Positions 1-64,000 of a stretch of 64,000 nt of DNA are shown here, in pieces. The position numbers were made by a program, and so were the translations under genes. The stretch's first letter is position 1, and each line of letters starts with the position of its first letter. The DNA lies in the NCBI RefSeq assembly GCF_003119115.1, contig NZ_CP022363.1, positions 124,001 through 188,000 of the forward strand. Direction: 5' to 3'. A model generated the notes under the pieces. That model saw only the letters and a list, made by a program, of their open reading frames with translations, was not told the DNA's origin and ran no database searches. This stretch comes from Azospirillum sp. TSH58. GTDB lineage: Bacteria > Pseudomonadota > Alphaproteobacteria > Azospirillales > Azospirillaceae.

Positions 1-202
1 TCAGCCGACCAGAAGCCTCCGGCAAGGTGAAGGAAACGGCGGGTGAAGCCGGACCGGTCCGGCGTCCTGGACGCGATCGACATGGCCCTTCACCCCCTGG
101 GCTTGAAGCAAGACCTCCTTTACCCTAACGAACAGTTTATTACCAACAGCTTGCCCCGCAGTGCACCAAAGGATTGGTGCGCCGCCACAAGGTCATAGTC
201 GG
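1..202. other. Window edge, no supported gene
   Basis: No gene can be supported here. On the plus strand one frame is open from base 3 to a stop near 119. Its short translation contains a Lys-Val-Lys-Glu-Thr-Ala stretch vaguely like CsbD-family stress proteins, but it has no visible start and the remainder is Pro/Arg-rich. The minus-strand gene that follows ends at 203. Confidence 0.4.
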
Positions 203-1747
203 CTAAGGGGTGGCGGCGACCCCGTCCGCCATCGGCAGCGCCGGCGGATTGGCCCAGGCGGTGCGGGAATCGATCTCCAGTTCGAAATCGGAAAAGATGG
301 TGCGTCCATACAGGCCGTGGCCACGGTCCGGAAGGTCCGTGAAAAGATGAAGCGCCATCGGCCCCGACCAGGGTGCCGCCAGCACCGCCGACAGGTCGAG
401 CGCGCGGCGCGGCTCCTCCAGCACCATCCAGCCGCTGGAGGCGAGGATGCCGTCCTCCCGCTCGGCCTCGTCCACCGTCAGCGACGGCGGGGCGACCACC
501 AGCTTGCAGGCGACGGGGGTGCGGCAGCGCGGATCGTCGATCACCGCCCGCGCCCGCACCGCCACGGCACCCGGCACCTCGTCCAGCGGGATGTGCGCCG
601 CCGTGACGACGCCATGGAGCGGGTGGAGCAGGACGCGCCCGCCGCGCAGCAGGCCGAACCAGGGGAAGGTCGCCTCGAACTCGCGGCCCTTGCGCAGTTG
701 CGCCAGCACCGGCTCGGTCAGCGGCCAGACCAGGCGTTCGGGCGCCGGACTCGGCGCCAGATGCGCCGCCGGGCCGTAGTCCAGCCCCGGCAACCCGCCC
801 CACAAGCGCAGCGCCAGCATGGCCGGCTGCCCGATGGCGCGGGCCGGCGGCGCGACGGCGTATTCGTCGAGCAGACCGGCCTGGGCCAGCGACAGGCGCG
901 GCGCCTCCGTCACCACTCCGGTGGCGCCGATCCGCAGATCGAGAAGGCGATCCATCCGGGTGGAAGCGGCGGGCAGGCGCAGCGGCAGCCAGCCGGATCG
1001 CAGGTCGCCGAAGGACAGCGTCCATTCCGCGATGGCCTCGCCGGTCTCCACCCCGGTCAGGGCGACGGCGAGCACCCCGCTTCCCTTCGGCGCCCGGTCG
1101 AGATGCAGGTCGAGTCCCGTCAGCCCCCGCGCGCCCGCCGGCAGGCGCTGCACGATCTCGGCCGCCCCCGCGGGATTCCGGCCGTGGCGCAGCGGCACCG
1201 CCAGCGCCCCCACCGGGCGCGGCGTGGCGAAGACCAGCCGCGGCGGGCTGAGGCGCAGGGCGTCCAGAAGCTCCACCGCCTCCGGCGGCAGGCGGGCGGA
1301 GCGGCCCCATTCCTCGCGCAGGGTGGACAGGGTCCGCTGAAGCCCGGCGTTGCGGCGGTGCAGCCCGTCGATCTCCGTAAAAGCCTGAGCCAACAGGCCA
1401 TGCAGCAGGCTGGACGCATCGCCCGTCAGTTGCGGCGGCGCGCTGTCCGGCCCCCCGGCCTCCGCCCACCAGCCGAGCAGACGTTCGGCGTCCCGCCGCG
1501 CCGCCTCGTCGCCGGACCACAGCGCGCGGACGGCGGCGGGCGGGATGGCCAACGTGCGCACCGCCTCGCCCTCCGCCGCCCCGGCGTCCCCCGAGAGCAG
1601 CAGATAGCCGCCGTCGTGACGGACGAGCCGCAGGAGGCGGAGGGGAACGGCGCCTGGCTCCAGTCCGGTGCCGGCGCCGACCACGATGAGCTTCGGCGTG
1701 CCGTCGTAAAGGGAGGCGAACTGGGCCGCGGGGGCGGAGAGCTTCAT
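203..1747 (-). CDS. Uncharacterised 514-aa beta-rich protein downstream of a glycosyltransferase
   Basis: I do not recognise this family with confidence. The ATG at 1747 (MKLSAPAAQF) is preferred to the longer open frame, because upstream residues are low-complexity Pro/Arg and an AAGGGTG-like ribosome site lies just before it. A short predicted helix around residues 130-160 (AEIDGLHRRNAGLQRTLSTL region) precedes a C-terminal half rich in alternating hydrophobic and polar segments, which looks like a beta-sandwich of the carbohydrate-binding type. There is no signal peptide or membrane segment. The gene starts 16 bases after the end of the upstream glycosyltransferase, so the two are probably co-transcribed. 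A role in handling or sensing a glycan made by that enzyme is inference only. Confidence 0.6.
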   Translation of the reverse strand: MKLSAPAAQFASLYDGTPKLIVVGAGTGLEPGAVPLRLLRLVRHDGGYLLLSGDAGAAEGEAVRTLAIPPAAVRALWSGDEAARRDAERLLGWWAEAGGPDSAPPQLTGDASSLLHGLLAQAFTEIDGLHRRNAGLQRTLSTLREEWGRSARLPPEAVELLDALRLSPPRLVFATPRPVGALAVPLRHGRNPAGAAEIVQRLPAGARGLTGLDLHLDRAPKGSGVLAVALTGVETGEAIAEWTLSFGDLRSGWLPLRLPAASTRMDRLLDLRIGATGVVTEAPRLSLAQAGLLDEYAVAPPARAIGQPAMLALRLWGGLPGLDYGPAAHLAPSPAPERLVWPLTEPVLAQLRKGREFEATFPWFGLLRGGRVLLHPLHGVVTAAHIPLDEVPGAVAVRARAVIDDPRCRTPVACKLVVAPPSLTVDEAEREDGILASSGWMVLEEPRRALDLSAVLAAPWSGPMALHLFTDLPDRGHGLYGRTIFSDFELEIDSRTAWANPPALPMADGVAATP

Positions 1748-1763
1748 GACGATGACACCCTTC

Positions 1764-3890
1764 TCAGGCGGCCGCGGATGGGTCTGGAAGACAGGAGGAC
1801 AGGGGCACGCAGGCGGCCCAATCGGGATCGGCGTCCGGCTCCGTCGCATCCTCCCAGCGCCGCAGCTTGTCCGGAGGGAACCCCAGCCCCTGGCAAAGGC
1901 GGACGGTCCGGGCGTCAAGCGGGACGACGGTCTGGTAGGCGTGCTCGAAGGCGGCGCAGCCGTTGACCGCGTCGGCCAGGGACGGCGCATCCGGCGCATC
2001 GGAGGAGCCCAGCAGCGCCCATCCCGTGACGCCGAGGGCGCGCAGCCGCCCCATCAGCGGATGGGCCGCGCCATGCCGCACCGTCACCACCAGATCGAAG
2101 ACGGCCAGCGTGCCGACCGCCCCATCCTCCTCCACCGGGTCCAGCGGACGCAGCGGCGTGCCCAGATAGGCGTCGCGGCGAGTCAACGGGCGTTCGGGCA
2201 GCACCAGCGGCAGCGGATGGGGGATGACCGACGCGAACGCCTCCACCATCTCCGCCGTCAGCGACAGGCTGCGGCCACCCAGCGCCACCAGATGCGCGTC
2301 ATAGCCCTTCGCGGCCAGCCAGCGGGCCATGCGGGCGGCGGTGTCCAGCGCCGCCGCGTCGGCGGGGTCGGCCACCAGCGCCGCCAGCCGCCGGTTCCCA
2401 ACGGGGTGGAGCAGCGGCAGCACCGAGGGCAGTTGATGCACCGTCCGGTAGACATCCTCCGGCGTCGCGACCCCGGCGCGGTAGCGGTCGATGGGCGCCG
2501 CCGCCCAGCCCCCGTTGGACGGCCGCGACCACGCCGCGGCCATCGCCTCGCGCAGCGCGGACAGGGCGGCGTCGGCGCCGGCCGGCGGCTGGACCGCGCC
2601 GGGCAGCGCCAGGGTCAGGCTCAGCCGGGCTTCGGCGCAGGGCTTCCAGGGCTCCCGCTCCAGCAAGGCGGTGCCCGCCGGCTGGCGCCGCACGAGGTCG
2701 AGCAGGACCGCGGTGGGCAGCATCGCCATGGCCGCCCCGCCGTCCGGCAGGGGAAACGGCGCGTCCGCCTGCAGCCCCACGGGCGCACCGGACCAGGACA
2801 GCGCGCAGCCGCCCTCCGCCGTCCGCGCCGTCACCGCGGCACGCACCAGGGTGGCCTGGGCCGCCGCGCGTTCCAGAACCCACAGGGCGCCGCGCAGCAG
2901 GCGGTGGCGCTTCAGCAGGTCGTAAAGGCCGGAGTCCATGACCGCCAGCAGGCCGGGGCACTCTCCATAGCCGGGCCGTTCCGGCGCCCGCAGGGCGCGG
3001 CGCACGAAGTCGGCGAGCGGCACATCCTCCTCGCCCGCCGCGGGGTCGGTGACGCAGCGGACTATGGCGTGGTCGGGCAGATGGACGGCGTAGCGCCGCC
3101 CGACCGCCGTCTCCGCCCGCAAGACGGCCTGGACCGCGAACAGCGCGGGGTGGCGCTTCTGGATGTGGGTCAGGATGGGGCGGTAATCGCGCTCCGATTC
3201 GGTCAGCATGCTCTCGCCGCGGCGGCGGTAGCCGAAGCCGGTGCCCGGCACATGGACACCGTGGAAGCCGCGCTCCAGCCCTTGCAGCCAGAACTCCCAG
3301 TCCTCGCTGCCCTGGCGCATCGCCTCGTCGAAGCGGGCGCCGCTGTCCAGCAGGCGGCGCGACGCCATGCTGCCCGCCTCGCTGACGTTGCGGAACAGAT
3401 GCTCCAGCGGCGAATAGGCGCCGGACATGTCGCAGAACTCGAAGAAGCCGAACTTGTCGACGTCCGGATAGGCCCAGCCGACCTCCGGCCCCGCCGCCCG
3501 CAGCGCATCCAGCATCCTCTGCAGCAGATGGGGCCGGATGCGGTTGTCGGAATCGAGGAAATAGACGGCCTCCAGCGCCGGAAAGGCGTCCAGCGCGAAG
3601 GCGATCCCGCTGTTGCGCGCCGCGCTCAGCCCGGCATTGCGTTTGTGCAGGTGAAAGAGCCGCCCCGGATGGGCCGCCGCGAACTCCCGGCACACCCGTT
3701 CCGTTTCCGGAAAGGGGCAGCCGTCGTTGACCACGACCACCGCGTAAGCGAAGTCCGTGTCCTGGGCAAGCGCGGTGGACAACGCTTCGACCAGCAGGCC
3801 CGAATGCTTGTAGGTCGGCACGACGATGACCGCGCGGACGTCTTCGGCGTCACCGGACCCTGAAGCGGTGTGAGTTCCAACGGAATGCAT
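1764..3890 (-). CDS. Family 2 glycosyltransferase fused to a partial GT-B lobe
   Basis: A cytoplasmic GT-A glycosyltransferase that should transfer a sugar from a nucleotide-sugar donor. Residues about 20-250 carry the GT2 fold: VIVVPTYKHSG near residue 21, an Asn-Asp-Gly near 55, RNAGLSAARNSG near 84, and the metal-binding Asp-Ser-Asp at 113-115 (FLDSDN). The SEDWEFWLQG segment is a typical GT2 acceptor-side motif. Residues about 520-690 look like the N-terminal Rossmann lobe of a GT4 enzyme (AARMARWLAAKGYDAHLVAL). The protein then stops without the nucleotide-binding C-terminal lobe, so this half is probably not catalytic. The start is the ATG at 3890; a GTG at 3911 is also in frame. The acceptor is unknown; cell-surface polysaccharide is a reasonable guess. 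Confidence 0.85.
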   Translation of the reverse strand: MHSVGTHTASGSGDAEDVRAVIVVPTYKHSGLLVEALSTALAQDTDFAYAVVVVNDGCPFPETERVCREFAAAHPGRLFHLHKRNAGLSAARNSGIAFALDAFPALEAVYFLDSDNRIRPHLLQRMLDALRAAGPEVGWAYPDVDKFGFFEFCDMSGAYSPLEHLFRNVSEAGSMASRRLLDSGARFDEAMRQGSEDWEFWLQGLERGFHGVHVPGTGFGYRRRGESMLTESERDYRPILTHIQKRHPALFAVQAVLRAETAVGRRYAVHLPDHAIVRCVTDPAAGEEDVPLADFVRRALRAPERPGYGECPGLLAVMDSGLYDLLKRHRLLRGALWVLERAAAQATLVRAAVTARTAEGGCALSWSGAPVGLQADAPFPLPDGGAAMAMLPTAVLLDLVRRQPAGTALLEREPWKPCAEARLSLTLALPGAVQPPAGADAALSALREAMAAAWSRPSNGGWAAAPIDRYRAGVATPEDVYRTVHQLPSVLPLLHPVGNRRLAALVADPADAAALDTAARMARWLAAKGYDAHLVALGGRSLSLTAEMVEAFASVIPHPLPLVLPERPLTRRDAYLGTPLRPLDPVEEDGAVGTLAVFDLVVTVRHGAAHPLMGRLRALGVTGWALLGSSDAPDAPSLADAVNGCAAFEHAYQTVVPLDARTVRLCQGLGFPPDKLRRWEDATEPDADPDWAACVPLSSCLPDPSAAA

Positions 3891-4042
3891 GGGCGGACGC
3901 AGTGGTGACACGACACCGTCGATAGCACCGCTTCCGCTTGCCCACGATGTGACAATTCCGGGACGGGTATGATCAAGCCCGCGGCCAATCCAGAGACGCG
4001 CCTTGGGACGTTTGGTTGAATCGACGAGAAGTCCTCTGCGAT

Positions 4043-4789
4043 CTACTTGACGGCCGGTCCGACCGTGATCACTGACTTGCCCTCTTCAGCCACGTATTTC
4101 TGGGCGAACCCCTTGGCAAGCGTCGAGAGCGCTTTATCGAAAGAGCCGGATTGGAATCCCAGGTCCGCAAGCTTTTGTCCGGCCGCCTGTTCCTTCGACG
4201 TCGCAAAGAAGCGCTCGTCGCCTCCTTTCAGCGTGTAGGCCGTCATCGGCCTGCCGATCCCAGCCAACTGGTCGTACGTGTCCTGCAACGCCCTCATCTC
4301 GTCGGCCAGTTGAGACGTCGCGGCCATCCGGGCCTCCATGCTCATGCCTGACGCGAACATGGCCGCCCGCCGGGTCTCCGTCTCGGAGAACATGCGCTGC
4401 GTGATGGCTTGCATCTTCTGTTGCCGCGCCTCTGCATCGGGGGTGCGCCCGGCCTCGGCGTCCTCCTGGGCGGTCTGCCAGAACGCCTTCTTGCGCTCCG
4501 ATTTGAGAGCGGACGACAGCGCGTCGTTGAGTTCGTCCGCCGACAGCGCCCCGCTGGAGACGAACTTGCCCAACGACGTCCGATCATCCGCCGACAGGTT
4601 CGTGAACAGGTCGAGCGCGTCCCCCTTGAGCGCCGATGCCAGATCGCTGAGATCGACCTTGTCGGTCTTGGAGGCGGCGGCCGGTCCCGTCCCGTCGGTG
4701 GCGCCGGTCTTCGCCGCGGCGGGTTTCGCCTGGACGGAGGCTGCGGCGGTGGCCTGGAACAAGGATGCCGAAACGTCGGAAATACCCAT
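4043..4789 (-). CDS. Hypothetical 248-aa alpha-helical protein
   Basis: Not recognised. The frame is open to 4882, but the ATG at 4789 (MGISDVSASL) has GGAGGGGG a few bases upstream and is chosen. The N-terminal 60 residues are Ala/Lys/Thr-rich and probably disordered. The rest is helical and charged, with acidic and basic pairs (ALKSERKKAF, ADEMRALQDTYDQL). The C-terminus resembles a small folded unit (GDERFFATSKEQAAGQKLADLG). No signal peptide or membrane segment is seen. The upstream DNA (about 4856-4925) is much more AT-rich than its surroundings, consistent with a promoter or with acquired sequence. The gene is transcribed alone. Confidence 0.6.
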   Translation of the reverse strand: MGISDVSASLFQATAAASVQAKPAAAKTGATDGTGPAAASKTDKVDLSDLASALKGDALDLFTNLSADDRTSLGKFVSSGALSADELNDALSSALKSERKKAFWQTAQEDAEAGRTPDAEARQQKMQAITQRMFSETETRRAAMFASGMSMEARMAATSQLADEMRALQDTYDQLAGIGRPMTAYTLKGGDERFFATSKEQAAGQKLADLGFQSGSFDKALSTLAKGFAQKYVAEEGKSVITVGPAVK

Positions 4790-4987
4790 GGCCCCCTCCG
4801 GTGATTCTGAACGCATGGCGCTCGACGCCAAGCAGTCTACCACCAGGATCATGAACTGAAAATTAATATAAAATTCTTCCAATTCTAATGATTAGATCGC
4901 TAACTATCAATCACCGCAAATCAACAGCGCCAACAAGACAAGCAGGCCGGCGGAACCACACCCCGCACGGCCTGCCCTCCTCTCCAA

Positions 4988-6322
4988 TCATTCGAGATCG
5001 AGCCGACCGTTCTTCGCCACTTCGCTCAGGAAGTGGTAGCTGTCCTTGGGCGTGCGAACCAACGTGTCGTAATCGACGCGGACGATGCCGAACCGCTTCG
5101 ACAGGCCGAAGGCCCATTCGAAATTGTCCAGCAGGCTCCAGCACAGATAGCCCTTCACGTTGCAGCCGTCCGCCAGGGCGCGCCCGACCGACGCCACATG
5201 GTCGCGCAGGAAGGTCACGCGCTCCGCGTCGTGCACCCGTCCGTCCGGCGTCACCACGTCGTCATAGGCCGCACCGTTCTCCGCGACGAAGACGGCGGGG
5301 TTGCCGTAGTCGCGCTTGAACTCCATCAGCAGGTCGTAGAGCCCGTCGGGCTGCACGGGCCAGGCCATGGCGGTCCAGCGGTCGCAATGGGCGTCGCCCC
5401 ACCACACGTCGAACGGATGCCCCGTCTCGTGCTTCATGGTCATGCGCGAGTAGTAGTTGATGCCCAGCAGGTCGATGGGGAAACGGATCGCCTCCTCGTC
5501 GCCGGGCAGGACGAAGTCCTTCATCCGCTCGGCCATCAGGTCGGGGATTTTTCCGCGCATCACGCCGTCCAGGGCCACCCGGTTCCACACCGCGTCCCAG
5601 CGGGCCGCCGCCGCGACGTCCTCCGGCCGGTCGCTCTCGGCCCGGCAAGGCTGGAGGTTGATGACGGTGCCGAGCGTCAGGCCCGCATGCTCCGCCGATA
5701 GGGCGCGGAGCGCCGCCCCTTGCGCCAGATTCTGGTGGTGCAGCGCGCGCAGGATGCCGGTCTCGCCCAGCCTGTGGCCGGGCGCGTGCTCCCCGGTGCC
5801 GTAGCCGTGGGTGGCGACCACGTTCGGCTCGTTCAGCATCATCCAGTCCTTCACCCGGTCGGCCAGCCGGGCGGCGACGATGCGGGCGTAGTCGGCGAAG
5901 GGGCCGACGACCTCCCTGCCCTGCCAGCCCCCGCGATCCTCCAAGGGTTGCGGCAGGTCCCAATGGTAGAGGCAGGCCATCGGCCGGATGCCGGCGGCCA
6001 GCAGCCCGTCCACCAGCCGGTCGTAGAAGTCTAGCCCCGCCGCGTTCACCGCCCCGGTCCCGGTCGGCAGGATGCGCGGCCAGGCGATGGAGAAGCGATA
6101 GGCGTTGAATCCCGCGTCCTTCAGCAGGGCGATGTCCTCCGCCCAGCGGTGGTAATGGTCGCAGGCGACGGCGGCGCTGCTGCCGTCCTGGATGCGCCCG
6201 GCGTCGGTGAAGCTGTCCCACACGCAGGGGCCGCGCCCGTCCTCGTGAATCGCCCCCTCGATCTGATAGGCCGCGGTGGACGCCCCCCACAGGAAGTCCT
6301 TGGGAAAAGTGAAGAGTGCCAT
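4988..6322 (-). CDS. GH1 beta-glucosidase
   Basis: A 444-residue glycoside hydrolase family 1 enzyme, normal length for the family, cleaving beta-linked glucosides or related disaccharides in the cytoplasm (no signal peptide). The fold markers are FPKDFLWGASTAAYQIEG at the N-terminus and YHWDLPQPLED near 119. The acid/base Glu165 lies in MLNEPN and the nucleophile Glu348 in VFVAENGAAYDD. Trp/Asp-rich glycone-binding motifs (LCWSLLDNFEWAFG) lie near the C-terminus. The ATG at 6322 follows AAGGGAG at good spacing, so the extra 23 codons upstream are rejected. It diverges from a GH4 alpha-glycosidase, suggesting a small oligosaccharide-degrading pair. No transporter lies beside it. Confidence 0.93.
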   Translation of the reverse strand: MALFTFPKDFLWGASTAAYQIEGAIHEDGRGPCVWDSFTDAGRIQDGSSAAVACDHYHRWAEDIALLKDAGFNAYRFSIAWPRILPTGTGAVNAAGLDFYDRLVDGLLAAGIRPMACLYHWDLPQPLEDRGGWQGREVVGPFADYARIVAARLADRVKDWMMLNEPNVVATHGYGTGEHAPGHRLGETGILRALHHQNLAQGAALRALSAEHAGLTLGTVINLQPCRAESDRPEDVAAAARWDAVWNRVALDGVMRGKIPDLMAERMKDFVLPGDEEAIRFPIDLLGINYYSRMTMKHETGHPFDVWWGDAHCDRWTAMAWPVQPDGLYDLLMEFKRDYGNPAVFVAENGAAYDDVVTPDGRVHDAERVTFLRDHVASVGRALADGCNVKGYLCWSLLDNFEWAFGLSKRFGIVRVDYDTLVRTPKDSYHFLSEVAKNGRLDLE

Positions 6323-6361
6323 GACGGGGACTCCCTTGAAGTGATTATGCTGCGGGCGCAC

Positions 6362-6403
6362 TGTTGCGAGCGCGAAGGTCATGTTGCGCAAGCGAAGAGA
6401 TCA
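6362..6403. promoter_or_regulatory. Direct repeat in the GH1/GH4 divergent control region
   Basis: Two near-identical blocks, TGTTGCGAGCGCGAAGGTCA (6362-6381) and its copy beginning TGTTGCGCAAGCGAAG (6382-6403), stand 20 bases apart, about two helical turns. The second contains the palindrome TTGCGCAA. They lie between the divergent starts at 6322 and 6521, just upstream of a TATAGT that could be a -10 box for the GH4 gene. A shared sugar-responsive regulator binding here is inference; no regulator gene is adjacent. Confidence 0.45.
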
Positions 6404-6520
6404 CCACACTTATTCTGACCATCAGGTATAGTCTCTTCGTCTTAACAAGTGTATGCTTCACCCAAGGCGGCTGCCCTGACAAATCAGCACAGCAGCATTC
6501 CCGCCGGCGGGAGGCATCCC

Positions 6521-7816
6521 ATGGCCGTTACCACTCCCAAAACCACCAAGATCGTCTTCCTGGGCGCCGGCAGCGCGGCCTTCGGGCTGAGCATGTACCG
6601 CGACCTCTTCACCACGACGGAGCTGGCGGGCAGCACCCTGACGCTGGTGGACACCAATCCGGCGGCGCTCGACCGCATGACCGCGCTCGCCCGCCTGTTG
6701 AACGCCAAGGGCGGCGCCGGCCTGATCATCGAACAGACCACCGACCGCCGCGCCGCCCTGCAAGGCGCGGAATTCGTCGTCAACTCCGTCGCCATCGACC
6801 GCAACCGCCTGTGGAAGCTCGATTTCGAGGTGCCGAAGAAGCATGGCATCCGCCACACGCTGGGCGAGAACGGCGGCCCCGGCGGCCTGTTCTTCACGCT
6901 GCGCACGCTGCCCCTGATCTTCGACTTCGCCCGCGACATCGAGGAACTGTGCCCCGACGCCCAGTTCATCAACCTGTCCAACCCGGAAAGCCGCGTCGTC
7001 CTGGGTCTCGGCAAATACACCAAGGTCAGGACGCTGGGCCTGTGTCACGGCATCTTCCTGGCCCGCTGGTTCATCTGCCAGATCCTCGGCATGGCCGAGA
7101 AGGACGTGGAGGTCTGGGGCGCCGGGCTGAATCACTTCCAGTGGCTGATGCACATCCGGGACAGGGCCGGCGGACGCGATCTCTACCCGCTGCTGCGCGA
7201 GAAGGAAAAGACCCACGACCCGGCCTTCACGCCGCTGACCCGCCGCCTGTTCAACAGCTTCGGCCTGTGGCCGACCTGCAGCGACGACCATATGGGCGAA
7301 TACCTCCCCTATGGCTGGGAAGGCGGGGAGCATGGATTCGACTTCGCGGAGGACGAGCGCGGGCGCGGCATCCTCAACACGCTGATGGACGGGGTGACCG
7401 CCGGGACGACCCCGGTGCCGGACGATTGGACCCAGCCGTCCTGGGGCGAACGGGCGGTGCAGGTCATCGCCGGTGTGCTGCACAACCAGAAGCGCTTCAT
7501 CGAATCGGGAATCGTCTACAACCAGGGCGCCATCCCCAACCTGCCGCCCGATCTGGCGGTGGAGGTGCCGCTGCTGGCCGACGCGGCGGGCGTCCACCCG
7601 GTCTCGCTCGGCCCCCTGCCCGATCCGATCGCCAAACTGCTGCACGTCCAGGCGAGCGTGCAGCAACTGTCCGTCGAGGCGGCGGTCCACGCCTCGAAGG
7701 AACTGGCGCTCCAGGCCCTGCTGATCGACCCGGTGGTGACCTCCACCGACGCCGCCGTGAAGATCCTGGACGAGTTGTGGGAGGCGAACCGGCCCTACAT
7801 CCGCCCCTGTGTCTAG
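6521..7816 (+). CDS. GH4 NAD-dependent alpha-galactosidase/alpha-glucosidase
   Basis: A 431-residue glycoside hydrolase family 4 enzyme, which cleaves glycosides by a redox-elimination mechanism using bound NAD and a divalent metal. The Rossmann motif is [10 protein letters not shown] at residues 13-22, followed by TLTLVDTNP with the Asp that contacts NAD ribose. The family signature [10 protein letters not shown] is at 151-160. The metal ligands are probably Cys175 (GLCHG) and His205 (AGLNHFQW). The ATG at 6521 has GGGAGG six bases before it; the upstream frame to 6449 is not needed. The stop codon TAG is the target site of the insertion element that follows, so the coding sequence is intact but its native 3' region has been displaced. 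Confidence 0.92.
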
Positions 7817-7825
7817 GTCCTGTTC

Positions 7826-8284
7826 TCAAACCCTGAGCCATAGTCGGATAGCCCCGATGTGGACCATGGCGAGGTAGTTGGCGGCGAGTTTCTCGTATCG
7901 GGTGGCGATGCGACGGAACTGTTTGAGGCGGTTGATCAGGCGCTCGATGGCGTTGCGGGAGCGATAGGCGGCCCAATCCACCAGAGCACAGGGCTTCTGG
8001 CTGGAGGGCTGTGGGATCACCGCCCCGATCCCGCGCCGACGCAGGTAGCGGCGGATGGCTTGGCTGGAGTAGGCGCGGTCAGCGACCACGCGCTCGGGTC
8101 TTTCCCGCGGTCGTCCACCTGCCACTCGGCGCACTGCGACCGCCTCCATCAGCACCGTCAACGCGCTCTGGTCGGCGGCTTGACCGGGGCTCAGCACGAA
8201 AGCGAGCGGTTGGCCGTGGCGGTCGGCGCGCAGGTGGATCTTGGCTGAGAAGCCGCCGCGCGAGCGGCCAAGCGCTTGGTTCAA
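7826..8284 (-). CDS. IS5-family transposase, catalytic part (orfB)
   Basis: The second frame of the transposase, about 152 residues. It carries the IS5/IS427 RNase H-like core: GGFSAKIHLRADRHGQPLAF at the N-terminus, the second acidic residue in VVADRAYSS near residue 67, and the final part YRSRNAIERLINRLKQFRRIATRYEK with the Glu of the DDE triad and the conserved Arg/Lys spacing. The first Asp is in the other frame (VDSTVV). It overlaps orfA by four bases and is most likely translated only as a fusion made by ribosomal frameshifting. Confidence 0.9.
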   Translation of the reverse strand: MNQALGRSRGGFSAKIHLRADRHGQPLAFVLSPGQAADQSALTVLMEAVAVRRVAGGRPRERPERVVADRAYSSQAIRRYLRRRGIGAVIPQPSSQKPCALVDWAAYRSRNAIERLINRLKQFRRIATRYEKLAANYLAMVHIGAIRLWLRV

Positions 8285-8634
8285 CTGCCCCCTTTTGCGC
8301 CGGCGGCGTGCTGGTGGGCGCGGACCACTGTGCTGTCGACTTGGTGCAGGCTCCAGTCCAACTTGCCGGCCTCATCCGCCTCGGCCTGAACCAGTTCCAA
8401 CACGCGCTCCCATACCCCGGCCTTGCGCCAGCGGTAGAAGCGGTTGGCCGCCGTCTGCCAGGGACCGTACTCGGCCGGAAGATCGCGCCAGGGCGAGCCG
8501 GTGCGGTTCACCCACAGGATCGCCCGCACGGTGCGCTCCAGGTCCCGCGCCGGCCGGCCCGTCCACGGGCGTTCCGGCGGAAGCAACTCCAGCAAATGCT
8601 GAAGCTGCTCATCGCTCAGTTCAGATCGTGCCAT
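8281..8634 (-). CDS. IS5-family transposase, N-terminal part (orfA)
   Basis: The first frame, 117 residues. It contains the DNA-binding N-terminal domain found in IS5/IS427 transposases (LSDEQLQHLLELLPPERP, then RAILWVNRTGSPWRDLPAEY) and the first catalytic Asp in HQVDSTVVRAHQHAAGAKGG. Just before its stop the minus strand reads GCAAAAGGGGGC, a run of A then G typical of the slippery site where such elements shift frame to add the catalytic half. Overlap and intact frames argue for a programmed shift rather than decay. Confidence 0.88.
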   Translation of the reverse strand: MARSELSDEQLQHLLELLPPERPWTGRPARDLERTVRAILWVNRTGSPWRDLPAEYGPWQTAANRFYRWRKAGVWERVLELVQAEADEAGKLDWSLHQVDSTVVRAHQHAAGAKGGS

Positions 8635-8710
8635 CCCCCTTCAACAGGGCACAGCCAAACCCTCACAGCCTTTGAGAACAGAACCTAGGAGCGCGCAGGG
8701 CCGGTGCGGG

Positions 8711-9202
8711 TCAATGCGCCGGTTCGGTGTCCGGCGCGACCGGCTTGCGACGGGTGCGCGGCGCCGCCGGCTTCGCGGCCTCCGCCTTCACCGCCTTGGC
8801 GCGGGGCGGCTTTGCCGCCTTCGCGGCGGCCGGGGTTTCCGCGGGAGCGGCGGCCAGGGTGTCGTTTGCCGGGGCGGGCTCGGCCTTGGCCTTGCGGGCG
8901 CGCGGCTTCTTGGTCGCGACGGCCTCCTCGACCACATCGACCACGGCGTTCAGGCCGACGCCCAACAGTTCGGTCGCCGCCGTCTTGGTCCGGCGGACCG
9001 CCTTCTTCACTGCACCCGCGGCGGCGTCCTTGACCGCCGCGACCATGGCGACCGGCTCCGCCGTCGCGGCCGTCCGGTCCTCGGCTTCGATCTCGGCGCA
9101 GGCCTGCGCCCAATGCTCTTCCCCCCGTCCCTCCGGTCGCCCGTCGCGCTCCCAGATCTCATAGGCGCGGTGGCGGATGCGGTCCTCACGATCGCCTTGC
9201 AT
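8711..9202 (-). CDS. DUF2934 protein with histone-like Ala/Lys/Pro tail
   Basis: A 163-residue protein. Residues about 5-40 (RIRHRAYEIWERDGRPEG, then EEHWAQACAEIE) match the short DUF2934 domain, common in Rhizobiales and Rhodospirillales and of unknown function. Residues 55-90 form an amphipathic helix (VKDAAAGAVKKAVRRTKTAA). The last 70 residues are low-complexity Ala/Lys/Pro with repeated AKAAKPPRAKA-like units, resembling H1-type DNA-binding tails. The ATG at 9202 follows GGAGACGGAAGA. A candidate general-stress sigma promoter lies upstream at 9268-9293. A role in stress-related nucleoid binding is inference from the tail and the promoter. Confidence 0.75.
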   Translation of the reverse strand: MQGDREDRIRHRAYEIWERDGRPEGRGEEHWAQACAEIEAEDRTAATAEPVAMVAAVKDAAAGAVKKAVRRTKTAATELLGVGLNAVVDVVEEAVATKKPRARKAKAEPAPANDTLAAAPAETPAAAKAAKPPRAKAVKAEAAKPAAPRTRRKPVAPDTEPAH

Positions 9203-9267
9203 TCTTCCGTCTCCAAATGGGCTTGGTCCAAGTGGGCATGGCCGCAGAAACATCGACGCTTGAGGAA

Positions 9268-9293
9268 AACGGCGTCCTGCGCCCGTGGGTTCC
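9268..9293 (-). promoter_or_regulatory. Candidate EcfG-type general stress promoter
   Basis: Reading the minus strand, GGAAC (9293-9289) is followed after exactly 17 bases by CGTT (9271-9268). This matches the alphaproteobacterial EcfG consensus GGAAC-N16/17-CGTT at all nine defined positions. It points towards the DUF2934 gene and would give a leader of roughly 55-60 bases. Confidence 0.65.
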
Positions 9294-9582
9294 CGTTTTA
9301 GTGCCCGGTTTATGTGACGATAAACGTACACAAAGAAAGCGTGCCTTAGTTCATAGGAAATTCATAGGCCCATAGCTTGTCCAACCTCGACAGACAGCGG
9401 ACGGTGATAGACCATGGGGTGGTACCGCCGCGGTGGCGCCAGGGTTGGTCCGGCTTGCTGTCCGCATAGAACCCTTCGCCGGGTTGAAGCGGGCCGCCCG
9501 GCCCAATTAACTTTGGGTGAAACGTCTTGGCAGGGGGCCGTTTGCGGCCCAGAGCCGTCACGGAAGGCAAAGAGTTCAGCGC
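9294..9582. other. Gene-free leader with two related GC hairpins
   Basis: No supported gene. Two short perfect hairpins share the same arms: GGGCCG-CC-CGGCCC at 9491-9504 and GGGCCG-TTTG-CGGCCC at 9535-9550. Because the arms are identical, the left arm of one can pair with the right arm of the other, giving alternative structures 33 bases before the next start codon. A palindrome CTTGGTCCAAG lies at 9222-9232 on the other side of the stress promoter. Confidence 0.4.
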
Positions 9583-9930
9583 ATGTCCCTTGATCCCTTG
9601 CTTCAAGCCAACCGTATCCTGACCGAAGCCATCAGCAACTACCTCCAATCCTCGAACGAGCTTGCCGCGGCGGCGGAGCGGGCGACGGCGGCCAGCGCCG
9701 GGCGCGACGCGACCACCCGGCGGCTGGCCTTCCAGGAACTGTCGGAACGCGGGAACCAGGCGCGCTTCGCCAAGAAGCATCTGACCGACACGGTGCGCCG
9801 CCTGCGGGCCACCCTGCCGCCGGCCCAGATCGAGGCGGTGGCGGCGAAGCTCGACGGACGCGAGAGCGCCGAGAGCGCGCTGACGCTGGTGCGCACGATC
9901 CTGACCGAGAAGGTCTGGTCGGCGGCCTGA
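9583..9930 (+). CDS. Hypothetical 115-aa helical protein
   Basis: Not recognised. The protein is almost wholly alpha-helical, with heptad-like spacing of Leu and Ala (DPLLQANRILTEAISNYLQ, then AKKHLTDTVRRLRATLPPAQ), so a coiled-coil or helical bundle is expected. There is no membrane segment or cysteine. The ATG at 9583 is chosen because the 22 codons upstream are Arg-rich and overlap the leader hairpins; GGAAGG and AGAG lie before it. It is probably a single-gene unit. The antisense frame covering the same bases is a GC shadow. Confidence 0.55.
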   Translation: MSLDPLLQANRILTEAISNYLQSSNELAAAAERATAASAGRDATTRRLAFQELSERGNQARFAKKHLTDTVRRLRATLPPAQIEAVAAKLDGRESAESALTLVRTILTEKVWSAA

Positions 9931-10175
9931 CCGCCCCCCTTCCGCCCGGCGACGCACCGGCCCGGGCGATTGCGCTTCACGACCGGTTGGACGGCACTCC
10001 GAAGGCGGGGGGACCGTTCAACCGGCGTTTGCCATTGGCCGCTATGCCCGCGTATTACGGACGACTCATTTGACATCGTAGGGTGCAGGGGCCAGTGTCT
10101 GACTGCTGAAGATTATCACAAGCGCAGGGTCTGCGGCGCCATCCCGCGGAATAACCCGCAGATTGGATCTTAAGG

Positions 10176-11327
10176 GTGCAAGACGGCTCAAAGGCGATGA
10201 TCGCCCGCTTGGTCGGTTTCGACACGGTTTCGCGCCGCTCCAACATGGCACTGATCGACTGGGTTCGGGACTATCTCGCCGGATACGGCGTGGAGAGCCG
10301 GCTGGTCCCCAGCCCGGATGGCGCCAAGGCCAACCTGTTCGCCACCATCGGCCCGATGACCGAAGGCGGTGTGGTGCTGTCGGCCCACACCGACGTGGTG
10401 CCGGTCGATGGGCAGCCCTGGGACACCGATCCCTTCACGCTGGTCGAGCGCGACGGGCGCCTCTACGGGCGCGGCACCGCCGATATGAAGAGCTTTCCCG
10501 CCGTGGCGCTGGCCCTGCTGCCGGAAATTCTGGAGGCCGGGCTGAAACGGCCGCTGCATCTGGCGCTGTCCTACGACGAGGAGGTCGGCTGCATCGGCGC
10601 CCCGGCCATGATCGCCCGAATCGCCGGTGAATTGCCGCGCCCCAGCGCCGTCATCGTCGGCGAGCCGACCTCGATGGGGGTCGTGCTCGCCCACAAGGGC
10701 TGCTACGTGCTGCGCACCACGATCACCGGACACGAGGTCCACTCGTCCCAGATCGACCGCGGGGTCAGCGCCGTGATGACCGCGGCGCGGCTCGTCAATC
10801 TGGTGGGCGACATGGCGGCGGAGAACGCCGCCGCGGCGGACCCCGCATGCGGCTTCGACCCGCCCTTCACGACGCTGCAGGTCGGGACCATCGAAGGCGG
10901 CACGGCGGCCAACATCACCGCCCGCCACTGTTCCTTCGTCTGGGACATCCGCCCGCTGCCCGGCGACGACTGGACGCGCTACCGCGACCGGTTCGAGGCG
11001 GAATGCGCGCGGCTGCGCGCGGTCATGCGGCGGATCAGCCCGGATTGCGACATCCGCACCGAGCAGCTCGCCGGCGTGCCGGGCCTCGCGCCGGAGCCGG
11101 ACGGGCCGGCCGCCCAGCTCTGCCACGCCCTGACCGGGCGCAACGACACCGGCATGGTCTCCTTCGCGGCGGAGGCCGGGCAATTCCAGGAGGCCGGGCT
11201 CTCCACCGTCCTCTGCGGACCGGGTTCCATCGATCAGGCGCATCAGCCCAACGAGTACATCGACGTCGCCCAGGTCACCGCCTGCGAGGGGTTCCTCCGG
11301 GATCTCGTCCGCCGGTTGGCGGCATGA
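10176..11327 (+). CDS. M20-family deacetylase, acetylornithine deacetylase-like (ArgE)
   Basis: A 383-residue zinc-dependent amidohydrolase of the ArgE/DapE/M20 group, cytoplasmic, expected to release acetate from N-acetylornithine or a related N-acyl amino acid. The zinc and catalytic residues are His71-Thr-Asp73 (LSAHTDVVPV), Asp103 (RGTADMKSFPA), the Glu-Glu pair at 135-136 (YDEEVGC), Glu163 (GEPT) and a C-terminal His (IDQAHQPNEY). The central dimerisation domain begins near KGCYVLRTTITGHEVHSS. The start used is a GTG at 10176; an ATG seven codons in is an alternative. It stands alone, with no arginine genes next to it, so substrate assignment is by family only. Confidence 0.85.
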   Translation: MQDGSKAMIARLVGFDTVSRRSNMALIDWVRDYLAGYGVESRLVPSPDGAKANLFATIGPMTEGGVVLSAHTDVVPVDGQPWDTDPFTLVERDGRLYGRGTADMKSFPAVALALLPEILEAGLKRPLHLALSYDEEVGCIGAPAMIARIAGELPRPSAVIVGEPTSMGVVLAHKGCYVLRTTITGHEVHSSQIDRGVSAVMTAARLVNLVGDMAAENAAAADPACGFDPPFTTLQVGTIEGGTAANITARHCSFVWDIRPLPGDDWTRYRDRFEAECARLRAVMRRISPDCDIRTEQLAGVPGLAPEPDGPAAQLCHALTGRNDTGMVSFAAEAGQFQEAGLSTVLCGPGSIDQAHQPNEYIDVAQVTACEGFLRDLVRRLAA

Positions 11328-11568
11328 CCCGCAACAGGGTGCGACGGAGCGTCACGCCGGACCACAATACAGGCGGCCTTTTTATTCAGGCCGCAATCAA
11401 TGGAAGGAACCAATTGTTGGATCGACGGCACCTTGTTGCTGAATTGCCTAGAGCACTCCCAATTTGGCCTATGCCGTTGACGGGGGAGACTTTGACGGCG
11501 TTCCTGTCGCACTGTGCCCCGGGGGCGCCGATGCCGCGGCGCTTCCATGAAAACGGGAGCGCCGGTGC

Positions 11569-12210
11569 ATGGTGGATCTGAGCGACCTCGAGCGCGACGC
11601 GCTGACCGAGCTGGTGAACATGGGCGTCGGCCGTGCCGCGACCAACCTCAGCCGCATGGTCGCCGATCAGGTCCTGCTGTCCGTTCCCTCCATCGAGATC
11701 GTCAGCCGCAACGACGCCGCCGGCCTTCTCGCCGCGCGCGAGAAAATGAGCCTCGTCGCGGTGGAGCAGCGTTTCGACGGGTCCTTTTCCGGCCGCGCCC
11801 TGTTGATCTTCCCGGAGACCAACAGTCTGGAGCTGGCCCGCGCCGTCCTGGGCAGCGAGCTGAGCCTGGAGGAGATCGTCGATCTGGAACAGGACGCGCT
11901 CGCGGAGATCGGCAACATCATCCTCAACGGCTGCCTGGTCGTGATGGCCAACACGCTGAAGGACAATCTGGACATCTCGCTGCCCAGCGTGTTGCGCGGC
12001 GACAGCGACCGCATTTTCCAAAGCAACGGGCCGAACCCCGACGAGCTGGTCATGTTCCTCTACATCGACTTCCTGATCCGCAGCCGGAGCATTCGCGGCT
12101 ACATCGCATTGCTCATGGGACTGTCGTCTTTGGAGTCGCTGAAGGGACTGATCCATGGATTCATCGACCGCATCGCCTCCGGAACGCCCGATGGAACCGA
12201 CCGAGTTTAA
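11569..12210 (+). CDS. cheC: CheC-family CheY-P phosphatase
   Basis: A 213-residue CheC-like protein that should dephosphorylate a CheY-type regulator. Both phosphatase signatures D/S-x3-E-x2-N-x22-P are complete: DALTELVN followed 22 residues later by Pro in the first half, and DALAEIGN likewise in the second (LDISLP). The start ATG at 11569 follows GGGAGCG. The last 56 bases overlap the kinase gene downstream, implying tight coupling. Its N-terminus ([15 protein letters not shown]) is closely similar to the CheC encoded at the far end of the locus, so the two are paralogues. Confidence 0.85.
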   Translation: MVDLSDLERDALTELVNMGVGRAATNLSRMVADQVLLSVPSIEIVSRNDAAGLLAAREKMSLVAVEQRFDGSFSGRALLIFPETNSLELARAVLGSELSLEEIVDLEQDALAEIGNIILNGCLVVMANTLKDNLDISLPSVLRGDSDRIFQSNGPNPDELVMFLYIDFLIRSRSIRGYIALLMGLSSLESLKGLIHGFIDRIASGTPDGTDRV

Positions 12211-14044
12211 GCGCATGCCCTGGCTGGACGGCCTTCTGGACGCAATGGATGCCGGCATCGTCGTGCTGGACCGCCATGGCCGCGTGCAGTTCTGGAACCG
12301 CTGGATGGAAAGGGCGTCGGGCACCCCCGAGCCCGGCATCCACGGGCGGGAACTGGTGGAGGCCCTGCCGGCCCTGCGCGACACGCGGCTGCACAACGCG
12401 GTGCGCGACGTGCTGGAGACCGGGGCGCCCAGCGTCCTGTCCCACACGCTGAATCCGGTGCTGTTTCCGCTGCGCTGTCCCGACGGGCGGCGGATGGTCC
12501 ACAACGTGCTGATCCGTCCCTTCACCGTCAGCAACGCCTCCTACTGCCTGATCCAGGTCACCGACGTCACCGCCGTGGTCAACCGGGAGCGGGTTCTCCG
12601 CGAACAGCGCGACGCGCGCTACCGCGCCATCGTGGACACCGCCCCCGACGCCATCGTCACCACCGACACGCGCGGTGTGGTGCAATGGGCCAACGGGGCC
12701 GCCGCCCTGCAGTTCGGCTTTCCGCCCAACGAGCTGATCGGCCAGCATGTCAGCCTCTTCCTCGCCGACGGTTCCCCCGACTGGTCCGGCCTGCTGGAGC
12801 GCGACCCGGCCGGCCGGCCCGCGCCGGTGGAGCTGATCGGCCGCAAGCGCGACGGCACCCGCATCGACCTGGAGGTCTCGCTGGCCCGCTGGGAGTCGGA
12901 GGGGCGGAGCTTCATCACCGGCGTCCTGCGCGACATCACCGAGCGCCGCCGCACCCGCGAGGAGCTGAAGGCCAACGCCCTCGCCATGCGCCAGCTCGCC
13001 GAGCAGACCAAGGCCACGCTCGATGCGCTGCCGGCGCACATCGCCGTTCTCGACCATGGCGGGCACATCATCTCCGTCAACAAGGCCTGGGCGGAAAGCG
13101 GGCCGCGGGCCGGCTTTCTCGGCGACGGCTCGGCCATCGGCGACGACTATCTGGAAGCCTGCGCCGCCACCCGCAGCGGGGCGGAGCATGCCGACGCGCT
13201 GATCGAAGGGCTGCGCGGCCTGCTGCGCGGCGGATCGCCGGTGTCCATCGAGTATCCGGGCCTGTCCGACGCGGGGGCGCGCTGGTACCGCTGCCTCGCC
13301 GCGCCGATGGCCGCCGGTCCTTTCGGCGGGGCCGTGCTGATGCACATCGACGTCACCGAGATCAAGTCGATGGAAGCGGCGCTGCGCAAGCTGGTGGGGC
13401 AGAAATCCACGCTGCTGCGCGAAGTGAACCACCGGGTGAAGAACAGCCTCCAGCTCGTTTCCAGCCTGCTGACGCTGCAGACCATGAGCCTGCCGGGGGC
13501 CGCCGAGCGGGTTCATTTCCAGGACGCCCGCAGCCGCATCGACGCCATCGCGCGGGTGCACAGCCGGCTGTACCAGACCGATCAGTTCCAGACCATCGAG
13601 TTCGGCAGCTACCTGAACGAGCTGTGCGCCGACCTGTCCCGCGCGTCGGGCGGCGACACGCTGGGCTCCATCGAGGTGCGGGCCGAGCGGGTCGACCTGC
13701 CCATCGATCAGGCGGCGCCGCTGGGGCTGATCGCCAACGAGCTGATCACCAACGCCATCAAGCATCGCGGGCCCTCGCCCGCCAACGTGCTGGTCTCGCT
13801 CGACCGGGCCGGCGACCTGCTGGCGCTGACCGTGACCGACCAGGGGCCCGGCCTTCCCGCCGGGTTCGACATGCGCCGGTCGCGCAGCCTGGGCATGCGG
13901 CTGATCACCAGCCTGACCGGTCAGGTCGGGGCGACGGTCACCCTGATGCCGGTGGAACGGGGCACCTCCTTCCGCATCGCGCTGACCATGCCGGAAACAC
14001 GCGGCCCCATCCTGGAAGACAGCGCGGCGGAGTGGAACGGATGA
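12155..14044 (+). CDS. PAS-domain sensor histidine kinase (HisKA_2/HWE type)
   Basis: A soluble 629-residue sensor kinase with no membrane segment. Three PAS-like domains are arranged in series: roughly residues 20-130 (GLLDAMDAGIVVLDRHGRVQ), 150-265 (YRAIVDTAPDAIVTTDTRG, ending FITGVLRDITERRR) and 285-405 (ALPAHIAVLDHGGHIISVNK). The phospho-acceptor is His426 in REVNHRVKNSLQL, the H-box typical of HisKA_2 kinases. The ATP-binding domain follows, with ANELITNAIKHR (N box), DQGPGLPAGF and SLGMRLI. The start at 12155 has AAGGGA seven bases upstream; ATG 12191 is a weaker alternative. The stop overlaps the next response regulator start (ATGA), which is the likely partner. Confidence 0.88.
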   Translation: MDSSTASPPERPMEPTEFKRMPWLDGLLDAMDAGIVVLDRHGRVQFWNRWMERASGTPEPGIHGRELVEALPALRDTRLHNAVRDVLETGAPSVLSHTLNPVLFPLRCPDGRRMVHNVLIRPFTVSNASYCLIQVTDVTAVVNRERVLREQRDARYRAIVDTAPDAIVTTDTRGVVQWANGAAALQFGFPPNELIGQHVSLFLADGSPDWSGLLERDPAGRPAPVELIGRKRDGTRIDLEVSLARWESEGRSFITGVLRDITERRRTREELKANALAMRQLAEQTKATLDALPAHIAVLDHGGHIISVNKAWAESGPRAGFLGDGSAIGDDYLEACAATRSGAEHADALIEGLRGLLRGGSPVSIEYPGLSDAGARWYRCLAAPMAAGPFGGAVLMHIDVTEIKSMEAALRKLVGQKSTLLREVNHRVKNSLQLVSSLLTLQTMSLPGAAERVHFQDARSRIDAIARVHSRLYQTDQFQTIEFGSYLNELCADLSRASGGDTLGSIEVRAERVDLPIDQAAPLGLIANELITNAIKHRGPSPANVLVSLDRAGDLLALTVTDQGPGLPAGFDMRRSRSLGMRLITSLTGQVGATVTLMPVERGTSFRIALTMPETRGPILEDSAAEWNG

Positions 14045-14439
14045 AGATCCTACTCGTCGAGGACGAGGTCCTCATCGCCATGGAGCAGAGCTTCTACCTG
14101 GAAACCGCCGGGCACGAGGTTCATGGACCGGCCTCCACCAGCGAAAAGGCGCTGGTCCTGGCGCAGGAGGTCAAGCCGGATCTGGCGCTGGTGGACATCC
14201 ACCTGGCCCAGGGTTCCAGCGGCATCGACGCGGCCCGCCGGATGACCGCGCTGGGCATCCCCTGCCTGTTCGTGACCTCCTACCGCGAGGAGGTGGAGCC
14301 GACGCGCGAGTACGGCGTGGGCTGCCTGCCCAAGCCCTTCTCGCAGACCTCGCTGGTCTCCGCGGTCGAGGCGGTCGCCGCCATCCTGGCCGGGCGGACG
14401 CCCGCCAAGGTGCCCGACACGATGGAGCTGTTTTCCTGA
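14041..14439 (+). CDS. Single-domain response regulator paired with the PAS kinase
   Basis: A 132-residue receiver domain without an output domain. The acidic pocket is Glu7-Asp8 (LLVEDEV), the phospho-acceptor is Asp52 (LALVDIHLA), with Thr in FVTSYRE and the conserved Lys in CLPKPFS. It overlaps the kinase stop by four bases, so it is almost certainly its cognate receiver. As it lacks DNA-binding or enzymatic output it must act by protein contact, and the CheC in the same unit is a plausible phosphatase for it. Confidence 0.85.
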   Translation: MKILLVEDEVLIAMEQSFYLETAGHEVHGPASTSEKALVLAQEVKPDLALVDIHLAQGSSGIDAARRMTALGIPCLFVTSYREEVEPTREYGVGCLPKPFSQTSLVSAVEAVAAILAGRTPAKVPDTMELFS

Positions 14440-14490
14440 CCCCCTGACGCCAAGGCTGGCTGTCCGCGACAAGTGTCCGCCGCAAGCGCG

Positions 14491-14730
14491 CTACGGCCTG
14501 ACCAGCACCGGCATCACCCAGCCCTTGAGAAAGGCGTCCTCCGGCGGCACCGCGACCGGCCGGCCCGCCGCCAGCAGCACCTGAAGCAGCGCGGTGTGCA
14601 GGGCGGTGCAGCCGCCGAGATCCAGCCGGGGCTCCTCCACGGCGCACAGCCATTCGGCCAGCGGGATCGCCTCGTCCACCGTGCAGGCGCCCTCGAAACG
14701 GGCGGTGCGGTCCTCGAAACGGATGGGCAT
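14491..14730 (-). CDS. Small STAS-like protein coupled to cheA
   Basis: A 79-residue protein beginning at the ATG of a TGATG overlap with the cheA stop; GGGAG lies nine bases upstream. The pattern ARFEGACTVDEAIPLAEWL then PRLDLGGCTALHTALLQVLL fits a compact STAS fold (anti-sigma-factor antagonist type). In that fold the loop after the Asp-Leu strand holds the phosphorylated Ser/Thr; here Thr or His in CTALHTALLQ occupies that place. STAS proteins at the end of chemosensory operons can be extra outputs of CheA signalling. That role is inference, and the small size makes the fold call tentative. Confidence 0.6.
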   Translation of the reverse strand: MPIRFEDRTARFEGACTVDEAIPLAEWLCAVEEPRLDLGGCTALHTALLQVLLAAGRPVAVPPEDAFLKGWVMPVLVRP

Positions 14731-16925
14731 CACACCAGCTCCCGCAGGTTGAGGGCGAGCAGGAGCCGCCCGTCGCCGAGCACCGCCGTGCCCGCGTAGC
14801 CGCGCAACCGGGCGAGCAGCCCGGTCATCGGCTTCAGAACCACCTCGGCGCGCTCCCGGAAGGCGTCCACCACCAGCCCCACCGGCTGCCCGCCGAGGTC
14901 CACGAGAAGCACCGCCTCCCCGCTGCGCTCCCGCTCGTCCTCCGGCAGGTTGAGCAGGCGGCGCAGCCGCAGGAGCGGCACCACCGCATCCTGAACGACG
15001 ACGCTTTCCGCGTGCTTCATCCGGCGAATCGCGCCGTGGGGAACGCGCTGCATGCCGGTGACCAGCGTGACCGGAAAGCCGTAGAGCGCACCCGCCGTCT
15101 CCACCGTCACCAGCCGCGTGACCATCATGGTCAGCGGCAGGACGAGGCGGAAGCGCGTCCCGGCGCCGGGGGTCGAGGCGACCTCCACCCGCCCCCCGGC
15201 CTGTTCCACCGCGCCGCGCACGGCGTCCATCCCCACCCCGCGGCCCGACAGGTCCGACACGGTGTCCGAGGTGCTGACCCCCGGCAGGAAGATCAGGCGC
15301 AGCGCCTCGGTGTCGGACAGGGCGGCCGCCTGCTCCGCGGTCAGGGCGCCTTGAGCCACCGCCTTGCGGCGCACGGCCGCCGCGTCGATGCCCGCCCCGT
15401 CGTCGGAGACCTCCACCACCACGCCGCCGCTGTCCTGGAAGGCCTGGACGCGGATCGCCGCCACATCGGGCTTTCCGGCGGCGCGGCGGCGCTCCGGCGG
15501 CTCGACGCCGTGGTCCAGCCCATTGCGGACGAGGTGCAGCAGCGGTTCGCCCAGGATATCGAGAATGTCCTTGTCCGCCTCCGTCTCGCCACCGGAGAGG
15601 TGCAGCTCGACGGGCTTGCCGAGCCGCCTCGCGGTGTCGCGGACCATCCGGGGCAGCGGGTCGAAGACACGCGACAGGGGCAGAAGCCGCAGGCGCAGCA
15701 CCGCGTCCTGCAGTTCGCCGACGATGGCGTCGATGCGGCCGTGGGCCTCCTTGATCCCCTGGGCCAGCGCGTCGGCGCTCCGCCCCTCCTGCGCTTCGCG
15801 GGCGAGGTAGGGCAGGCTTCCCTTGGCGACGACCAGTTCCCCGACCAGCGCCATCAGCCGGTCCATGCGCTCCGCGTCGACCCGCAGCGTCCGCCGGGCC
15901 GGGAGTGCCGGAGCGGCGGGCGCCGCCGGCGTTGCCGCGGCCGGCCCGTCGGCCAGGGATTCGATGCAGCGGATGAGCGCGTCCGCCGGGCCGTCGGCGG
16001 CGCGGTCCAGAGTCGACGCGTCCGCGTTCCGGCCCTCGGCGGCGAGGATGTTGCGCACCACCCGCAGCACCGCGGCCCGGCGGGCCGCCGTCTCCCCGTC
16101 GCTGCCGGGCAGGCCGAGGATGCGCGCCTGCTCCCGCAGCATGGCCGTGGCGAGGCTGGCCGGCGCGGCCAAGGGCACCGGCGCGGCCGGGGCGGGTATC
16201 GCGACCGTGGCGAGGGACACCTGATCGGGAACGCCACGGAACAGGCGTGTCAACTCATCCTTCGAAGCGCCGCTCAGCGCGCGGAAGCGCAGGGCGCAGC
16301 GGTAGGGGTCGAAATCCGTCAGCGGCGGCCACGCCCCGGCGGCCTCGATGCGCAGCAGCAGCAGGTCCGGGACGCGGCGGCACAGGTCCAGCGGATCGTC
16401 CCCGGCGAAGAAGCAGTCCTCCGCGGGATCGTAGGCGATGGCGGTGACCGTGCGCCCGGCGGCCGTCGCCCGGTCGGCCTCCGGCAGGTCGTCCACCCAG
16501 GCGAAGCCGGCGGGCGTGCCGCTGTCCGCGGCCTCGGCCGGCCGGCCTAGGGCGGCACGAAGCCCCGCCTCCTGCGCCTGCGCGCGGGTGTCGGCGTCGT
16601 CGGGCAGGGATTGGTGGTGCTCCAGCCCGTCGACCCAGGCCGCACCGACGTCCAGCAGGTCCAGCAACCGGTCGGCCAGATCGCCGCTCATGACGGCGCG
16701 CCCGTCGCGCACGGCCATCAGCGCGTCCTCGCCGGCATGGACCATGCGGGTGAAGGGCGCCATGTCGAACAGCGCGGTGGCGCCCTTCAGGGTGTGCAGC
16801 GCGCGGAACAGGTCGTTGATCGCCGCCGTCTCGGTCGGGTCGCGCTCCAGCCGCAGCAGGGCGGCGCCCGCCGCCTCCAGCAACTCCCGCGATTCCAGGA
16901 CGAACTGCTCGAACAGCGCGCTCAT
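14730..16925 (-). CDS. cheA: Chemosensory histidine kinase CheA
   Basis: A 731-residue CheA. The P1 domain has the phospho-acceptor His44 in FRALHTLKGATALF. A long, poorly conserved middle part (about 130-350) replaces a recognisable P2 domain. The dimerisation helices start near DAERMDRLMALVGELVVAKG. The ATPase domain has HLVRNGLDHGVE (N box), SDDGAGID (G1) and SGRGVGMDAVRGAVEQ (G2). The P5 CheW-like regulatory domain runs to the C-terminus (YGFPVTLVTGMQRV, PVGLVVDAFRE). It overlaps cheY upstream by ATGA and the STAS gene downstream by TGATG. It should autophosphorylate in complex with the CheW fusion and the soluble receptor of this locus. Confidence 0.94.
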   Translation of the reverse strand: MSALFEQFVLESRELLEAAGAALLRLERDPTETAAINDLFRALHTLKGATALFDMAPFTRMVHAGEDALMAVRDGRAVMSGDLADRLLDLLDVGAAWVDGLEHHQSLPDDADTRAQAQEAGLRAALGRPAEAADSGTPAGFAWVDDLPEADRATAAGRTVTAIAYDPAEDCFFAGDDPLDLCRRVPDLLLLRIEAAGAWPPLTDFDPYRCALRFRALSGASKDELTRLFRGVPDQVSLATVAIPAPAAPVPLAAPASLATAMLREQARILGLPGSDGETAARRAAVLRVVRNILAAEGRNADASTLDRAADGPADALIRCIESLADGPAAATPAAPAAPALPARRTLRVDAERMDRLMALVGELVVAKGSLPYLAREAQEGRSADALAQGIKEAHGRIDAIVGELQDAVLRLRLLPLSRVFDPLPRMVRDTARRLGKPVELHLSGGETEADKDILDILGEPLLHLVRNGLDHGVEPPERRRAAGKPDVAAIRVQAFQDSGGVVVEVSDDGAGIDAAAVRRKAVAQGALTAEQAAALSDTEALRLIFLPGVSTSDTVSDLSGRGVGMDAVRGAVEQAGGRVEVASTPGAGTRFRLVLPLTMMVTRLVTVETAGALYGFPVTLVTGMQRVPHGAIRRMKHAESVVVQDAVVPLLRLRRLLNLPEDERERSGEAVLLVDLGGQPVGLVVDAFRERAEVVLKPMTGLLARLRGYAGTAVLGDGRLLLALNLRELV

Positions 16926-17350
16926 GACCGTTCCCCACCGCCGGTTTGACGCCCGCCATCCGGACGCCGCCCGGTCAGCAGACGGGCGGCGGCGGTGAGG
17001 TCGGCGGGGCGCACCGGCTTGACGAAATACCAGTTGGCCCCGGCGAGCAGCGCCTTGTCGCGGTCGCTGTCCTTGGATTCGGTGCTGATCATGATCGCGG
17101 GCACGTCGCGCAGGGTTTGCTCCTGCCGCAGGCGGCGCAGCATGGTGTAGCCGTCCATCTTCTGCATGTTGATATCGACGATCAGCAGATCCGGCGTGGA
17201 GGCCAGCGCGTGCTCCAGCCCGTCGAGCCCGTTCACCGCCTCGTCGACCCGAAAGCCGTCGGCCTCCAGAACCTGTCGGGTGTAGGCCCGGACGGTCACG
17301 GCATCGTCCACCACGAGAACGCGAGGTTGCGGGTCTGGTCGATCGGTCAC
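16922..17350 (-). CDS. cheY: CheY-like response regulator
   Basis: A 142-residue receiver domain. The acidic pair is Asp15-Asp16 (LVVDDAVTVR), the phospho-site Asp59 (LLIVDINMQKMDG), with Ser in MISTESK and Lys in YFVKPVRP. The start is GTG at 17350 with a perfect AAGGAGG eight bases before it. It overlaps cheA by four bases, so the pair is coupled and CheA is the probable phosphodonor. The Gly/Arg-rich last 15 residues are unstructured. Whether it contacts the flagellar motor or another target cannot be told from sequence. Confidence 0.9.
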   Translation of the reverse strand: MTDRPDPQPRVLVVDDAVTVRAYTRQVLEADGFRVDEAVNGLDGLEHALASTPDLLIVDINMQKMDGYTMLRRLRQEQTLRDVPAIMISTESKDSDRDKALLAGANWYFVKPVRPADLTAAARLLTGRRPDGGRQTGGGERS

Positions 17351-17362
17351 CGGGCGGCCTCC

Positions 17363-18220
17363 TTAACTCTGGGGCTTCTGATAGAGGATGGCGTCGGGGA
17401 ACCGGCGCGGCACGAAGAGCGAGGACATCCGGCTCATGCTTTCCGAATGGCCCAGGCAGACGAACCCGTTGGGCGACAGCGCGTCGTAGAACATCGACGC
17501 CGCCTCGCGCCGCCCCAGATCGTCGAAGTAGATCAGCAGATTGCGGCAGAAGATGACGTCGATGCCACGAAAATTCGCCATCTGCTGCGGATCGGCGATG
17601 TTCACCAGCGAGAAATCGATGGAGTCCCGCAGTTCCTCCATGATCTGCCAGGTCTGGTCGTCCAGCCGGGTGAAGTACTTGGCGATGAGATCCCGCGGCA
17701 TCGCCTGGAGCGACCGCTGCTCGTAAATCCCCTCGCGCGCGCGGGCCAGCACATGGCTGTCGATGTCGGAGGCGTACAGCTCGATCTCGAAATCATCGAC
17801 CCGGTTCCACCGCTCCAGCAGGGTGATGGCGATGGAGTAGGGCTCCTCCCCGGTGGCGCAGCCGGCGGACCAGATGCGCACCCGGCTGCCCGGCGCGCGC
17901 CCGCTCACCACCTCGTCCAGCGCGGCGTTCACGAGGCAGTCGAGCTGGTACATCTCGCGGAAGAAGTAGGTCTCGTTCACCGTCATGCGGTTGACGAGAA
18001 GCTGCAACTCCTCCCCCGACGCCTGGAAGCGCAGCAGGTTCAGATACTGGCGGACATGCTCGACGCCGACCGCCGCCATCCGCTCCGTCACGCGGCGGTC
18101 GACGAAGTAGCGTTTGGCCTCGGTGAAGGACAATCCGGTGCGTTCCCGCAAGAACCGGCAGAAGGCGTCGTAATCGGCGGCGCTCAGGCCGGCGCCCCCC
18201 TTGTCCGAAGGCAGCGTCAT
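17363..18220 (-). CDS. cheR: Chemoreceptor methyltransferase CheR
   Basis: A 285-residue CheR that methylates receptor glutamates with S-adenosylmethionine. The N-terminal helical domain (YDAFCRFLRERTGLSF, NRMTVNETYFFRE) is followed by the SAM-binding motif IWSAGCATGEEPYSIA, the acidic YASDIDSHVLARAREG and the FCRNLLIYF strand. The start at 18220 has GGAG before it and touches the stop of the HEAT-repeat gene upstream. The likely substrate is the soluble two-tip receptor in the same operon. Confidence 0.94.
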   Translation of the reverse strand: MTLPSDKGGAGLSAADYDAFCRFLRERTGLSFTEAKRYFVDRRVTERMAAVGVEHVRQYLNLLRFQASGEELQLLVNRMTVNETYFFREMYQLDCLVNAALDEVVSGRAPGSRVRIWSAGCATGEEPYSIAITLLERWNRVDDFEIELYASDIDSHVLARAREGIYEQRSLQAMPRDLIAKYFTRLDDQTWQIMEELRDSIDFSLVNIADPQQMANFRGIDVIFCRNLLIYFDDLGRREAASMFYDALSPNGFVCLGHSESMSRMSSLFVPRRFPDAILYQKPQS

Positions 18221-18838
18221 TCAGGCTCCGGAAAACAGGCGGCGTGCCGCATCGACGGAAAAGGCGACGAAGGGATCGTCCGGGAAACGCGCGCCAAGCC
18301 GCTCCACGACCGGCAAGGCCGCGGGATCGCCGCTGTCCATCAGCGCCTCCACCGCGGAGAGGCAGACGTTCACATGCGGGTCGCGGTCGATCACCCCGGC
18401 CAGCAGGTCCAGCCGGTCCGGATGGGGCAGCTTTCCGACGAGCTGCGCCGCGAAGATGCGCAGGTCCGAATCCGCGGCCGTCAGCAGCGGGGCGACCTCC
18501 GGCATCACCACGGCGGCGGGCATCTGCTGCAGGCTTTCGATCACGCCGTTGCGCAGCCCGACATCCTCGCTCACCAGATGGGGCACCAGCGCCGCCGCGG
18601 CCGCCGCGGTGCCGGTGCGGACCAGGGCGGTGAGCAGGGTTTCACGGACGCTCGGGTCCTCCTCCCGCGCCAGCCTTGCCGAGAGGGCGGGAACAGCGTC
18701 GGGACGCTCGCCGAGCGCGTGGGCGGCCCGGCGCCGCCGCGCCGGGTCGGCATCCTCCAGCCAGGCCAGCGGATCGCCGCCCTCCTCAACGGACCCGGGC
18801 TTCGCTCCGTCGATCTTGCGTGCCTTCACCAGGGCCAT
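18221..18838 (-). CDS. HEAT-repeat protein of the chemosensory locus
   Basis: A 205-residue protein built of HEAT/PBS-lyase-type helical repeats: repeats of the form ADPARRRRAAHALGE, EDPSVRETLLTALVRTG, EDVGLRNGVIESLQQM, ADSDLRIFAAQLVGK and RDPHVNVCLSAVEALMDSG, each about 30 residues. It has no enzymatic motif, so it is probably a protein-protein scaffold. The first ten residues, MALVKARKID, match those of the receptor encoded three genes upstream ([10 protein letters not shown]), followed in both by a disordered linker. It lies between cheB and cheR with only short gaps and a GGAGG ribosome site. Confidence 0.85.
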   Translation of the reverse strand: MALVKARKIDGAKPGSVEEGGDPLAWLEDADPARRRRAAHALGERPDAVPALSARLAREEDPSVRETLLTALVRTGTAAAAAALVPHLVSEDVGLRNGVIESLQQMPAAVVMPEVAPLLTAADSDLRIFAAQLVGKLPHPDRLDLLAGVIDRDPHVNVCLSAVEALMDSGDPAALPVVERLGARFPDDPFVAFSVDAARRLFSGA

Positions 18839-18869
18839 GCCGCCGCCTCCACCGCGCCTGTCACTGTTG

Positions 18870-19955
18870 TCATCCCCTCACCCATCGCGTCACCTGATGG
18901 GCCACCCGGTCGGACGGCAGCACCATGTCGGCGCCGCCGCGACGGATCAGCTCCTGCGGCATGCCGAACACGACGGCGCTGCCCTCCGCCTCCGCGATGG
19001 TGCGCCCGCCCAGGCGGCGCAGCTCCGCCATCGCGGCCGCGCCATCCGACCCCATGCCCGTCAGGAGAACACCGATCAGCCGCGACGGTGCCACGGCGCG
19101 CAGCGCGCTTTCGACGAGCCGGTCCACGTTGGGGTGCCAGCTCCGCCGCTCGTCCATCGGAACGGGCTGGGCAACGAGCCGCCCGCCGCGCCGGACGATC
19201 TGGAGGTCGGCGCCGCCACGCGCGATGCAGGCCATCCCCGGCTGGAGCGCCGTCGCCGTCGCGGCTTCCACCACCGTCACGGCGGAAATGCTGTCGAGGC
19301 GGCGGGCCAGCGGGCCGGTGAAGCTCGCGGGCATGTGCTGGACCACCACCACCGGCCAGGGAAAATCGGCCGGCAGAAGCGGCAGGATGTCCTCCAGCGT
19401 GCGCGGCCCGCCGGTGGACACGCCGATCAGCACCAGCCCCTCGTCCGGATCGCCGGCGCTGTCGGCCACGGTCGGCGGCTTGGAAAGCGGAGCATCGGCC
19501 AGGAAATCCGCCCCGGCGATGCGCTCCCGCGCCAGGCGCAGACGTTCCCGCAACCCTTGGACCCGGCGGGGCCTTGACCCGGCGGCGGCGCGCACGGTGT
19601 CGACCAGCTCCTCGGCGATGCCGGTGATGGCGCCGACCCCCGTCGGCTTCCGCACCGCCTCCACCGCCCCCAGCCGCAGGGCTTCCAGAGTGATCTCCGC
19701 CCCGTCCGCGGTCAGGGCCGAGACCATCACCACCGGCTTCGGATGCTCGACCATGATGCGCTTCAGACAGGCGAGGCCGTCCATGCCCGGCATCGTGACG
19801 TCCAGGGTCACCACATCCGGATCGAAGACGGGCAGCCGTTCCAGCGCCTCCGCCCCGTCGGCGGCGGTCTCCACCACGAAGCCGGCGGACGAGAGGATGT
19901 CGTCGATGCGCCGCCGCATCAGCGCCGAATCATCGACGACCAGAACCTTCAGCAT
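18870..19955 (-). CDS. cheB: Chemoreceptor methylesterase/deamidase CheB
   Basis: A 361-residue CheB. The receiver domain has Asp8-Asp9 (LVVDDSALMRRR), phospho-acceptor Asp52 (VVTLDVTMPGMDG) and Lys in AVRKPTG. The catalytic domain carries the serine-hydrolase triad Ser180 (IGVSTGG), His207 (VVVQHMPASFTGP) and Asp304 (LTGMGSDGA). It should remove methyl groups, or deamidate, the operon's receptor when phosphorylated by CheA. It is the fifth gene of the minus-strand unit, 18 bases after the CheW fusion. Confidence 0.94.
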   Translation of the reverse strand: MLKVLVVDDSALMRRRIDDILSSAGFVVETAADGAEALERLPVFDPDVVTLDVTMPGMDGLACLKRIMVEHPKPVVMVSALTADGAEITLEALRLGAVEAVRKPTGVGAITGIAEELVDTVRAAAGSRPRRVQGLRERLRLARERIAGADFLADAPLSKPPTVADSAGDPDEGLVLIGVSTGGPRTLEDILPLLPADFPWPVVVVQHMPASFTGPLARRLDSISAVTVVEAATATALQPGMACIARGGADLQIVRRGGRLVAQPVPMDERRSWHPNVDRLVESALRAVAPSRLIGVLLTGMGSDGAAAMAELRRLGGRTIAEAEGSAVVFGMPQELIRRGGADMVLPSDRVAHQVTRWVRG

Positions 19956-19973
19956 GACTGGACCGCCTTCCGA

Positions 19974-21566
19974 TCAGACGGTGGCCAGCAGGTCGGCGAG
20001 CTGGTCCATGTCCAGCAGTTCGGCCGGGTCCATCAGCAGGATCATCCGCCGCTCCCCGGCGTTCTCCAGCGCGCCGATCCGGCGGATCAGCCGGTGCTGG
20101 GCCTGCGACACGACGGGGGCCGGCCCGATGGCGCCGACCGGGATGCGGACGATCCCGGCCATGCCGTCCACCAGCAGCCCGGCGCGCGCCGCCCCCGCGG
20201 CGATCACCACGACGCGGCCCCGCTCCCCCGCGCTCCCCCGCCCCTCCGGCAGGCGCAGCAGGCGGCGCAGCGCGACCAGCGGCAGGACGGCGCCGCGCAG
20301 CGTGGTCACGCCGCTGACGAAATCCGGCGCGTTGGGCAGCGGAGTCACGGCGTCGGGCTGGCGCAGCACCTCCTGCACCGCCGCGACCGGCAGGCCGTAT
20401 TCCGCCCCGGCCAGCCGGAACACCACGAAGGCCTCCGCCCGCTCCGCCTGCGTTTCCGTTGCCACAGCCGCCTCTCCTTCGCGCATCCCGGCGTCGCCAC
20501 CCGACACCCCTGCCCCATTGCCCGTGCCATGGCGGAACAGCCGTTCCGCCGACAGAACCGGGATCAGCCGCGCGCCGCCGTCCAGCCGCGCGATGCCGTC
20601 CATGTCCGCAAACTCCGCCTCCCGCGCCATCAACGGCGGCACCGGGTCGATCCGTTCGCGGGAAACGCGCAGGATTTCCCGCACGTCCTCCACCACCACA
20701 CCGACCAGCCCCTCCGCCGTGCGCAGGACCGCCACCTTGCCGCGCCCCCGATCCGCCGCCGGGGAATCGGGCGCGGCGGCGAGCCCGAACAGCTCCCGCA
20801 GCCCGACCAGGGGAAGCAGCGCGTCGCGCAGCGTCATCATGCCCAGAAGATGCGGGCGGGCGCGGGGAACGCGGGTCACCGTCCCGGGGAACGGAACGAC
20901 CTCCCGCACCGCCGCCACCGGCAACGAGAACTCCTGCTCCGCAACGGTGAGGACGACGAGTTGTTCCTCGTCCTGCCGCACCACGGCAAGAGTCTTCGGC
21001 TGGGCGGAGGCGCTGAAATCCGCCGCCCCCGCGGAACCGCCGGCCGGTCCGAGGTCGGCGAACTGGCGCTCGATCAGCGGGCCGGGATCGAGGATCAGGG
21101 CGCCATCCTGTTCGCCCCCAGCCAGAATGGCCCCGGCCAGAAGATCCGCGTCGATGGATGGATCGGGCACCGACCCGGCATCGGCGACGCGGTCCTCGTC
21201 CACGGCGGACAGGCCGAGGACGCGGTCCACCAGCAACCCGACCGGCTGGCCGTTGTGGCGGACGATCAGCAGCCGCGCCGCCTTGGTCTCCCCGCCATCC
21301 GCTCCACCCTCCCCGGTCCTGGCCCCGGCCCCGGTCCTGGCCCCGGCCCCGGAAAGGCCAAGGACACGGCGCAGCCCGATGACCGGAAGCACGGTGCCGC
21401 GCCGCCGGGCCAGCCCTTCCAGGCTGGGCGGTCCCAGCGGGATGGGCACCAGCTCGGGCGGGCGGCGGATTTCCAGAACCCCGTCCAACGGCAGGGCCAG
21501 CCCCATGCCACCGACCGAGAAGAGGACGAAGGAACGCACGCCGTCGCGGCGGATGATCGCGGCCAT
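19974..21566 (-). CDS. Triple CheW-domain coupling protein
   Basis: A 530-residue protein made of three CheW domains in series: residues about 10-167 (FVLFSVGGMGLALPLDGVLE), 200-345 (VLTVAEQEFSLPVAAVREV) and 379-520 (FVVFRLAGAEYGLPVAAVQEV). Each shows the expected repeat of a surface-loop strand with LRG/LRD-x-LLPLV and a GLLVD-type strand. Ordinary CheW is about 150-170 residues and single. The linkers are Gly/Ala-rich; in domain 1 residues 73-85 are a small duplicated GAGART unit, seen in the DNA as two tandem 18-base copies. As the only CheW of the locus it should link CheA to the soluble receptor. Confidence 0.92.
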   Translation of the reverse strand: MAAIIRRDGVRSFVLFSVGGMGLALPLDGVLEIRRPPELVPIPLGPPSLEGLARRRGTVLPVIGLRRVLGLSGAGARTGAGARTGEGGADGGETKAARLLIVRHNGQPVGLLVDRVLGLSAVDEDRVADAGSVPDPSIDADLLAGAILAGGEQDGALILDPGPLIERQFADLGPAGGSAGAADFSASAQPKTLAVVRQDEEQLVVLTVAEQEFSLPVAAVREVVPFPGTVTRVPRARPHLLGMMTLRDALLPLVGLRELFGLAAAPDSPAADRGRGKVAVLRTAEGLVGVVVEDVREILRVSRERIDPVPPLMAREAEFADMDGIARLDGGARLIPVLSAERLFRHGTGNGAGVSGGDAGMREGEAAVATETQAERAEAFVVFRLAGAEYGLPVAAVQEVLRQPDAVTPLPNAPDFVSGVTTLRGAVLPLVALRRLLRLPEGRGSAGERGRVVVIAAGAARAGLLVDGMAGIVRIPVGAIGPAPVVSQAQHRLIRRIGALENAGERRMILLMDPAELLDMDQLADLLATV

Positions 21567-21588
21567 GGGTCGTCTCCCCGCCGGCCGG

Positions 21589-23562
21589 TCAGCCGGCCCC
21601 TTGCAGTTCTTCGGCCATGGCGGCGATCTCCTCGATCGCGGCGGCCAGTTCCTCGGCGCCCTTGGCCTGCTCCCGCGCGGCCTTGGCCGCTTCGTTGGCG
21701 GAGCGGTTGGCCTGGTTGGCCGCGGCGGCGACCTGCTCCACGCCCTTCTGCGCCTCGGCCACGGCGCGCTGCACCTCGCCGGCGTTATCGACGATCTCGC
21801 GGCTGCCGGAGGTCACGGTGCGCAGGTCGGCGATGGCGGCGGCGAGGCTGCCGGCGAACTCCTGGTGGCGGGAGGACTGGCGCGCCGTCTCGCTCCCGAT
21901 GTCCTCGATGTCGCGGCGGACGCGCCCGATCTGGTCCTGGATGGCGTGGACGATGTCCTTCACCCGCTCGACATTCTCCGAGCTGTCGCGGGCGAGGTTG
22001 CGGATGTCGTTGCTGACCACGGTGAAGCCGCGCCCGAATTCCCCGGCCCGCGCCGCCTCGATGGAGCCGCTGACCGCCAGCATGCCGGTCTGGATGGCGA
22101 TGATCGAGATGGCGTCGACCACCTTGTCGATGCGCCGGCCGATCTGCTCCATGGCGCCGATGCGCTCCACCGTGCGGCGGCTGGCGGCCACCGCCTCCCC
22201 CACCCCGGCGGTCAGGGCGCCCACCATGTCCTGCGTCTCGGACAGCAGCGCCTCCAGACCGACGCAGCGCTGAAGCGCCTCCTCGGCGCGGCCGTGGCCG
22301 AGCTTGGCGCTGGCCTCGATCTCGGCGATGGCGCTGCTGGACTGGTGGGTCGCGGCCCCCTGGGCCTGGGCGCCACGGGAAATCTGGGTGATCGCCGCCA
22401 TGATCTGGGCGGCGGCGCGGTTGATCTCCTCGATGGCGGCGGAGAGCTGCTCGGCGGCCGAAGCGAGATCCGCGGCGGCGCGGTGCACGTCGGTGCTGCC
22501 GGTCAGCTCGTCGGCCAGATCGGAGAGCTGGCCGGCGGCCTGCTCGCTCTGGGCGAGCGCCTTGGCCTGCTCGCCGACCGTCTTCAGCGCCTCCTCGCTC
22601 GCCGCCGCCTGCTCCTCCGCGGCGGAGGCGACGCTTTCGGCGCCGCGCTGCGCCTCCCGCCCGGCGGAATCGGCCTCCATCGCGGCCTTGATGGTGTCCT
22701 GCGCGCCGCGGGCGATGTCCCCCATGCCGTCGCGCACCCGGTCGAGCTGGGCGGCGATCTGGCGGCCGCGGTCAACCTCGGCCTTGGACGCCCCCGCGCC
22801 GGTCACGATGCTTTCCGCGATGGCGCCGACCGCCTCCTGGATCTGCGCGACCATGCGGTTGATCTCGTTGGCGGAGCGCTCGGAGCGCTCGGCCAGGGCC
22901 TGCACCTCGTCGGCCACCACGGCGAATCCGCGCCCGGCGTCGCCGGCGCGGGCGGCCTCGATGGCGGCGTTGAGCGCCAGGAGGTTGGTCTGGTCGGCCA
23001 TGACCGCCACCCCCTCGACGATGGTGCCGATCTCCGCCGCCTGCCGCTCCAGGTCGCGGACCAGGGCGACCGCGGCCTCCTGCCGCGCGGCGGCGCGGAC
23101 CAGCCCATCGACGGAGGTGAGGATCTGGCCGCTGACGTCCTTCATCAGCGCTTGCAACGCCTCGATGCGGGACAGCGAGGATTCGGCGTTGCTGCGCGCC
23201 CGCCCGATCAGGCTGGCGCTGCGGTCGATCATCCGCTGCGACTGCTGGGTGGCGCTGGCCGCCTCCTCCGCGCCGGCGGCCACCTGCTCCATCGCCTTGC
23301 GCAGTTCCTCGGCGGCGGCGGCGGCCTGGGTCACGCCGCTGGCAAGCTCGTTCGCGGCGGCGGCGATGCCCTCCGCCGCCTTGCGCCGCCGGTTGCCGGC
23401 GCGGGCGCGCCGCCGCACCTCCGCCGCGCGGCGGGTCGACAGGGCGTTGTCGGGTGTTCCGGACAGGGCGGCGTCGTTGGGAAGCGCAGCCGCGTCCTCG
23501 CCGGTGTCCGCGTTGCGGGAGGCGCTCGCCGTATCGATCCGCTTCTTCTTGACCAAGGCCAT
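21589..23562 (-). CDS. Soluble chemoreceptor with two signalling tips
   Basis: A 657-residue receptor with no membrane segment and no recognisable ligand domain. After the N-terminal [10 protein letters not shown] motif and about 50 disordered, Arg-rich residues, a long coiled-coil runs to the end. It contains two hairpin tips. The first, at residues about 189-222, is canonical ([20 protein letters not shown], then [10 protein letters not shown]). The second, at about 489-522, is divergent ([20 protein letters not shown], then [10 protein letters not shown]). A canonical MCP has one. Glu/Gln-rich segments that could be methylated flank the first tip. It is co-transcribed with the CheW fusion, cheB and cheR. 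Input may come from partner proteins such as the HEAT protein. Confidence 0.92.
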
Positions 23563-23653
23563 GATCCAAACCCCTTGCCCCGTGAGTCCGTGCTTCTCTG
23601 TCGGGGGCTCTTGTTGATTGGCGTGTGTTGATTGCCGGCGGTTGTGCCCGCCC

Positions 23654-24292
23654 TCAGGCCAGCACCCGGCCGATGTAGCGCCCGATGGCCGCCTTCAGCT
23701 CCGTCGCGGACCCGGCGTCGAGCGCCAGGACGATGGTCCCCTCGACATCGTGGGGCGGCGTCCGGAAGGTGACGTGGAACAGGATCGCCTGCGCCTCCGC
23801 CGTCAGGGCGACGCCGCAGCGTTCCAGAAGTTCGTCCCCCAGACCGCGAAGAACCTGCGGCAGGGTGGTGCCGACCGCGACGCCCAGCAGATTCCCCATG
23901 GAGGACAGGCAGCTGTTCAGCACGATGTTGCCGACCTCGGCCAGCGCCTCCTCCATCAGCTCCGCCGCGTCCTCCTTGGGGACGCCCGGCGGCAGGGCGG
24001 CGGCGGCCAGCGGCAGGCCGCTGCGTTCCGGCATCAGCAGGATGGCCGAACCGAGAAAGGCGCCGGAAAGGCACTCGGTCACCGCGGTCAATTCCCCCGG
24101 CAGCGCCGACCGAAGCAGGCCGGACACCCGGTCGCCGGGAACCAGGCTGACCAGCGGCACGGAGATCTCCACCGGCCCGCCGATCATCCGGCTGAGCGCC
24201 GTGGACGCCCGGCCGACGCCGATGTTCCCCAGCTCCGTCAGCGCGTCGCGCTCCAGATCGTCCAGCTCAAACCCCATGGGGATCGGGTCCAT
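23654..24292 (-). CDS. cheC: CheC-family CheY-P phosphatase (second copy)
   Basis: A 212-residue CheC paralogue. The first phosphatase signature is complete (DALTELGN, then Pro 22 residues on at EISVP). In the second the leading Asp is Glu (EALAEVGN, then Pro in GTTLP), a conservative change. Start ATG 24292 is used; an ATG five codons later is possible and neither has a strong ribosome site. It lies between a single-domain regulator and the two-tip receptor, so it is the phosphatase of the minus-strand unit, while its sister at 11569 serves the facing unit. Confidence 0.85.
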
Positions 24293-24319
24293 TGGCGGGC
24301 GCCGGCCGGACCGCGCCGG

Positions 24320-24742
24320 TCAACCGGCGCCCCCGCCGGTTCCATTGCCGGCGGACGCATCGTTGGACGAAGAACGGCGCGGCAGGCTGGCGGCGGTCAG
24401 GAAGCGGGCCATCTGCTCCTCCTCCAACGGCTTGGGCATGAAGGCGGCGCCCAGCGCACGGATGCCGGAGACCACCGCATCCTGGGCGTTGGCCGTGATG
24501 ATGGCGACGCGGATGTCCGGCTTCGCCTGCAACAGGCGGGCGGCGGCCTCCAGGCCGTTGTCGCCCGGCATATTGAAATCGATTATGGCGATATGGATAT
24601 CACTTTCGTCCAGTTTTCCATAAAGTTCAACGCTGTTCGCCGCCTCGATGACCGTCCAATCCGGCTTGTTCCGAAGTATTATGCCGCGGACATGCATGCG
24701 GGACAGCTTGCTGTCGTCCACGACGATTACGGTCTTGCTCAA
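24320..24742 (-). CDS. Single-domain response regulator, first gene of the che unit
   Basis: A 140-residue receiver domain: Asp9-Asp10 (VIVVDDSKLSR), phospho-site Asp55 (IAIIDFNMPGDNG), Thr in IITANAQ and Lys in FMPKPLEEE. The last 20 residues are Ser/Gly-rich. The most likely start is a TTG at 24742, since GGAG lies nine bases upstream and the domain begins at once; the longer open frame to 24832 adds 30 unconserved residues. A rare start codon may keep expression low. It heads the operon and may act as a sink or second output for CheA phosphate. Confidence 0.85.
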   Translation of the reverse strand: MSKTVIVVDDSKLSRMHVRGIILRNKPDWTVIEAANSVELYGKLDESDIHIAIIDFNMPGDNGLEAAARLLQAKPDIRVAIITANAQDAVVSGIRALGAAFMPKPLEEEQMARFLTAASLPRRSSSNDASAGNGTGGGAG

Positions 24743-24905
24743 CGCCTGTGCTCCGGGAGGAGAGAAAATTTGAATTGTGAAGCGATTATAACCACGGCCA
24801 CGCCATGCGCCAGCATGGATTGCGGTTTGCAATCAGCGTTTTTCGCCGAGCCTCCCCTTGGCCCACCGCGGTGGCTTTGCTAACAGAAGGTCGGCCAACA
24901 GGGCC

Positions 24906-25553
24906 ATGCCGTCCGGGGTTCCGTCCGTGGAAGATTTCATCAGCGCGCTCGTGGTGTTTCTCGTCGTGGTCGATCCGATCGGGCTGGTCCCGATCTATCT
25001 CGGCCTCACCCGCGGCTTCGACAGCCGGCGCAAGCGCACCATCGCCCTGCGCGGCCCGCTGATCAGCTTCGCCATCATCGTCTTCTTCGCCTATCTGGGC
25101 GAGCTGGTGCTGAACGCCCTGTCCATCGGCATGCCGGCCTTCCGCATCGCGGGCGGCGCGCTGCTGTTCTGGATCGCCTTCGAGATGCTGTTCCAGCGCC
25201 GGGCCGAGCGCAAGGAGCGCACCGCCGACGACGCCCGGACGGAGGAGGAGGCCCACGACCTCGCCGTCTTCCCGCTGGCGATTCCGCTGATCGCCGGGCC
25301 GGGTGCGATCACCTCCACGCTGCTGCTGATGGACCGCTACGGCGCCACTCTGGGCGGCCAGGGCATGGTGCTGGGCGCCGCCGCGGTCGCCGTGGGCAGC
25401 GTCATGGCGCTGCTGGTCGTCGCCGATCTGGTGAACAGGCTGCTCGGCCGCACGGTGATCCACACGGTCAGCCGCGTGCTGGGCATCGTCCTGGCGGCGC
25501 TGGCCGCCCAGACGATCATCGAAGGCATCACCGCCGTCTATCCGCCCCACTGA
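24906..25553 (+). CDS. MarC-family integral membrane protein
   Basis: A 215-residue inner-membrane protein with six predicted helices: the family opening DFISALVVFLVVVDPIGLVP, ISFAIIVFFAYLGELVL, FRIAGGALLFWIAFEML, then PLAIPLIAGPGAITSTLLL (the second conserved half-repeat), GAAAVAVGSVMALLVVADLV and a last helix in GIVLAALAAQTIIEGI. A charged cytoplasmic loop (RRAERKERTADDARTEEEAH) separates the halves. MarC proteins are common but their transported substrate is unknown. The start is ATG 24906 or GTG 24927. It diverges from the che unit and probably shares a promoter region with it. Confidence 0.85.
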   Translation: MPSGVPSVEDFISALVVFLVVVDPIGLVPIYLGLTRGFDSRRKRTIALRGPLISFAIIVFFAYLGELVLNALSIGMPAFRIAGGALLFWIAFEMLFQRRAERKERTADDARTEEEAHDLAVFPLAIPLIAGPGAITSTLLLMDRYGATLGGQGMVLGAAAVAVGSVMALLVVADLVNRLLGRTVIHTVSRVLGIVLAALAAQTIIEGITAVYPPH

Positions 25554-25575
25554 TCGCCACAAAGGACCTCGTTCC

Positions 25576-26439
25576 ATGGACCGGCACACGCTCAGCAACG
25601 GACGCCTCGGCGCCGCGATCAAGGCCGACGGGGCGGAGCTGTGCTCGCTCACCCTCGACGGGCGGGAACTGCTTTGGCAGGCCGGGCCGGAATGGCCGCG
25701 CCACGCCCCCGTGCTGTTCCCCATCGTCGGGCGGCTGAAAGGCGACACTCTGCGCCACCGCGGCCGGACCTACCGCATGACGCAGCACGGCTTCGCCCGC
25801 GACCGCCGTTTCGCCTGGGTGGAGCACACCCCCACCCTCTGCCGCCTGTCGCTGTCCGACGACGCGCAGACCCGCGCGCTCTATCCCTTCGCCTTCCGTT
25901 TGGAGCTGGTCTTCGAGCTGGACGCGGCGGGGCTGACCATCCGACACCGCATCGCCAATCCGGGCGACGAGGCGCTGCCCGCCTCGCTCGGGGTACATCC
26001 GGCCTTCCTCTGGCCGCTGCAGGACGGCGTGCCGAAGGAAGCGCACGAGCTTCTCTTCGAAACCGACGAACCCGCGCCGATCCGCCGCGTCGAGGGCGGC
26101 CTGCTGGCGCCGCAGCCGGAGCCGACGCCCATCGAGGGCCGCCGCCTGCCGCTGAACGAGGGGCTGTTCGCGCGGGACGCGGTGATCCTCGACCGGCCAG
26201 CCAGCCGCTCCGTCCGTTACGGCGCGCCCGGAACGCCGGCCATCACCGTCTCCTGGGAGGGCTTCCGGGAGCTGGGCATCTGGTCGAAGCCGACCGGTGC
26301 GCCCTTCCTGTGCATCGAGCCCTGGCACGGCCACGCCTCCCCGGCGGAATTCGACGGGGAGTTCGCGGACAAGCCGGGGCTGCTGCATCTCGAACCCGGC
26401 GCGACGCGGGAGCTGAGCTACCGCGTCGCCGTGGCGTAA
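25576..26439 (+). CDS. Aldose 1-epimerase family protein (LacX-like)
   Basis: A 287-residue member of the galactose mutarotase superfamily, LacX/YeaD-like branch. Markers are GAELCSLTLDGRELLWQ, the RHAPVLFPIVGRLKGD loop, the catalytic-type His in MTQHGFARDRRFAW, and SLGVHPAFLWPL with a second His. The C-terminal Glu motif is in FLCIEPWHGHASP. It would interconvert alpha and beta anomers of a hexose or hexose phosphate in the cytoplasm; the exact sugar is not readable. AAAGGACC precedes the ATG. It lies 22 bases after the MarC gene and ends 15 bases from the convergent citrate synthase gene. Confidence 0.85.
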   Translation: MDRHTLSNGRLGAAIKADGAELCSLTLDGRELLWQAGPEWPRHAPVLFPIVGRLKGDTLRHRGRTYRMTQHGFARDRRFAWVEHTPTLCRLSLSDDAQTRALYPFAFRLELVFELDAAGLTIRHRIANPGDEALPASLGVHPAFLWPLQDGVPKEAHELLFETDEPAPIRRVEGGLLAPQPEPTPIEGRRLPLNEGLFARDAVILDRPASRSVRYGAPGTPAITVSWEGFRELGIWSKPTGAPFLCIEPWHGHASPAEFDGEFADKPGLLHLEPGATRELSYRVAVA

Positions 26440-26454
26440 GGGACCGGCACTCCG

Positions 26455-27795
26455 TCAGCCGCGCTTGTTCAGCGGAACGAAGGCGCGGCCCGGATTGCCG
26501 GTGTAGAGCTGGCGGGGACGACCGATCTTCTGCTGCGGGTCCTCGATCATCTCCTGCCACTGGGAAATCCAGCCGACGGTGCGCGCCAGCGCGAACAGCA
26601 CGGTGAACATGCTGGTCGGGAAGCCCATCGCCTTCAGGATGATGCCGGAATAGAAGTCGACGTTCGGATACAGCTTCTTCTCGACGAAGTAGGGATCCTC
26701 CAGCGCGATCTTCTCCAGCTCCATGGCGATGGCGAGGTGCGGCTCGTCCTTGATGCCCAGCACGTCCAGAACCTCGTAGCAGGTCTGGCGCATGATCTTG
26801 GCGCGCGGGTCGTAGTTCTTGTAGACCCGGTGGCCGAAGCCCATCAGGCGGAAGGGATCGTTCTTGTCCTTGGCGCGCTTGATGAATTCGGGGATGCGCT
26901 CGACCGTGCCGATCTGCTCCAGCATCAGCAGCACGGCCTCGTTGGCGCCGCCATGGGCCGGTCCCCACAGCGCGGCGATGCCCGAGGCGATGCAGGCGAA
27001 GGGGTTGGCGTGCGACGAGCCGGCCAGCCGCACCGTGGAGGTCGAGGCGTTCTGCTCGTGGTCGGCGTGGAGGATGAAGATCTTGTCCATGGCGCGGGCC
27101 AGGACCGGATCGACCTTCCAGGTCTCGCAGGGCGTCCCGAAGGTCATGTAGAGGAAGTTTTCCGCGTAGCTGAGGTCGTTGCGCGGGTACATGAAGGGCT
27201 GGCCGACCGAGTATTTGTAGGCCATGGCGGCCATGGTCGGCATCTTGGCGATCAGCCGGTGCGCGGCGATCATCCGCTGGCGCGGGTCGAGGATGTCCGT
27301 CGAGTCGTGGTAGAAGGCCGACAGCGCGCCAGTCACCCCGCACATCACCGCCATGGGGTGGGCGTCGCGGCGGAACCCGCTGTAGAAGCGGCTCAACTGC
27401 TCGTGCACCATGGTGTGGTAGGTGATGGTGCGCTCGAACTCCTCCTTCTGCTGCGGATCCGGCAGCTCGCCGCGCAGCAGCAGGTGGCAGACCTCCAGAT
27501 AGTCGCAGTTCTCCGCCAGATCCTGGATGGCGTAGCCGCGGTGCAGGAGGATGCCTTCGTCGCCGTCGATGTAGGTGATCGCCGACTCGCAGCTCGCCGT
27601 CGAGGTGAAGCCGGGGTCGAACGTGAAATAGCCGGTTTCCGCGTAGAGCTTGCGCACGTCGATGGCGCGCGGGCCGGTTTCGCCTTCCAGCAGCGGCAGC
27701 TTGACGGTTCTTCCGGTCGTGTCGTCGGTGACCGTGATGGTCCCGACCTGCTTGACCTCGCCGCGCCAGACCGGCCGGCCCTTGCTGCTCTCCAT
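26455..27795 (-). CDS. gltA: Citrate synthase
   Basis: A 446-residue type II citrate synthase that condenses oxaloacetate with acetyl-CoA in the first step of the TCA cycle. The N-terminal beta-domain ([41 protein letters not shown]) is typical of the Gram-negative, NADH-sensitive hexameric form. Catalytic and substrate residues lie in [45 protein letters not shown] (His) and NVDFYSGI (Asp). The ATG at 27795 has a near-perfect AAGGAGGGG before it, so the six codons upstream are excluded. It is transcribed alone. Confidence 0.97.
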
Positions 27796-27918
27796 CGGCC
27801 CCTCCTTATGCACGCGTCATCGGGCGTGACGCTGTTTCGTTGCACGTAGGAGACTGTATGAAAGGGGGGTGTCGTCAATAGCACTCCCGATAGATGCCAC
27901 TCCGCCGGGCATAGGCCG

Positions 27919-28386
27919 TCAGAAGATTCCCGCCTCCAAGCCGGCGGCCATCAGCAGCCCCAGTTCCCCGCAGGAGGCGGCGAAGTCGTCGCGGTACGGG
28001 CCGCGGCAGACCAGCGGTTCCTGCACCGGACGCCAGCGCAGACCCGTCGCGATGGAGGCGACGGCGCGGCAGGTCCCCGTCCCGTCATGGCCCGCCCGGA
28101 CGAACAGCGCGTAGGGCAGCCCCTGCGTGCGTTCCAGGCAGGGATAGTAGCTGCGGTCAAAGAAATCCTTGAGCGCCCCGCTCATGTACCCCAGATTCTC
28201 GGTCGTGCCGAGGATCACGCCCTGCGACTCCAGCACATCCTCCGGTCCCGCCTCCAGCGGCGGCTTCGCCACCACCTCCACTCCCTGCACCTCCGGCGAC
28301 CGCGCCCCGCGCAGCACGGCCTCCAGCAACGCCCGCGTGTTGGGCGATGGGCAGTGGGCGACGACGAGGAGGCGTTTGGGGGGCAT
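27919..28386 (-). CDS. Flavodoxin-like NAD(P)H-dependent FMN reductase
   Basis: A 155-residue flavodoxin-fold protein. The phosphate-binding loop is AHCPSPNTRALLEAV near residue 9, and the FMN contact loop is LGTTENLGYMSGALKDFFDR, as in NADPH-dependent FMN reductases and WrbA-like enzymes. It would bind FMN and reduce quinones or free flavin in the cytoplasm. The ATG at 28386 follows AAAGGACGA. Upstream codons of the open frame overlap the divergent ATPase gene and are not used. The two starts are only 49 bases apart, so their promoters must overlap. Confidence 0.8.
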   Translation of the reverse strand: MPPKRLLVVAHCPSPNTRALLEAVLRGARSPEVQGVEVVAKPPLEAGPEDVLESQGVILGTTENLGYMSGALKDFFDRSYYPCLERTQGLPYALFVRAGHDGTGTCRAVASIATGLRWRPVQEPLVCRGPYRDDFAASCGELGLLMAAGLEAGIF

Positions 28387-28435
28387 GATTCGTCCTTTCC
28401 ACGGCAATTCTACCAACAACACAGGATGAGGTCCC

Positions 28436-29002
28436 ATGAGCGATGACGCGCGCCGCTTCGTCGTCGTCACCGGTGGCCCCGGCTCCGGGAAAAGCACCCT
28501 GATCGACGCGCTGGCCCGCGAAGGCTACGGCCACAGCGTGGAAGCCGGCCGCGCGATCATCCAGGACCAGACGGCCATCGGCGGTCGGGCGCTGCCCTGG
28601 GTCGACCCGCCGGCCTTCGCGGAGCTGATGCTGTGCTGGGAACTGCGCTCCCTCCGCCTCGCGCGGGAGCATGCGGGGACGGTCTTCTTCGACCGCGGCA
28701 TCCCGGACGTCATCGGCTATCTGCGCCTGATGAAGCGTCCGGTTCCCACGCATATGGAAACGGCGGCCCGCCGCTTCCGCTATCACCGGACCGTCTTCAT
28801 AGCACCGCCCTGGCCGGAGATCTTCGCGCCGGACGCCGAGCGCCAGCAGACCCCGGCCGAAGCCGCGGCGACCCACGACGCGATGGTCGAGACCTATGGC
28901 GGGTTGGGCTACGAGCTGGTCGCCCTGCCCAAGGCGCCGGTGGCGGAGCGGCTGCGCTTCGTCCTGGATCGGCTTGCCGGGCCGGAACCACTCACGCCAT
29001 GA
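28436..29002 (+). CDS. P-loop AAA-type ATPase/kinase
   Basis: A 188-residue predicted nucleotide-binding protein of the AAA_28 type. Walker A is GGPGSGKST at residues 13-21, the Walker B-like strand is TVFFDRGIPDVIGYL, and later RYHRTVFIAPPWPEIF and a Glu/Arg lid region follow. These small proteins resemble nucleoside or thymidylate kinases, but their substrate is unknown. Ribosome site GAGG before ATG 28436. Its 3' end overlaps the convergent SDR gene by 11 bases. Confidence 0.75.
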   Translation: MSDDARRFVVVTGGPGSGKSTLIDALAREGYGHSVEAGRAIIQDQTAIGGRALPWVDPPAFAELMLCWELRSLRLAREHAGTVFFDRGIPDVIGYLRLMKRPVPTHMETAARRFRYHRTVFIAPPWPEIFAPDAERQQTPAEAAATHDAMVETYGGLGYELVALPKAPVAERLRFVLDRLAGPEPLTP

Positions 29003-29765
29003 GTTGGCCGCCGTTCACCTCGATCACCTGACCGGTGATGTAGCCGCTGAGCGCGTCGGAGGCCAGGAACAGATAGGCGCCGACGCAATCCTCCGCCGTG
29101 CCCAGCCGGCCCAGCGGGATGCGCGCCGCCGTCGCCGCCAGCTTCTCCGGCGAGGAGTAGCGCTGGTGGAAATCGGTGTCGATGGTTCCGGGCGACACGG
29201 CGTTGACGCGGATGCGGTCCGGCGCCAGCTCCGCCGCCAGGGAGCGTGTGAAGGTGGAGACGAACGCCTTCGACGCGCTGTAGATCGACGAGCCGGGGCT
29301 GCCCCCGGTGCGGGCGGAGATGGAGACGGTGTTGACGATGGCCCCGCCCCCGGACGCGCGCAGGGCCGGCAGGGCGCGCCGGCAGGCCACGACGACGGAG
29401 CGCAGGTTGAGGTCGATCACCTCGTCCAGGAAATCGTCGCCGATCCGCTCCAGCGGCACCCGCCCGACCATGGTGCCGGCGTTGTTGACGAGGATGTCCA
29501 GCCCGCCCAGCGCCTTCACCGCCGCGTCCACCGCCGACTCCACGGCGCGCGGGTCGCGGAAGTCGCCGGTGACGGCAAAGACCTCCGTCCCGCCCGCCGT
29601 TAGGGCGAGCGCCAGCCGGGCCGCGGCATCGCCGTTCCCCGATCCGTGGAGCGCCACCCGCGCGCCCAGGCTGGCGAAGGCGGTGCCCACCGCCGCCCCG
29701 ATGCCCCGGCTGCTGCCGGTCACCAGCACGCGCTTGCCGCGCAGATCCTCGCCCAGCAGGGTCAT
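28992..29765 (-). CDS. Short-chain dehydrogenase/reductase at the end of the glycerol operon
   Basis: A 257-residue classical SDR. The cofactor motif is VTGSSRGIG (TGxxxGxG), NNAG is in ILVNNAGTM, and the catalytic Ser-Tyr-Lys are in VNTVSISARTG, IYSASKA and the following Lys. NAVSPGTIDTDF and ITGQVIEVNGG close the fold. It begins 11 bases after glpK with AAAGGGAAGG upstream, so it is the last gene of the glp unit. It may oxidise another polyol or a glycerol-derived aldehyde; that is inference from position. A similar SDR is not a fixed part of the rhizobial glp operon as I know it. Confidence 0.88.
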   Translation of the reverse strand: MTLLGEDLRGKRVLVTGSSRGIGAAVGTAFASLGARVALHGSGNGDAAARLALALTAGGTEVFAVTGDFRDPRAVESAVDAAVKALGGLDILVNNAGTMVGRVPLERIGDDFLDEVIDLNLRSVVVACRRALPALRASGGGAIVNTVSISARTGGSPGSSIYSASKAFVSTFTRSLAAELAPDRIRVNAVSPGTIDTDFHQRYSSPEKLAATAARIPLGRLGTAEDCVGAYLFLASDALSGYITGQVIEVNGGQLMA

Positions 29766-29776
29766 GGCCTTCCCTT

Positions 29777-31282
<1,506 letters not shown>

Positions 31283-31306
31283 GGTCTTTCCTATGGTCTC
31301 GTTCGT

Positions 31307-31412
31307 TCCCTCTCCCCTCTGGGGAGAGGGTTGGGGTGAGGGGGGTGCGTTTTTGCCGGACGTGGCGCCATGCGCATCCCCCTCACCCTCCCCTCTCCCC
31401 AGGGGGAGAGGG
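31307..31412. repeat. REP/BIME-like inverted repeat pair
   Basis: A left block, CCCTCTCCCC-TCTG-GGGAGAGGG followed by TTGGGGTGAGGGGG (31307-31345), is matched inverted by CCCCCTCACCCT and CCCTCTCCCC-AGGGGGAGAGGG (31377-31412). Each block folds on itself and the two pair with each other. This is the widespread extragenic palindrome type. It sits between glpV and glpK, where it could act as an mRNA stabiliser or partial terminator. Confidence 0.8.
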
Positions 31413-31434
31413 TTATGCTGGAGTTAGTATGATA

Positions 31435-33189
<1,755 letters not shown>

Positions 33190-33247
33190 CGTTTATTCCT
33201 CCCGTTTCCATTGTTGTAGGCCCGTTCCGGCCGGCGACGGCCGGCCG

Positions 33248-33541
33248 TCACACCCAGCGGAAGACCGCCGCGGCGTAGAGAAGCGAAAGCGCGGTCGCGT
33301 AGTGCACCTCCTCCCCCACCAGCCCCAGCCAGGCGAGGTGGATGAAGGCGCTGCCGAGCAGCGTGATGAACAGCCGGTCGCCGCGCGTCGTGGTGATTCC
33401 CAGCACGCCGTGGCGCGCCACCTCCGGCCGGTTGAGCGCCAGGACGGTCAGCAGGGTCAGCAGCCCGGCGATGACGGCGAAGAAGGCGCCGGTCTGCCAG
33501 GTCCAGGCCATCCAGGCGAGATGTTCGGTGACGGTGTCCAT
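33248..33541 (-). CDS. glpU: DUF2160 small membrane protein of the glycerol transporter
   Basis: A 97-residue inner-membrane protein with three hydrophobic segments: TGAFFAVIAGLLTLLTVLAL, GDRLFITLLGSAFIHLAWL and a final YATALSLLYAAAVF. It corresponds to DUF2160/GlpU, found between the permease and binding-protein genes of rhizobial glycerol operons and of unknown mechanism. The ribosome site GGGAGGGAGG is strong. It lies 19 bases after glpQ. Confidence 0.88.
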   Translation of the reverse strand: MDTVTEHLAWMAWTWQTGAFFAVIAGLLTLLTVLALNRPEVARHGVLGITTTRGDRLFITLLGSAFIHLAWLGLVGEEVHYATALSLLYAAAVFRWV

Positions 33542-33560
33542 GGCGGCGTCCTCCCTCCCG

Positions 33561-34358
33561 TCAGACGCGGCCCAGGGCGAAGCCCTTGGCGATGTAGTTG
33601 CGCACGAACCAGATCACCAGCGCGCCGGGCAGGATGGTCAGCACCCCCGCCGCCGCCAGCAGCCCCCAATCCATGCCGGAGGCCGAGACGGTGCGCGTCA
33701 TCGTCGCCGCGATGGGCTTGGCGTCCACCGAGGTCAGCGTGCGCGCCAGCAGCAGTTCGACCCAGCTGAACATGAAGCAGAAGAAGGCGGTGACGCCGAT
33801 CCCGCTGGCCACCAGCGGCATGAAGATCTTCACGAAGAAACGCGGAAAGCTGTAGCCGTCGAGATAGGCGGTCTCGTCGATCTCCCGCGGTACCCCCGAC
33901 ATGAAGCCCTCCAGAATCCACACCGCCAGCGGCACGTTGAACAGGCAGTGGGCCAACGCCACGGCCAGCGGCGTGTCGAACAGCCCTATGGCGGAGTAGA
34001 GGTTGAAGAAGGGCAGTGCGAAGACCGCCGCCGGGGCCATGCGGTTGGACAGCAGCCAGAAGAACAGATGCTTGTCACCCACGAAGCGGTAGCGCGAGAA
34101 GGCGTAGGCCGCCGGCAGGGCCAGCGCGATCGACAGCACCGTGTTCAGCGCCACATACTGCAGCGAGTTCAGGTAACCCGAATACCAGGACGAATCGGTG
34201 AAGATCCTCCGGTAGTTCTCGAAGGTCAGGGTGTGGGGCCACAGCGTCAGGCCGCTGACGATCTCGGTATTCGTCTTCAGGCTCATGTTCACGAGCCAGT
34301 AGATCGGCAGCATCAGGAACAGGATGTAGAGCGTGAGGACGATCCGTGCGCGCAGCAT
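33561..34358 (-). CDS. glpQ: Glycerol ABC transporter permease (GlpQ)
   Basis: A 265-residue MalG-type permease with six membrane helices (first: IVLTLYILFLMLPIYWLVN). The cytoplasmic EAA loop that docks the ATPase reads EIDETAYLDGYSFPRFF with the conserved Gly. It pairs with GlpP to form the channel. AAAGGAAAC precedes the ATG, and 15 bases separate it from glpP. Confidence 0.93.
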   Translation of the reverse strand: MLRARIVLTLYILFLMLPIYWLVNMSLKTNTEIVSGLTLWPHTLTFENYRRIFTDSSWYSGYLNSLQYVALNTVLSIALALPAAYAFSRYRFVGDKHLFFWLLSNRMAPAAVFALPFFNLYSAIGLFDTPLAVALAHCLFNVPLAVWILEGFMSGVPREIDETAYLDGYSFPRFFVKIFMPLVASGIGVTAFFCFMFSWVELLLARTLTSVDAKPIAATMTRTVSASGMDWGLLAAAGVLTILPGALVIWFVRNYIAKGFALGRV

Positions 34359-34373
34359 GGCCCGTTTCCTTTG

Positions 34374-35257
<884 letters not shown>

Positions 35258-35258
<1 letters not shown>

Positions 35259-36346
35259 CACGCCGCCTCCCCTTCCACGAGCGTTCCGTCCGCGTAGACA
35301 TGCACCATGGCGGGGTCGAGCAGCAGCGACGCTTCGTCCCCCGCCAGCGTCAGATCCTCCGGCACCGTCGCCGCCATCGGCAGGCCCGACAGCTCCACCC
35401 GCGCGATGCGCGTGCGCCCCAGATCGTCCAGCCGCCGCACCCGCACCGGCACGCCGCCGGCCCCGGCGGGGGCCAGCGTGGCGAATTCCGGCCGCACGCC
35501 GATCTCGATCTTTGCCCCGCCGTTCAAGGCCGGATAGCCGCGGCGCAGCGCGATGATGTGGCCGCCAACCCGCGCGGCGCGCCCCGACACCTCGGCCGGC
35601 AGGACGTTCATGCCCGGCGACCCGATGAAATGGCCGACGAAGACGTGGGCGGGCCGCTCGAACAGCTCCTGCGGGCGGCCCACCTGGACGACGCGCCCGT
35701 CATGCATCACCACCACCTTGTCGGCGAAGGTCAGCGCCTCCGTCTGGTCGTGGGTCACGTAGATCATCGTCAGGTCGAGCGCGCGGTGCAGCGCCTTCAG
35801 CTTCGACCGCAGCTCCCATTTCAGATGCGGGTCGATGACCGTCAGCGGCTCGTCGAACAGGATGGCCGCCACGTCCGGGCGGACCAGCCCGCGCCCCAGG
35901 GATATCTTCTGCTTGGCGTCGGCGGTCAGGTTCCGCCCGCGCCGGTTCAGGTCCGCCGTCAGGTCGAGCAGCCCGGCGATCTCCCGCACCCGCGCGTCGA
36001 GCGGCGCCCCGCGCAGGCCACGGTTGCGCAGCGGAAAGGCGAGGTTCTCGTAGACCGTCATGGTGTCGTAGACGACGGGGAACTGGAAGACCTGGGCGAT
36101 GTTGCGCGCCTCGGTCGGCAGCGCCGTGACGTCCTTGCCGTCGAACAGCACCCGCCCCTCGCTGGGGGTCAGCAGGCCGGAGATGATGTTCAGCAGCGTG
36201 GTCTTGCCGCAGCCCGACGGCCCGAGCAGCGCGTAGGCCCCGCCCTGCTCCCACACATGGGTCATCGGCTTCAGCGCGTAGTCGTCGTCGCTTTTGGGAT
36301 TGGATATGTAGCTGTGGCCGAGGGATTGAAGGTCGATGCGCGCCAT
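35258..36346 (-). CDS. glpT: Glycerol ABC transporter ATPase (GlpT)
   Basis: A 362-residue MalK/UgpC-type ATPase. Walker A GPSGCGKTT, Q-loop in IAQVFQFPVVYD, and Walker B AAILFDEPLTVIDPH followed by the switch His in YVTHDQTEA are present. The ABC signature region reads NLTADAKQKISLGRGL, in which the usual LSGGQ is replaced by KQKISLG. This is an altered signature often seen in one member of an asymmetric ATPase pair. A C-terminal TOBE/MalK regulatory domain follows from about residue 240. The start ATG 36346 has GGAGG nine bases upstream. Confidence 0.92.
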
Positions 36347-36362
36347 GCCGTCCGCCCTCCCG

Positions 36363-37466
36363 TCACGCCGCCATGACCAGCGGCGGCGCCGCGGCCAGCC
36401 GCCCGTCATGGCCGAACACGAACAGCCGCCGCGGGTCGATGAAGCAGTCGATCCGCTCGCCCGGCTCCACCTCCAGCACGCCGCGGGTGACCGCCACCCA
36501 ACGGTCCGTTCCGCCATCGGTGCGCGGCAGGTCGATGTGGACGAAGCTCTCCGAACCGGTGATCTCGCTGACCGCCACCGCACCGCTCAGGGACATCGCG
36601 TCGGCGTGGGGCCGCGTCAGGTGCAGGTGGTCGGCGCGGAAGCCGATGGTGTAGTCGTCGTCCGGCAGTTCCGCCAGGACGCCGCGCGCCGGCCCGTGCT
36701 CCCCGGTCGCCAGCACGATTTGCAGGCCGCGCTTGTGCACCCGCATGGTGTTCAGCGGCGGGTCGGAGAAGACGCGCGCGCTGGTCAGGTTGGCCGGGCG
36801 GCGGTAGACGTCCGGCGTGCGCCCGAACTGCGCCAGCCGCCCTTCCCACAGCGTTGCCGTGTTGCCGCGGAGCAGAAGCGCCTCCGCCGGTTCCGTCGTC
36901 GCGTAGACGAAGACCGCGCCGGTCGCGGCGAAAATTTTCGGCAGCTCCTCCCGCAGCTCCTCGCGCAGCTTGTAGTCCAGGTTGGCCAGCGGCTCGTCGA
37001 GCAGGACGAGCTGCGCCTCCTTCACCAGGGCGCGGGCGATGGCGGTGCGCTGCTGCTGGCCGCCGGAGAGCTGCTGCGGCGTGCGCTGCAGGTAGGGCTC
37101 CAGCTTCAGCAGGCGCGCCGCCTCCCGCACCTTGCGGTCGATCTCGTCCTTGGGCCGGCGGGCGACCCGCAGGGGGGAGGCGATGTTCTCGTAGACGGTG
37201 AGGGAGGGGTAGTTGATGAACTGCTGGTAGACCATGGCGACGGAGCGTTCGCGGACATGCCGCCCCGTCACGTCCACCCCGTCGACCAGCACCCGCCCGG
37301 CGCTGGGCACGTCCAGCCCGGCCATCAGCCGCATCAGCGACGTCTTGCCCGACAGGGTCGGCCCCAGCAGAACGTTCAGCGACCCGCGCTCCAGGGTCAG
37401 CGACACGTTCTCCAGGTGAACGTGGCCGCCGACATGCCTGCTGACCTTGTCCAGAACCAAGCCCAC
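36363..37466 (-). CDS. glpS: Glycerol ABC transporter ATPase (GlpS)
   Basis: A 367-residue MalK-type ATPase and partner of GlpT. Walker A is GPTLSGKTS, the signature QQLSGGQQQRTAIARAL is canonical, Walker B is LVLLDEPLANLDYKL and a TOBE domain follows. The switch position reads VYATTEPAEA, so the usual switch His (VTHD) is Thr-Glu. Together with the altered signature in GlpT this implies one competent and one degenerate ATP site in the heterodimer. It starts at GTG 37466 with GGGGAGGAAGG upstream. Confidence 0.92.
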   Translation of the reverse strand: MGLVLDKVSRHVGGHVHLENVSLTLERGSLNVLLGPTLSGKTSLMRLMAGLDVPSAGRVLVDGVDVTGRHVRERSVAMVYQQFINYPSLTVYENIASPLRVARRPKDEIDRKVREAARLLKLEPYLQRTPQQLSGGQQQRTAIARALVKEAQLVLLDEPLANLDYKLREELREELPKIFAATGAVFVYATTEPAEALLLRGNTATLWEGRLAQFGRTPDVYRRPANLTSARVFSDPPLNTMRVHKRGLQIVLATGEHGPARGVLAELPDDDYTIGFRADHLHLTRPHADAMSLSGAVAVSEITGSESFVHIDLPRTDGGTDRWVAVTRGVLEVEPGERIDCFIDPRRLFVFGHDGRLAAAPPLVMAA

Positions 37467-37547
37467 CGGCCTTCCTCCCCAATATTCATTTTTTCTTTAT
37501 TGAGATGGTTCTTGTCGCCGTGTTTCCAGCCCACTCTTCCGCGCCCG

Positions 37548-39089
37548 CTATTCCGCAGCGTCGGATGCCCTCTCCCTCCGGCTGCGCTCCTCCGTCATGA
37601 ACGCGTCGAGCGCCTGGGCCTGGGCGGCGTCCAGCCGCAGGCCCAGCTTGGTCCGGCGCCACAGCACGTCCTCGGCGGTCTCCGCCCATTCCTCCGTCAT
37701 CAGATAGCGGACCTCGGCCTCCGTCAGGGTGCCGCCGAAATCCTGGCCGAGATCCTCCGGGCGCGCGGCGCTGTCGAGAATCCGGCGGGCGCGGGTGCCG
37801 TAGGTGCGCGCCAGCCGCTCCAGATGCTGCTGCGGCAGGAAGGGCGCCCGCCCCCGCAACTCGGCGACCAGCGCCGCGACGCCGTCCGCCGGGAAATCGC
37901 CGCCCGGCAGGGTCCCGGCGCTGCTCCAGTCCGAGGCGCCCGGAGCGAGCTTCGGCAGGAAGGGCGCCAGTTTGGCGATGGCCGCGTCGGCGAGACGGCG
38001 GTAGGTGGTGATCTTGCCGCCGAAGATGTTGAGCAGCGCCGCCTTGCCGTCGCCCGGCGCGTCGAGCGCCAGCACATAGTCGCGGGTCGCCGCCTGCGCC
38101 GTGGAGGCGCCGTCGTCGTAGAGCGGGCGGACGCCGGAGTAGGTCCACACCACGTCGGCGGGCGTCACCGGCTTGGCGAAATACTCGCCGGCGGCGGCGC
38201 AGAGATAGGCGATCTCCGCCTCCGACGCGCGGACGTTCGCCGGATCGCCCTGGTAGTCGTTGTCGGTGGTGCCGATCAGGGTGAAGTCGCGCTCGTAGGG
38301 GATGGCGAAGACGATGCGCTTGTCGGCGTTCTGGAAGATGTAGCAGCGGTCATGGTCGAACAGCTTCGGCACCACGATGTGCGAGCCCTGGACCAGACGG
38401 ATGCGGGCGTCCACCGTGGACCGCGCGCCCTGCCGCATCACCTCCGACACCCAAGGGCCGGCGGCGTTGACCAGCGCGCGGGCGCGGATGCTGCTGCGCT
38501 GGCCGCTGCGCGCGTCCTCCACCGTCACGGTCCACAGCCCGTCCTCGCGGACGGCGCTCAGGAAGCGGGTGCGGGTGCGGATCGCAGCACCCATGCGGGC
38601 GGCGTCCTGCGCGTTCAGAACCACCAGACGCGCGTCGTCGACCCAGCAATCCGAATATTCGAAAGCGCGCGCGAAACCCGGCTTCAGCGGCTTCCCCGCC
38701 GGATCGCTCCGCAGGTCGAGCCCGCGTGTGCCCGGAAGCTTCTCCCGCCCGCCGAGATGGTCGTAGAGGAACAGGCCCAGCCGCAGGAACCAGGAAGGCC
38801 GCAGGCCGGGCAGATGCGGCAGGACGAAGCGCAGCGGCCAGATGATGTGCGGCGCCATGCGCCACAGCACCTCGCGCTCGCGCAGCGCCTCGCGGACCAG
38901 CCGAAATTCGTAATATTCCAGGTAGCGCAGGCCGCCGTGGATCAGCTTCGTCGAGGCCGAGGACGTGCCCGACCCCAGATCCTTCTGTTCGCACAGATAG
39001 ACGGAGCAGCCGCGACCCGCGGCATCGCGCGCGATGCCACAGCCGTTGATGCCGCCGCCGACGATGGCAAGGTCGTAGACCCCGGCCAT
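37548..39089 (-). CDS. glpD: Aerobic glycerol-3-phosphate dehydrogenase
   Basis: A 513-residue FAD enzyme that oxidises glycerol 3-phosphate to dihydroxyacetone phosphate at the membrane, passing electrons to quinone. The FAD dinucleotide motif is LAIVGGGINGCGIARDAAGRG at the N-terminus. SSASTKLIHGGLRYLEYYEF is the family signature, TLIGTTDNDYQGD and YSGVRPLYDDG contain substrate Arg residues, and a helical C-terminal domain ends the protein. It heads the glp operon; candidate repressor sites lie upstream at 39139-39208. The ATG follows GGAGGGATGG. Confidence 0.97.
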   Translation of the reverse strand: MAGVYDLAIVGGGINGCGIARDAAGRGCSVYLCEQKDLGSGTSSASTKLIHGGLRYLEYYEFRLVREALREREVLWRMAPHIIWPLRFVLPHLPGLRPSWFLRLGLFLYDHLGGREKLPGTRGLDLRSDPAGKPLKPGFARAFEYSDCWVDDARLVVLNAQDAARMGAAIRTRTRFLSAVREDGLWTVTVEDARSGQRSSIRARALVNAAGPWVSEVMRQGARSTVDARIRLVQGSHIVVPKLFDHDRCYIFQNADKRIVFAIPYERDFTLIGTTDNDYQGDPANVRASEAEIAYLCAAAGEYFAKPVTPADVVWTYSGVRPLYDDGASTAQAATRDYVLALDAPGDGKAALLNIFGGKITTYRRLADAAIAKLAPFLPKLAPGASDWSSAGTLPGGDFPADGVAALVAELRGRAPFLPQQHLERLARTYGTRARRILDSAARPEDLGQDFGGTLTEAEVRYLMTEEWAETAEDVLWRRTKLGLRLDAAQAQALDAFMTEERSRRERASDAAE

Positions 39090-39138
39090 CCATCCCTCCT
39101 CTCCGTTTTGCGCCCGCCCCTTGCGGTCCGCGCCTTTG

Positions 39139-39208
39139 TTTTCGTTTCAAACGGTAGCCGAGGCCTCAGCGGGCCGCAATACGAAAAAAGTGAAAGCGAT
39201 ACGAAAGG
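39139..39208 (-). promoter_or_regulatory. Candidate GlpR/DeoR-type operator upstream of glpD
   Basis: Three adjacent 10-base units in register read ATACGAAAAA, AGTGAAAGCG and ATACGAAAGG (39179-39208). A further TTTTCGTTTC lies at 39139-39148. TTTCG-type motifs repeated at about 10-base spacing are typical targets of DeoR-family repressors such as GlpR. No glpR gene is in the window, so the regulator would have to act from elsewhere. Confidence 0.5.
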
Positions 39209-39300
39209 CCATGGTGTGGCCCGCCCTCCCTCTTTGGGAGAGCCGGTGAACTCCCGCGGTGCCGGCGGGTTATCCAGGGGAACCGGAACCGGAGGACCGC

Positions 39301-39906
39301 GTGTTCGAGTGGATCGCAGACATGGTCGAGAGCGGCGGCTACGCCGGCATCGCGCTTCTGATGCTGCTGGAGAACGTCTTTCCGCCCATTCCATCGGAAC
39401 TCATCATGCCGCTGGCCGGCTTCGTCGCGGCCCGCGGGGATCTCAGCCTGCCGCTGGTGGTGCTGGCGGGCAGCGCGGGGTCGGTGGCGGGAGCGCTGTT
39501 CTGGTACTACGCCGGGCGGTGGCTGGGCAGCGAGCGGCTGAAGCGGCTGGCCGCCCGGCATGGCCGCTGGCTGACGGTGGCACCCGCGCAGGTTGACGAG
39601 GCGACGGGCTGGTTCCGCCGGCACAGCGCGGCGTCGGTGCTGATCGGCCGCCTGATCCCGGCGGTGCGCACGCTGATCTCCGTTCCCGCGGGAATCGCCG
39701 GGATGGGGCTGACCCGCTTTCTGGTCTATTCGACCATCGGAACGGCGCTGTGGTCGCTGGTCCTGGCCGGCGCGGGCTATCTGCTGGAAGGCCAGTACGA
39801 CAAGGTCGCGGGATGGATGGACCCGGTGGCCAAGCTGGTCATCGCCGCCATCGCCGCCTGGTACGCCTACCGCGTCGCCACCTTCCGCCCGCAGGAACAG
39901 AACTGA
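39301..39906 (+). CDS. DedA-family membrane protein
   Basis: A 201-residue inner-membrane protein of the DedA/SNARE-associated family, implicated in flipping polyprenyl or phospholipid carriers and in membrane-potential maintenance. The family markers are ENVFPPIPSELIMPLAGFVA, GSAGSVAGALFWYYAGRWLG, and FIGR-type LIGRLIPAVRTLISVPAGIAGM with the conserved Arg residues. The GTG at 39301 follows CGGAGGACC exactly, so it is chosen over the ATG at 39259. It diverges from glpD across a short control region. Confidence 0.9.
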   Translation: MFEWIADMVESGGYAGIALLMLLENVFPPIPSELIMPLAGFVAARGDLSLPLVVLAGSAGSVAGALFWYYAGRWLGSERLKRLAARHGRWLTVAPAQVDEATGWFRRHSAASVLIGRLIPAVRTLISVPAGIAGMGLTRFLVYSTIGTALWSLVLAGAGYLLEGQYDKVAGWMDPVAKLVIAAIAAWYAYRVATFRPQEQN

Positions 39907-39945
39907 CGGGGTCGCCCCCGTCAGTTTCCCCGTAGCGGACGACCC

Positions 39946-40149
39946 TCAATCCTTCGCATCGTCCTTCGAACTGCGGGTGGGCAGGTCCTTGCGCTTCGCG
40001 GACGCCATCTCCCGCAGCTCCTTTTCGCTCATCGACTTGGCCATGTCCTTCGAGGCGCCGCGCAGGCTGGATTCCGGCTGCTCCCCGCGCTTGGCGGCCA
40101 GCGCCGCGCCGGCGGCCATCTGCTGCTTCTTGGACTCCGCCTTGCTCAT
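39946..40149 (-). CDS. DUF3008 small protein
   Basis: A 67-residue, highly charged protein: KKQQMAAGAALAAKRGE, LRGASKDMAKSMSEKELREM and ASAKRKDLP match the DUF3008 family, common in proteobacteria and of unknown function. It is expected to be largely helical or disordered and cytoplasmic. A good GGAGG site precedes the ATG. A weak stress-promoter match lies upstream at 40288-40328. Confidence 0.85.
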   Translation of the reverse strand: MSKAESKKQQMAAGAALAAKRGEQPESSLRGASKDMAKSMSEKELREMASAKRKDLPTRSSKDDAKD

Positions 40150-40287
40150 CCGATCCCTCCACCGGTGATGTGAACGCTCCTTTCCTCAACAGGATCGGAA
40201 CGGATTCCGTTCTCGCAGGCCGGCGCCGCAACCTGTGATGCCCCCGTCGCGCCCATTCGCTCCGCCGTGACTGAAGCGAGGTCGGCC

Positions 40288-40328
40288 GGAACGGAATAAC
40301 CACACGCGGGTGTGTTCAAAGCCGTTCC
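40288..40328. promoter_or_regulatory. Nested palindrome upstream of DUF3008 and NRPS genes
   Basis: GGAACGG (40288-40294) and CCGTTCC (40322-40328) are perfect inverted arms enclosing an inner palindrome CACAC-GCGG-GTGTG (40301-40314). On the minus strand the same bases give GGAAC-N17-CGTG, three of four -10 bases of the general-stress sigma consensus, pointing at DUF3008. No T-run follows, so a terminator is unlikely. The rest of the 355-base gap before the NRPS holds the promoter and dyad listed next. Confidence 0.4.
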
Positions 40329-40382
40329 ATATCCGTAATGCGGCTTTCCCTTTTGTCAGAATCGCCATGAGTTGTATCATTC

Positions 40383-40410
40383 GTTGACAATCCCTCTTTA
40401 GGACGTATTT
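40383..40410 (+). promoter_or_regulatory. Candidate sigma-70 promoter of the NRPS operon
   Basis: A perfect TTGACA (40383-40388) is followed after 16 bases by TATTTT (40405-40410), in an AT-richer stretch pointing at the NRPS start. The predicted transcript would begin near 40417 and carry a leader of about 90-100 bases that includes the dyad at 40455-40473. Confidence 0.55.
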
Positions 40411-40454
40411 TTGGCGGCCTAATCCCTTTTGGGGACGCATATGACGTTTCTGTA

Positions 40455-40473
40455 AAAATTCGCCGCGAATTTT
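40455..40473. promoter_or_regulatory. Perfect dyad in the NRPS leader
   Basis: AAAATTCG-CCG-CGAATTTT is an inverted repeat with perfect 8-base arms around a 3-base centre, lying between the candidate promoter and the NRPS start. It could be an operator for a dimeric regulator placed as a roadblock, or an RNA hairpin in the leader. No T-run follows and no regulator gene is adjacent. Confidence 0.6.
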
Positions 40474-40516
40474 CCCGTCGGATCATTGCAACGCCGAAGG
40501 AATTGTGGGGATTTCG

Positions 40517-43500
40517 ATGCCCGACACCACGCCGCACCTCCCCAACGACCGCCTTCATCTCTCCAACAGTTTCGGACCGGTCAGACTCTGGCCCGATCTT
40601 CGTGTGCATGAGGGATTCGAACGGCTTGTGGACCGGCACCCCACCGCCCCGGCGGTGGTGACGGAGGACGGCATCCTCGACTACGCCGGGCTGGACGGAG
40701 CGGCCAACGCGCTGGCCCACGCTCTGCTGGCGCTCGGGCTGGACAGGGAGGAGCCGGTCGGCGTTCTGGCGGAGCGGTCGGGCCATCTGCCGCAGGCGTT
40801 CCTCGGCATTCTCAAGGCGGGTGGGGTCTATGTGCCGATGGTCGCCGACCTGCCGCCGGAGCGGCTGGGCAACATGGCCCGGCAATCGGGGATGCGGCTG
40901 CTGATCGCTCTGGACGGCCTCGCCCCGCCGGACGCGCTGGCCGATGCCCTGTCCGCCAACGTCCGGGTGGAGCGGCCGGACGCGGTACTGCGCCCCGAGG
41001 CTCTGGATGGCGACAGCCTCGCAAGATCCGCGGAACGCCCGAACCGGCCCGGCCCGGCCGATGGGCTGGCGGTCATCCTCTTCACCTCCGGCTCCACCGG
41101 CCAGCCGAAGGGCGTGCTGATCCAGCACGACGCCTGCGTGAATCTGGCGCTCGGCCACACGGAGGCGCAGGACGTCGGGCCGGGCGACCGGGTGCTGCTG
41201 TCCACCTCCCCCGGCTTCATCCTGGGATTCCGTGAGCTGTGCCTGCCGCTGCTCTCCGGGGCCGCCTATGTCCCGGCCTCGCGCGCGCTGATCGACGATC
41301 CGGCGCGGCTGCTCGACCACATGGCCCGGCTGGGTGTGACCATCGCCCTGTTCACCCCCTCCTACCTGCGGCTTCTGCGCGGAGCGGTGCCGGCGGGCCT
41401 CCGCATGATCCTGACCGCCGGGGAGCGGCCGAACCCCGACGACGCGCGGCATTACGCCCGTCACCTCGACTACTGGAACATGCACGGCGCCACCGAGGTC
41501 TGCGGCACCATCTGCATGCACAAGGTGAATCCCCACGGCGACGGCCCGCTGCCCAGCGGGCGGCCCTTCACCAACAACGCCGTCCATCTGCTGGACCGCC
41601 ACGGCAACGAGGTCCCCGATGGTGAGGTCGGCGAGATCCACGTCGTCGGGCGGGGCGTCTCGCGCGGCTACCTGAACCAGCCGGAGCTGTCGGCGGAGAA
41701 TTTCGTCGGGACGCGCTTCGGGCGCGCCTACCGCACGCACGACCTGGGGCGCTGGAACGAAAACGGCGACCTGGAGACGCTGGGCCGCGCCGACGACATG
41801 GTGAAGGTGTCCGGCCAGTCGGTGTCGCTGGGCGAGATCGAGCGGACGCTGCTGCGCCACCCGCTGGTCAGCCGCGCCGCCGCCCTTCAGCACCAGGGCC
41901 GCCTGACCGCCATCGTCGAGAGCGCCGACCCGGAGGCCGCGCAAGGAGAAGACTGGCGCGCCTATCTCGGCCGCAGCCTGCCCACCTACATGGTGCCGGC
42001 GCGGGTGAAGGCGGTGGCGCGGATGCCGATCAGCTCCGCCGGCAAGACCGACCGCCGCGCCCTGCTGGCGCTCGCCGATGAGGTCCTGGCCGCGGCACGC
42101 GGCTCGGGCGGAACGCCGCCGCAGGGCGATCTGGAGCAGGCCATCGCCGCGGTCTGGGAAGAGGTGCTGGACACCCGCCCGGTGATGCGGGACGACCCGT
42201 TCTTCGCCATCGGCGGCACCAGCCTGCTCGCCATCGCGGTGGGCCAGCGCCTGCACGCGCTCGGCCATCCGGTGGCGGTGCCGGTGATCCTGGCCGCCCA
42301 GACGGTGGAGGCGCTGGCCCGCCGCATCGCGGACGAGAGGGACGAGGACGCCGCTCCGCCAGACCTGACCAATGGCCCCGCCACCGCCGGGCAGGAGGAT
42401 TTCTGGGTCGCCGCCAAGCTCGGCCTCGCCGCCGCCGGGTCGCACGTCGTGCGCGTCCTATCGGTGCGCGGTCCGGTTCCGGGGGTGGAGCGCTGGCGCG
42501 CCGCCTGGGCCGCCCTGCTGGAGCGCCACCCGGCCCTGCGCACCGCCTTCGAGGACGATGCCGGCGCCGACGCCAACGGGCGGGTGCGCTGGCGCACGGT
42601 CCCCGCCGCCGACCTGCCGCCCGCCGCCGGCTTTTCCATCGACCGCTGCCACCTCCCGGAGGAGGCGCGGGAGTTGATCGCCGGCTATGCCGGGACGCCC
42701 TTCGCCCTGACCAAGGCGCCGCTGGCCCGCGCCGGCCTGATGGTCATCGAGTCCGGCAACGAGACGCTGTTCTGGTTCGTGCTGCACCACGCGGTGGTGG
42801 ACGGCCAGTCCGCCCGGACGGTGCAGGAGGATGTCCTGGCCCTGCTGCTGGGCCACGCCTTGCCTCCGGCGCCGCACGGCATGGCTCTGGCCGCGCGGGA
42901 CGAGGCGCGCCACCTCCGTTCCGACCGGGCGGAGCAGGACCGCGCCTTCTGGCGGTCCACGCTGGACGCCCTGCCGCTTGAGGCGTTCGAGGAGCTTCCG
43001 CTCGACCAGCCCCGCCCCACCACACCCGGCGGACGCTCCGCCCCGCCCCTGGCGGAACGGCTGGACGCCGCGACCACCGCGGCCCTCACCACCATCGCGA
43101 AGGCGCAGGGCGTCGGCCTGCACGGCCTGCTGCTGGCGATCCTCGCGGCGGAGACGCGGCGGCGCGGCGGACGGGCCGACCTGATCCTGGGCACCGGCGT
43201 TTCGCTGCGCCCCGCGGGGGCTGACGACGCCGTTGGGCATTTCGTCAATCTCGTGCCGGTCGTCCTGCCCGGCGCCACGGCCCCACTGACCGGGCAGATC
43301 CGCGCCACCCAGGACGCTCTGACCGAGGCGGTCGGGCACGCCGGCCTGCCCGCCAACCTGATCCAGCGGGAGTTCCGTCAACGCCGCCCCGGAGCGCTGC
43401 CGCCCGCCCGTCCCAACCTCTTCTCGGTGGCGCTGACCGCCAACCCGCCGCGGACCAGCGGCGATCCGGCCAGCGGCCTGTCGCTGGCCCCGCGTCGCCT

Positions 43501-46500
43501 GCCCGGCGCCCTCGCCCACCCCGCCGCCGGGCTCGACCTCGCCTTCAGCCACGAGCCGGTGACGGCGGAGGACGGCGAGGGGCTGGAACTCGCCCTGCTG
43601 TGGAATCCGGACGTCTACGCGGAGGCCACCGCGCGCTCCTGGCTGGCCGGCTTCGCCGCCTGGGCGCGCTGGCTGGCCGCCGATCCGGCGCTGCTGGAAT
43701 CGCCGCTGCCCGCCCTGCTGCCGGAAGAGGCGGTCCTTCTGGAACGCTGGGAGCATGGGGAGGAGCGTCCCCGCCCGGCCCGCCGCGCCCATGAGCTGTT
43801 CGAGGAGATCGCCGCCCGCCAGCCGGACCGCCCCGCCGTGGTCACCCGTGCCGGCCTGCGCCGCTACGGCGAGTTGAACCGGGACGCCGACCGCATCGCC
43901 ACCGCCCTGCTCCGCTGCGGCGTGACGCGGGAGGAGGCCGTGGCGGTGCTGACCGGCTGCGCCCCGGACCTGCCCGCGGCGGTGCTCGGCGTGTGGAAGG
44001 CCGGGGCGGCCTACCTGCCGCTGGCCCACGACCTGCCGCCGGAGCGCATGGCCTACATGGTCCGCGACGCGGGGGTCCGGCTGCTGATCGCGCTGGACGG
44101 CCTGCCGGTCCCTCCCGCCCTGGCAGAGGCCGTGCCGACGCTGATCCGCCCGGACATCCTCGAAGGCCCCGCCGAACGGACCGCCGTGGCCGGGGCGCCG
44201 GACGACCTCGCCTACATCATCTACACCTCCGGCACGACCGGGCATCCGAAGGGCGTCGCGGTCCGTCACGACGGCTTCATCAACGCCGCGCTGGCCACCG
44301 GAGAGACGGTCGGCCTGCGGGCCGACGACCGCATGGCGCTGGCCGCGACGCCGGGATTCGACGCCTCGCTGTGGGAACTCGGGCTGGCGCTGCTGCACGG
44401 CATGGCGCTGGTGCCGGTGCCGCCGGACCTGCGCGACGATCCCTGGGCGCTGAAGGACGCCTATGCGGAGCTGGGCGTCACCGTGGCCTTCCACGCCCCC
44501 TCCTATCTGCGGGTCAGCCAGGAGAAGCCGTTCCGCGGCCTGCGCGTCCTGCTGACCGGCGGGGAGGCGCCGAACGCCGACGACGCCCGCCGCCACGCCG
44601 CCGATCTGGCCTTCTGGAACGCCTACGGCCCTACCGAGGCGAGCATCCTCGCGTCCATGGGCCGCATCCTGCCGGACAGCGGACGCGGCGGCCCGGTGCC
44701 CGCCGGGCGCCCGCTGCCCAATGGCCGCGTCACGCTGCGCCGCCCGGACGGCACGCCGGTGCCGCCCGGCCTGCCGGGGGAGCTGTGGCTGGGCGGGGTG
44801 GGGCTCGCCCGCGGCTATCTCAACAACCCGGAATTGACCGCCCGCTCCTTTGTCGAGACGGCGGAGGGCCGCTTCTACCGCACCGGCGACCTCGGCCGCT
44901 GGTCGGCGGAGGGGCAACTGATCCTGTGCGGCCGCATCGACCATCAGGTGAAGCTGCACGGCCAGCGCGTCGAGCTTGCCGAGATCGAGCAGGACCTGCT
45001 GGCCCACCCCGCCGCCGCGCAGGCCGTCGTCCTGGTGGACGCCGCGGCCGAAGGCACCAAGGCCCTGCGCGCCTTCGTCCGCGCCAAGGACGGCGCCACC
45101 CTGCCCGACGAGGAGGCGTGGCGCGCCTTCCTGGCCGACCGCCTGCCCGCCTTCATGGTCCCGGCCAGCGTGACGGCGGTGGACGTCGTCCCCCTGACGC
45201 CGGCGGGCAAGATCGACCGCGACGCCCTGCTCCGCCTCGCCCACTCCCATAGCCACGCCGCCACGGCGGAGCGGCAGGCGCCGCGGGATGGACTCGAAAG
45301 CCGCATCGCCGCCCTGTGGAGCGGTCTGCTGGGCGAGGAGGTCGCGCGCGGCGACAATTTCTTCGCGCTCGGCGGCAACAGCCTGCTGGCGGTGACCATC
45401 GCCCACCGGCTGTCGCAGGAGCTGGGCACGACCGTCCCGGCGCGCGCCCTGTTCGCCGCCCCGACCCTGGCCGGCTTCGCCCGCAAGGTGGCGGAACTGC
45501 GCGACGCGGACGCGCCTCAGGCCGACGCCGGCGATTCCGACCTCGCCACCGAAGGGGAACGGGAGTTCCGGGTGGCCGAAGCGGCGGGGCTGGACACGCG
45601 GCCCTTCATCATCCCGGTGATCCGCGCCGTGGAGGGCGACCTGCCGGACCCGGACCGCTGGTCGGACGCCTGGACGGCGCTCGTCGAGCGGCACGAGGCG
45701 TTGCGCACGTGCTTCGCGGAGGACGCGGAGGGGCGCCTGCGCCGCCGCGTCGCGGCCTCCGTCGATGGTGCGCTGGAGCTGTCCACGCAGACCGGCCGCG
45801 CCGCGGCGCTCGCCCACATCCGCGCCCGCCAGGGAGAGCCCTTCACCGTGTCCGTGGCGCCGCTGTGGCGGGCCGGGCTGGTGACGACGGCGGACGACGG
45901 CGCGCCTCTGTTCTGGATGGCGATTCACCACTCCATCGGCGACGGGCGCTCGGTCGGCATCCTGCTGGAGGAATTGGCCGCCCTTCTGGCCGGTGAGCGC
46001 CTGCCGCCCCTGTCCACCCGCCACGCTTCCCTGGCCGCCCGCGAGCGGCGCTATCTGGACGGCCCGGATTGCGTTGCTGACGAGGCCCATTGGCGGGAAC
46101 AGCTGTCCGCCCTGCCCGCCGAGGCGTTCGACGACTGGCCGCTCGACACGCCGCGCGCCGCCGGAGCCGCCCCCGGCAGCCATCGCTTCGAACTGCGGCT
46201 GGACCCGGCCACCGCCGCCGGGCTGAAGGCCGTCGCCCGCCGGCATGAGGCCAGCCTGCACGCCGTCCTGCTGACCCTGCTGGCGCGCGAGGCCCGGCGG
46301 CGCACCGGGCGCGGGGCCGTCACCATCGGCACCACCGGGGACATCCGGGAAACCGCCGAGGACATGCGCGTCGTCGGCTACGGCGTGACCATGCTGCCGC
46401 TGGCCCTCCGCCCCGCCGCCGACGCCCCCTTCGGGGCGGAGCTGCGCGCCACCCAGGCGGCTCTGGCCGGGGCGCTGCTGCACGCCCGCCTGCCCTTCGC

Positions 46501-49500
46501 GCGGATCTGCCACGGCTTCTGGGCGGAGCACCCGCAACACCGCGACCCGGCGCGCTACCCGCTGTTCGACATCGCGGTGACGGAGAATCCGCAGGGCGCC
46601 TCCGCCGCCGGCCCGCTGCGCTTCGCCCGTCCCGATCACCAGGGGCTGGCCTACGAACGCACCGGCCATTCGCCGGGCCAGGACATGGTGCTCATCCATG
46701 AACGGCTTGCCGACGGCGGGCTGCTGCTGCAATGGCACGTCAACGCCGCGCTCTACGCCAAGGACACGGCGGAGCGCTGGTTCGAGGCGCTGGCCGGCTG
46801 GGCGCGCTGGCTCGGCGGCGACGCCGCCCGCGCCGAAAGCACGCCACCCGCCCTGCTGCCGGAGGAGGAAGCCACCCTCGCGGCGTGGGAGCACGGACCG
46901 GCGGTGGAGCGCCCGGCGCTGCCCTTCCACGCGCTGTTCGAGCGGCTGATCGACCGTCCCGGCACCGGCCAGGGCGGGCGCCCGGCGGTCATCGGCGCCG
47001 ACCGCGTTCTGACCTACCGCGCGGTGGAGGCGGAGGCCAACGCCATCGCCCACGCCCTGCGGGAGCGTGGAGCGGAGCGCGGGACCGTGGTCGGCGTGCT
47101 GACCGGCCGCTCCGCCACCCTGCCCGCCGCGCTGCTCGGCGTGTGGAAGGCGGGGGCGATCCATCTGCCGCTGGCCGCCGACCTGCCGGCGGAGCGGCTG
47201 GCCTTCATCGCCGGGGACGCCGGGGCGGCGCTGCTGCTGGCGCTGGACGGCGTCACGGTGCCCGAGGCGCTGTCCGCCCTGCCCGTTCTGCGTCCGGAGG
47301 AGCTGTCCGCCGATTTCCGCACGGCGCACGCCCACCGCCCGCAAGCCCACCATCCAGAGGACGAGACCGGGCCGGAGGACACCGCCTACATCCTCTACAC
47401 CTCCGGCTCCACCGGCCGGCCCAAGGGCACGCCGGTCCGCCACGGCGCCTATGTGAACATGGTGCTGGGCGCCGTGGAAACCTTCGGCCTGACCGCCGAG
47501 GACCGGACGCTGATGTTCGCCTCCCCCTCCTTCGACGTGTCGCTGTCGGACATCGGCGTTCCGCTGGCCGCCGGGGCGGCGCTCTGCGCCGTGCCCTACG
47601 AGGTGCTGAGCGCGCCGGCCCGCCTGATCGCCTTCCTCGCCGAGCAGCGGGTGACCGTCGCCGACCTCACCCCGACCTATCTGCGCCTGTTCGACGGGGC
47701 GGATCTGCCGTCGCTGCGCATCCTGGTGACCGGGGGAGAGGCGCCGCTGGCGGCGGACGTGCGGACCTACGCCGGGCGGCTGCGCTACTACAACGCCTAC
47801 GGCCCGACCGAAAACACCATCACCAGCGCCATGGGCCTGCTGGGTGCGGAGGACCGGGGCTTCCTGCCCGTCGGCCGCCCGTTGCCCAACACCTCGGTCC
47901 ACATCCGCGACGCGGCGGGCCGTCCGGTGCCGCCGGGGGCGGTGGGAGAGATCTGGCTCGGTGGCGCCAACCTCGCCCGCGGCTATCTGAACCGTCCGGA
48001 GCAGGAGGCGGCGGCCTTCGTCGGGACGGGGGCCGGGCGGCTCTACCGCTCCGGCGACCTCGGGCGCTGGCGCGCCGACGGCGAACTGGAGGTTCTGGGC
48101 CGCATCGACGATCAGGTGAAGCTGAACGGCATCCGCATCGAACTCGGCGAGATCGAGCAGGCGCTGGGCGGCCATCCGGACGTGGCGCAGGCGGTGGCCG
48201 TGGTGCAGGGCAAGGCCGGAACGGCGCAGAGCCTGTGGGCCTTCGTCCGTCCCGTCCCCGGCAAGCCGGTCCCGGCGGAGGACTCCTGGCGCGGCTGGCT
48301 GGCCGACCGGCTGCCCGCGGTGATGATCCCGGCGGGGGTGATCGCGGTGGAGACGGTGCCCGTGACGGCGTCCGGCAAGGTGGACCGCGCGGCGCTGCAA
48401 GGTCTGATCGCCGGTCACGCCCCGCAGGGTGCGCGGATCGCACCGCAGGGCCGGCTTGAGGAAACCGTCGCCCGCGTCTGGGCGGAGCGGCTGGGCCGCG
48501 GCCCGGTCTGGCGCGACGACAATTTCTTCGCGCTCGGCGGCCACAGCCTGCTCGCCATCGCCGTCGCCCACGCGCTGGAGACGGAGCTGGGGCGTCCGGT
48601 CTCCGCCCGCGATCTGTTCACCGAGCCGACCCTGCGCGGCTTCGCCGCCCGCCTCGCCGCCGCCATGCCAACGGAACCCCTGTCCGGCGCCGAATCCGAC
48701 CGCGCGACGGAGGGCCAACGGGAGTTCTGGGTGGCCGAGCAGGCCGGGCTGGACACCCGCGGCTTCATCATTCCCCTGACGCTGGCGGTGGAGGGCGATG
48801 TTCCCGCCGATGACCGCTGGCGGGAGGCTTGGAGTGCCCTGGCGGACCGGCACGAGGCGCTGCGCACCGGCTTCCGCGAGGATGAGGACGGCACGCTCCG
48901 CCGGACCGTCCATTCATCGACCGCGGGGCTGAACCTGGCGACGGCCCCCGACCGCGCCGCCGCGCTGGAGCGCATCCGGGCGCGCCAGACCGAACCCTTC
49001 GCCATGGCCGCCCCGCCGCTGTGGCGGGCCGGGCTGGTCCGGGTGGCGGACGGCAGCGGCGATCTGTTCTGGCTGGCCCTGCACCATTCCATCGGCGACG
49101 GCCTGTCGCTCGGCCTGCTGGCCGACGACCTCGCGGCGCTGCTGCGCGGGATGCCGCTGCCCGGCCGGGCCCCCGGCTTCGGCCGTTCCGCCGCGCGGGA
49201 GGAAAGCTATCTCGCCGGCGAGGCCACCCGGACGGACGCGGAGCATTGGCAAAGCCTGCTCGCCGGGATCGACCCCGCCGCCTTCGAGGAGTGGCCGCTT
49301 GATAAACCCCGGCCACCGGTGCGCAGCGTGGACGCCGCCCAGGGAAGCCATTGCCACCGCGTCCGCCTCGCCCCGGACGTGGCGGAGGCCTTGCGCGCCC
49401 TCGCCCGGCGCAACGGCGCCAGCCTGCACGCCCTGATGATGACGCTGATGGCACGGGAGGTGCGCCGCCGCACCGGCCGCGCGGCGTTCCTGATGGGGAC

Positions 49501-52500
49501 CGCCGCCTCCACCCGCGAAACGGCGGAGGAGGCGGGCGTCGTCGGTTATTACGTCAACATGCTGCCGGTGCCCTTCCGGGTGGAGCGGAGCGAGCCGCTG
49601 GAACAGGCGGTCAAGACCACGCAAGACCATCTGGCGGAAGCGCTGCGCCATGGCCGCCAGCCCTTCGCCCGCATCCACCAGCAGTTCCGCCGCAGCCAGC
49701 CGCAGGCGCTTCATCCGGCCCGCTACCCGCTGTTCGATCTGGCGGTGACGGAAAATCCAGCGATGCCCGCCCCGCCGTGCGACGGGCTCCGCTTCGCGGC
49801 CATCGACACCCTCGACGACGGCGATATCCGTTACGAGCTGCGCCACAGCGCCCCCGCCCAGGATCTCGTCCTTGTGCATGAGGGGCAGGCGGACGGCGGT
49901 CTGGTCCTCCAGCTCTACGCCAACGCCGCCCTTTACGAGCGGGAAACCGCCCAGGCCTGGACGGCGGCCTTGGCCGGATGGGCGCGGCGGCTCGCCGATC
50001 CGGGACGGGCGCCGGGCGACCCGCTGCCCGCCCTGCTGCCGGACGAGGAAACGCTGCTCGCCGCGTGGGAGCGCGGTCCGGCGATGCCGCACCCGGTTCC
50101 CTGCTTCCACCACCAGTTCGCCGCGCTGGCGCGCTTGCAGCCGGGCCGCCCGGCCCTCGTCACCGACGACGGGGAAACCAGCTACGCCGCGATGAACGCC
50201 CGCGCCAACGCGCTGGCCCACGCGCTGCTCGCGCAGGGCGTGCGGACCGGCGACGCGGTCGGCGTCCTGACCGAACGCTCGCCCGCCCTGCCGGAAGCGG
50301 TGCTGGCGATCTGGAAGGCCGGGGCCGCCTATCTGCCGCTGACCCGCGACCTGCCGGCGGACCGGCTGGCCTTCATCGCTCGCGACGCCGCCATCCGCGT
50401 GATCGTGGCGCTGGACGGCCACGCCCTTCCCGACGCGCTGGCGCAGGCCGGCCACGCCGTCCTCCGCCCGGAATCCCTGACCGACGACTTCCACGCCGCC
50501 CACGCCCAGGAGCCGGAGGCCGGACAACGCAGCGCGCCCGGCGATCCCGCCTACATCATCCACACCTCGGGGTCCACCGGGGTGCCGAAGGGCGTCGTGC
50601 TGCATCATGGCGGATTGCTGAACCTCGGCCTGTCGATGGCGCGGATGATGGGCGTCCAGCCGGACGAGCGGACGCTCCTCAGCTCCTCCCCCTCCTTCGA
50701 CGCCTGGATCTCCGATTGCGTGATGACCTGGGCGACGGGCGGCGCCCTCGTGCCGATCCGCCGCGCCGAGATGGACGACACCGCCGGGCTGCGCGCCAGG
50801 ATGGAGCGGCTGGGCGTCACCTCTGCCACGCTGCCGCCCTCCTACCTGCGGCTGTTCGAGCAGGCCGACCTGCCGACCCTGCGCATCCTGATGACGGTGG
50901 GCGAGCCGCCCAACGCCGCCGACGCCCTGCACTACGCGGCCCGGCTGCGCTACATCAACGGCTACGGCCCGACCGAGAACACCGCCGCGGCCAGCATCGG
51001 CATCCTGTGCCCCGGCTCGCCGTGGATGAGCGCCGGGCGCCCGCTGCCCAACACCGCCATCCACATCCTGGACGAGGACGGCGAGCCGGTTCCCCCCGGC
51101 GCCATCGGCCATGTCTGGCTGAGCGGCATGGGCTTGGCCATCGGCTACCTGAACCGGCCCGACCTGACCGCCGCCGCCTTCGTCGAGACGCCGAAGGGCC
51201 GCCGCTACCGCACCGGCGACCTCGGCCGCTGGCTGCCCAACGGGGAACTGCTGGTCCTCGGACGGTCGGACAGCCAGGTGAAGCTGCGCGGCCAGCGCGT
51301 GGAGCTGGGCGAGATCGAACACCGGCTGGAGGCCCATCCCGGCGTGCAGCAGGCGGTGGCGCTGGTGGACACCGCGCCGGGCGGTGCCCAGACGCTGTGG
51401 GCCTTCGTCAGCCTCGCCCCGGACGCCGCGGAGCCGAGCCAAACCGCCTGGGCCGCCCATGCTGCGGCGGCGCTTCCCGCCTACATGGTGCCGGCGGCGG
51501 TGATCCGGGTGCCGGCGATCCCGGTGACCGTGGCCGGCAAGGTGGACCGCAAGGCCCTGCTCCAGGCGCTGGCCGATCACACCCCGGCCGAAGGCGCCGC
51601 CTCCACCGCCTACACCCCGCCGCGCAACGCGGTGGAGCAGAGGGTGGCAGACCTCTGGGCGGAGCAGCTTCAGCGGCCCGTTCCGGGGCGCGAGGCCGGC
51701 TTCTTCGAGCTGGGCGGCGACAGCCTGCGGGCGATCGCCGTGGTCAACCGCCTGCGCCGCGAATTCGCCTGCAGGATCAACGACCTCTACGAAGCGCCGG
51801 TGCTCGCCGACTTCGCGCTGCGCCTGCGGCCCCAGCCGGACCATCTGCACCGCGTCATCACCGCCGTCCGCACCCATTGGCGGGACTATCAGGCGACCCT
51901 GCCCGCCTTCGACGCCGCCCGCGACCGCGCGCTGGCCGAGCAGCAGCAAGCCTACGAGGCGCGCAACGCGGCCTACGCCGCCTTCGACGGGACGCAGCGG
52001 CGCGATTATGGCGAGGCGCTGCTGACAGGAGCCACCGGCTATCTCGGCGCCTATCTGCTGCGGGAGCTTCTGTCCGATCCGACACGGCGGGTGACCGCCC
52101 TGGTCCGCGGGGGCGACGACGATGCCGCCCGCGCCCGGCTCGGCCGCGTGCTGGCCGGCTATTTCGGAGCGGACGACGGCGCCGCGCTGATTGCCGATCC
52201 ACGCCTGACCGTCCGGGCCGGCGACCTGCGCCGCGACGGGCTGGGCCTCGCGCCCACGGCGCACGGCGCGCTGGCGGAGGGGCTGCGGGCGGTCTTCCAC
52301 TGCGCCGCCAACGTCAACCATTTCGGCCATTACGCGGAGTTCCACGCCGACAATGTGGAGGCGACCCGCCGGCTTCTCGACCTCGCCGCCGCGCGGCGCG
52401 GCGACCCGGCGGACTTCCACCTGATCTCCACCCTGTCGGTCACCGGCAAGGCGCCGGAAGACGGCTTCAAGCTGGTCACCGAATACGACGCGGTGCCGGA

Positions 52501-53131
52501 AACGCTCGACGAGAACTACTACGTCCGCAGCAAGCAGGAGGCGGAGCGGCTGGTCACGGCGGCGCGCGGCGATCTGCGCAACGCCAGCATCCACCGCGTC
52601 GGCAACGTCGTCTTCGCGGCGGAGGGCGGGCCGTTGCAGCTGAACCTGCGGGACAACGCCTTCTTCCGGCAACTGGCCGCCTTCGTGCGGCTGGGGGTGG
52701 TGCCCGACGATTCGCACGTCTGGCTGTGCCATGTCGATCGCGTGGCCCGCGCCGTGGCGCTGCTGGCCGGTGCCGCCGGCCTCGCCAACGAGACGCACCA
52801 TGTCGAGAATCACCGCCGCGACACTCTGGCCGACTTCGTCACCTCGGCGGCGGGCATGGAGGGTGCGGTGCGGGCGGTCGGCTTCGACACGCTGCTCGAC
52901 CGGCTGGAGCGCGCCATCGCGGAGCCGGACATGGACGGCGCGCTGGCCCAGACGCTGGAGGGCTTCGGCCTCTACAGCGGACGCTCGCCCCAGGCGCGCG
53001 GACGGCGGCAGGAGCTGACCTCCGAACGCACGCAACGGCTGCTCGGCCGCATGGGCTTCGGCTGGCCGCCGGTTCCCCGCGCCGGGCAGGCCGACATGCT
53101 GCGCGCCGCCGCGGACCTCTTCACCCGATGA
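40517..53131 (+). CDS. Four-module non-ribosomal peptide synthetase with terminal reductase
   Basis: A cytoplasmic assembly line of about 4,204 residues. Domain order is A-T, C-A-T, C-A-T, C-A-T, R: four adenylation, four carrier, three condensation domains and a C-terminal thioester reductase; no epimerase, methyltransferase or thioesterase domain is seen. All three C domains keep HHxxxDG (HHAVVDG, HHSIGDG, HHSIGDG), all four carriers keep the Ser that takes phosphopantetheine (GGTS, GGNS, GGHS, GGDS), and all four A domains keep the A10 Lys. The first A domain lacks Asp235. Product: probably an acyl-capped peptide aldehyde or alcohol. Start: ATG 40517, or GTG 40505 after GAAGGA. The stop overlaps the oxygenase start. 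No phosphopantetheinyl transferase or MbtH gene is in the window. Confidence 0.95.
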   Translation: MPDTTPHLPNDRLHLSNSFGPVRLWPDLRVHEGFERLVDRHPTAPAVVTEDGILDYAGLDGAANALAHALLALGLDREEPVGVLAERSGHLPQAFLGILKAGGVYVPMVADLPPERLGNMARQSGMRLLIALDGLAPPDALADALSANVRVERPDAVLRPEALDGDSLARSAERPNRPGPADGLAVILFTSGSTGQPKGVLIQHDACVNLALGHTEAQDVGPGDRVLLSTSPGFILGFRELCLPLLSGAAYVPASRALIDDPARLLDHMARLGVTIALFTPSYLRLLRGAVPAGLRMILTAGERPNPDDARHYARHLDYWNMHGATEVCGTICMHKVNPHGDGPLPSGRPFTNNAVHLLDRHGNEVPDGEVGEIHVVGRGVSRGYLNQPELSAENFVGTRFGRAYRTHDLGRWNENGDLETLGRADDMVKVSGQSVSLGEIERTLLRHPLVSRAAALQHQGRLTAIVESADPEAAQGEDWRAYLGRSLPTYMVPARVKAVARMPISSAGKTDRRALLALADEVLAAARGSGGTPPQGDLEQAIAAVWEEVLDTRPVMRDDPFFAIGGTSLLAIAVGQRLHALGHPVAVPVILAAQTVEALARRIADERDEDAAPPDLTNGPATAGQEDFWVAAKLGLAAAGSHVVRVLSVRGPVPGVERWRAAWAALLERHPALRTAFEDDAGADANGRVRWRTVPAADLPPAAGFSIDRCHLPEEARELIAGYAGTPFALTKAPLARAGLMVIESGNETLFWFVLHHAVVDGQSARTVQEDVLALLLGHALPPAPHGMALAARDEARHLRSDRAEQDRAFWRSTLDALPLEAFEELPLDQPRPTTPGGRSAPPLAERLDAATTAALTTIAKAQGVGLHGLLLAILAAETRRRGGRADLILGTGVSLRPAGADDAVGHFVNLVPVVLPGATAPLTGQIRATQDALTEAVGHAGLPANLIQREFRQRRPGALPPARPNLFSVALTANPPRTSGDPASGLSLAPRRLPGALAHPAAGLDLAFSHEPVTAEDGEGLELALLWNPDVYAEATARSWLAGFAAWARWLAADPALLESPLPALLPEEAVLLERWEHGEERPRPARRAHELFEEIAARQPDRPAVVTRAGLRRYGELNRDADRIATALLRCGVTREEAVAVLTGCAPDLPAAVLGVWKAGAAYLPLAHDLPPERMAYMVRDAGVRLLIALDGLPVPPALAEAVPTLIRPDILEGPAERTAVAGAPDDLAYIIYTSGTTGHPKGVAVRHDGFINAALATGETVGLRADDRMALAATPGFDASLWELGLALLHGMALVPVPPDLRDDPWALKDAYAELGVTVAFHAPSYLRVSQEKPFRGLRVLLTGGEAPNADDARRHAADLAFWNAYGPTEASILASMGRILPDSGRGGPVPAGRPLPNGRVTLRRPDGTPVPPGLPGELWLGGVGLARGYLNNPELTARSFVETAEGRFYRTGDLGRWSAEGQLILCGRIDHQVKLHGQRVELAEIEQDLLAHPAAAQAVVLVDAAAEGTKALRAFVRAKDGATLPDEEAWRAFLADRLPAFMVPASVTAVDVVPLTPAGKIDRDALLRLAHSHSHAATAERQAPRDGLESRIAALWSGLLGEEVARGDNFFALGGNSLLAVTIAHRLSQELGTTVPARALFAAPTLAGFARKVAELRDADAPQADAGDSDLATEGEREFRVAEAAGLDTRPFIIPVIRAVEGDLPDPDRWSDAWTALVERHEALRTCFAEDAEGRLRRRVAASVDGALELSTQTGRAAALAHIRARQGEPFTVSVAPLWRAGLVTTADDGAPLFWMAIHHSIGDGRSVGILLEELAALLAGERLPPLSTRHASLAARERRYLDGPDCVADEAHWREQLSALPAEAFDDWPLDTPRAAGAAPGSHRFELRLDPATAAGLKAVARRHEASLHAVLLTLLAREARRRTGRGAVTIGTTGDIRETAEDMRVVGYGVTMLPLALRPAADAPFGAELRATQAALAGALLHARLPFARICHGFWAEHPQHRDPARYPLFDIAVTENPQGASAAGPLRFARPDHQGLAYERTGHSPGQDMVLIHERLADGGLLLQWHVNAALYAKDTAERWFEALAGWARWLGGDAARAESTPPALLPEEEATLAAWEHGPAVERPALPFHALFERLIDRPGTGQGGRPAVIGADRVLTYRAVEAEANAIAHALRERGAERGTVVGVLTGRSATLPAALLGVWKAGAIHLPLAADLPAERLAFIAGDAGAALLLALDGVTVPEALSALPVLRPEELSADFRTAHAHRPQAHHPEDETGPEDTAYILYTSGSTGRPKGTPVRHGAYVNMVLGAVETFGLTAEDRTLMFASPSFDVSLSDIGVPLAAGAALCAVPYEVLSAPARLIAFLAEQRVTVADLTPTYLRLFDGADLPSLRILVTGGEAPLAADVRTYAGRLRYYNAYGPTENTITSAMGLLGAEDRGFLPVGRPLPNTSVHIRDAAGRPVPPGAVGEIWLGGANLARGYLNRPEQEAAAFVGTGAGRLYRSGDLGRWRADGELEVLGRIDDQVKLNGIRIELGEIEQALGGHPDVAQAVAVVQGKAGTAQSLWAFVRPVPGKPVPAEDSWRGWLADRLPAVMIPAGVIAVETVPVTASGKVDRAALQGLIAGHAPQGARIAPQGRLEETVARVWAERLGRGPVWRDDNFFALGGHSLLAIAVAHALETELGRPVSARDLFTEPTLRGFAARLAAAMPTEPLSGAESDRATEGQREFWVAEQAGLDTRGFIIPLTLAVEGDVPADDRWREAWSALADRHEALRTGFREDEDGTLRRTVHSSTAGLNLATAPDRAAALERIRARQTEPFAMAAPPLWRAGLVRVADGSGDLFWLALHHSIGDGLSLGLLADDLAALLRGMPLPGRAPGFGRSAAREESYLAGEATRTDAEHWQSLLAGIDPAAFEEWPLDKPRPPVRSVDAAQGSHCHRVRLAPDVAEALRALARRNGASLHALMMTLMAREVRRRTGRAAFLMGTAASTRETAEEAGVVGYYVNMLPVPFRVERSEPLEQAVKTTQDHLAEALRHGRQPFARIHQQFRRSQPQALHPARYPLFDLAVTENPAMPAPPCDGLRFAAIDTLDDGDIRYELRHSAPAQDLVLVHEGQADGGLVLQLYANAALYERETAQAWTAALAGWARRLADPGRAPGDPLPALLPDEETLLAAWERGPAMPHPVPCFHHQFAALARLQPGRPALVTDDGETSYAAMNARANALAHALLAQGVRTGDAVGVLTERSPALPEAVLAIWKAGAAYLPLTRDLPADRLAFIARDAAIRVIVALDGHALPDALAQAGHAVLRPESLTDDFHAAHAQEPEAGQRSAPGDPAYIIHTSGSTGVPKGVVLHHGGLLNLGLSMARMMGVQPDERTLLSSSPSFDAWISDCVMTWATGGALVPIRRAEMDDTAGLRARMERLGVTSATLPPSYLRLFEQADLPTLRILMTVGEPPNAADALHYAARLRYINGYGPTENTAAASIGILCPGSPWMSAGRPLPNTAIHILDEDGEPVPPGAIGHVWLSGMGLAIGYLNRPDLTAAAFVETPKGRRYRTGDLGRWLPNGELLVLGRSDSQVKLRGQRVELGEIEHRLEAHPGVQQAVALVDTAPGGAQTLWAFVSLAPDAAEPSQTAWAAHAAAALPAYMVPAAVIRVPAIPVTVAGKVDRKALLQALADHTPAEGAASTAYTPPRNAVEQRVADLWAEQLQRPVPGREAGFFELGGDSLRAIAVVNRLRREFACRINDLYEAPVLADFALRLRPQPDHLHRVITAVRTHWRDYQATLPAFDAARDRALAEQQQAYEARNAAYAAFDGTQRRDYGEALLTGATGYLGAYLLRELLSDPTRRVTALVRGGDDDAARARLGRVLAGYFGADDGAALIADPRLTVRAGDLRRDGLGLAPTAHGALAEGLRAVFHCAANVNHFGHYAEFHADNVEATRRLLDLAAARRGDPADFHLISTLSVTGKAPEDGFKLVTEYDAVPETLDENYYVRSKQEAERLVTAARGDLRNASIHRVGNVVFAAEGGPLQLNLRDNAFFRQLAAFVRLGVVPDDSHVWLCHVDRVARAVALLAGAAGLANETHHVENHRRDTLADFVTSAAGMEGAVRAVGFDTLLDRLERAIAEPDMDGALAQTLEGFGLYSGRSPQARGRRQELTSERTQRLLGRMGFGWPPVPRAGQADMLRAAADLFTR
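40580..42345 (+). other. NRPS module 1: A1-T1 loading module
   Basis: A loading module without a condensation domain. Core A motifs are present (LFTSGSTGQPKG, GEIHVVGRGVSRGYLN, RTHDLGRW, and SSAGKTD with the Lys). The pocket residues, aligned by eye to GrsA, read Ile-Leu-Arg-Leu-Leu-Ala-Met-Gly-Thr-Lys. Position 235 is Ile rather than Asp and the A5 motif is MHGATE rather than YGPTE. A substrate without an alpha-amino group is therefore expected. The T1 serine codon is near 42221. Confidence 0.8.
42380..45510 (+). other. NRPS module 2: C2-A2-T2
   Basis: C2 has HHAVVDG near 42784 and an unusual opening motif (ATAGQEDFWVA). A2 keeps Asp235 (FDASLWEL). The eye-aligned pocket is Asp-Ala-Trp-Phe-Leu-Gly-Ala-Ile-Leu-Lys, whose first six residues equal a known leucine code, so a hydrophobic residue, perhaps Leu, is likely. 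The T2 serine codon is at about 45380 in GGNSLLA. Confidence 0.75.
45535..48680 (+). other. NRPS module 3: C3-A3-T3
   Basis: C3 has HHSIGDG near 45928 and opens ATEGEREFRVA. A3 keeps Asp235 (FDVSLSDI). The pocket by eye is Asp-Val-Ser-Asp-Val-Gly-Ala-Ile-Thr-Lys. The acidic residue at position 278 suits a basic side chain, and the code resembles arginine codes from pseudomonad synthetases. The T3 serine codon is near 48544 in GGHSLLA. Confidence 0.75.
48700..51830 (+). other. NRPS module 4: C4-A4-T4
   Basis: C4 has HHSIGDG near 49082 and opens ATEGQREFWVA, very close to C3. A4 keeps Asp235 (FDAWISDC). The pocket by eye is Asp-Ala-Ser-Thr-Met-Val-Gly-Ala-Ala-Lys, which I cannot match to a known substrate. 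The carrier GGDSLRA (near 51719) differs from the LLA form of the other three, as is usual for a carrier next to a terminal domain. Confidence 0.75.
51990..53110 (+). other. NRPS terminal thioester reductase domain
   Basis: An NAD(P)H-dependent release domain of the Lys2/SDR type. The cofactor motif is LLTGATGYLGAYLLREL; the catalytic Tyr-x3-Lys is in ENYYVRSKQEAERL; a Thr in ISTLSVTG and the HRVGNVV strand fit the extended-SDR reductases that free the chain as an aldehyde or, after a second hydride, an alcohol. Confidence 0.88.
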
Positions 53132-54159
53132 ACGCCTCCGGAGCCACCATGCTGACCCACGTCCACGACATCGGTTTCCGCACCGGGGAGTTCACCGTGG
53201 AACCGTTGGCCGACGCCGAGACGGCGCGCGTGCTGGCCGTCCTGGCCGCCCGCCACGGGGCGGAGAGCGACGCCGCCGCCCTCGTCCCGGACGGGCGGGA
53301 GGCCGAGTTGCGCGGCGAACTGGCGGAGGCGGCACCCGGCCTGTCCGCCCTGGCCACGGCGATCCGCGACCGGCTGGAGATCAGCCACAGCGGCGTGCTG
53401 ATCCGCCGCGCCCATCTCGGCCGCCACGACCTCGACACCCGGCGCCGCCTGCTCTACGCGCTGGCGGTGTGCATCGGCGCGCCGACCGCGACCGACCGGA
53501 TCGACCGCAAGGTGGTGTGGGACATCAAGCTCCGGCCCGAGTTGGTCCGCAACGGCGGCGCCTCCACCTTCTCCGAGCACGCCGACGAGGCCGACTTCCA
53601 CACCGACACCCAGTATTTCCCGAATCCCGAACGCTACATGCTGCTCTATTTCGCCAAGGCGGCGGCCTGCGGCGGCGGGCGGTCCAGCCTGCGCGACGCC
53701 CGCTGCGTCCGCGAGGCCCTGGCCGGCAGCGACGAGGGACGCTGGGCGCTGGACCTGCTGTCGCGGACGGCCCTGCCCTTCCGCATCCCCGCCACCTTCA
53801 CCCGCACCGGGTCGCGCGACGCGGTCGAGGTGACCTTCGCCACCGTCTTCGGCGACCGCCCGCTCATCCGCTTCCGCACCGACACGCTGCGCCGCGGGCT
53901 GGCCGCCCGACCGGAGCACGACACGCCGGAGGCCCGCCGCGCGCTTGCCATCCTCCAGGCGGAGCTGGACAACCCGGCCCGGCGGCTGGAGACCTTCATG
54001 GAGTCCGACAGCCTGCTGGCGATGAACAATCACGAGGCGCTCCACGGACGCGGCGCCTTCGCCGACCCGGACCGCCACGCGCTGCGCATCCGCATCGATG
54101 ACGGCGCCCCGCAGGATGGCGCACCACAGGATGGCGCACCGCAGGATTCAGCGCGATGA
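53128..54159 (+). CDS. TauD/clavaminate synthase-like Fe(II)/2-oxoglutarate oxygenase
   Basis: A 343-residue non-haem iron oxygenase. The facial triad is probably His-Thr-Asp in ADFHTDTQYFP and the His in NNHEALHG, with the C-terminal Arg of HALRIRID binding 2-oxoglutarate. The context of the triad (YMLLYFAKAAACGGGRSSLR) recalls clavaminate synthase-like amino-acid hydroxylases. It is likely to hydroxylate or desaturate an amino acid, free or carrier-bound, for the NRPS. The start is ATG 53128 (overlapping the NRPS stop by ATGA) or ATG 53149, which has a better GGAG site. The C-terminus carries a 15-base tandem repeat. Confidence 0.85.
   Translation: MNASGATMLTHVHDIGFRTGEFTVEPLADAETARVLAVLAARHGAESDAAALVPDGREAELRGELAEAAPGLSALATAIRDRLEISHSGVLIRRAHLGRHDLDTRRRLLYALAVCIGAPTATDRIDRKVVWDIKLRPELVRNGGASTFSEHADEADFHTDTQYFPNPERYMLLYFAKAAACGGGRSSLRDARCVREALAGSDEGRWALDLLSRTALPFRIPATFTRTGSRDAVEVTFATVFGDRPLIRFRTDTLRRGLAARPEHDTPEARRALAILQAELDNPARRLETFMESDSLLAMNNHEALHGRGAFADPDRHALRIRIDDGAPQDGAPQDGAPQDSAR
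54100..54144 (+). repeat. Three 15-base tandem repeats at the oxygenase C-terminus
   Basis: Three in-frame copies of a 15-base unit (for example GATGGCGCACCACAG) encode Asp-Gly-Ala-Pro-Gln three times, just before the stop and upstream of the exporter start. The copies differ at only a few bases. This is a short expandable tail, probably disordered. Confidence 0.9.
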
Positions 54160-55805
54160 ACCTTCTCCGCCTGCTGGGACGGCTGGGACCGGCGCCGCTG
54201 CGCCGGCTGGTTCTCTACGCGCTGGGGTCGGCCCTCTTCTCCACGCTGGTGCTCGCCCTGGTGAACCGCGGGGCGGAAGAGATCGCCGCGGAGAAGGCCG
54301 ATTTCGTGAATGTGCCGCTGGCCGCCGCCTTCGTCGTCAGCGTCCTCCTCTACATGCTCGTGGAAGGCCGCATGGTCGCCCACCTGTCGGCGGACGCCGA
54401 GGAGGTGGTGGACACGCTGCGCATGCGGCTGCTCGACCAGATCCGCCGCGCCGACCTGTGGAAGCTGGAACGCTTCGGCCAGACCCCGCTGTTCGAAAGC
54501 GTGACGCAGAGCAGCCAGCTCATCTCGCAGAACTCTCAGTTCCTGGCGCTGACGGTGCGCTCGGTCCTGCTGACCGGGACGATCCTGCTCTACATCGCCA
54601 CCATCTCGCCGGTCGCCTTCCTGCTGATCGGCGGGCTGCTGGGCGCCGGGACATGGTTCTACATCCGGCTGGGCCGCGCGCTGGAGGAACGGCAGCGCGC
54701 CATGATGGCCGAGGAGGCCGCCCTGTTCGAAGGCGTGTCGGACCTGTTCGACGGGTTCAAGGAGCAGCGGCTGAACAGCGCCCGCAGCCACGACCTCAAC
54801 GCCGCCTTCGGCGCCGTGTCCGGCCGCACCACCACGGCGCGCGGCGAGGTTCATCTGCACACCTGGCAGCAGTTCGTGTTCGGCGAATGCGCCTTCAACC
54901 TGATGCTGGGCGTGGTCGTCTTCGTGGTGCCGACCTACTCCAGCGCCATCTCGGCGGAGCTGGTGAAGATCACCGCCGCCATCTTCTTCATGTCGGCCCC
55001 GGTCTTCGGGTTGATGCAGTCGCTGGCGGTGATGAGCGCCGCCGAGGCCGCCGCCGGGCGCATGATGGCTCTGGAAGGCCGGCTCGCCGAGCTGGCGGAG
55101 GCCGGGAGCGATGGCCCCGCCCTGCCGGTGCCGATCAACTTCGCCGAAGTGAGGCTGGAGGGGGTGGAGTTCGCCTTCCCCGCCCCGCCGGGCGAGCCGC
55201 CCTTCGCGGTCGGCCCCTTCGACCTGACCATCCGGCGCGGCGAGGTGATCTTCATCACCGGCGGCAACGGGTCGGGCAAATCGACCTTCATCAAGCTGCT
55301 GACCGGCCTCTACCACCCGCTGCGCGGGCGGATCACGGTGGATGGCGTGCCGGTCGGGCCGCAGCGCATCGCCGCCTACCGCGAGCTGATGGCGACCGTC
55401 TTCGCCGACTTCCACCTGTTCGCCCGGCTTTACGGCCAGGACGCCCTCAACCCTGTGGTGGCCGCCGACCTGATGCGCTGGATGGAGATGGAGCGGGTCA
55501 CCGCGCTGGAGGGCGACCGCTTCGGGCGGCGCGACCTGTCCGCCGGGCAGCGCAAGCGGCTGGGCCTCGTCGCGGCGATCCTGGAAAAGGCGCCGATCCT
55601 GATCCTCGACGAATGGGCCGCCGATCAGGACCCGCATTTCCGCTTCAAGTTCTACCGGGAAATCGTGCCGGAGTTGAAACGGCGCGGCCTGACCATCGTG
55701 GCGGTGACCCACGACGACCATTACTTCGACGTCGCCGACCGCCGCCTGCACATGGAGGAAGGCCACCTGACCGAGCTGACCCTCGCGGTGGAGGGCGTGG
55801 CATGA
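54156..55805 (+). CDS. PvdE/SyrD-type ABC exporter, first subunit
   Basis: A 549-residue fused membrane-ATPase half transporter. Six membrane helices span residues about 15-290 (LVLYALGSALFSTLVLALV first). Walker A is TGGNGSGKST, the signature is DLSAGQRKRLGLVAA, and Walker B is ILILDEWAADQDPHFRFKFY, whose DEWAADQDP form is the hallmark of cyclic-peptide and pyoverdine-precursor exporters. It would move the NRPS product, or a precursor, across the inner membrane. It overlaps the oxygenase by four bases and the second exporter by four. Confidence 0.93.
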   Translation: MNLLRLLGRLGPAPLRRLVLYALGSALFSTLVLALVNRGAEEIAAEKADFVNVPLAAAFVVSVLLYMLVEGRMVAHLSADAEEVVDTLRMRLLDQIRRADLWKLERFGQTPLFESVTQSSQLISQNSQFLALTVRSVLLTGTILLYIATISPVAFLLIGGLLGAGTWFYIRLGRALEERQRAMMAEEAALFEGVSDLFDGFKEQRLNSARSHDLNAAFGAVSGRTTTARGEVHLHTWQQFVFGECAFNLMLGVVVFVVPTYSSAISAELVKITAAIFFMSAPVFGLMQSLAVMSAAEAAAGRMMALEGRLAELAEAGSDGPALPVPINFAEVRLEGVEFAFPAPPGEPPFAVGPFDLTIRRGEVIFITGGNGSGKSTFIKLLTGLYHPLRGRITVDGVPVGPQRIAAYRELMATVFADFHLFARLYGQDALNPVVAADLMRWMEMERVTALEGDRFGRRDLSAGQRKRLGLVAAILEKAPILILDEWAADQDPHFRFKFYREIVPELKRRGLTIVAVTHDDHYFDVADRRLHMEEGHLTELTLAVEGVA

Positions 55806-57454
55806 GGCTGGCCGCCATCGTCCTGCGCGAGCTTCCGGAGAATCTGCGCACGCTCGCCCTGATGAACGTCCTGTCGGCGATCGCGACCGCGGCGCTGCTC
55901 TGGCTGGTCGACGCCGCCGCCAAGGACGCCGCCAAGGGCATCATCAGCCCGCGGCTTCTGGTGATGTACGCGGTCACGGTGACCCTGTTCGGGGTGACCC
56001 ACAATTACGCGCTGGTCACCGCGTCCCAGGACGCCGAGCGGCTGATCCACAAGATCCGGCTGCGCCTGTTCGATCTGGTGCGCCGCGCCGACCTCGTGAC
56101 CGTGGACCGCATCGGGCGGGCGTCGCTGCACGGCGTGCTGACCCAGGACACCCAGACGCTGGCCCAGACCCTGCCGCTTCTGGCGATCGGCGGGCAGCAG
56201 GCGGTGATGCTGGTCTTCCTGGCGGTCTATCTGGCCTGGCTGTCGCCGCTGGCCTGCGTGATGGCCTTCGCCTTCGCCGGGATCGCGGTGGCGGTGAAGG
56301 TCGCGCGGGTGCAGCGCCTGCGCCTCAGCATGAGGGAGGCCGCGGCGGCGGAGGCGCGCGTCTTCGACGGGCTGACCGACCTTCTGCGCGGCTTCAAGGA
56401 GGTGCGGATGAACCGCCGCCGCGGCGACGGGCTGATCCGCGACCTCGCCGACGCCTCGTCCCGGGCGCGGGCGGTGAATGTGGACATGAAGGCGCAGTGG
56501 GGCCGCAACTTCGCGCTGGTCGAGGCGATGTTCTACACGCTGATCGGCATGATGGTCTTCGTCGTGCCGCTCTTCACCACCGGCTATCACGAGGTGGTGG
56601 TGGCGGCGACCACGGCGGCGCTGTTCATCGTCGGGCCGGTCAGCACCGTCTCCTTCGTCACCCCGCTGGTCGCCCAGACCGAGATGGCCCTGTCCAACAT
56701 CGAGGCGATGGAGGAACGGCTGCGCGCCGCCGCCGGGGATGCCCCGGACGAGGGCGCCGACCGTCTGCCCGGACCGCCCTCCCGCATCGCGCTGAAGGAC
56801 GCCAGCTTCGCCTATCACGACGGCGAGGGCGCTCCGGTGTTCGCGGTCGGGCCGCTGTCCGCGGAGTTCCGGGCGGGGGAGATCACCTTCGTCACCGGCG
56901 GCAACGGGTCCGGCAAATCGACCATGCTGCGCCTGCTGACCGGCCTGATGCCGCTGGGAGGCGGCCGGCTCCTCGCCGACGGGGAGCCGGTGCCGGCGGA
57001 GCGGATGCAGAGCTACCGCGACACGATCTCGGCCATCTTCTCCGACTATCACCTGTCGCGCCGCCTCTACGGCGTGGCCGACCCCGACCCGGCGCGCGTC
57101 CGCGCCCTGCTGGAGCGGCTGGAGATGCAGGACAAGGTGACGGTCGCGGACGGCGGCTTCAGCACGGTCGCCCTGTCCACCGGCCAGCGCAAGCGCCTCG
57201 CCCTGGTGGTCGCGCAGCTGGAGGACAAGCCGGTCATCGTGCTGGACGAATGGGCCGCCGACCAGGACCCGCATTTCCGCCGCGTCTTCTATGAGGAGCT
57301 GCTGCCCGAGCTGAAGGCCCGGGGCAAGATCGTCATCTGCGTGACCCATGACGAGCGCTGGTTCGGCCTCGCCGACCGTGTCTATCACATGAACGAGGGC
57401 CGCATCGAGGAAGGCCACGATCACCGTCACCTGTTCGCACTGGAGCCGGCATGA
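55802..57454 (+). CDS. PvdE/SyrD-type ABC exporter, second subunit
   Basis: A 550-residue paralogue of the preceding exporter with the same plan: six helices (TLALMNVLSAIATAALLWLV first), Walker A TGGNGSGKST, signature ALSTGQRKRLALVVA and Walker B VIVLDEWAADQDPHFRRVFY. The two share the ATPase core but differ in the membrane part, so a heterodimer is the simplest model; two separate homodimers are possible. ATGA overlap joins it to the gene on each side. Confidence 0.93.
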   Translation: MRLAAIVLRELPENLRTLALMNVLSAIATAALLWLVDAAAKDAAKGIISPRLLVMYAVTVTLFGVTHNYALVTASQDAERLIHKIRLRLFDLVRRADLVTVDRIGRASLHGVLTQDTQTLAQTLPLLAIGGQQAVMLVFLAVYLAWLSPLACVMAFAFAGIAVAVKVARVQRLRLSMREAAAAEARVFDGLTDLLRGFKEVRMNRRRGDGLIRDLADASSRARAVNVDMKAQWGRNFALVEAMFYTLIGMMVFVVPLFTTGYHEVVVAATTAALFIVGPVSTVSFVTPLVAQTEMALSNIEAMEERLRAAAGDAPDEGADRLPGPPSRIALKDASFAYHDGEGAPVFAVGPLSAEFRAGEITFVTGGNGSGKSTMLRLLTGLMPLGGGRLLADGEPVPAERMQSYRDTISAIFSDYHLSRRLYGVADPDPARVRALLERLEMQDKVTVADGGFSTVALSTGQRKRLALVVAQLEDKPVIVLDEWAADQDPHFRRVFYEELLPELKARGKIVICVTHDERWFGLADRVYHMNEGRIEEGHDHRHLFALEPA

Positions 57455-58224
57455 TGGCCCCGCCCCCGTCCTCCTGGCTGCAAGGCTTCCGCCCGGTGGC
57501 GGAGCCGCGCCGCAGGCTGGTCTGCTTCCCCTACGCCGGAGCCGGAGCCGCCGTCTTCCGGGACTGGGCGCCGGAGGTCGGGCCGGACACGGAGTTGCTG
57601 GCCGTGCGCCTGCCGGGTCGGGAAACCCGCATCGGCGAGCCGCCGCTGCATCGGGTGGAGGACGCCCTGCCCGCCATCCTGGCCGCGCTGGCCCCGCTGG
57701 GGGACCGCCCGCTGGTCCTGTTCGGCCATTCGCTGGGCGCGGCCCTGGCCTACGCCGCCGCCCGCGCCCTGACGGCGCAGGGGCGCCCGCCCGCCCTGCT
57801 CGCCGTGTCGGGGCGCCGGGCGCCGCATCGGACGTCGCGGCGGCCATCCACCCGGGGCCTGGACGATGCGGCGTTCCGCGCCCGCCTCGCCGCGCTGGGC
57901 GGCACCCCGCCGGAGGTTCTGGCCTGCGACGACCTGATGGAGCTGATGCTGCCCATGCTGCGGGCCGATTTCGCCATGTCCGAGGCCTTCCATGACCATG
58001 ATCCCCCGCCGCTTGCGGTGCCCATCCTGGCCTTCGCCGGAACGGAGGACACCGAGGCTGCCGTGGACGAGGTCGCCGGGTGGGAACGGCTGGCTGGGGC
58101 GGGCTTCACACTGCGCCCGCTTCCCGGCGGCCATTTTTTCCTGCACGAGCAGCGCGCGCCGATTGTCTCATGCCTGATGGATAAGACGTTCCGAAACGAT
58201 AAAAGTCACCGCACTTCTTTTTAA
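57451..58224 (+). CDS. Type II thioesterase
   Basis: A 257-residue alpha/beta hydrolase of the stand-alone type II thioesterase family, which clears mis-primed or stalled carrier domains of NRPSs. The family opening RLVCFPYAGAGAAVFRDW, the nucleophile Ser in LFGHSLGAALAY, the Asp in AFAGTEDTEA and the His in LPGGHFFLHE are all seen. The first ATG (57451) overlaps the exporter stop by four bases and has GGAG before it; a second ATG follows at once. It ends the operon. Confidence 0.92.
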   Translation: MMAPPPSSWLQGFRPVAEPRRRLVCFPYAGAGAAVFRDWAPEVGPDTELLAVRLPGRETRIGEPPLHRVEDALPAILAALAPLGDRPLVLFGHSLGAALAYAAARALTAQGRPPALLAVSGRRAPHRTSRRPSTRGLDDAAFRARLAALGGTPPEVLACDDLMELMLPMLRADFAMSEAFHDHDPPPLAVPILAFAGTEDTEAAVDEVAGWERLAGAGFTLRPLPGGHFFLHEQRAPIVSCLMDKTFRNDKSHRTSF

Positions 58225-58334
58225 TGGCAAATCCTTTGACGAAGACAACTCTATTCGTTAGCCCATATGACGGTGCCGCCGGCGACCACCGGCGGCGTTT
58301 TCGGAGCGGGCCGTCCCTTCGGGGTCGGGGTCGT

Positions 58335-58389
58335 CGCATTTGGCCTTCCCTAGCCTTCTCCCCAGAGGCGGGGGGAGATTCCAAATGCG
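58335..58389. repeat. Long imperfect hairpin after the NRPS operon
   Basis: Outer arms CGCATTTGG (58335-58343) and CCAAATGCG (58381-58389) are perfect complements, and inner arms TTCTCCCC and GGGGAGA (58356-58378) extend the stem. There is no T-run, so it is not a simple terminator; its C/G-rich inner arms resemble the REP-like element at 31307. The remaining bases of this 267-base gap show no gene. Confidence 0.6.
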
Positions 58390-58491
58390 TTTGCCCGGCC
58401 TTCGGGGCCGACTGTCGCCGCGCACCATCCCGGCGCACGGCGTTCATTGCTGATTTTCTCTCGACAACGTCCCTTTTTGGAGCACCACAGC

Positions 58492-59142
58492 ATGGTCAGT
58501 GAGAAGGATACACCGGGCGGCAAGGCGAAGCCGGAAACGGCGGCCACCCCGGCTCCCACCCCGGCTCCGGAGGCCGTGACGGCCGCCCCCGAAAACGCCA
58601 GCACGGCCCCCAGCACGTCCGAATCCGCTCCGGAAGCCCCCCCGGCCGCTCCGGCCTCCACCGAGGCGCAGGCGGCGGAGATCATCCGTAAGCATGTGCT
58701 GCTGTCCGCGGCGGCGGGCGTCATCCCGCTGAACTTCGTGGACACCGCGGCGCTCGCCGTCGTCCAGCTCCGCCTGCTCAAGGAGCTGTCGGAGCTGCAC
58801 GGCGTCGACTTCCGCGGCGACATCGGCCGCTCCGCGGTCGGCACGCTGTTCGCCACGGTCGCCCCGACCGCTCTGGCCGGCGGCCTGCTCGGCTCCATGG
58901 CGTTCAACCTGGCCCTGCGGTCGGTGCCGGTGATCGGCACGGTGACGCGGCTGGCCACCCAGCCGGCCTTCAACAGCGCCTTCACCTATGCGCTGGGCAA
59001 GGTCTTCCAGCAGCACTTCGCGTCGGGCGGCACCTTCCTGACCTTCCAGCCGGAAAAGGTGAAGGCCTTTTTCCGCGAGAAGTTCGAGGAGGCCCGCCGC
59101 CGCAAGGGCGCCGCGCCGGAGGCGGCCGAGGCCGCCGCCTGA
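58492..59142 (+). CDS. DUF697 membrane-associated protein
   Basis: A 216-residue protein. The first 60 residues are a Pro/Ala/Thr/Glu-rich disordered leader. Residues about 65-190 match DUF697 (AAEIIRKHVLLSAAAGVIPL, NFVDTAALAVVQLRLLKELS, then two Gly/Ala-rich hydrophobic segments, FATVAPTALAGGLLGSMAF and SVPVIGTVTRLATQPAFNSA). This domain is seen in YcjF-like and GTPase-associated proteins and is of unknown function. The C-terminus is a charged helix (REKFEEARRRKG). Start ATG 58492 has GGAG at somewhat long spacing. Confidence 0.75.
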   Translation: MVSEKDTPGGKAKPETAATPAPTPAPEAVTAAPENASTAPSTSESAPEAPPAAPASTEAQAAEIIRKHVLLSAAAGVIPLNFVDTAALAVVQLRLLKELSELHGVDFRGDIGRSAVGTLFATVAPTALAGGLLGSMAFNLALRSVPVIGTVTRLATQPAFNSAFTYALGKVFQQHFASGGTFLTFQPEKVKAFFREKFEEARRRKGAAPEAAEAAA

Positions 59143-59262
59143 CCGCGGCACCCGGACGCCACCGCGGATCAAGGAGGATGGGCGGGGATGCCTCCACGCT
59201 TCCCCGCTCCCTTCCGGTCGCCCTCACCCCTCCGCCTGCTCCCCTTCCAAGGCCGGACGCGC

Positions 59263-59460
59263 ATGCCCCTCGTTCTCGTCATGCTCTATCTCCTCGCCTG
59301 TCTGGTGTGCGCCGTCATGGGCCGCAACACCACGATCGGCTTCATCGGCCATTTCCTGCTGGCCCTCTTCCTGACCCCGCCGGTGAACTTCGTGATCCAG
59401 GCGGTGGGGCGCCCCAGCACGCGGGAACGTGAGAAGATGCTGACGACGAGACCGCGATGA
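59263..59460 (+). CDS. Small two-helix membrane protein
   Basis: A 65-residue protein with two hydrophobic helices (LVLVMLYLLACLVCAVM and IGFIGHFLLALFLTPPVNFV) and a charged tail (RPSTREREKMLTTRPR). I do not recognise it. Its stop overlaps the start of the SPFH gene (ATGA), so it may be a membrane partner of that protein. The codons upstream of ATG 59263 are Pro/Arg-rich and discarded. Confidence 0.65.
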   Translation: MPLVLVMLYLLACLVCAVMGRNTTIGFIGHFLLALFLTPPVNFVIQAVGRPSTREREKMLTTRPR

Positions 59461-60578
59461 CCACGCTGGACCAGTCCGCCGGCGAAGGCATCGCCCGCGC
59501 GCCGTTGCCGCAGCGCGCCGGCCTTTGGCTGAAGCGGCGCAGCGTGTCGATCTACGCGCTGACTCTGACGCTGATCCTCGGTTTCCTCGCCATCGCGCCC
59601 GCCGTCTTCGTCGAGGTGCCGTCCGGCCATGTCGGCGTGCTGTGGCTGCGCTTCTTCGGCGGCACGGTCACCGACCGGGTCTACAGCGAAGGCACCCACC
59701 TGATCTTCCCGTGGGACCGGGTGACGATGTACGACGTGCGCCTGCACACCGACACCCGCACCTACGAGGCGGTGGCGGCCAACGGCATGTCGATGACGGT
59801 GACCGTGGCTCTGCGCTACCGCGTCAACCCGCCCGCCGCCGGTCTGCTTCACAAGCTGGCCGGGGACGACTACGCGGAAAAGCTGGTGCATCCGGAGATC
59901 GCCAGCCTCATCTACGAATTCGTGTCGAAGCACAATCCGGAGAACTTCTATTCGATCAACCGCGCGGACATCCAAGGCTTCCTGCTGACCGAGGCGCGCA
60001 AGCAGTTCCCGGCGCCGCCGACCGATCTGCAGGCGCTGAAGCTTCCCCCCGGCGCCATAGCGGACGATTACAGCTCCGTGATGATCCGGGTGGAGGATGT
60101 GCTGGTGGCCGGCGTCAGCTTCCCGCCGCTGGTCCGTCAAGCCATCGACCGCAAGATCGAGCAGCAGCAGATCATGGAGGAATACGACTTCCGCATCGCC
60201 CGCGAGATCAAGGAGCGCGACCGCAAGCGGATCGAGGCGGAGGGGGTGCGCGACTTCCAGGACATCGTCGCCCGCAACATCACGCCGGAGTATCTGCGCC
60301 TGCGCGGCATCGAGGCGACGCGGGCCTTCGCCACCTCGTCGAACGCCAAGACCATCATCATCGGCGGGCGGGACGGTCTGCCGGTCATCCTGAACACCGG
60401 TGACGACGCCAGATCGGGGACGGCAGCGTCGGGGACGGCAGGAGCACCCGCCGCAACGCCGCCCCACGAGACCGCCGCCAAGGACTCCAATGGCCTCGCC
60501 GGACGCCTGTCCACCTTCGACGAGCCGCCGCCCGAGAACACCGCGCCGGAAGCCCCCCCGGAGGCCGCCGGGCGCTGA
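59457..60578 (+). CDS. SPFH/band 7 (prohibitin-like) membrane protein
   Basis: A 373-residue membrane-anchored SPFH protein. One membrane helix near residues 33-52 (YALTLTLILGFLAIAPAVFV) precedes the band 7 domain (EVPSGHVGVLWLRFFGGTV, MTVTVALRYRVNP, FVSKHNPENFYSINRADIQG, VRQAIDRKIEQQQIMEEYDF). A charged coiled-coil (IAREIKERDRKRIEAEG) and a conserved end (RGIEATRAFATSSNAKTIII) follow. The last 60 residues are Pro/Ala-rich. Such proteins form membrane-bound rings or scaffolds; the specific client is unknown. Confidence 0.85.
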   Translation: MTTLDQSAGEGIARAPLPQRAGLWLKRRSVSIYALTLTLILGFLAIAPAVFVEVPSGHVGVLWLRFFGGTVTDRVYSEGTHLIFPWDRVTMYDVRLHTDTRTYEAVAANGMSMTVTVALRYRVNPPAAGLLHKLAGDDYAEKLVHPEIASLIYEFVSKHNPENFYSINRADIQGFLLTEARKQFPAPPTDLQALKLPPGAIADDYSSVMIRVEDVLVAGVSFPPLVRQAIDRKIEQQQIMEEYDFRIAREIKERDRKRIEAEGVRDFQDIVARNITPEYLRLRGIEATRAFATSSNAKTIIIGGRDGLPVILNTGDDARSGTAASGTAGAPAATPPHETAAKDSNGLAGRLSTFDEPPPENTAPEAPPEAAGR

Positions 60579-60612
60579 CGTCCGGCGGGACCGCCCGTTC
60601 CAAAGGAGCCGG

Positions 60613-62607
60613 CTACTCCGCGGCCTCGGCGAGGGTCTGGGCGAAGTCGCGCTCCATCTCGTCCAGCAGGCGGATCACCTCCACCGACGCCCGCTTCATC
60701 TCGGCGGCGTGGCGTTCGGCCTCCATCCGGTTGCCGGCCTGGAGGGCGAGCAGCGTCTCGCGGCCCGACTCATGGACGGTCCGGTGCGGCGTGGCCATGC
60801 CCTTGTAGGTGGACAGGCGCATCGTCCGGGGATCGTTCACGCTGTCGTACCAGCGGCCGAGGCGGCAGGAGTGATGGGTGGACAGGTCCGCCGGCAGAAG
60901 CGTCCGCTGCCCGCCCACCGCCTCCATGATCTTCTCGACGAAGGCGAGGTGGTCCTGCTTGGCCAGCCGGACCAGTTCGCCGACCCCGTCGCGGCTCATG
61001 CGGTCCACCTCCTCGCGGCCGATCTTCCGCTCGTCGAAACGGATGTGCAGCCGGTTGTCGTGCCGCGCCACCACCGAGCCGCGCAGGGACAGCTTGTAGC
61101 CGGGAAGCGACACCGTGACCTGCCCACCGGTGGGCGCCGCCCCCTTCGTCTCGGCGTAGCAGCCGCATTCGGAGATGTCGCGGACCAGCGCCGGCGTCTG
61201 GTCCACGCTGCCGTCCAGCAACACCGGACGGCGGCGCGTGTGGCGGCGGTTCGCCAGATCGGAGGAGGTGCGGATGGCCCGCGCCAACAGGGACGGCAGG
61301 GTGTCCAGCGCCTCCTGCATGCGGTTGGCGCTTTCACCGACCGTGTAGGCCACGGTGGTGGCCCGCTGCGTCTCGCCGCCCACTTCGGTCATCCGGGTGG
61401 TGATATCGCGGAAGATGCCGGCGACCTCGCCGATGTTGCGGGCGATCTCGCGCGAGGCGGAGGACTGCTCCTCCACCGCCGCGGCGATCGAGGCGTTGAT
61501 CTCCTGCATGGTGGTGATGGTGGTGGCCACCCCGTCCATGCCGGTGATCGCCTGCTCCGCCACCGCCTGGATGGCGCCGACCTTGGCGGCGATCTCGTCC
61601 GCCGCCTTGGCCGACTGGCCGGCGAGGTTCTTCACCTCCGTGGCCACCACGGCGAAACCCTTGCCGGCTTCCCCGGCACGTGCCGCCTCGATGGTGGCGT
61701 TCAGCGCCAGCAGGTTGGTCTGCCCGGCGATGGCGCGGATGAGGTTCAGGATGCCGCCGATCTCCTGCGCCGCGGTGCTGAGCTGCGCCATGATCTGGCG
61801 GGCCTCGCCGCTCTTCTCCACCGCCTCGCCGGCGATCCGCGACGCGCCGCTGACCTGGACCGAAATCTCGCCGACCGCGGCCTGGAGCTGCTCCGCCCCC
61901 GCGGCGACGGTCTGGGCGGCGTCCAGCGCCTCGGCCGTGTCGGCGGACGTGCCGGCGATGCTGTCCTTCACCGCCGCGCAGACGCTGTCCAGGTCACCGA
62001 CCGTGCGGCGCAGGTCCGCGGTGTAGCTGGCGACGCTGTCGACCACGTCGTTGGCCTCGTGATCGATGGAATCGACCATCGCGTCCACCGCCTGGAGCCG
62101 CTCGTCGATCAGGCGGTCCCAATAGACGGACAGGGCGGCGTCGAGATCCATCAGCACCGCCGAGACCACGGCGCGCTGCATGGTCACGATGGAGCCGAGC
62201 CGGCCACCGGTCAGCAGGGTCCCGCCCATGCTCTGCGCCAGGGCGGCCATGATCTCGCCCAGGATGAAGGCGTAGCCGCCGACGTACCAGCTCGGGCTCA
62301 GCCCGATGCGGTGGTGGGCGATGCCCACCGCGCGCACCGACTCCTTGTAGCTGTCGTCGAAGCGGCCTTCGAACAGCCGGGTCCAGTGGGCGATCTGGGC
62401 GCGCTTGGCCCCTTCGACCTGCGCCGGGTTGGCGAACAGGGCGGCCAGTTCGGGCTGCGACAACGTGCGGGCGTAGAAGCGGTCCAGAATCCCCGGAAGG
62501 GCCCTGGCGATGATCGGCGACGCCTGCTGCAGGCTGCCGACCGCCTCCGGTCCCAGATCGAAATAGGCGGTCTTGGTGACGTCCAGGGCGCGCAGGGTGT
62601 CCGGCAT
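60613..62607 (-). CDS. Globin-coupled chemoreceptor with PilZ and CZB domains
   Basis: A 664-residue soluble receptor. Residues 10-165 form a protoglobin-type sensor; the proximal haem His is probably His98 in [16 protein letters not shown]. Signalling domain: canonical tip [20 protein letters not shown] near 293-312. Residues about 453-530 are PilZ-like, with RRHTRR and DISECG as the c-di-GMP motifs. Residues about 545-650 are a chemoreceptor zinc-binding (CZB) domain with His553, Cys581, His608 and His612. It should sense oxygen or another gas through haem, with c-di-GMP and zinc as further inputs. The longer frame to 62826 adds unconserved residues; ATG 62607 has a weak ribosome site. Confidence 0.9.
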
Positions 62608-62955
62608 GGCGAATGTTTGTATTCTGTAATGAACGAGCACCAACCGATAACATCTCCGCCATACCAAAGGTATCTCTAAAAGGAATTCGCATGCGGCATG
62701 CTGTCCCACTTCATGATTAACAGATGGTTTAATTTGTGCACCTCCAAAAAGGAACGCGGTCGATAAGCCTGATAATACAATCACTTTCCTCCAGGCGGGC
62801 GACCAACGCCGCAACGACACCTTCACATTGCAGGGAGCCGGTGCGTCCCGAGGTTGCTAAAACTATTTGTTACAAATACGCGACAAAGGTTACGAATGCC
62901 CGCCCTCCCGGTGCATCCGGGACGATCCGACGGTTTTTCAAGGAGTTTTCGGCCG
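62608..62955. promoter_or_regulatory. Divergent receptor control region with a perfect 15-base palindrome
   Basis: This 348-base gap separates the two divergent chemoreceptor starts and holds no gene. TATTTGT-T-ACAAATA (62864-62878) is a perfect palindrome about 80 bases before the plus-strand receptor, in an AT-richer stretch. It is a candidate operator. I do not see a clear flagellar sigma-28 promoter. Confidence 0.45.
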
Positions 62956-64000
62956 ATGAATCCCCTCCGGACGCTCAGCCTTGCGACGAAGCTGACCATT
63001 CTGTGCACGCTCGGCCTGATTGCCCTGTCCGGCGCGCTGACCTACGCGACCATCGCCAAGATCACCGCCAGCATCAGCAACGACGCTGCGGAGCGGAGGG
63101 AGCAGGCGATCACCAACTTCCGGATGCTGCTCGACCAGCGGGGGTCCGAGTACCGGCTCAAGGACGGCGCGCTCTACATCGACGATGTCAAGCTGGACGG
63201 CGCGAACGACATCGTCGACACCGTCCGCAGCGTGACCGGCGGCGTGGCCACCATCTTCCGCGGCGACACCCGCGTGGCGACCAACATCCACAACCCGGAC
63301 GGCAGCCGGGCCGTCGGGACGAAGCTGGCCCGCGGCCCGGTCTACAGCGCCGTCATCGACGGCAAGGAGCCCTTCCGCGGCGAGGCCGACATCCTGGGCG
63401 AGGCCTATTTCACCGCCTACGACCCGATCATCGACCAGAACGGCGAGGTGATCGGCGTCCTGTTCGTCGGCCTGAAGAAGAGTGTCGCGTTGCGCGTGCT
63501 GGAGGAGGTGGTTCCCAACGTCATCCAGGTGGCGGCGGTCATCACCGTCGGCATGGCCCTGGTGATGCTGCTGGTGGTCCGGCGCCAGTTCCGCACGCTG
63601 GACCAGATCCGCGGCACCATGTTCCAACTGGCCGACGAGCGCTACGAGGTGACGGTGCCCGGCCTGGACCGCCAGGACGAGATCGGTGCGATGGCCAAGA
63701 CGGTCGAGGTCTTCCGCCAGAAGGGCATCGACAACCAGCGCCTGCGCGAGGCGCAGGAGCGTGAGCGCCGCGAGGCCGAGGCCGCCAAGATCGCCGCCCT
63801 GGAATCCATGGCCCGCACGGTGGAGCAGGAAACCCGCACCGCCGTGGACCGCGTCGCCGAGCGCTCCGTCTCGATGGACAGCAACGCCCAGGCGATGGCC
63901 AGCTCCGCCGAGACCGTCTCCGCCAACTCGCAGAGCGTGGCGGCGGCGGCGGAACAGGCGCTGGGCAACGCCCAGGCCGTGGCGGCGGCCACCGACCAGC
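62956..64000 (+). CDS. Cache-domain chemoreceptor, cut by the window end
   Basis: The first 348 residues of a transmembrane methyl-accepting protein. TM1 is near 12-32 (KLTILCTLGLIALSGALTYA). The periplasmic part to about 188 resembles a single Cache domain (ALYIDDVKLDGANDIVDTVR, GGVATIFRGDTRVATNI, YDPIIDQNGEVIGVLFVGLK). TM2 is near 189-208, a HAMP domain about 209-262, and the start of the signalling coiled-coil follows (ANSQSVAAAAEQ). The signalling tip and stop lie beyond base 64000. AAGGAG precedes ATG 62956. The ligand is not predictable; Cache domains often bind small organic acids or amino acids. Confidence 0.92.
   Translation, partial: MNPLRTLSLATKLTILCTLGLIALSGALTYATIAKITASISNDAAERREQAITNFRMLLDQRGSEYRLKDGALYIDDVKLDGANDIVDTVRSVTGGVATIFRGDTRVATNIHNPDGSRAVGTKLARGPVYSAVIDGKEPFRGEADILGEAYFTAYDPIIDQNGEVIGVLFVGLKKSVALRVLEEVVPNVIQVAAVITVGMALVMLLVVRRQFRTLDQIRGTMFQLADERYEVTVPGLDRQDEIGAMAKTVEVFRQKGIDNQRLREAQERERREAEAAKIAALESMARTVEQETRTAVDRVAERSVSMDSNAQAMASSAETVSANSQSVAAAAEQALGNAQAVAAATDQ

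What the first reader, a model, noticed from the sequence alone, without database searches (positions are those of the whole stretch)
40517..58224. Uncharacterised five-gene NRPS operon with every junction overlapping by ATGA
NRPS, Fe/2OG oxygenase, two PvdE/SyrD-type exporters and a type II thioesterase overlap in turn at 53128-53131, 54156-54159, 55802-55805 and 57451-57454. Complete translational coupling implies one product pathway made in fixed ratio. Domain order A-T-(C-A-T)x3-R with these partners does not match a pathway I know. No regulator, receptor, PPTase or MbtH gene is attached, so priming must come from elsewhere in the genome.
Basis: partly seen in the sequence, partly recalled or inferred. 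Interest (0 to 1): 0.88.

Follow-up and report, generated by a model that had tools for sequence, protein, structure and literature searches.

The report
Conserved peptide-aldehyde assembly line in Azospirillum
A root-associated bacterium carries a five-gene set that very likely builds, modifies and exports a short peptide with an unusual non-amino-acid front end and a reactive aldehyde (or alcohol) tail; relatives in several genera keep it, and no study of its product turned up.

Summary
In detail: one 4,204-aa NRPS, a TauD-type Fe/2OG oxygenase, two PvdE/SyrD-like ABC exporters and a type II thioesterase, each junction a 4-nt overlap. Such overlaps also occur in 3 of 25 other same-strand neighbour pairs of the window, so they indicate an operon, not a fixed ratio.

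New: the first adenylation domain has Ile instead of Asp235 and GATE instead of GPTE, changes reported for alpha-keto-acid activation. 14 of 14 first A domains read have both; 43 of 43 internal ones have neither. Internal codes look Leu-like, Arg-like and aromatic. Best prediction: an alpha-keto- (or other non-amino-) acyl-Leu-Arg-aromatic chain released as aldehyde or alcohol, perhaps hydroxylated, then exported. It resembles cyanobacterial spumigin/aeruginosin lines in working, not in membership.

The loader occurs in 22 of 82 Azospirillaceae genomes; samples of 385 and 398 wider genomes showed none outside the family at strict thresholds. A catecholate siderophore locus elsewhere weakens a siderophore reading. 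No paper on the product was seen among those listed. New variant of a known kind; product and function unproven.

The parts
40300..40314 (.). Operator-like palindrome CCACAC-N4-GTGTG about 218 nt upstream of the NRPS start
   Evidence: 0.03 expected in the window. Exact 16-nt form in 11 of 14 close-clade orthologues incl. the window, 1 and 2 mismatches in two, not recognisable in one (L058); 3-5 mismatches in the six more distant loci. One match in the whole genome, which about 12 fixed bases would give by chance, so this only shows no further copies. Could belong to the divergent DUF3008 gene.
40371..40390 (+). Conserved promoter box GTTGTATC-N4-GTTGACAA, containing the TTGACA -35-like hexamer at 40384
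   Evidence: 0-1 mismatch in 16 of 16 genus loci other than G029, at nearly constant distance; 3 mismatches in G029; 5-7 in three other-genus loci L069-L071 (G058 and G064 not examined). One perfect match in the genome and one with 2 mismatches. Sigma-70-like scan hit.
40517..53131 (+). NRPS, 4,204 aa, A-T-(C-A-T)x3-R; no TE or KR hit; no fourth Condensation-type (E) stretch
40598..42076 (+). Loading adenylation domain A1: pocket I-L-R-L-L-A-M-G-T-K, A5 motif HGATE; no Asp235 (approximate limits)
42143..42331 (+). Carrier T1 (GGTS; approximate limits)
42374..43681 (+). Condensation C1, HHAVVDG (approximate limits)
43784..45241 (+). A2, code DAWFLGAILK (Leu-like; approximate limits)
   Evidence: 7 of 10 identical to the common Leu code DAWFLGNVVK in PMC12283262
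45293..45484 (+). Carrier T2 (approximate limits)
45554..46861 (+). Condensation C2, HHSIGDG (approximate limits)
46949..48400 (+). A3, code DVSDVGAITK (Arg-like; approximate limits)
   Evidence: fits the Arg pattern of PMC12283262 at 9 of 10 positions; also 6 of 10 identical to DVSAIGCVTK, an aromatic code there
48458..48649 (+). Carrier T3 (approximate limits)
48707..49972 (+). Condensation C3, HHSIGDG
50105..51568 (+). A4, code DASTMVGAAK (aromatic-like; approximate limits)
   Evidence: 5 of 10 identical to the CepA Tyr code DASTVAAVCK
51629..51826 (+). Carrier T4 (approximate limits)
52016..53128 (+). Thioester reductase R, TGATG nucleotide-binding start and YVRSK
   Evidence: Pfam NAD_binding_4; TGATG; YVRSK read in the translation
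53128..54159 (+). TauD-type Fe/2OG oxygenase, 343 aa, H158-x-D160...H306 conserved
54156..55805 (+). ABC exporter half 1 (PvdE/SyrD/YojI-like)
55802..57454 (+). ABC exporter half 2 (cyclic peptide export family)
57451..58224 (+). Type II thioesterase (GHSLG)

Best explanation
The operon makes and exports a short, N-terminally amine-free peptide aldehyde or alcohol. A1-T1 loads a non-amino acid, most likely an alpha-keto acid. Three C-A-T modules add Leu (or a similar aliphatic residue), Arg and an aromatic residue. The R domain releases the chain by NAD(P)H reduction as an aldehyde, possibly further to an alcohol. The TauD-type enzyme oxidises a residue, possibly hydroxylating Arg. The type II thioesterase clears mis-primed carriers. 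The two ABC proteins, probably a heterodimer, move the product to the periplasm. Shown: gene and domain order, catalytic motifs, pocket residues, conservation. Inferred: substrates, product, oxidation site, heterodimer, thioesterase role. A reactive peptide aldehyde suggests a protease inhibitor or the precursor of a cyclic aminal or imine.
For: Domain map; three of three C domains with HHxxxDG. A1 aligned to linear gramicidin synthetase puts Ile on the substrate-binding Asp and Ala on the residue that I count as Pro483 in the 9be3 row. PMC11253843 (passages): the alpha-keto-acid domain StsA has Ile at that Asp and Met at that Pro, and P483M/P483A in LgrA gave a small gain towards an alpha-keto acid. 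Both changes are in 14 of 14 first A domains read: nine (window, G010, G028, G029, G048, G058, G064, G071, G075) and five (Sp7, L033, L034, G037, G007). 43 of 43 internal A domains of the same synthetases have Asp and GPTE. A3 fits the Arg pattern at 9 of 10 positions. TauD-ABC1-ABC2 follow the NRPS in five genomes of three other genera. Whole-gene dN/dS against Sp7 is 0.15-0.33. ACPS-family enzymes are present in trans. R-domain aldehyde release is established (PMC7586950, passages).
Against: No chemistry. Substrate codes are predictions; A4 matches a published Tyr code at only 5 of 10 positions, and A3 shares 6 of 10 with an aromatic code. The best named solved relatives of A1 are amino-acid domains, and entry 6ULX (StsA) is not in the 60 rows shown; the alpha-keto reading rests on two residues. 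Arg at pocket position 239 is unexplained. No KR for an alpha-hydroxy acid. The Arg-hydroxylase link of TauD is weak (E 0.0055-0.012, C-terminal part) and other enzymes score better, such as DfmD at 3e-5. By simple patterns, G048 lacks YxxSK and G029 lacks TGxTGxxG in R. G029 has no TauD, exporter or thioesterase match in the 26 kb fetched.
Confidence: 0.5

Rival explanations
1. It is a siderophore operon: PvdE-type exporters and a TauD-type hydroxylase make and export an iron chelator.
For: PvdE-family exporters and TauD-type enzymes occur in siderophore clusters (general knowledge).
Against: No Orn-, Asp- or aryl-acid-like code recognised among the A domains (by eye). No TonB receptor named among the 21 listed features at the Sp7 locus (incomplete table). 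The genome has an enterobactin-like locus on C5: EntS over its cut-off, CirA/FepA-like receptor and EntF-like NRPS as best matches under their cut-offs, EntC/E/B/A-like frames by eye.
Confidence: 0.12
2. The starter is an alpha-hydroxy acid, aryl acid or short fatty acid rather than an alpha-keto acid; otherwise as in the best explanation.
For: Loss of Asp235 also occurs in alpha-hydroxy- and aryl-acid A domains (PMC11253843, passages).
Against: In the alpha-hydroxy-acid examples there the residue is Ala or Gly (Val in McyG), and the aryl-acid domain DhbE has a different A5 motif; here it is Ile plus GATE.
Confidence: 0.25
3. The aldehyde is only an intermediate: it is captured intramolecularly (for example by the guanidine of Arg) or reduced to the alcohol, so the secreted product is a cyclic aminal or a peptide alcohol.
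For: R-domain aldehydes can be intermediates or be reduced further (PMC7586950, passages). The exporters belong to or near the cyclic-peptide exporter family.
Against: No additional reductase in the operon; no N-terminal amine is expected for head-to-tail imine closure.
Confidence: 0.35
4. A1 is a relic and the line starts elsewhere.
For: A1 lacks Asp235.
Against: The A1 pocket is nearly invariant across genera at 54-76% domain identity; Lys of GKTDR and the carrier motif are kept; dN/dS for the whole NRPS is 0.24.
Confidence: 0.04

Closest known systems
Spumigin / pseudospumigin / aeruginosin synthetases (cyanobacteria)
   Same: Short line started by a non-amino acid, Arg-containing, reductive release to a peptide aldehyde, with an ABC transporter in the pseudospumigin cluster (passages of PMC5640712 and PMC3765200).
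   Different: There Arg is the last residue (argininal), the starter is hydroxyphenyllactate or a short fatty acid, KR or E domains are drawn, and the synthetase is split over several proteins. Here the Arg-like module is third of four, the last is aromatic-like, one protein, no KR, with TauD and two exporters.
Aureusimine AusA and other NRPS-R lines
   Same: A-T...R layout with aldehyde release.
   Different: AusA is dimodular and starts from an amino acid (recalled); P0001 scores 1245.8 against a cut-off of 2500.
Myxochelin MxcG
   Same: NRPS with terminal reductase (recalled); P0001 residues 2776-4189 match its model.
   Different: Score 1286.8 against cut-off 2300.
PvdE / SyrD cyclic peptide exporters (TIGR01194), YojI
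   Same: Both ABC proteins match this family best or second best.
   Different: Two paralogues in tandem, 34-37% alike across relatives; only the second passes the TIGR01194 cut-off.
VioC / OrfP L-arginine beta-hydroxylases
   Same: TauD-like family; weak profile similarity.
   Different: Marginal E-values over the C-terminal part only, and other enzymes score better.

Membership tests
Reductive-release NRPS (terminal R domain) | C-terminal thioester reductase after the last carrier, no TE | tested here: met
   NAD_binding_4 at 3836-4079 of P0001; no Thioesterase hit in P0001
Reductive-release NRPS (terminal R domain) | Nucleotide-binding and YxxxK motifs | tested here: met
   TGATG at 3837; YVRSK read in the translation. 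In relatives each pattern is found in 7 of 8 R domains
Reductive-release NRPS (terminal R domain) | Aldehyde or alcohol product | not testable with these tools
   needs chemistry
Non-amino-acid (alpha-keto-acid) loading A domain | Asp235 replaced by a hydrophobic residue | tested here: met
   Ile in 14 of 14 first A domains read
Non-amino-acid (alpha-keto-acid) loading A domain | GPTE proline replaced | tested here: met
   HGATE in 14 of 14 first A domains read; StsA itself has Met there
Non-amino-acid (alpha-keto-acid) loading A domain | Activity with an alpha-keto acid | not testable with these tools
   needs ATP-PPi exchange
Spumigin/aeruginosin family | C-terminal Arg-derived residue | tested here: not met
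   By predicted codes: Arg-like in module 3, aromatic-like in module 4
Spumigin/aeruginosin family | KR in the loading module or an E domain | tested here: not met
   No KR family among the Pfam hits; three Condensation stretches, all accounted for as C by position
Cyclic peptide exporter TIGR01194 | Score over curated cut-off 286.2 | tested here: inconclusive
   P0004 313.9 passes, P0003 275.3 fails
Myxochelin MxcG / aureusimine AusA equivalogs | Score over curated cut-off | tested here: not met
   1286.8 vs 2300; 1245.8 vs 2500
L-arginine beta-hydroxylase (VioC/OrfP) | Clear sequence relationship | tested here: inconclusive
   E 0.0055-0.012 with profile A2; no structure could be predicted
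NRPS siderophore cluster | A domains for chelating monomers (aryl acid, Orn, Asp) | tested here: not met
   Predicted codes only
NRPS siderophore cluster | Linked TonB receptor | tested here: inconclusive
   None among 21 features listed at the Sp7 locus, an incomplete table; window flanks read by eye

The most novel reading that the evidence does not exclude
A class of natural products confined to one bacterial family: alpha-ketoacyl-Leu-Arg-aromatic peptide aldehydes, electrophilic at both ends, made by a single synthetase whose loader is a re-purposed amino-acid A domain with a natural Asp-to-Ile and GPTE-to-GATE switch and no ketoreductase. Module number varies between genera (a second aromatic module in G064, an extra C-T in G075 and G071) around a fixed loader and exporter pair.
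Probability: 0.3. Interest if true: 0.7.

Novelty: new variant of a known kind. Interest (0 to 1): 0.5.

Why it matters
A. brasilense is a widely used crop inoculant (general knowledge), yet I saw no described product for this conserved operon. If the prediction is right, it adds a dedicated non-amino-acid loader, so far seen in one family only, and a likely protease-inhibiting or signalling peptide aldehyde to the biology of a model root bacterium. Strain Sp7 carries it, so it is directly testable.

Tried and rejected
Siderophore reading: considered, lowered (see rivals). Decay of A1: rejected because the pocket is conserved. Function of TauD from distant relatives (34-42%): in G043 and G016 the homologue sits by MFS-like and LysR-like frames (by eye); in Piscinibacter by an annotated MFS transporter; in Streptantibioticus, whose record has no annotation, no NRPS was recognised by eye. 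This gave no substrate. The best solved-structure match, 7n7v, is named only 'predicted hydroxylase'. Six full A-domain codes were searched in papers; only the common Leu code was found. Samples outside the family: thresholds 1e-130 and 1e-95, and at most 3 candidates per genome were scored, so diverged loaders could be missed; the five non-own matches have Asp and GPTE. A first script for the promoter sites misoriented some loci and was replaced. Condensation subtypes were not typed. Structure prediction was never obtained.
Full report
Observation. The window lies on contig C1 of a 7.24-Mb genome in 7 contigs. The operon DNA is 91-92% identical over its length to six plasmid records of A. brasilense and A. 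argentinense (6 of the 29 plasmid records with any match cover at least 80%). As a control, 3 of 25 other same-strand neighbour pairs in my rough gene list of the window overlap by 4 nt. In relatives the junctions are mostly kept, with exceptions: 1 nt in L033, gaps of about 50 nt before TauD in G058 and G064, 4-nt gaps before ABC1 in G010, G028, G071 and G075. They support one operon; they say nothing about fixed ratios.

Surroundings. glpD, DedA and DUF3008 upstream and DUF697 and prohibitin-type genes downstream are annotated in Sp7; frames at the corresponding places are seen in the window (by eye). Upstream of the NRPS lie a box GTTGTATC-N4-GTTGACAA, with 0-1 mismatch in 16 of 16 genus loci other than G029 (3 mismatches), and a palindrome ACCACAC-N4-GTGTG, exact in 11 of 14 close-clade loci. 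Both are poorly matched in the other-genus loci examined. The genome has one exact copy of each and one 2-mismatch copy of the box; for the palindrome one copy is about what chance gives, so this shows only that there is no visible regulon.

The synthetase. Pfam and motifs give A-T-(C-A-T)x3-R with HHxxxDG in three of three C domains and reductase motifs. Pocket residues were read by aligning each A domain to the second one, with GrsA numbering recalled and the GrsA code seen in PMC11355689 (passages). A1 is I-L-R-L-L-A-M-G-T-K; A2 DAWFLGAILK; A3 DVSDVGAITK; A4 DASTMVGAAK. PMC12283262 (abstract, outline, passages and sections 9 and 15) gives DAWFLGNVVK as the common Leu code (7 of 10 shared) and an Arg pattern that A3 fits at 9 of 10 positions; it also gives DVSAIGCVTK, an aromatic code, which shares 6 of 10 with A3. 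A4 shares 5 of 10 with a Tyr code. In other genera the second and fourth codes vary somewhat (DAWFVGGIAK, DAWFLGCIIK, DAWFNGAIIK; DLSTMVGAAK, DLSSMVGAAK, DAATMVGAAK).

The loader. In the HMMER alignment to linear gramicidin synthetase the amine-binding Asp faces Ile in A1, and the proline that I count as residue 483 in the 9be3 row faces Ala. PMC11253843 (passages) reports Ile at the Asp position and Met at the Pro position in the alpha-keto-acid domain StsA, and a small gain of alpha-keto-acid activity for LgrA P483A and P483M. Its alpha-hydroxy-acid examples have Ala or Gly at the Asp. I read this as evidence for an alpha-keto-acid starter, with other non-amino acids possible. Fourteen of 14 first A domains read have Ile and HGATE (13 of the 22 genomes, plus record L033), and 43 of 43 internal A domains of the same synthetases have Asp and GPTE. 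Arg at position 239 could bind a distal carboxylate; that is speculation.

Distribution. With the loader as query at E<=1e-100, 22 of 82 genomes sampled for the order match, in 4 of 13 genera; all 82 are of one family, and 17 of the 22 are among the 45 genomes of the window's genus. In an even class sample 1 of 385 (the own genome) matches at 1e-130. In a phylum sample 6 of 398 match at 1e-95: the own genome and five that are 38-42% identical and have ordinary Asp/GPTE domains. Only up to 3 candidates per genome were scored in those two samples. TauD at 70% identity or more is in 16 of 45 genus genomes, any match in 19. TauD, ABC1 and ABC2 follow the NRPS in G048, G058, G064, G071 and G075; a thioesterase match lies beside them in G058 and G064 only, within the stretches fetched. 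G029 has the NRPS without partners in 26 kb. G075 and G071 have an extra C-T (Pfam for G075 only); G064 has two aromatic-like modules.

Partners. TauD keeps H-x-D...H in 16 aligned sequences. Its profile matches arginine beta-hydroxylases at E 0.0055-0.012; 7n7v, DfmD and three others score better, and matches above about 0.1 are plainly chance. NCBIfam gives only trimethyllysine dioxygenase far below its cut-off. Walker A, signature and Walker B sequences are readable in both ABC proteins. ACPS-family enzymes are encoded elsewhere. MbtH lies beside a catecholate siderophore locus, which makes a siderophore role for this operon less likely.

Selection. Whole-gene dN/dS between the window and Sp7 is 0.24 (NRPS), 0.22 (TauD), 0.15 (ABC1), 0.16 (ABC2) and 0.33 (thioesterase), as under purifying selection.

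Known work. Searches (25 of 53 papers listed; 25 of 38; 15 of 16; 12 of 12; 20 of 58; 6 of 6) showed no paper on this cluster or product by title or abstract start; most were not opened. PMC8414978 was looked at in passages and does not describe it there. Search 39 looked for codes, 71 for A-domain reviews, 83 for arginine hydroxylases. The closest working analogues are the spumigin and aeruginosin lines (passages), which share a non-amino starter and reductive release but differ in residue order, KR/E domains and gene layout.

Verdict. A real, conserved operon of a known kind with an unusual loader, for which I saw no description. Confidence in the general chemistry (capped peptide, reductive release) is fair; confidence in each residue and in function is lower.

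Noticed in passing
G000:C5:424001-443900 (L094): Enterobactin-like catecholate siderophore locus with EntS exporter, CirA/FepA-like receptor, MbtH and EntF-like NRPS.
   Followed up: partly
G029 (L072, L073): NRPS with the same loader and nearly the same codes but no TauD, exporter or thioesterase match in the 26 kb fetched.
   Followed up: partly
G010 (L035, L036): The NRPS reads as two overlapping frames (2558 and 2155 aa): a frameshift or assembly error.
   Followed up: no
L091 (G075) and L078/L079 (G071): Extra C-T without an A domain between the Leu-like and Arg-like modules (Pfam for G075); what it loads is unclear.
   Followed up: partly
window 7826-8634: Two minus-strand frames that look like a split IS5-type transposase (recalled resemblance, no search).
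   Followed up: no
window 14491-24721: Minus-strand run of frames with receiver- and chemotaxis-like sequences (by eye), with two 4-nt overlaps.
   Followed up: no
L026 (NZ_QOKW01000010.1): Record titled 'Roseomonas genomospecies 6' ATCC 49961 carries the operon; its contig length equals that of G037:C6, filed in the window's genus, so the name is probably outdated.
   Followed up: no
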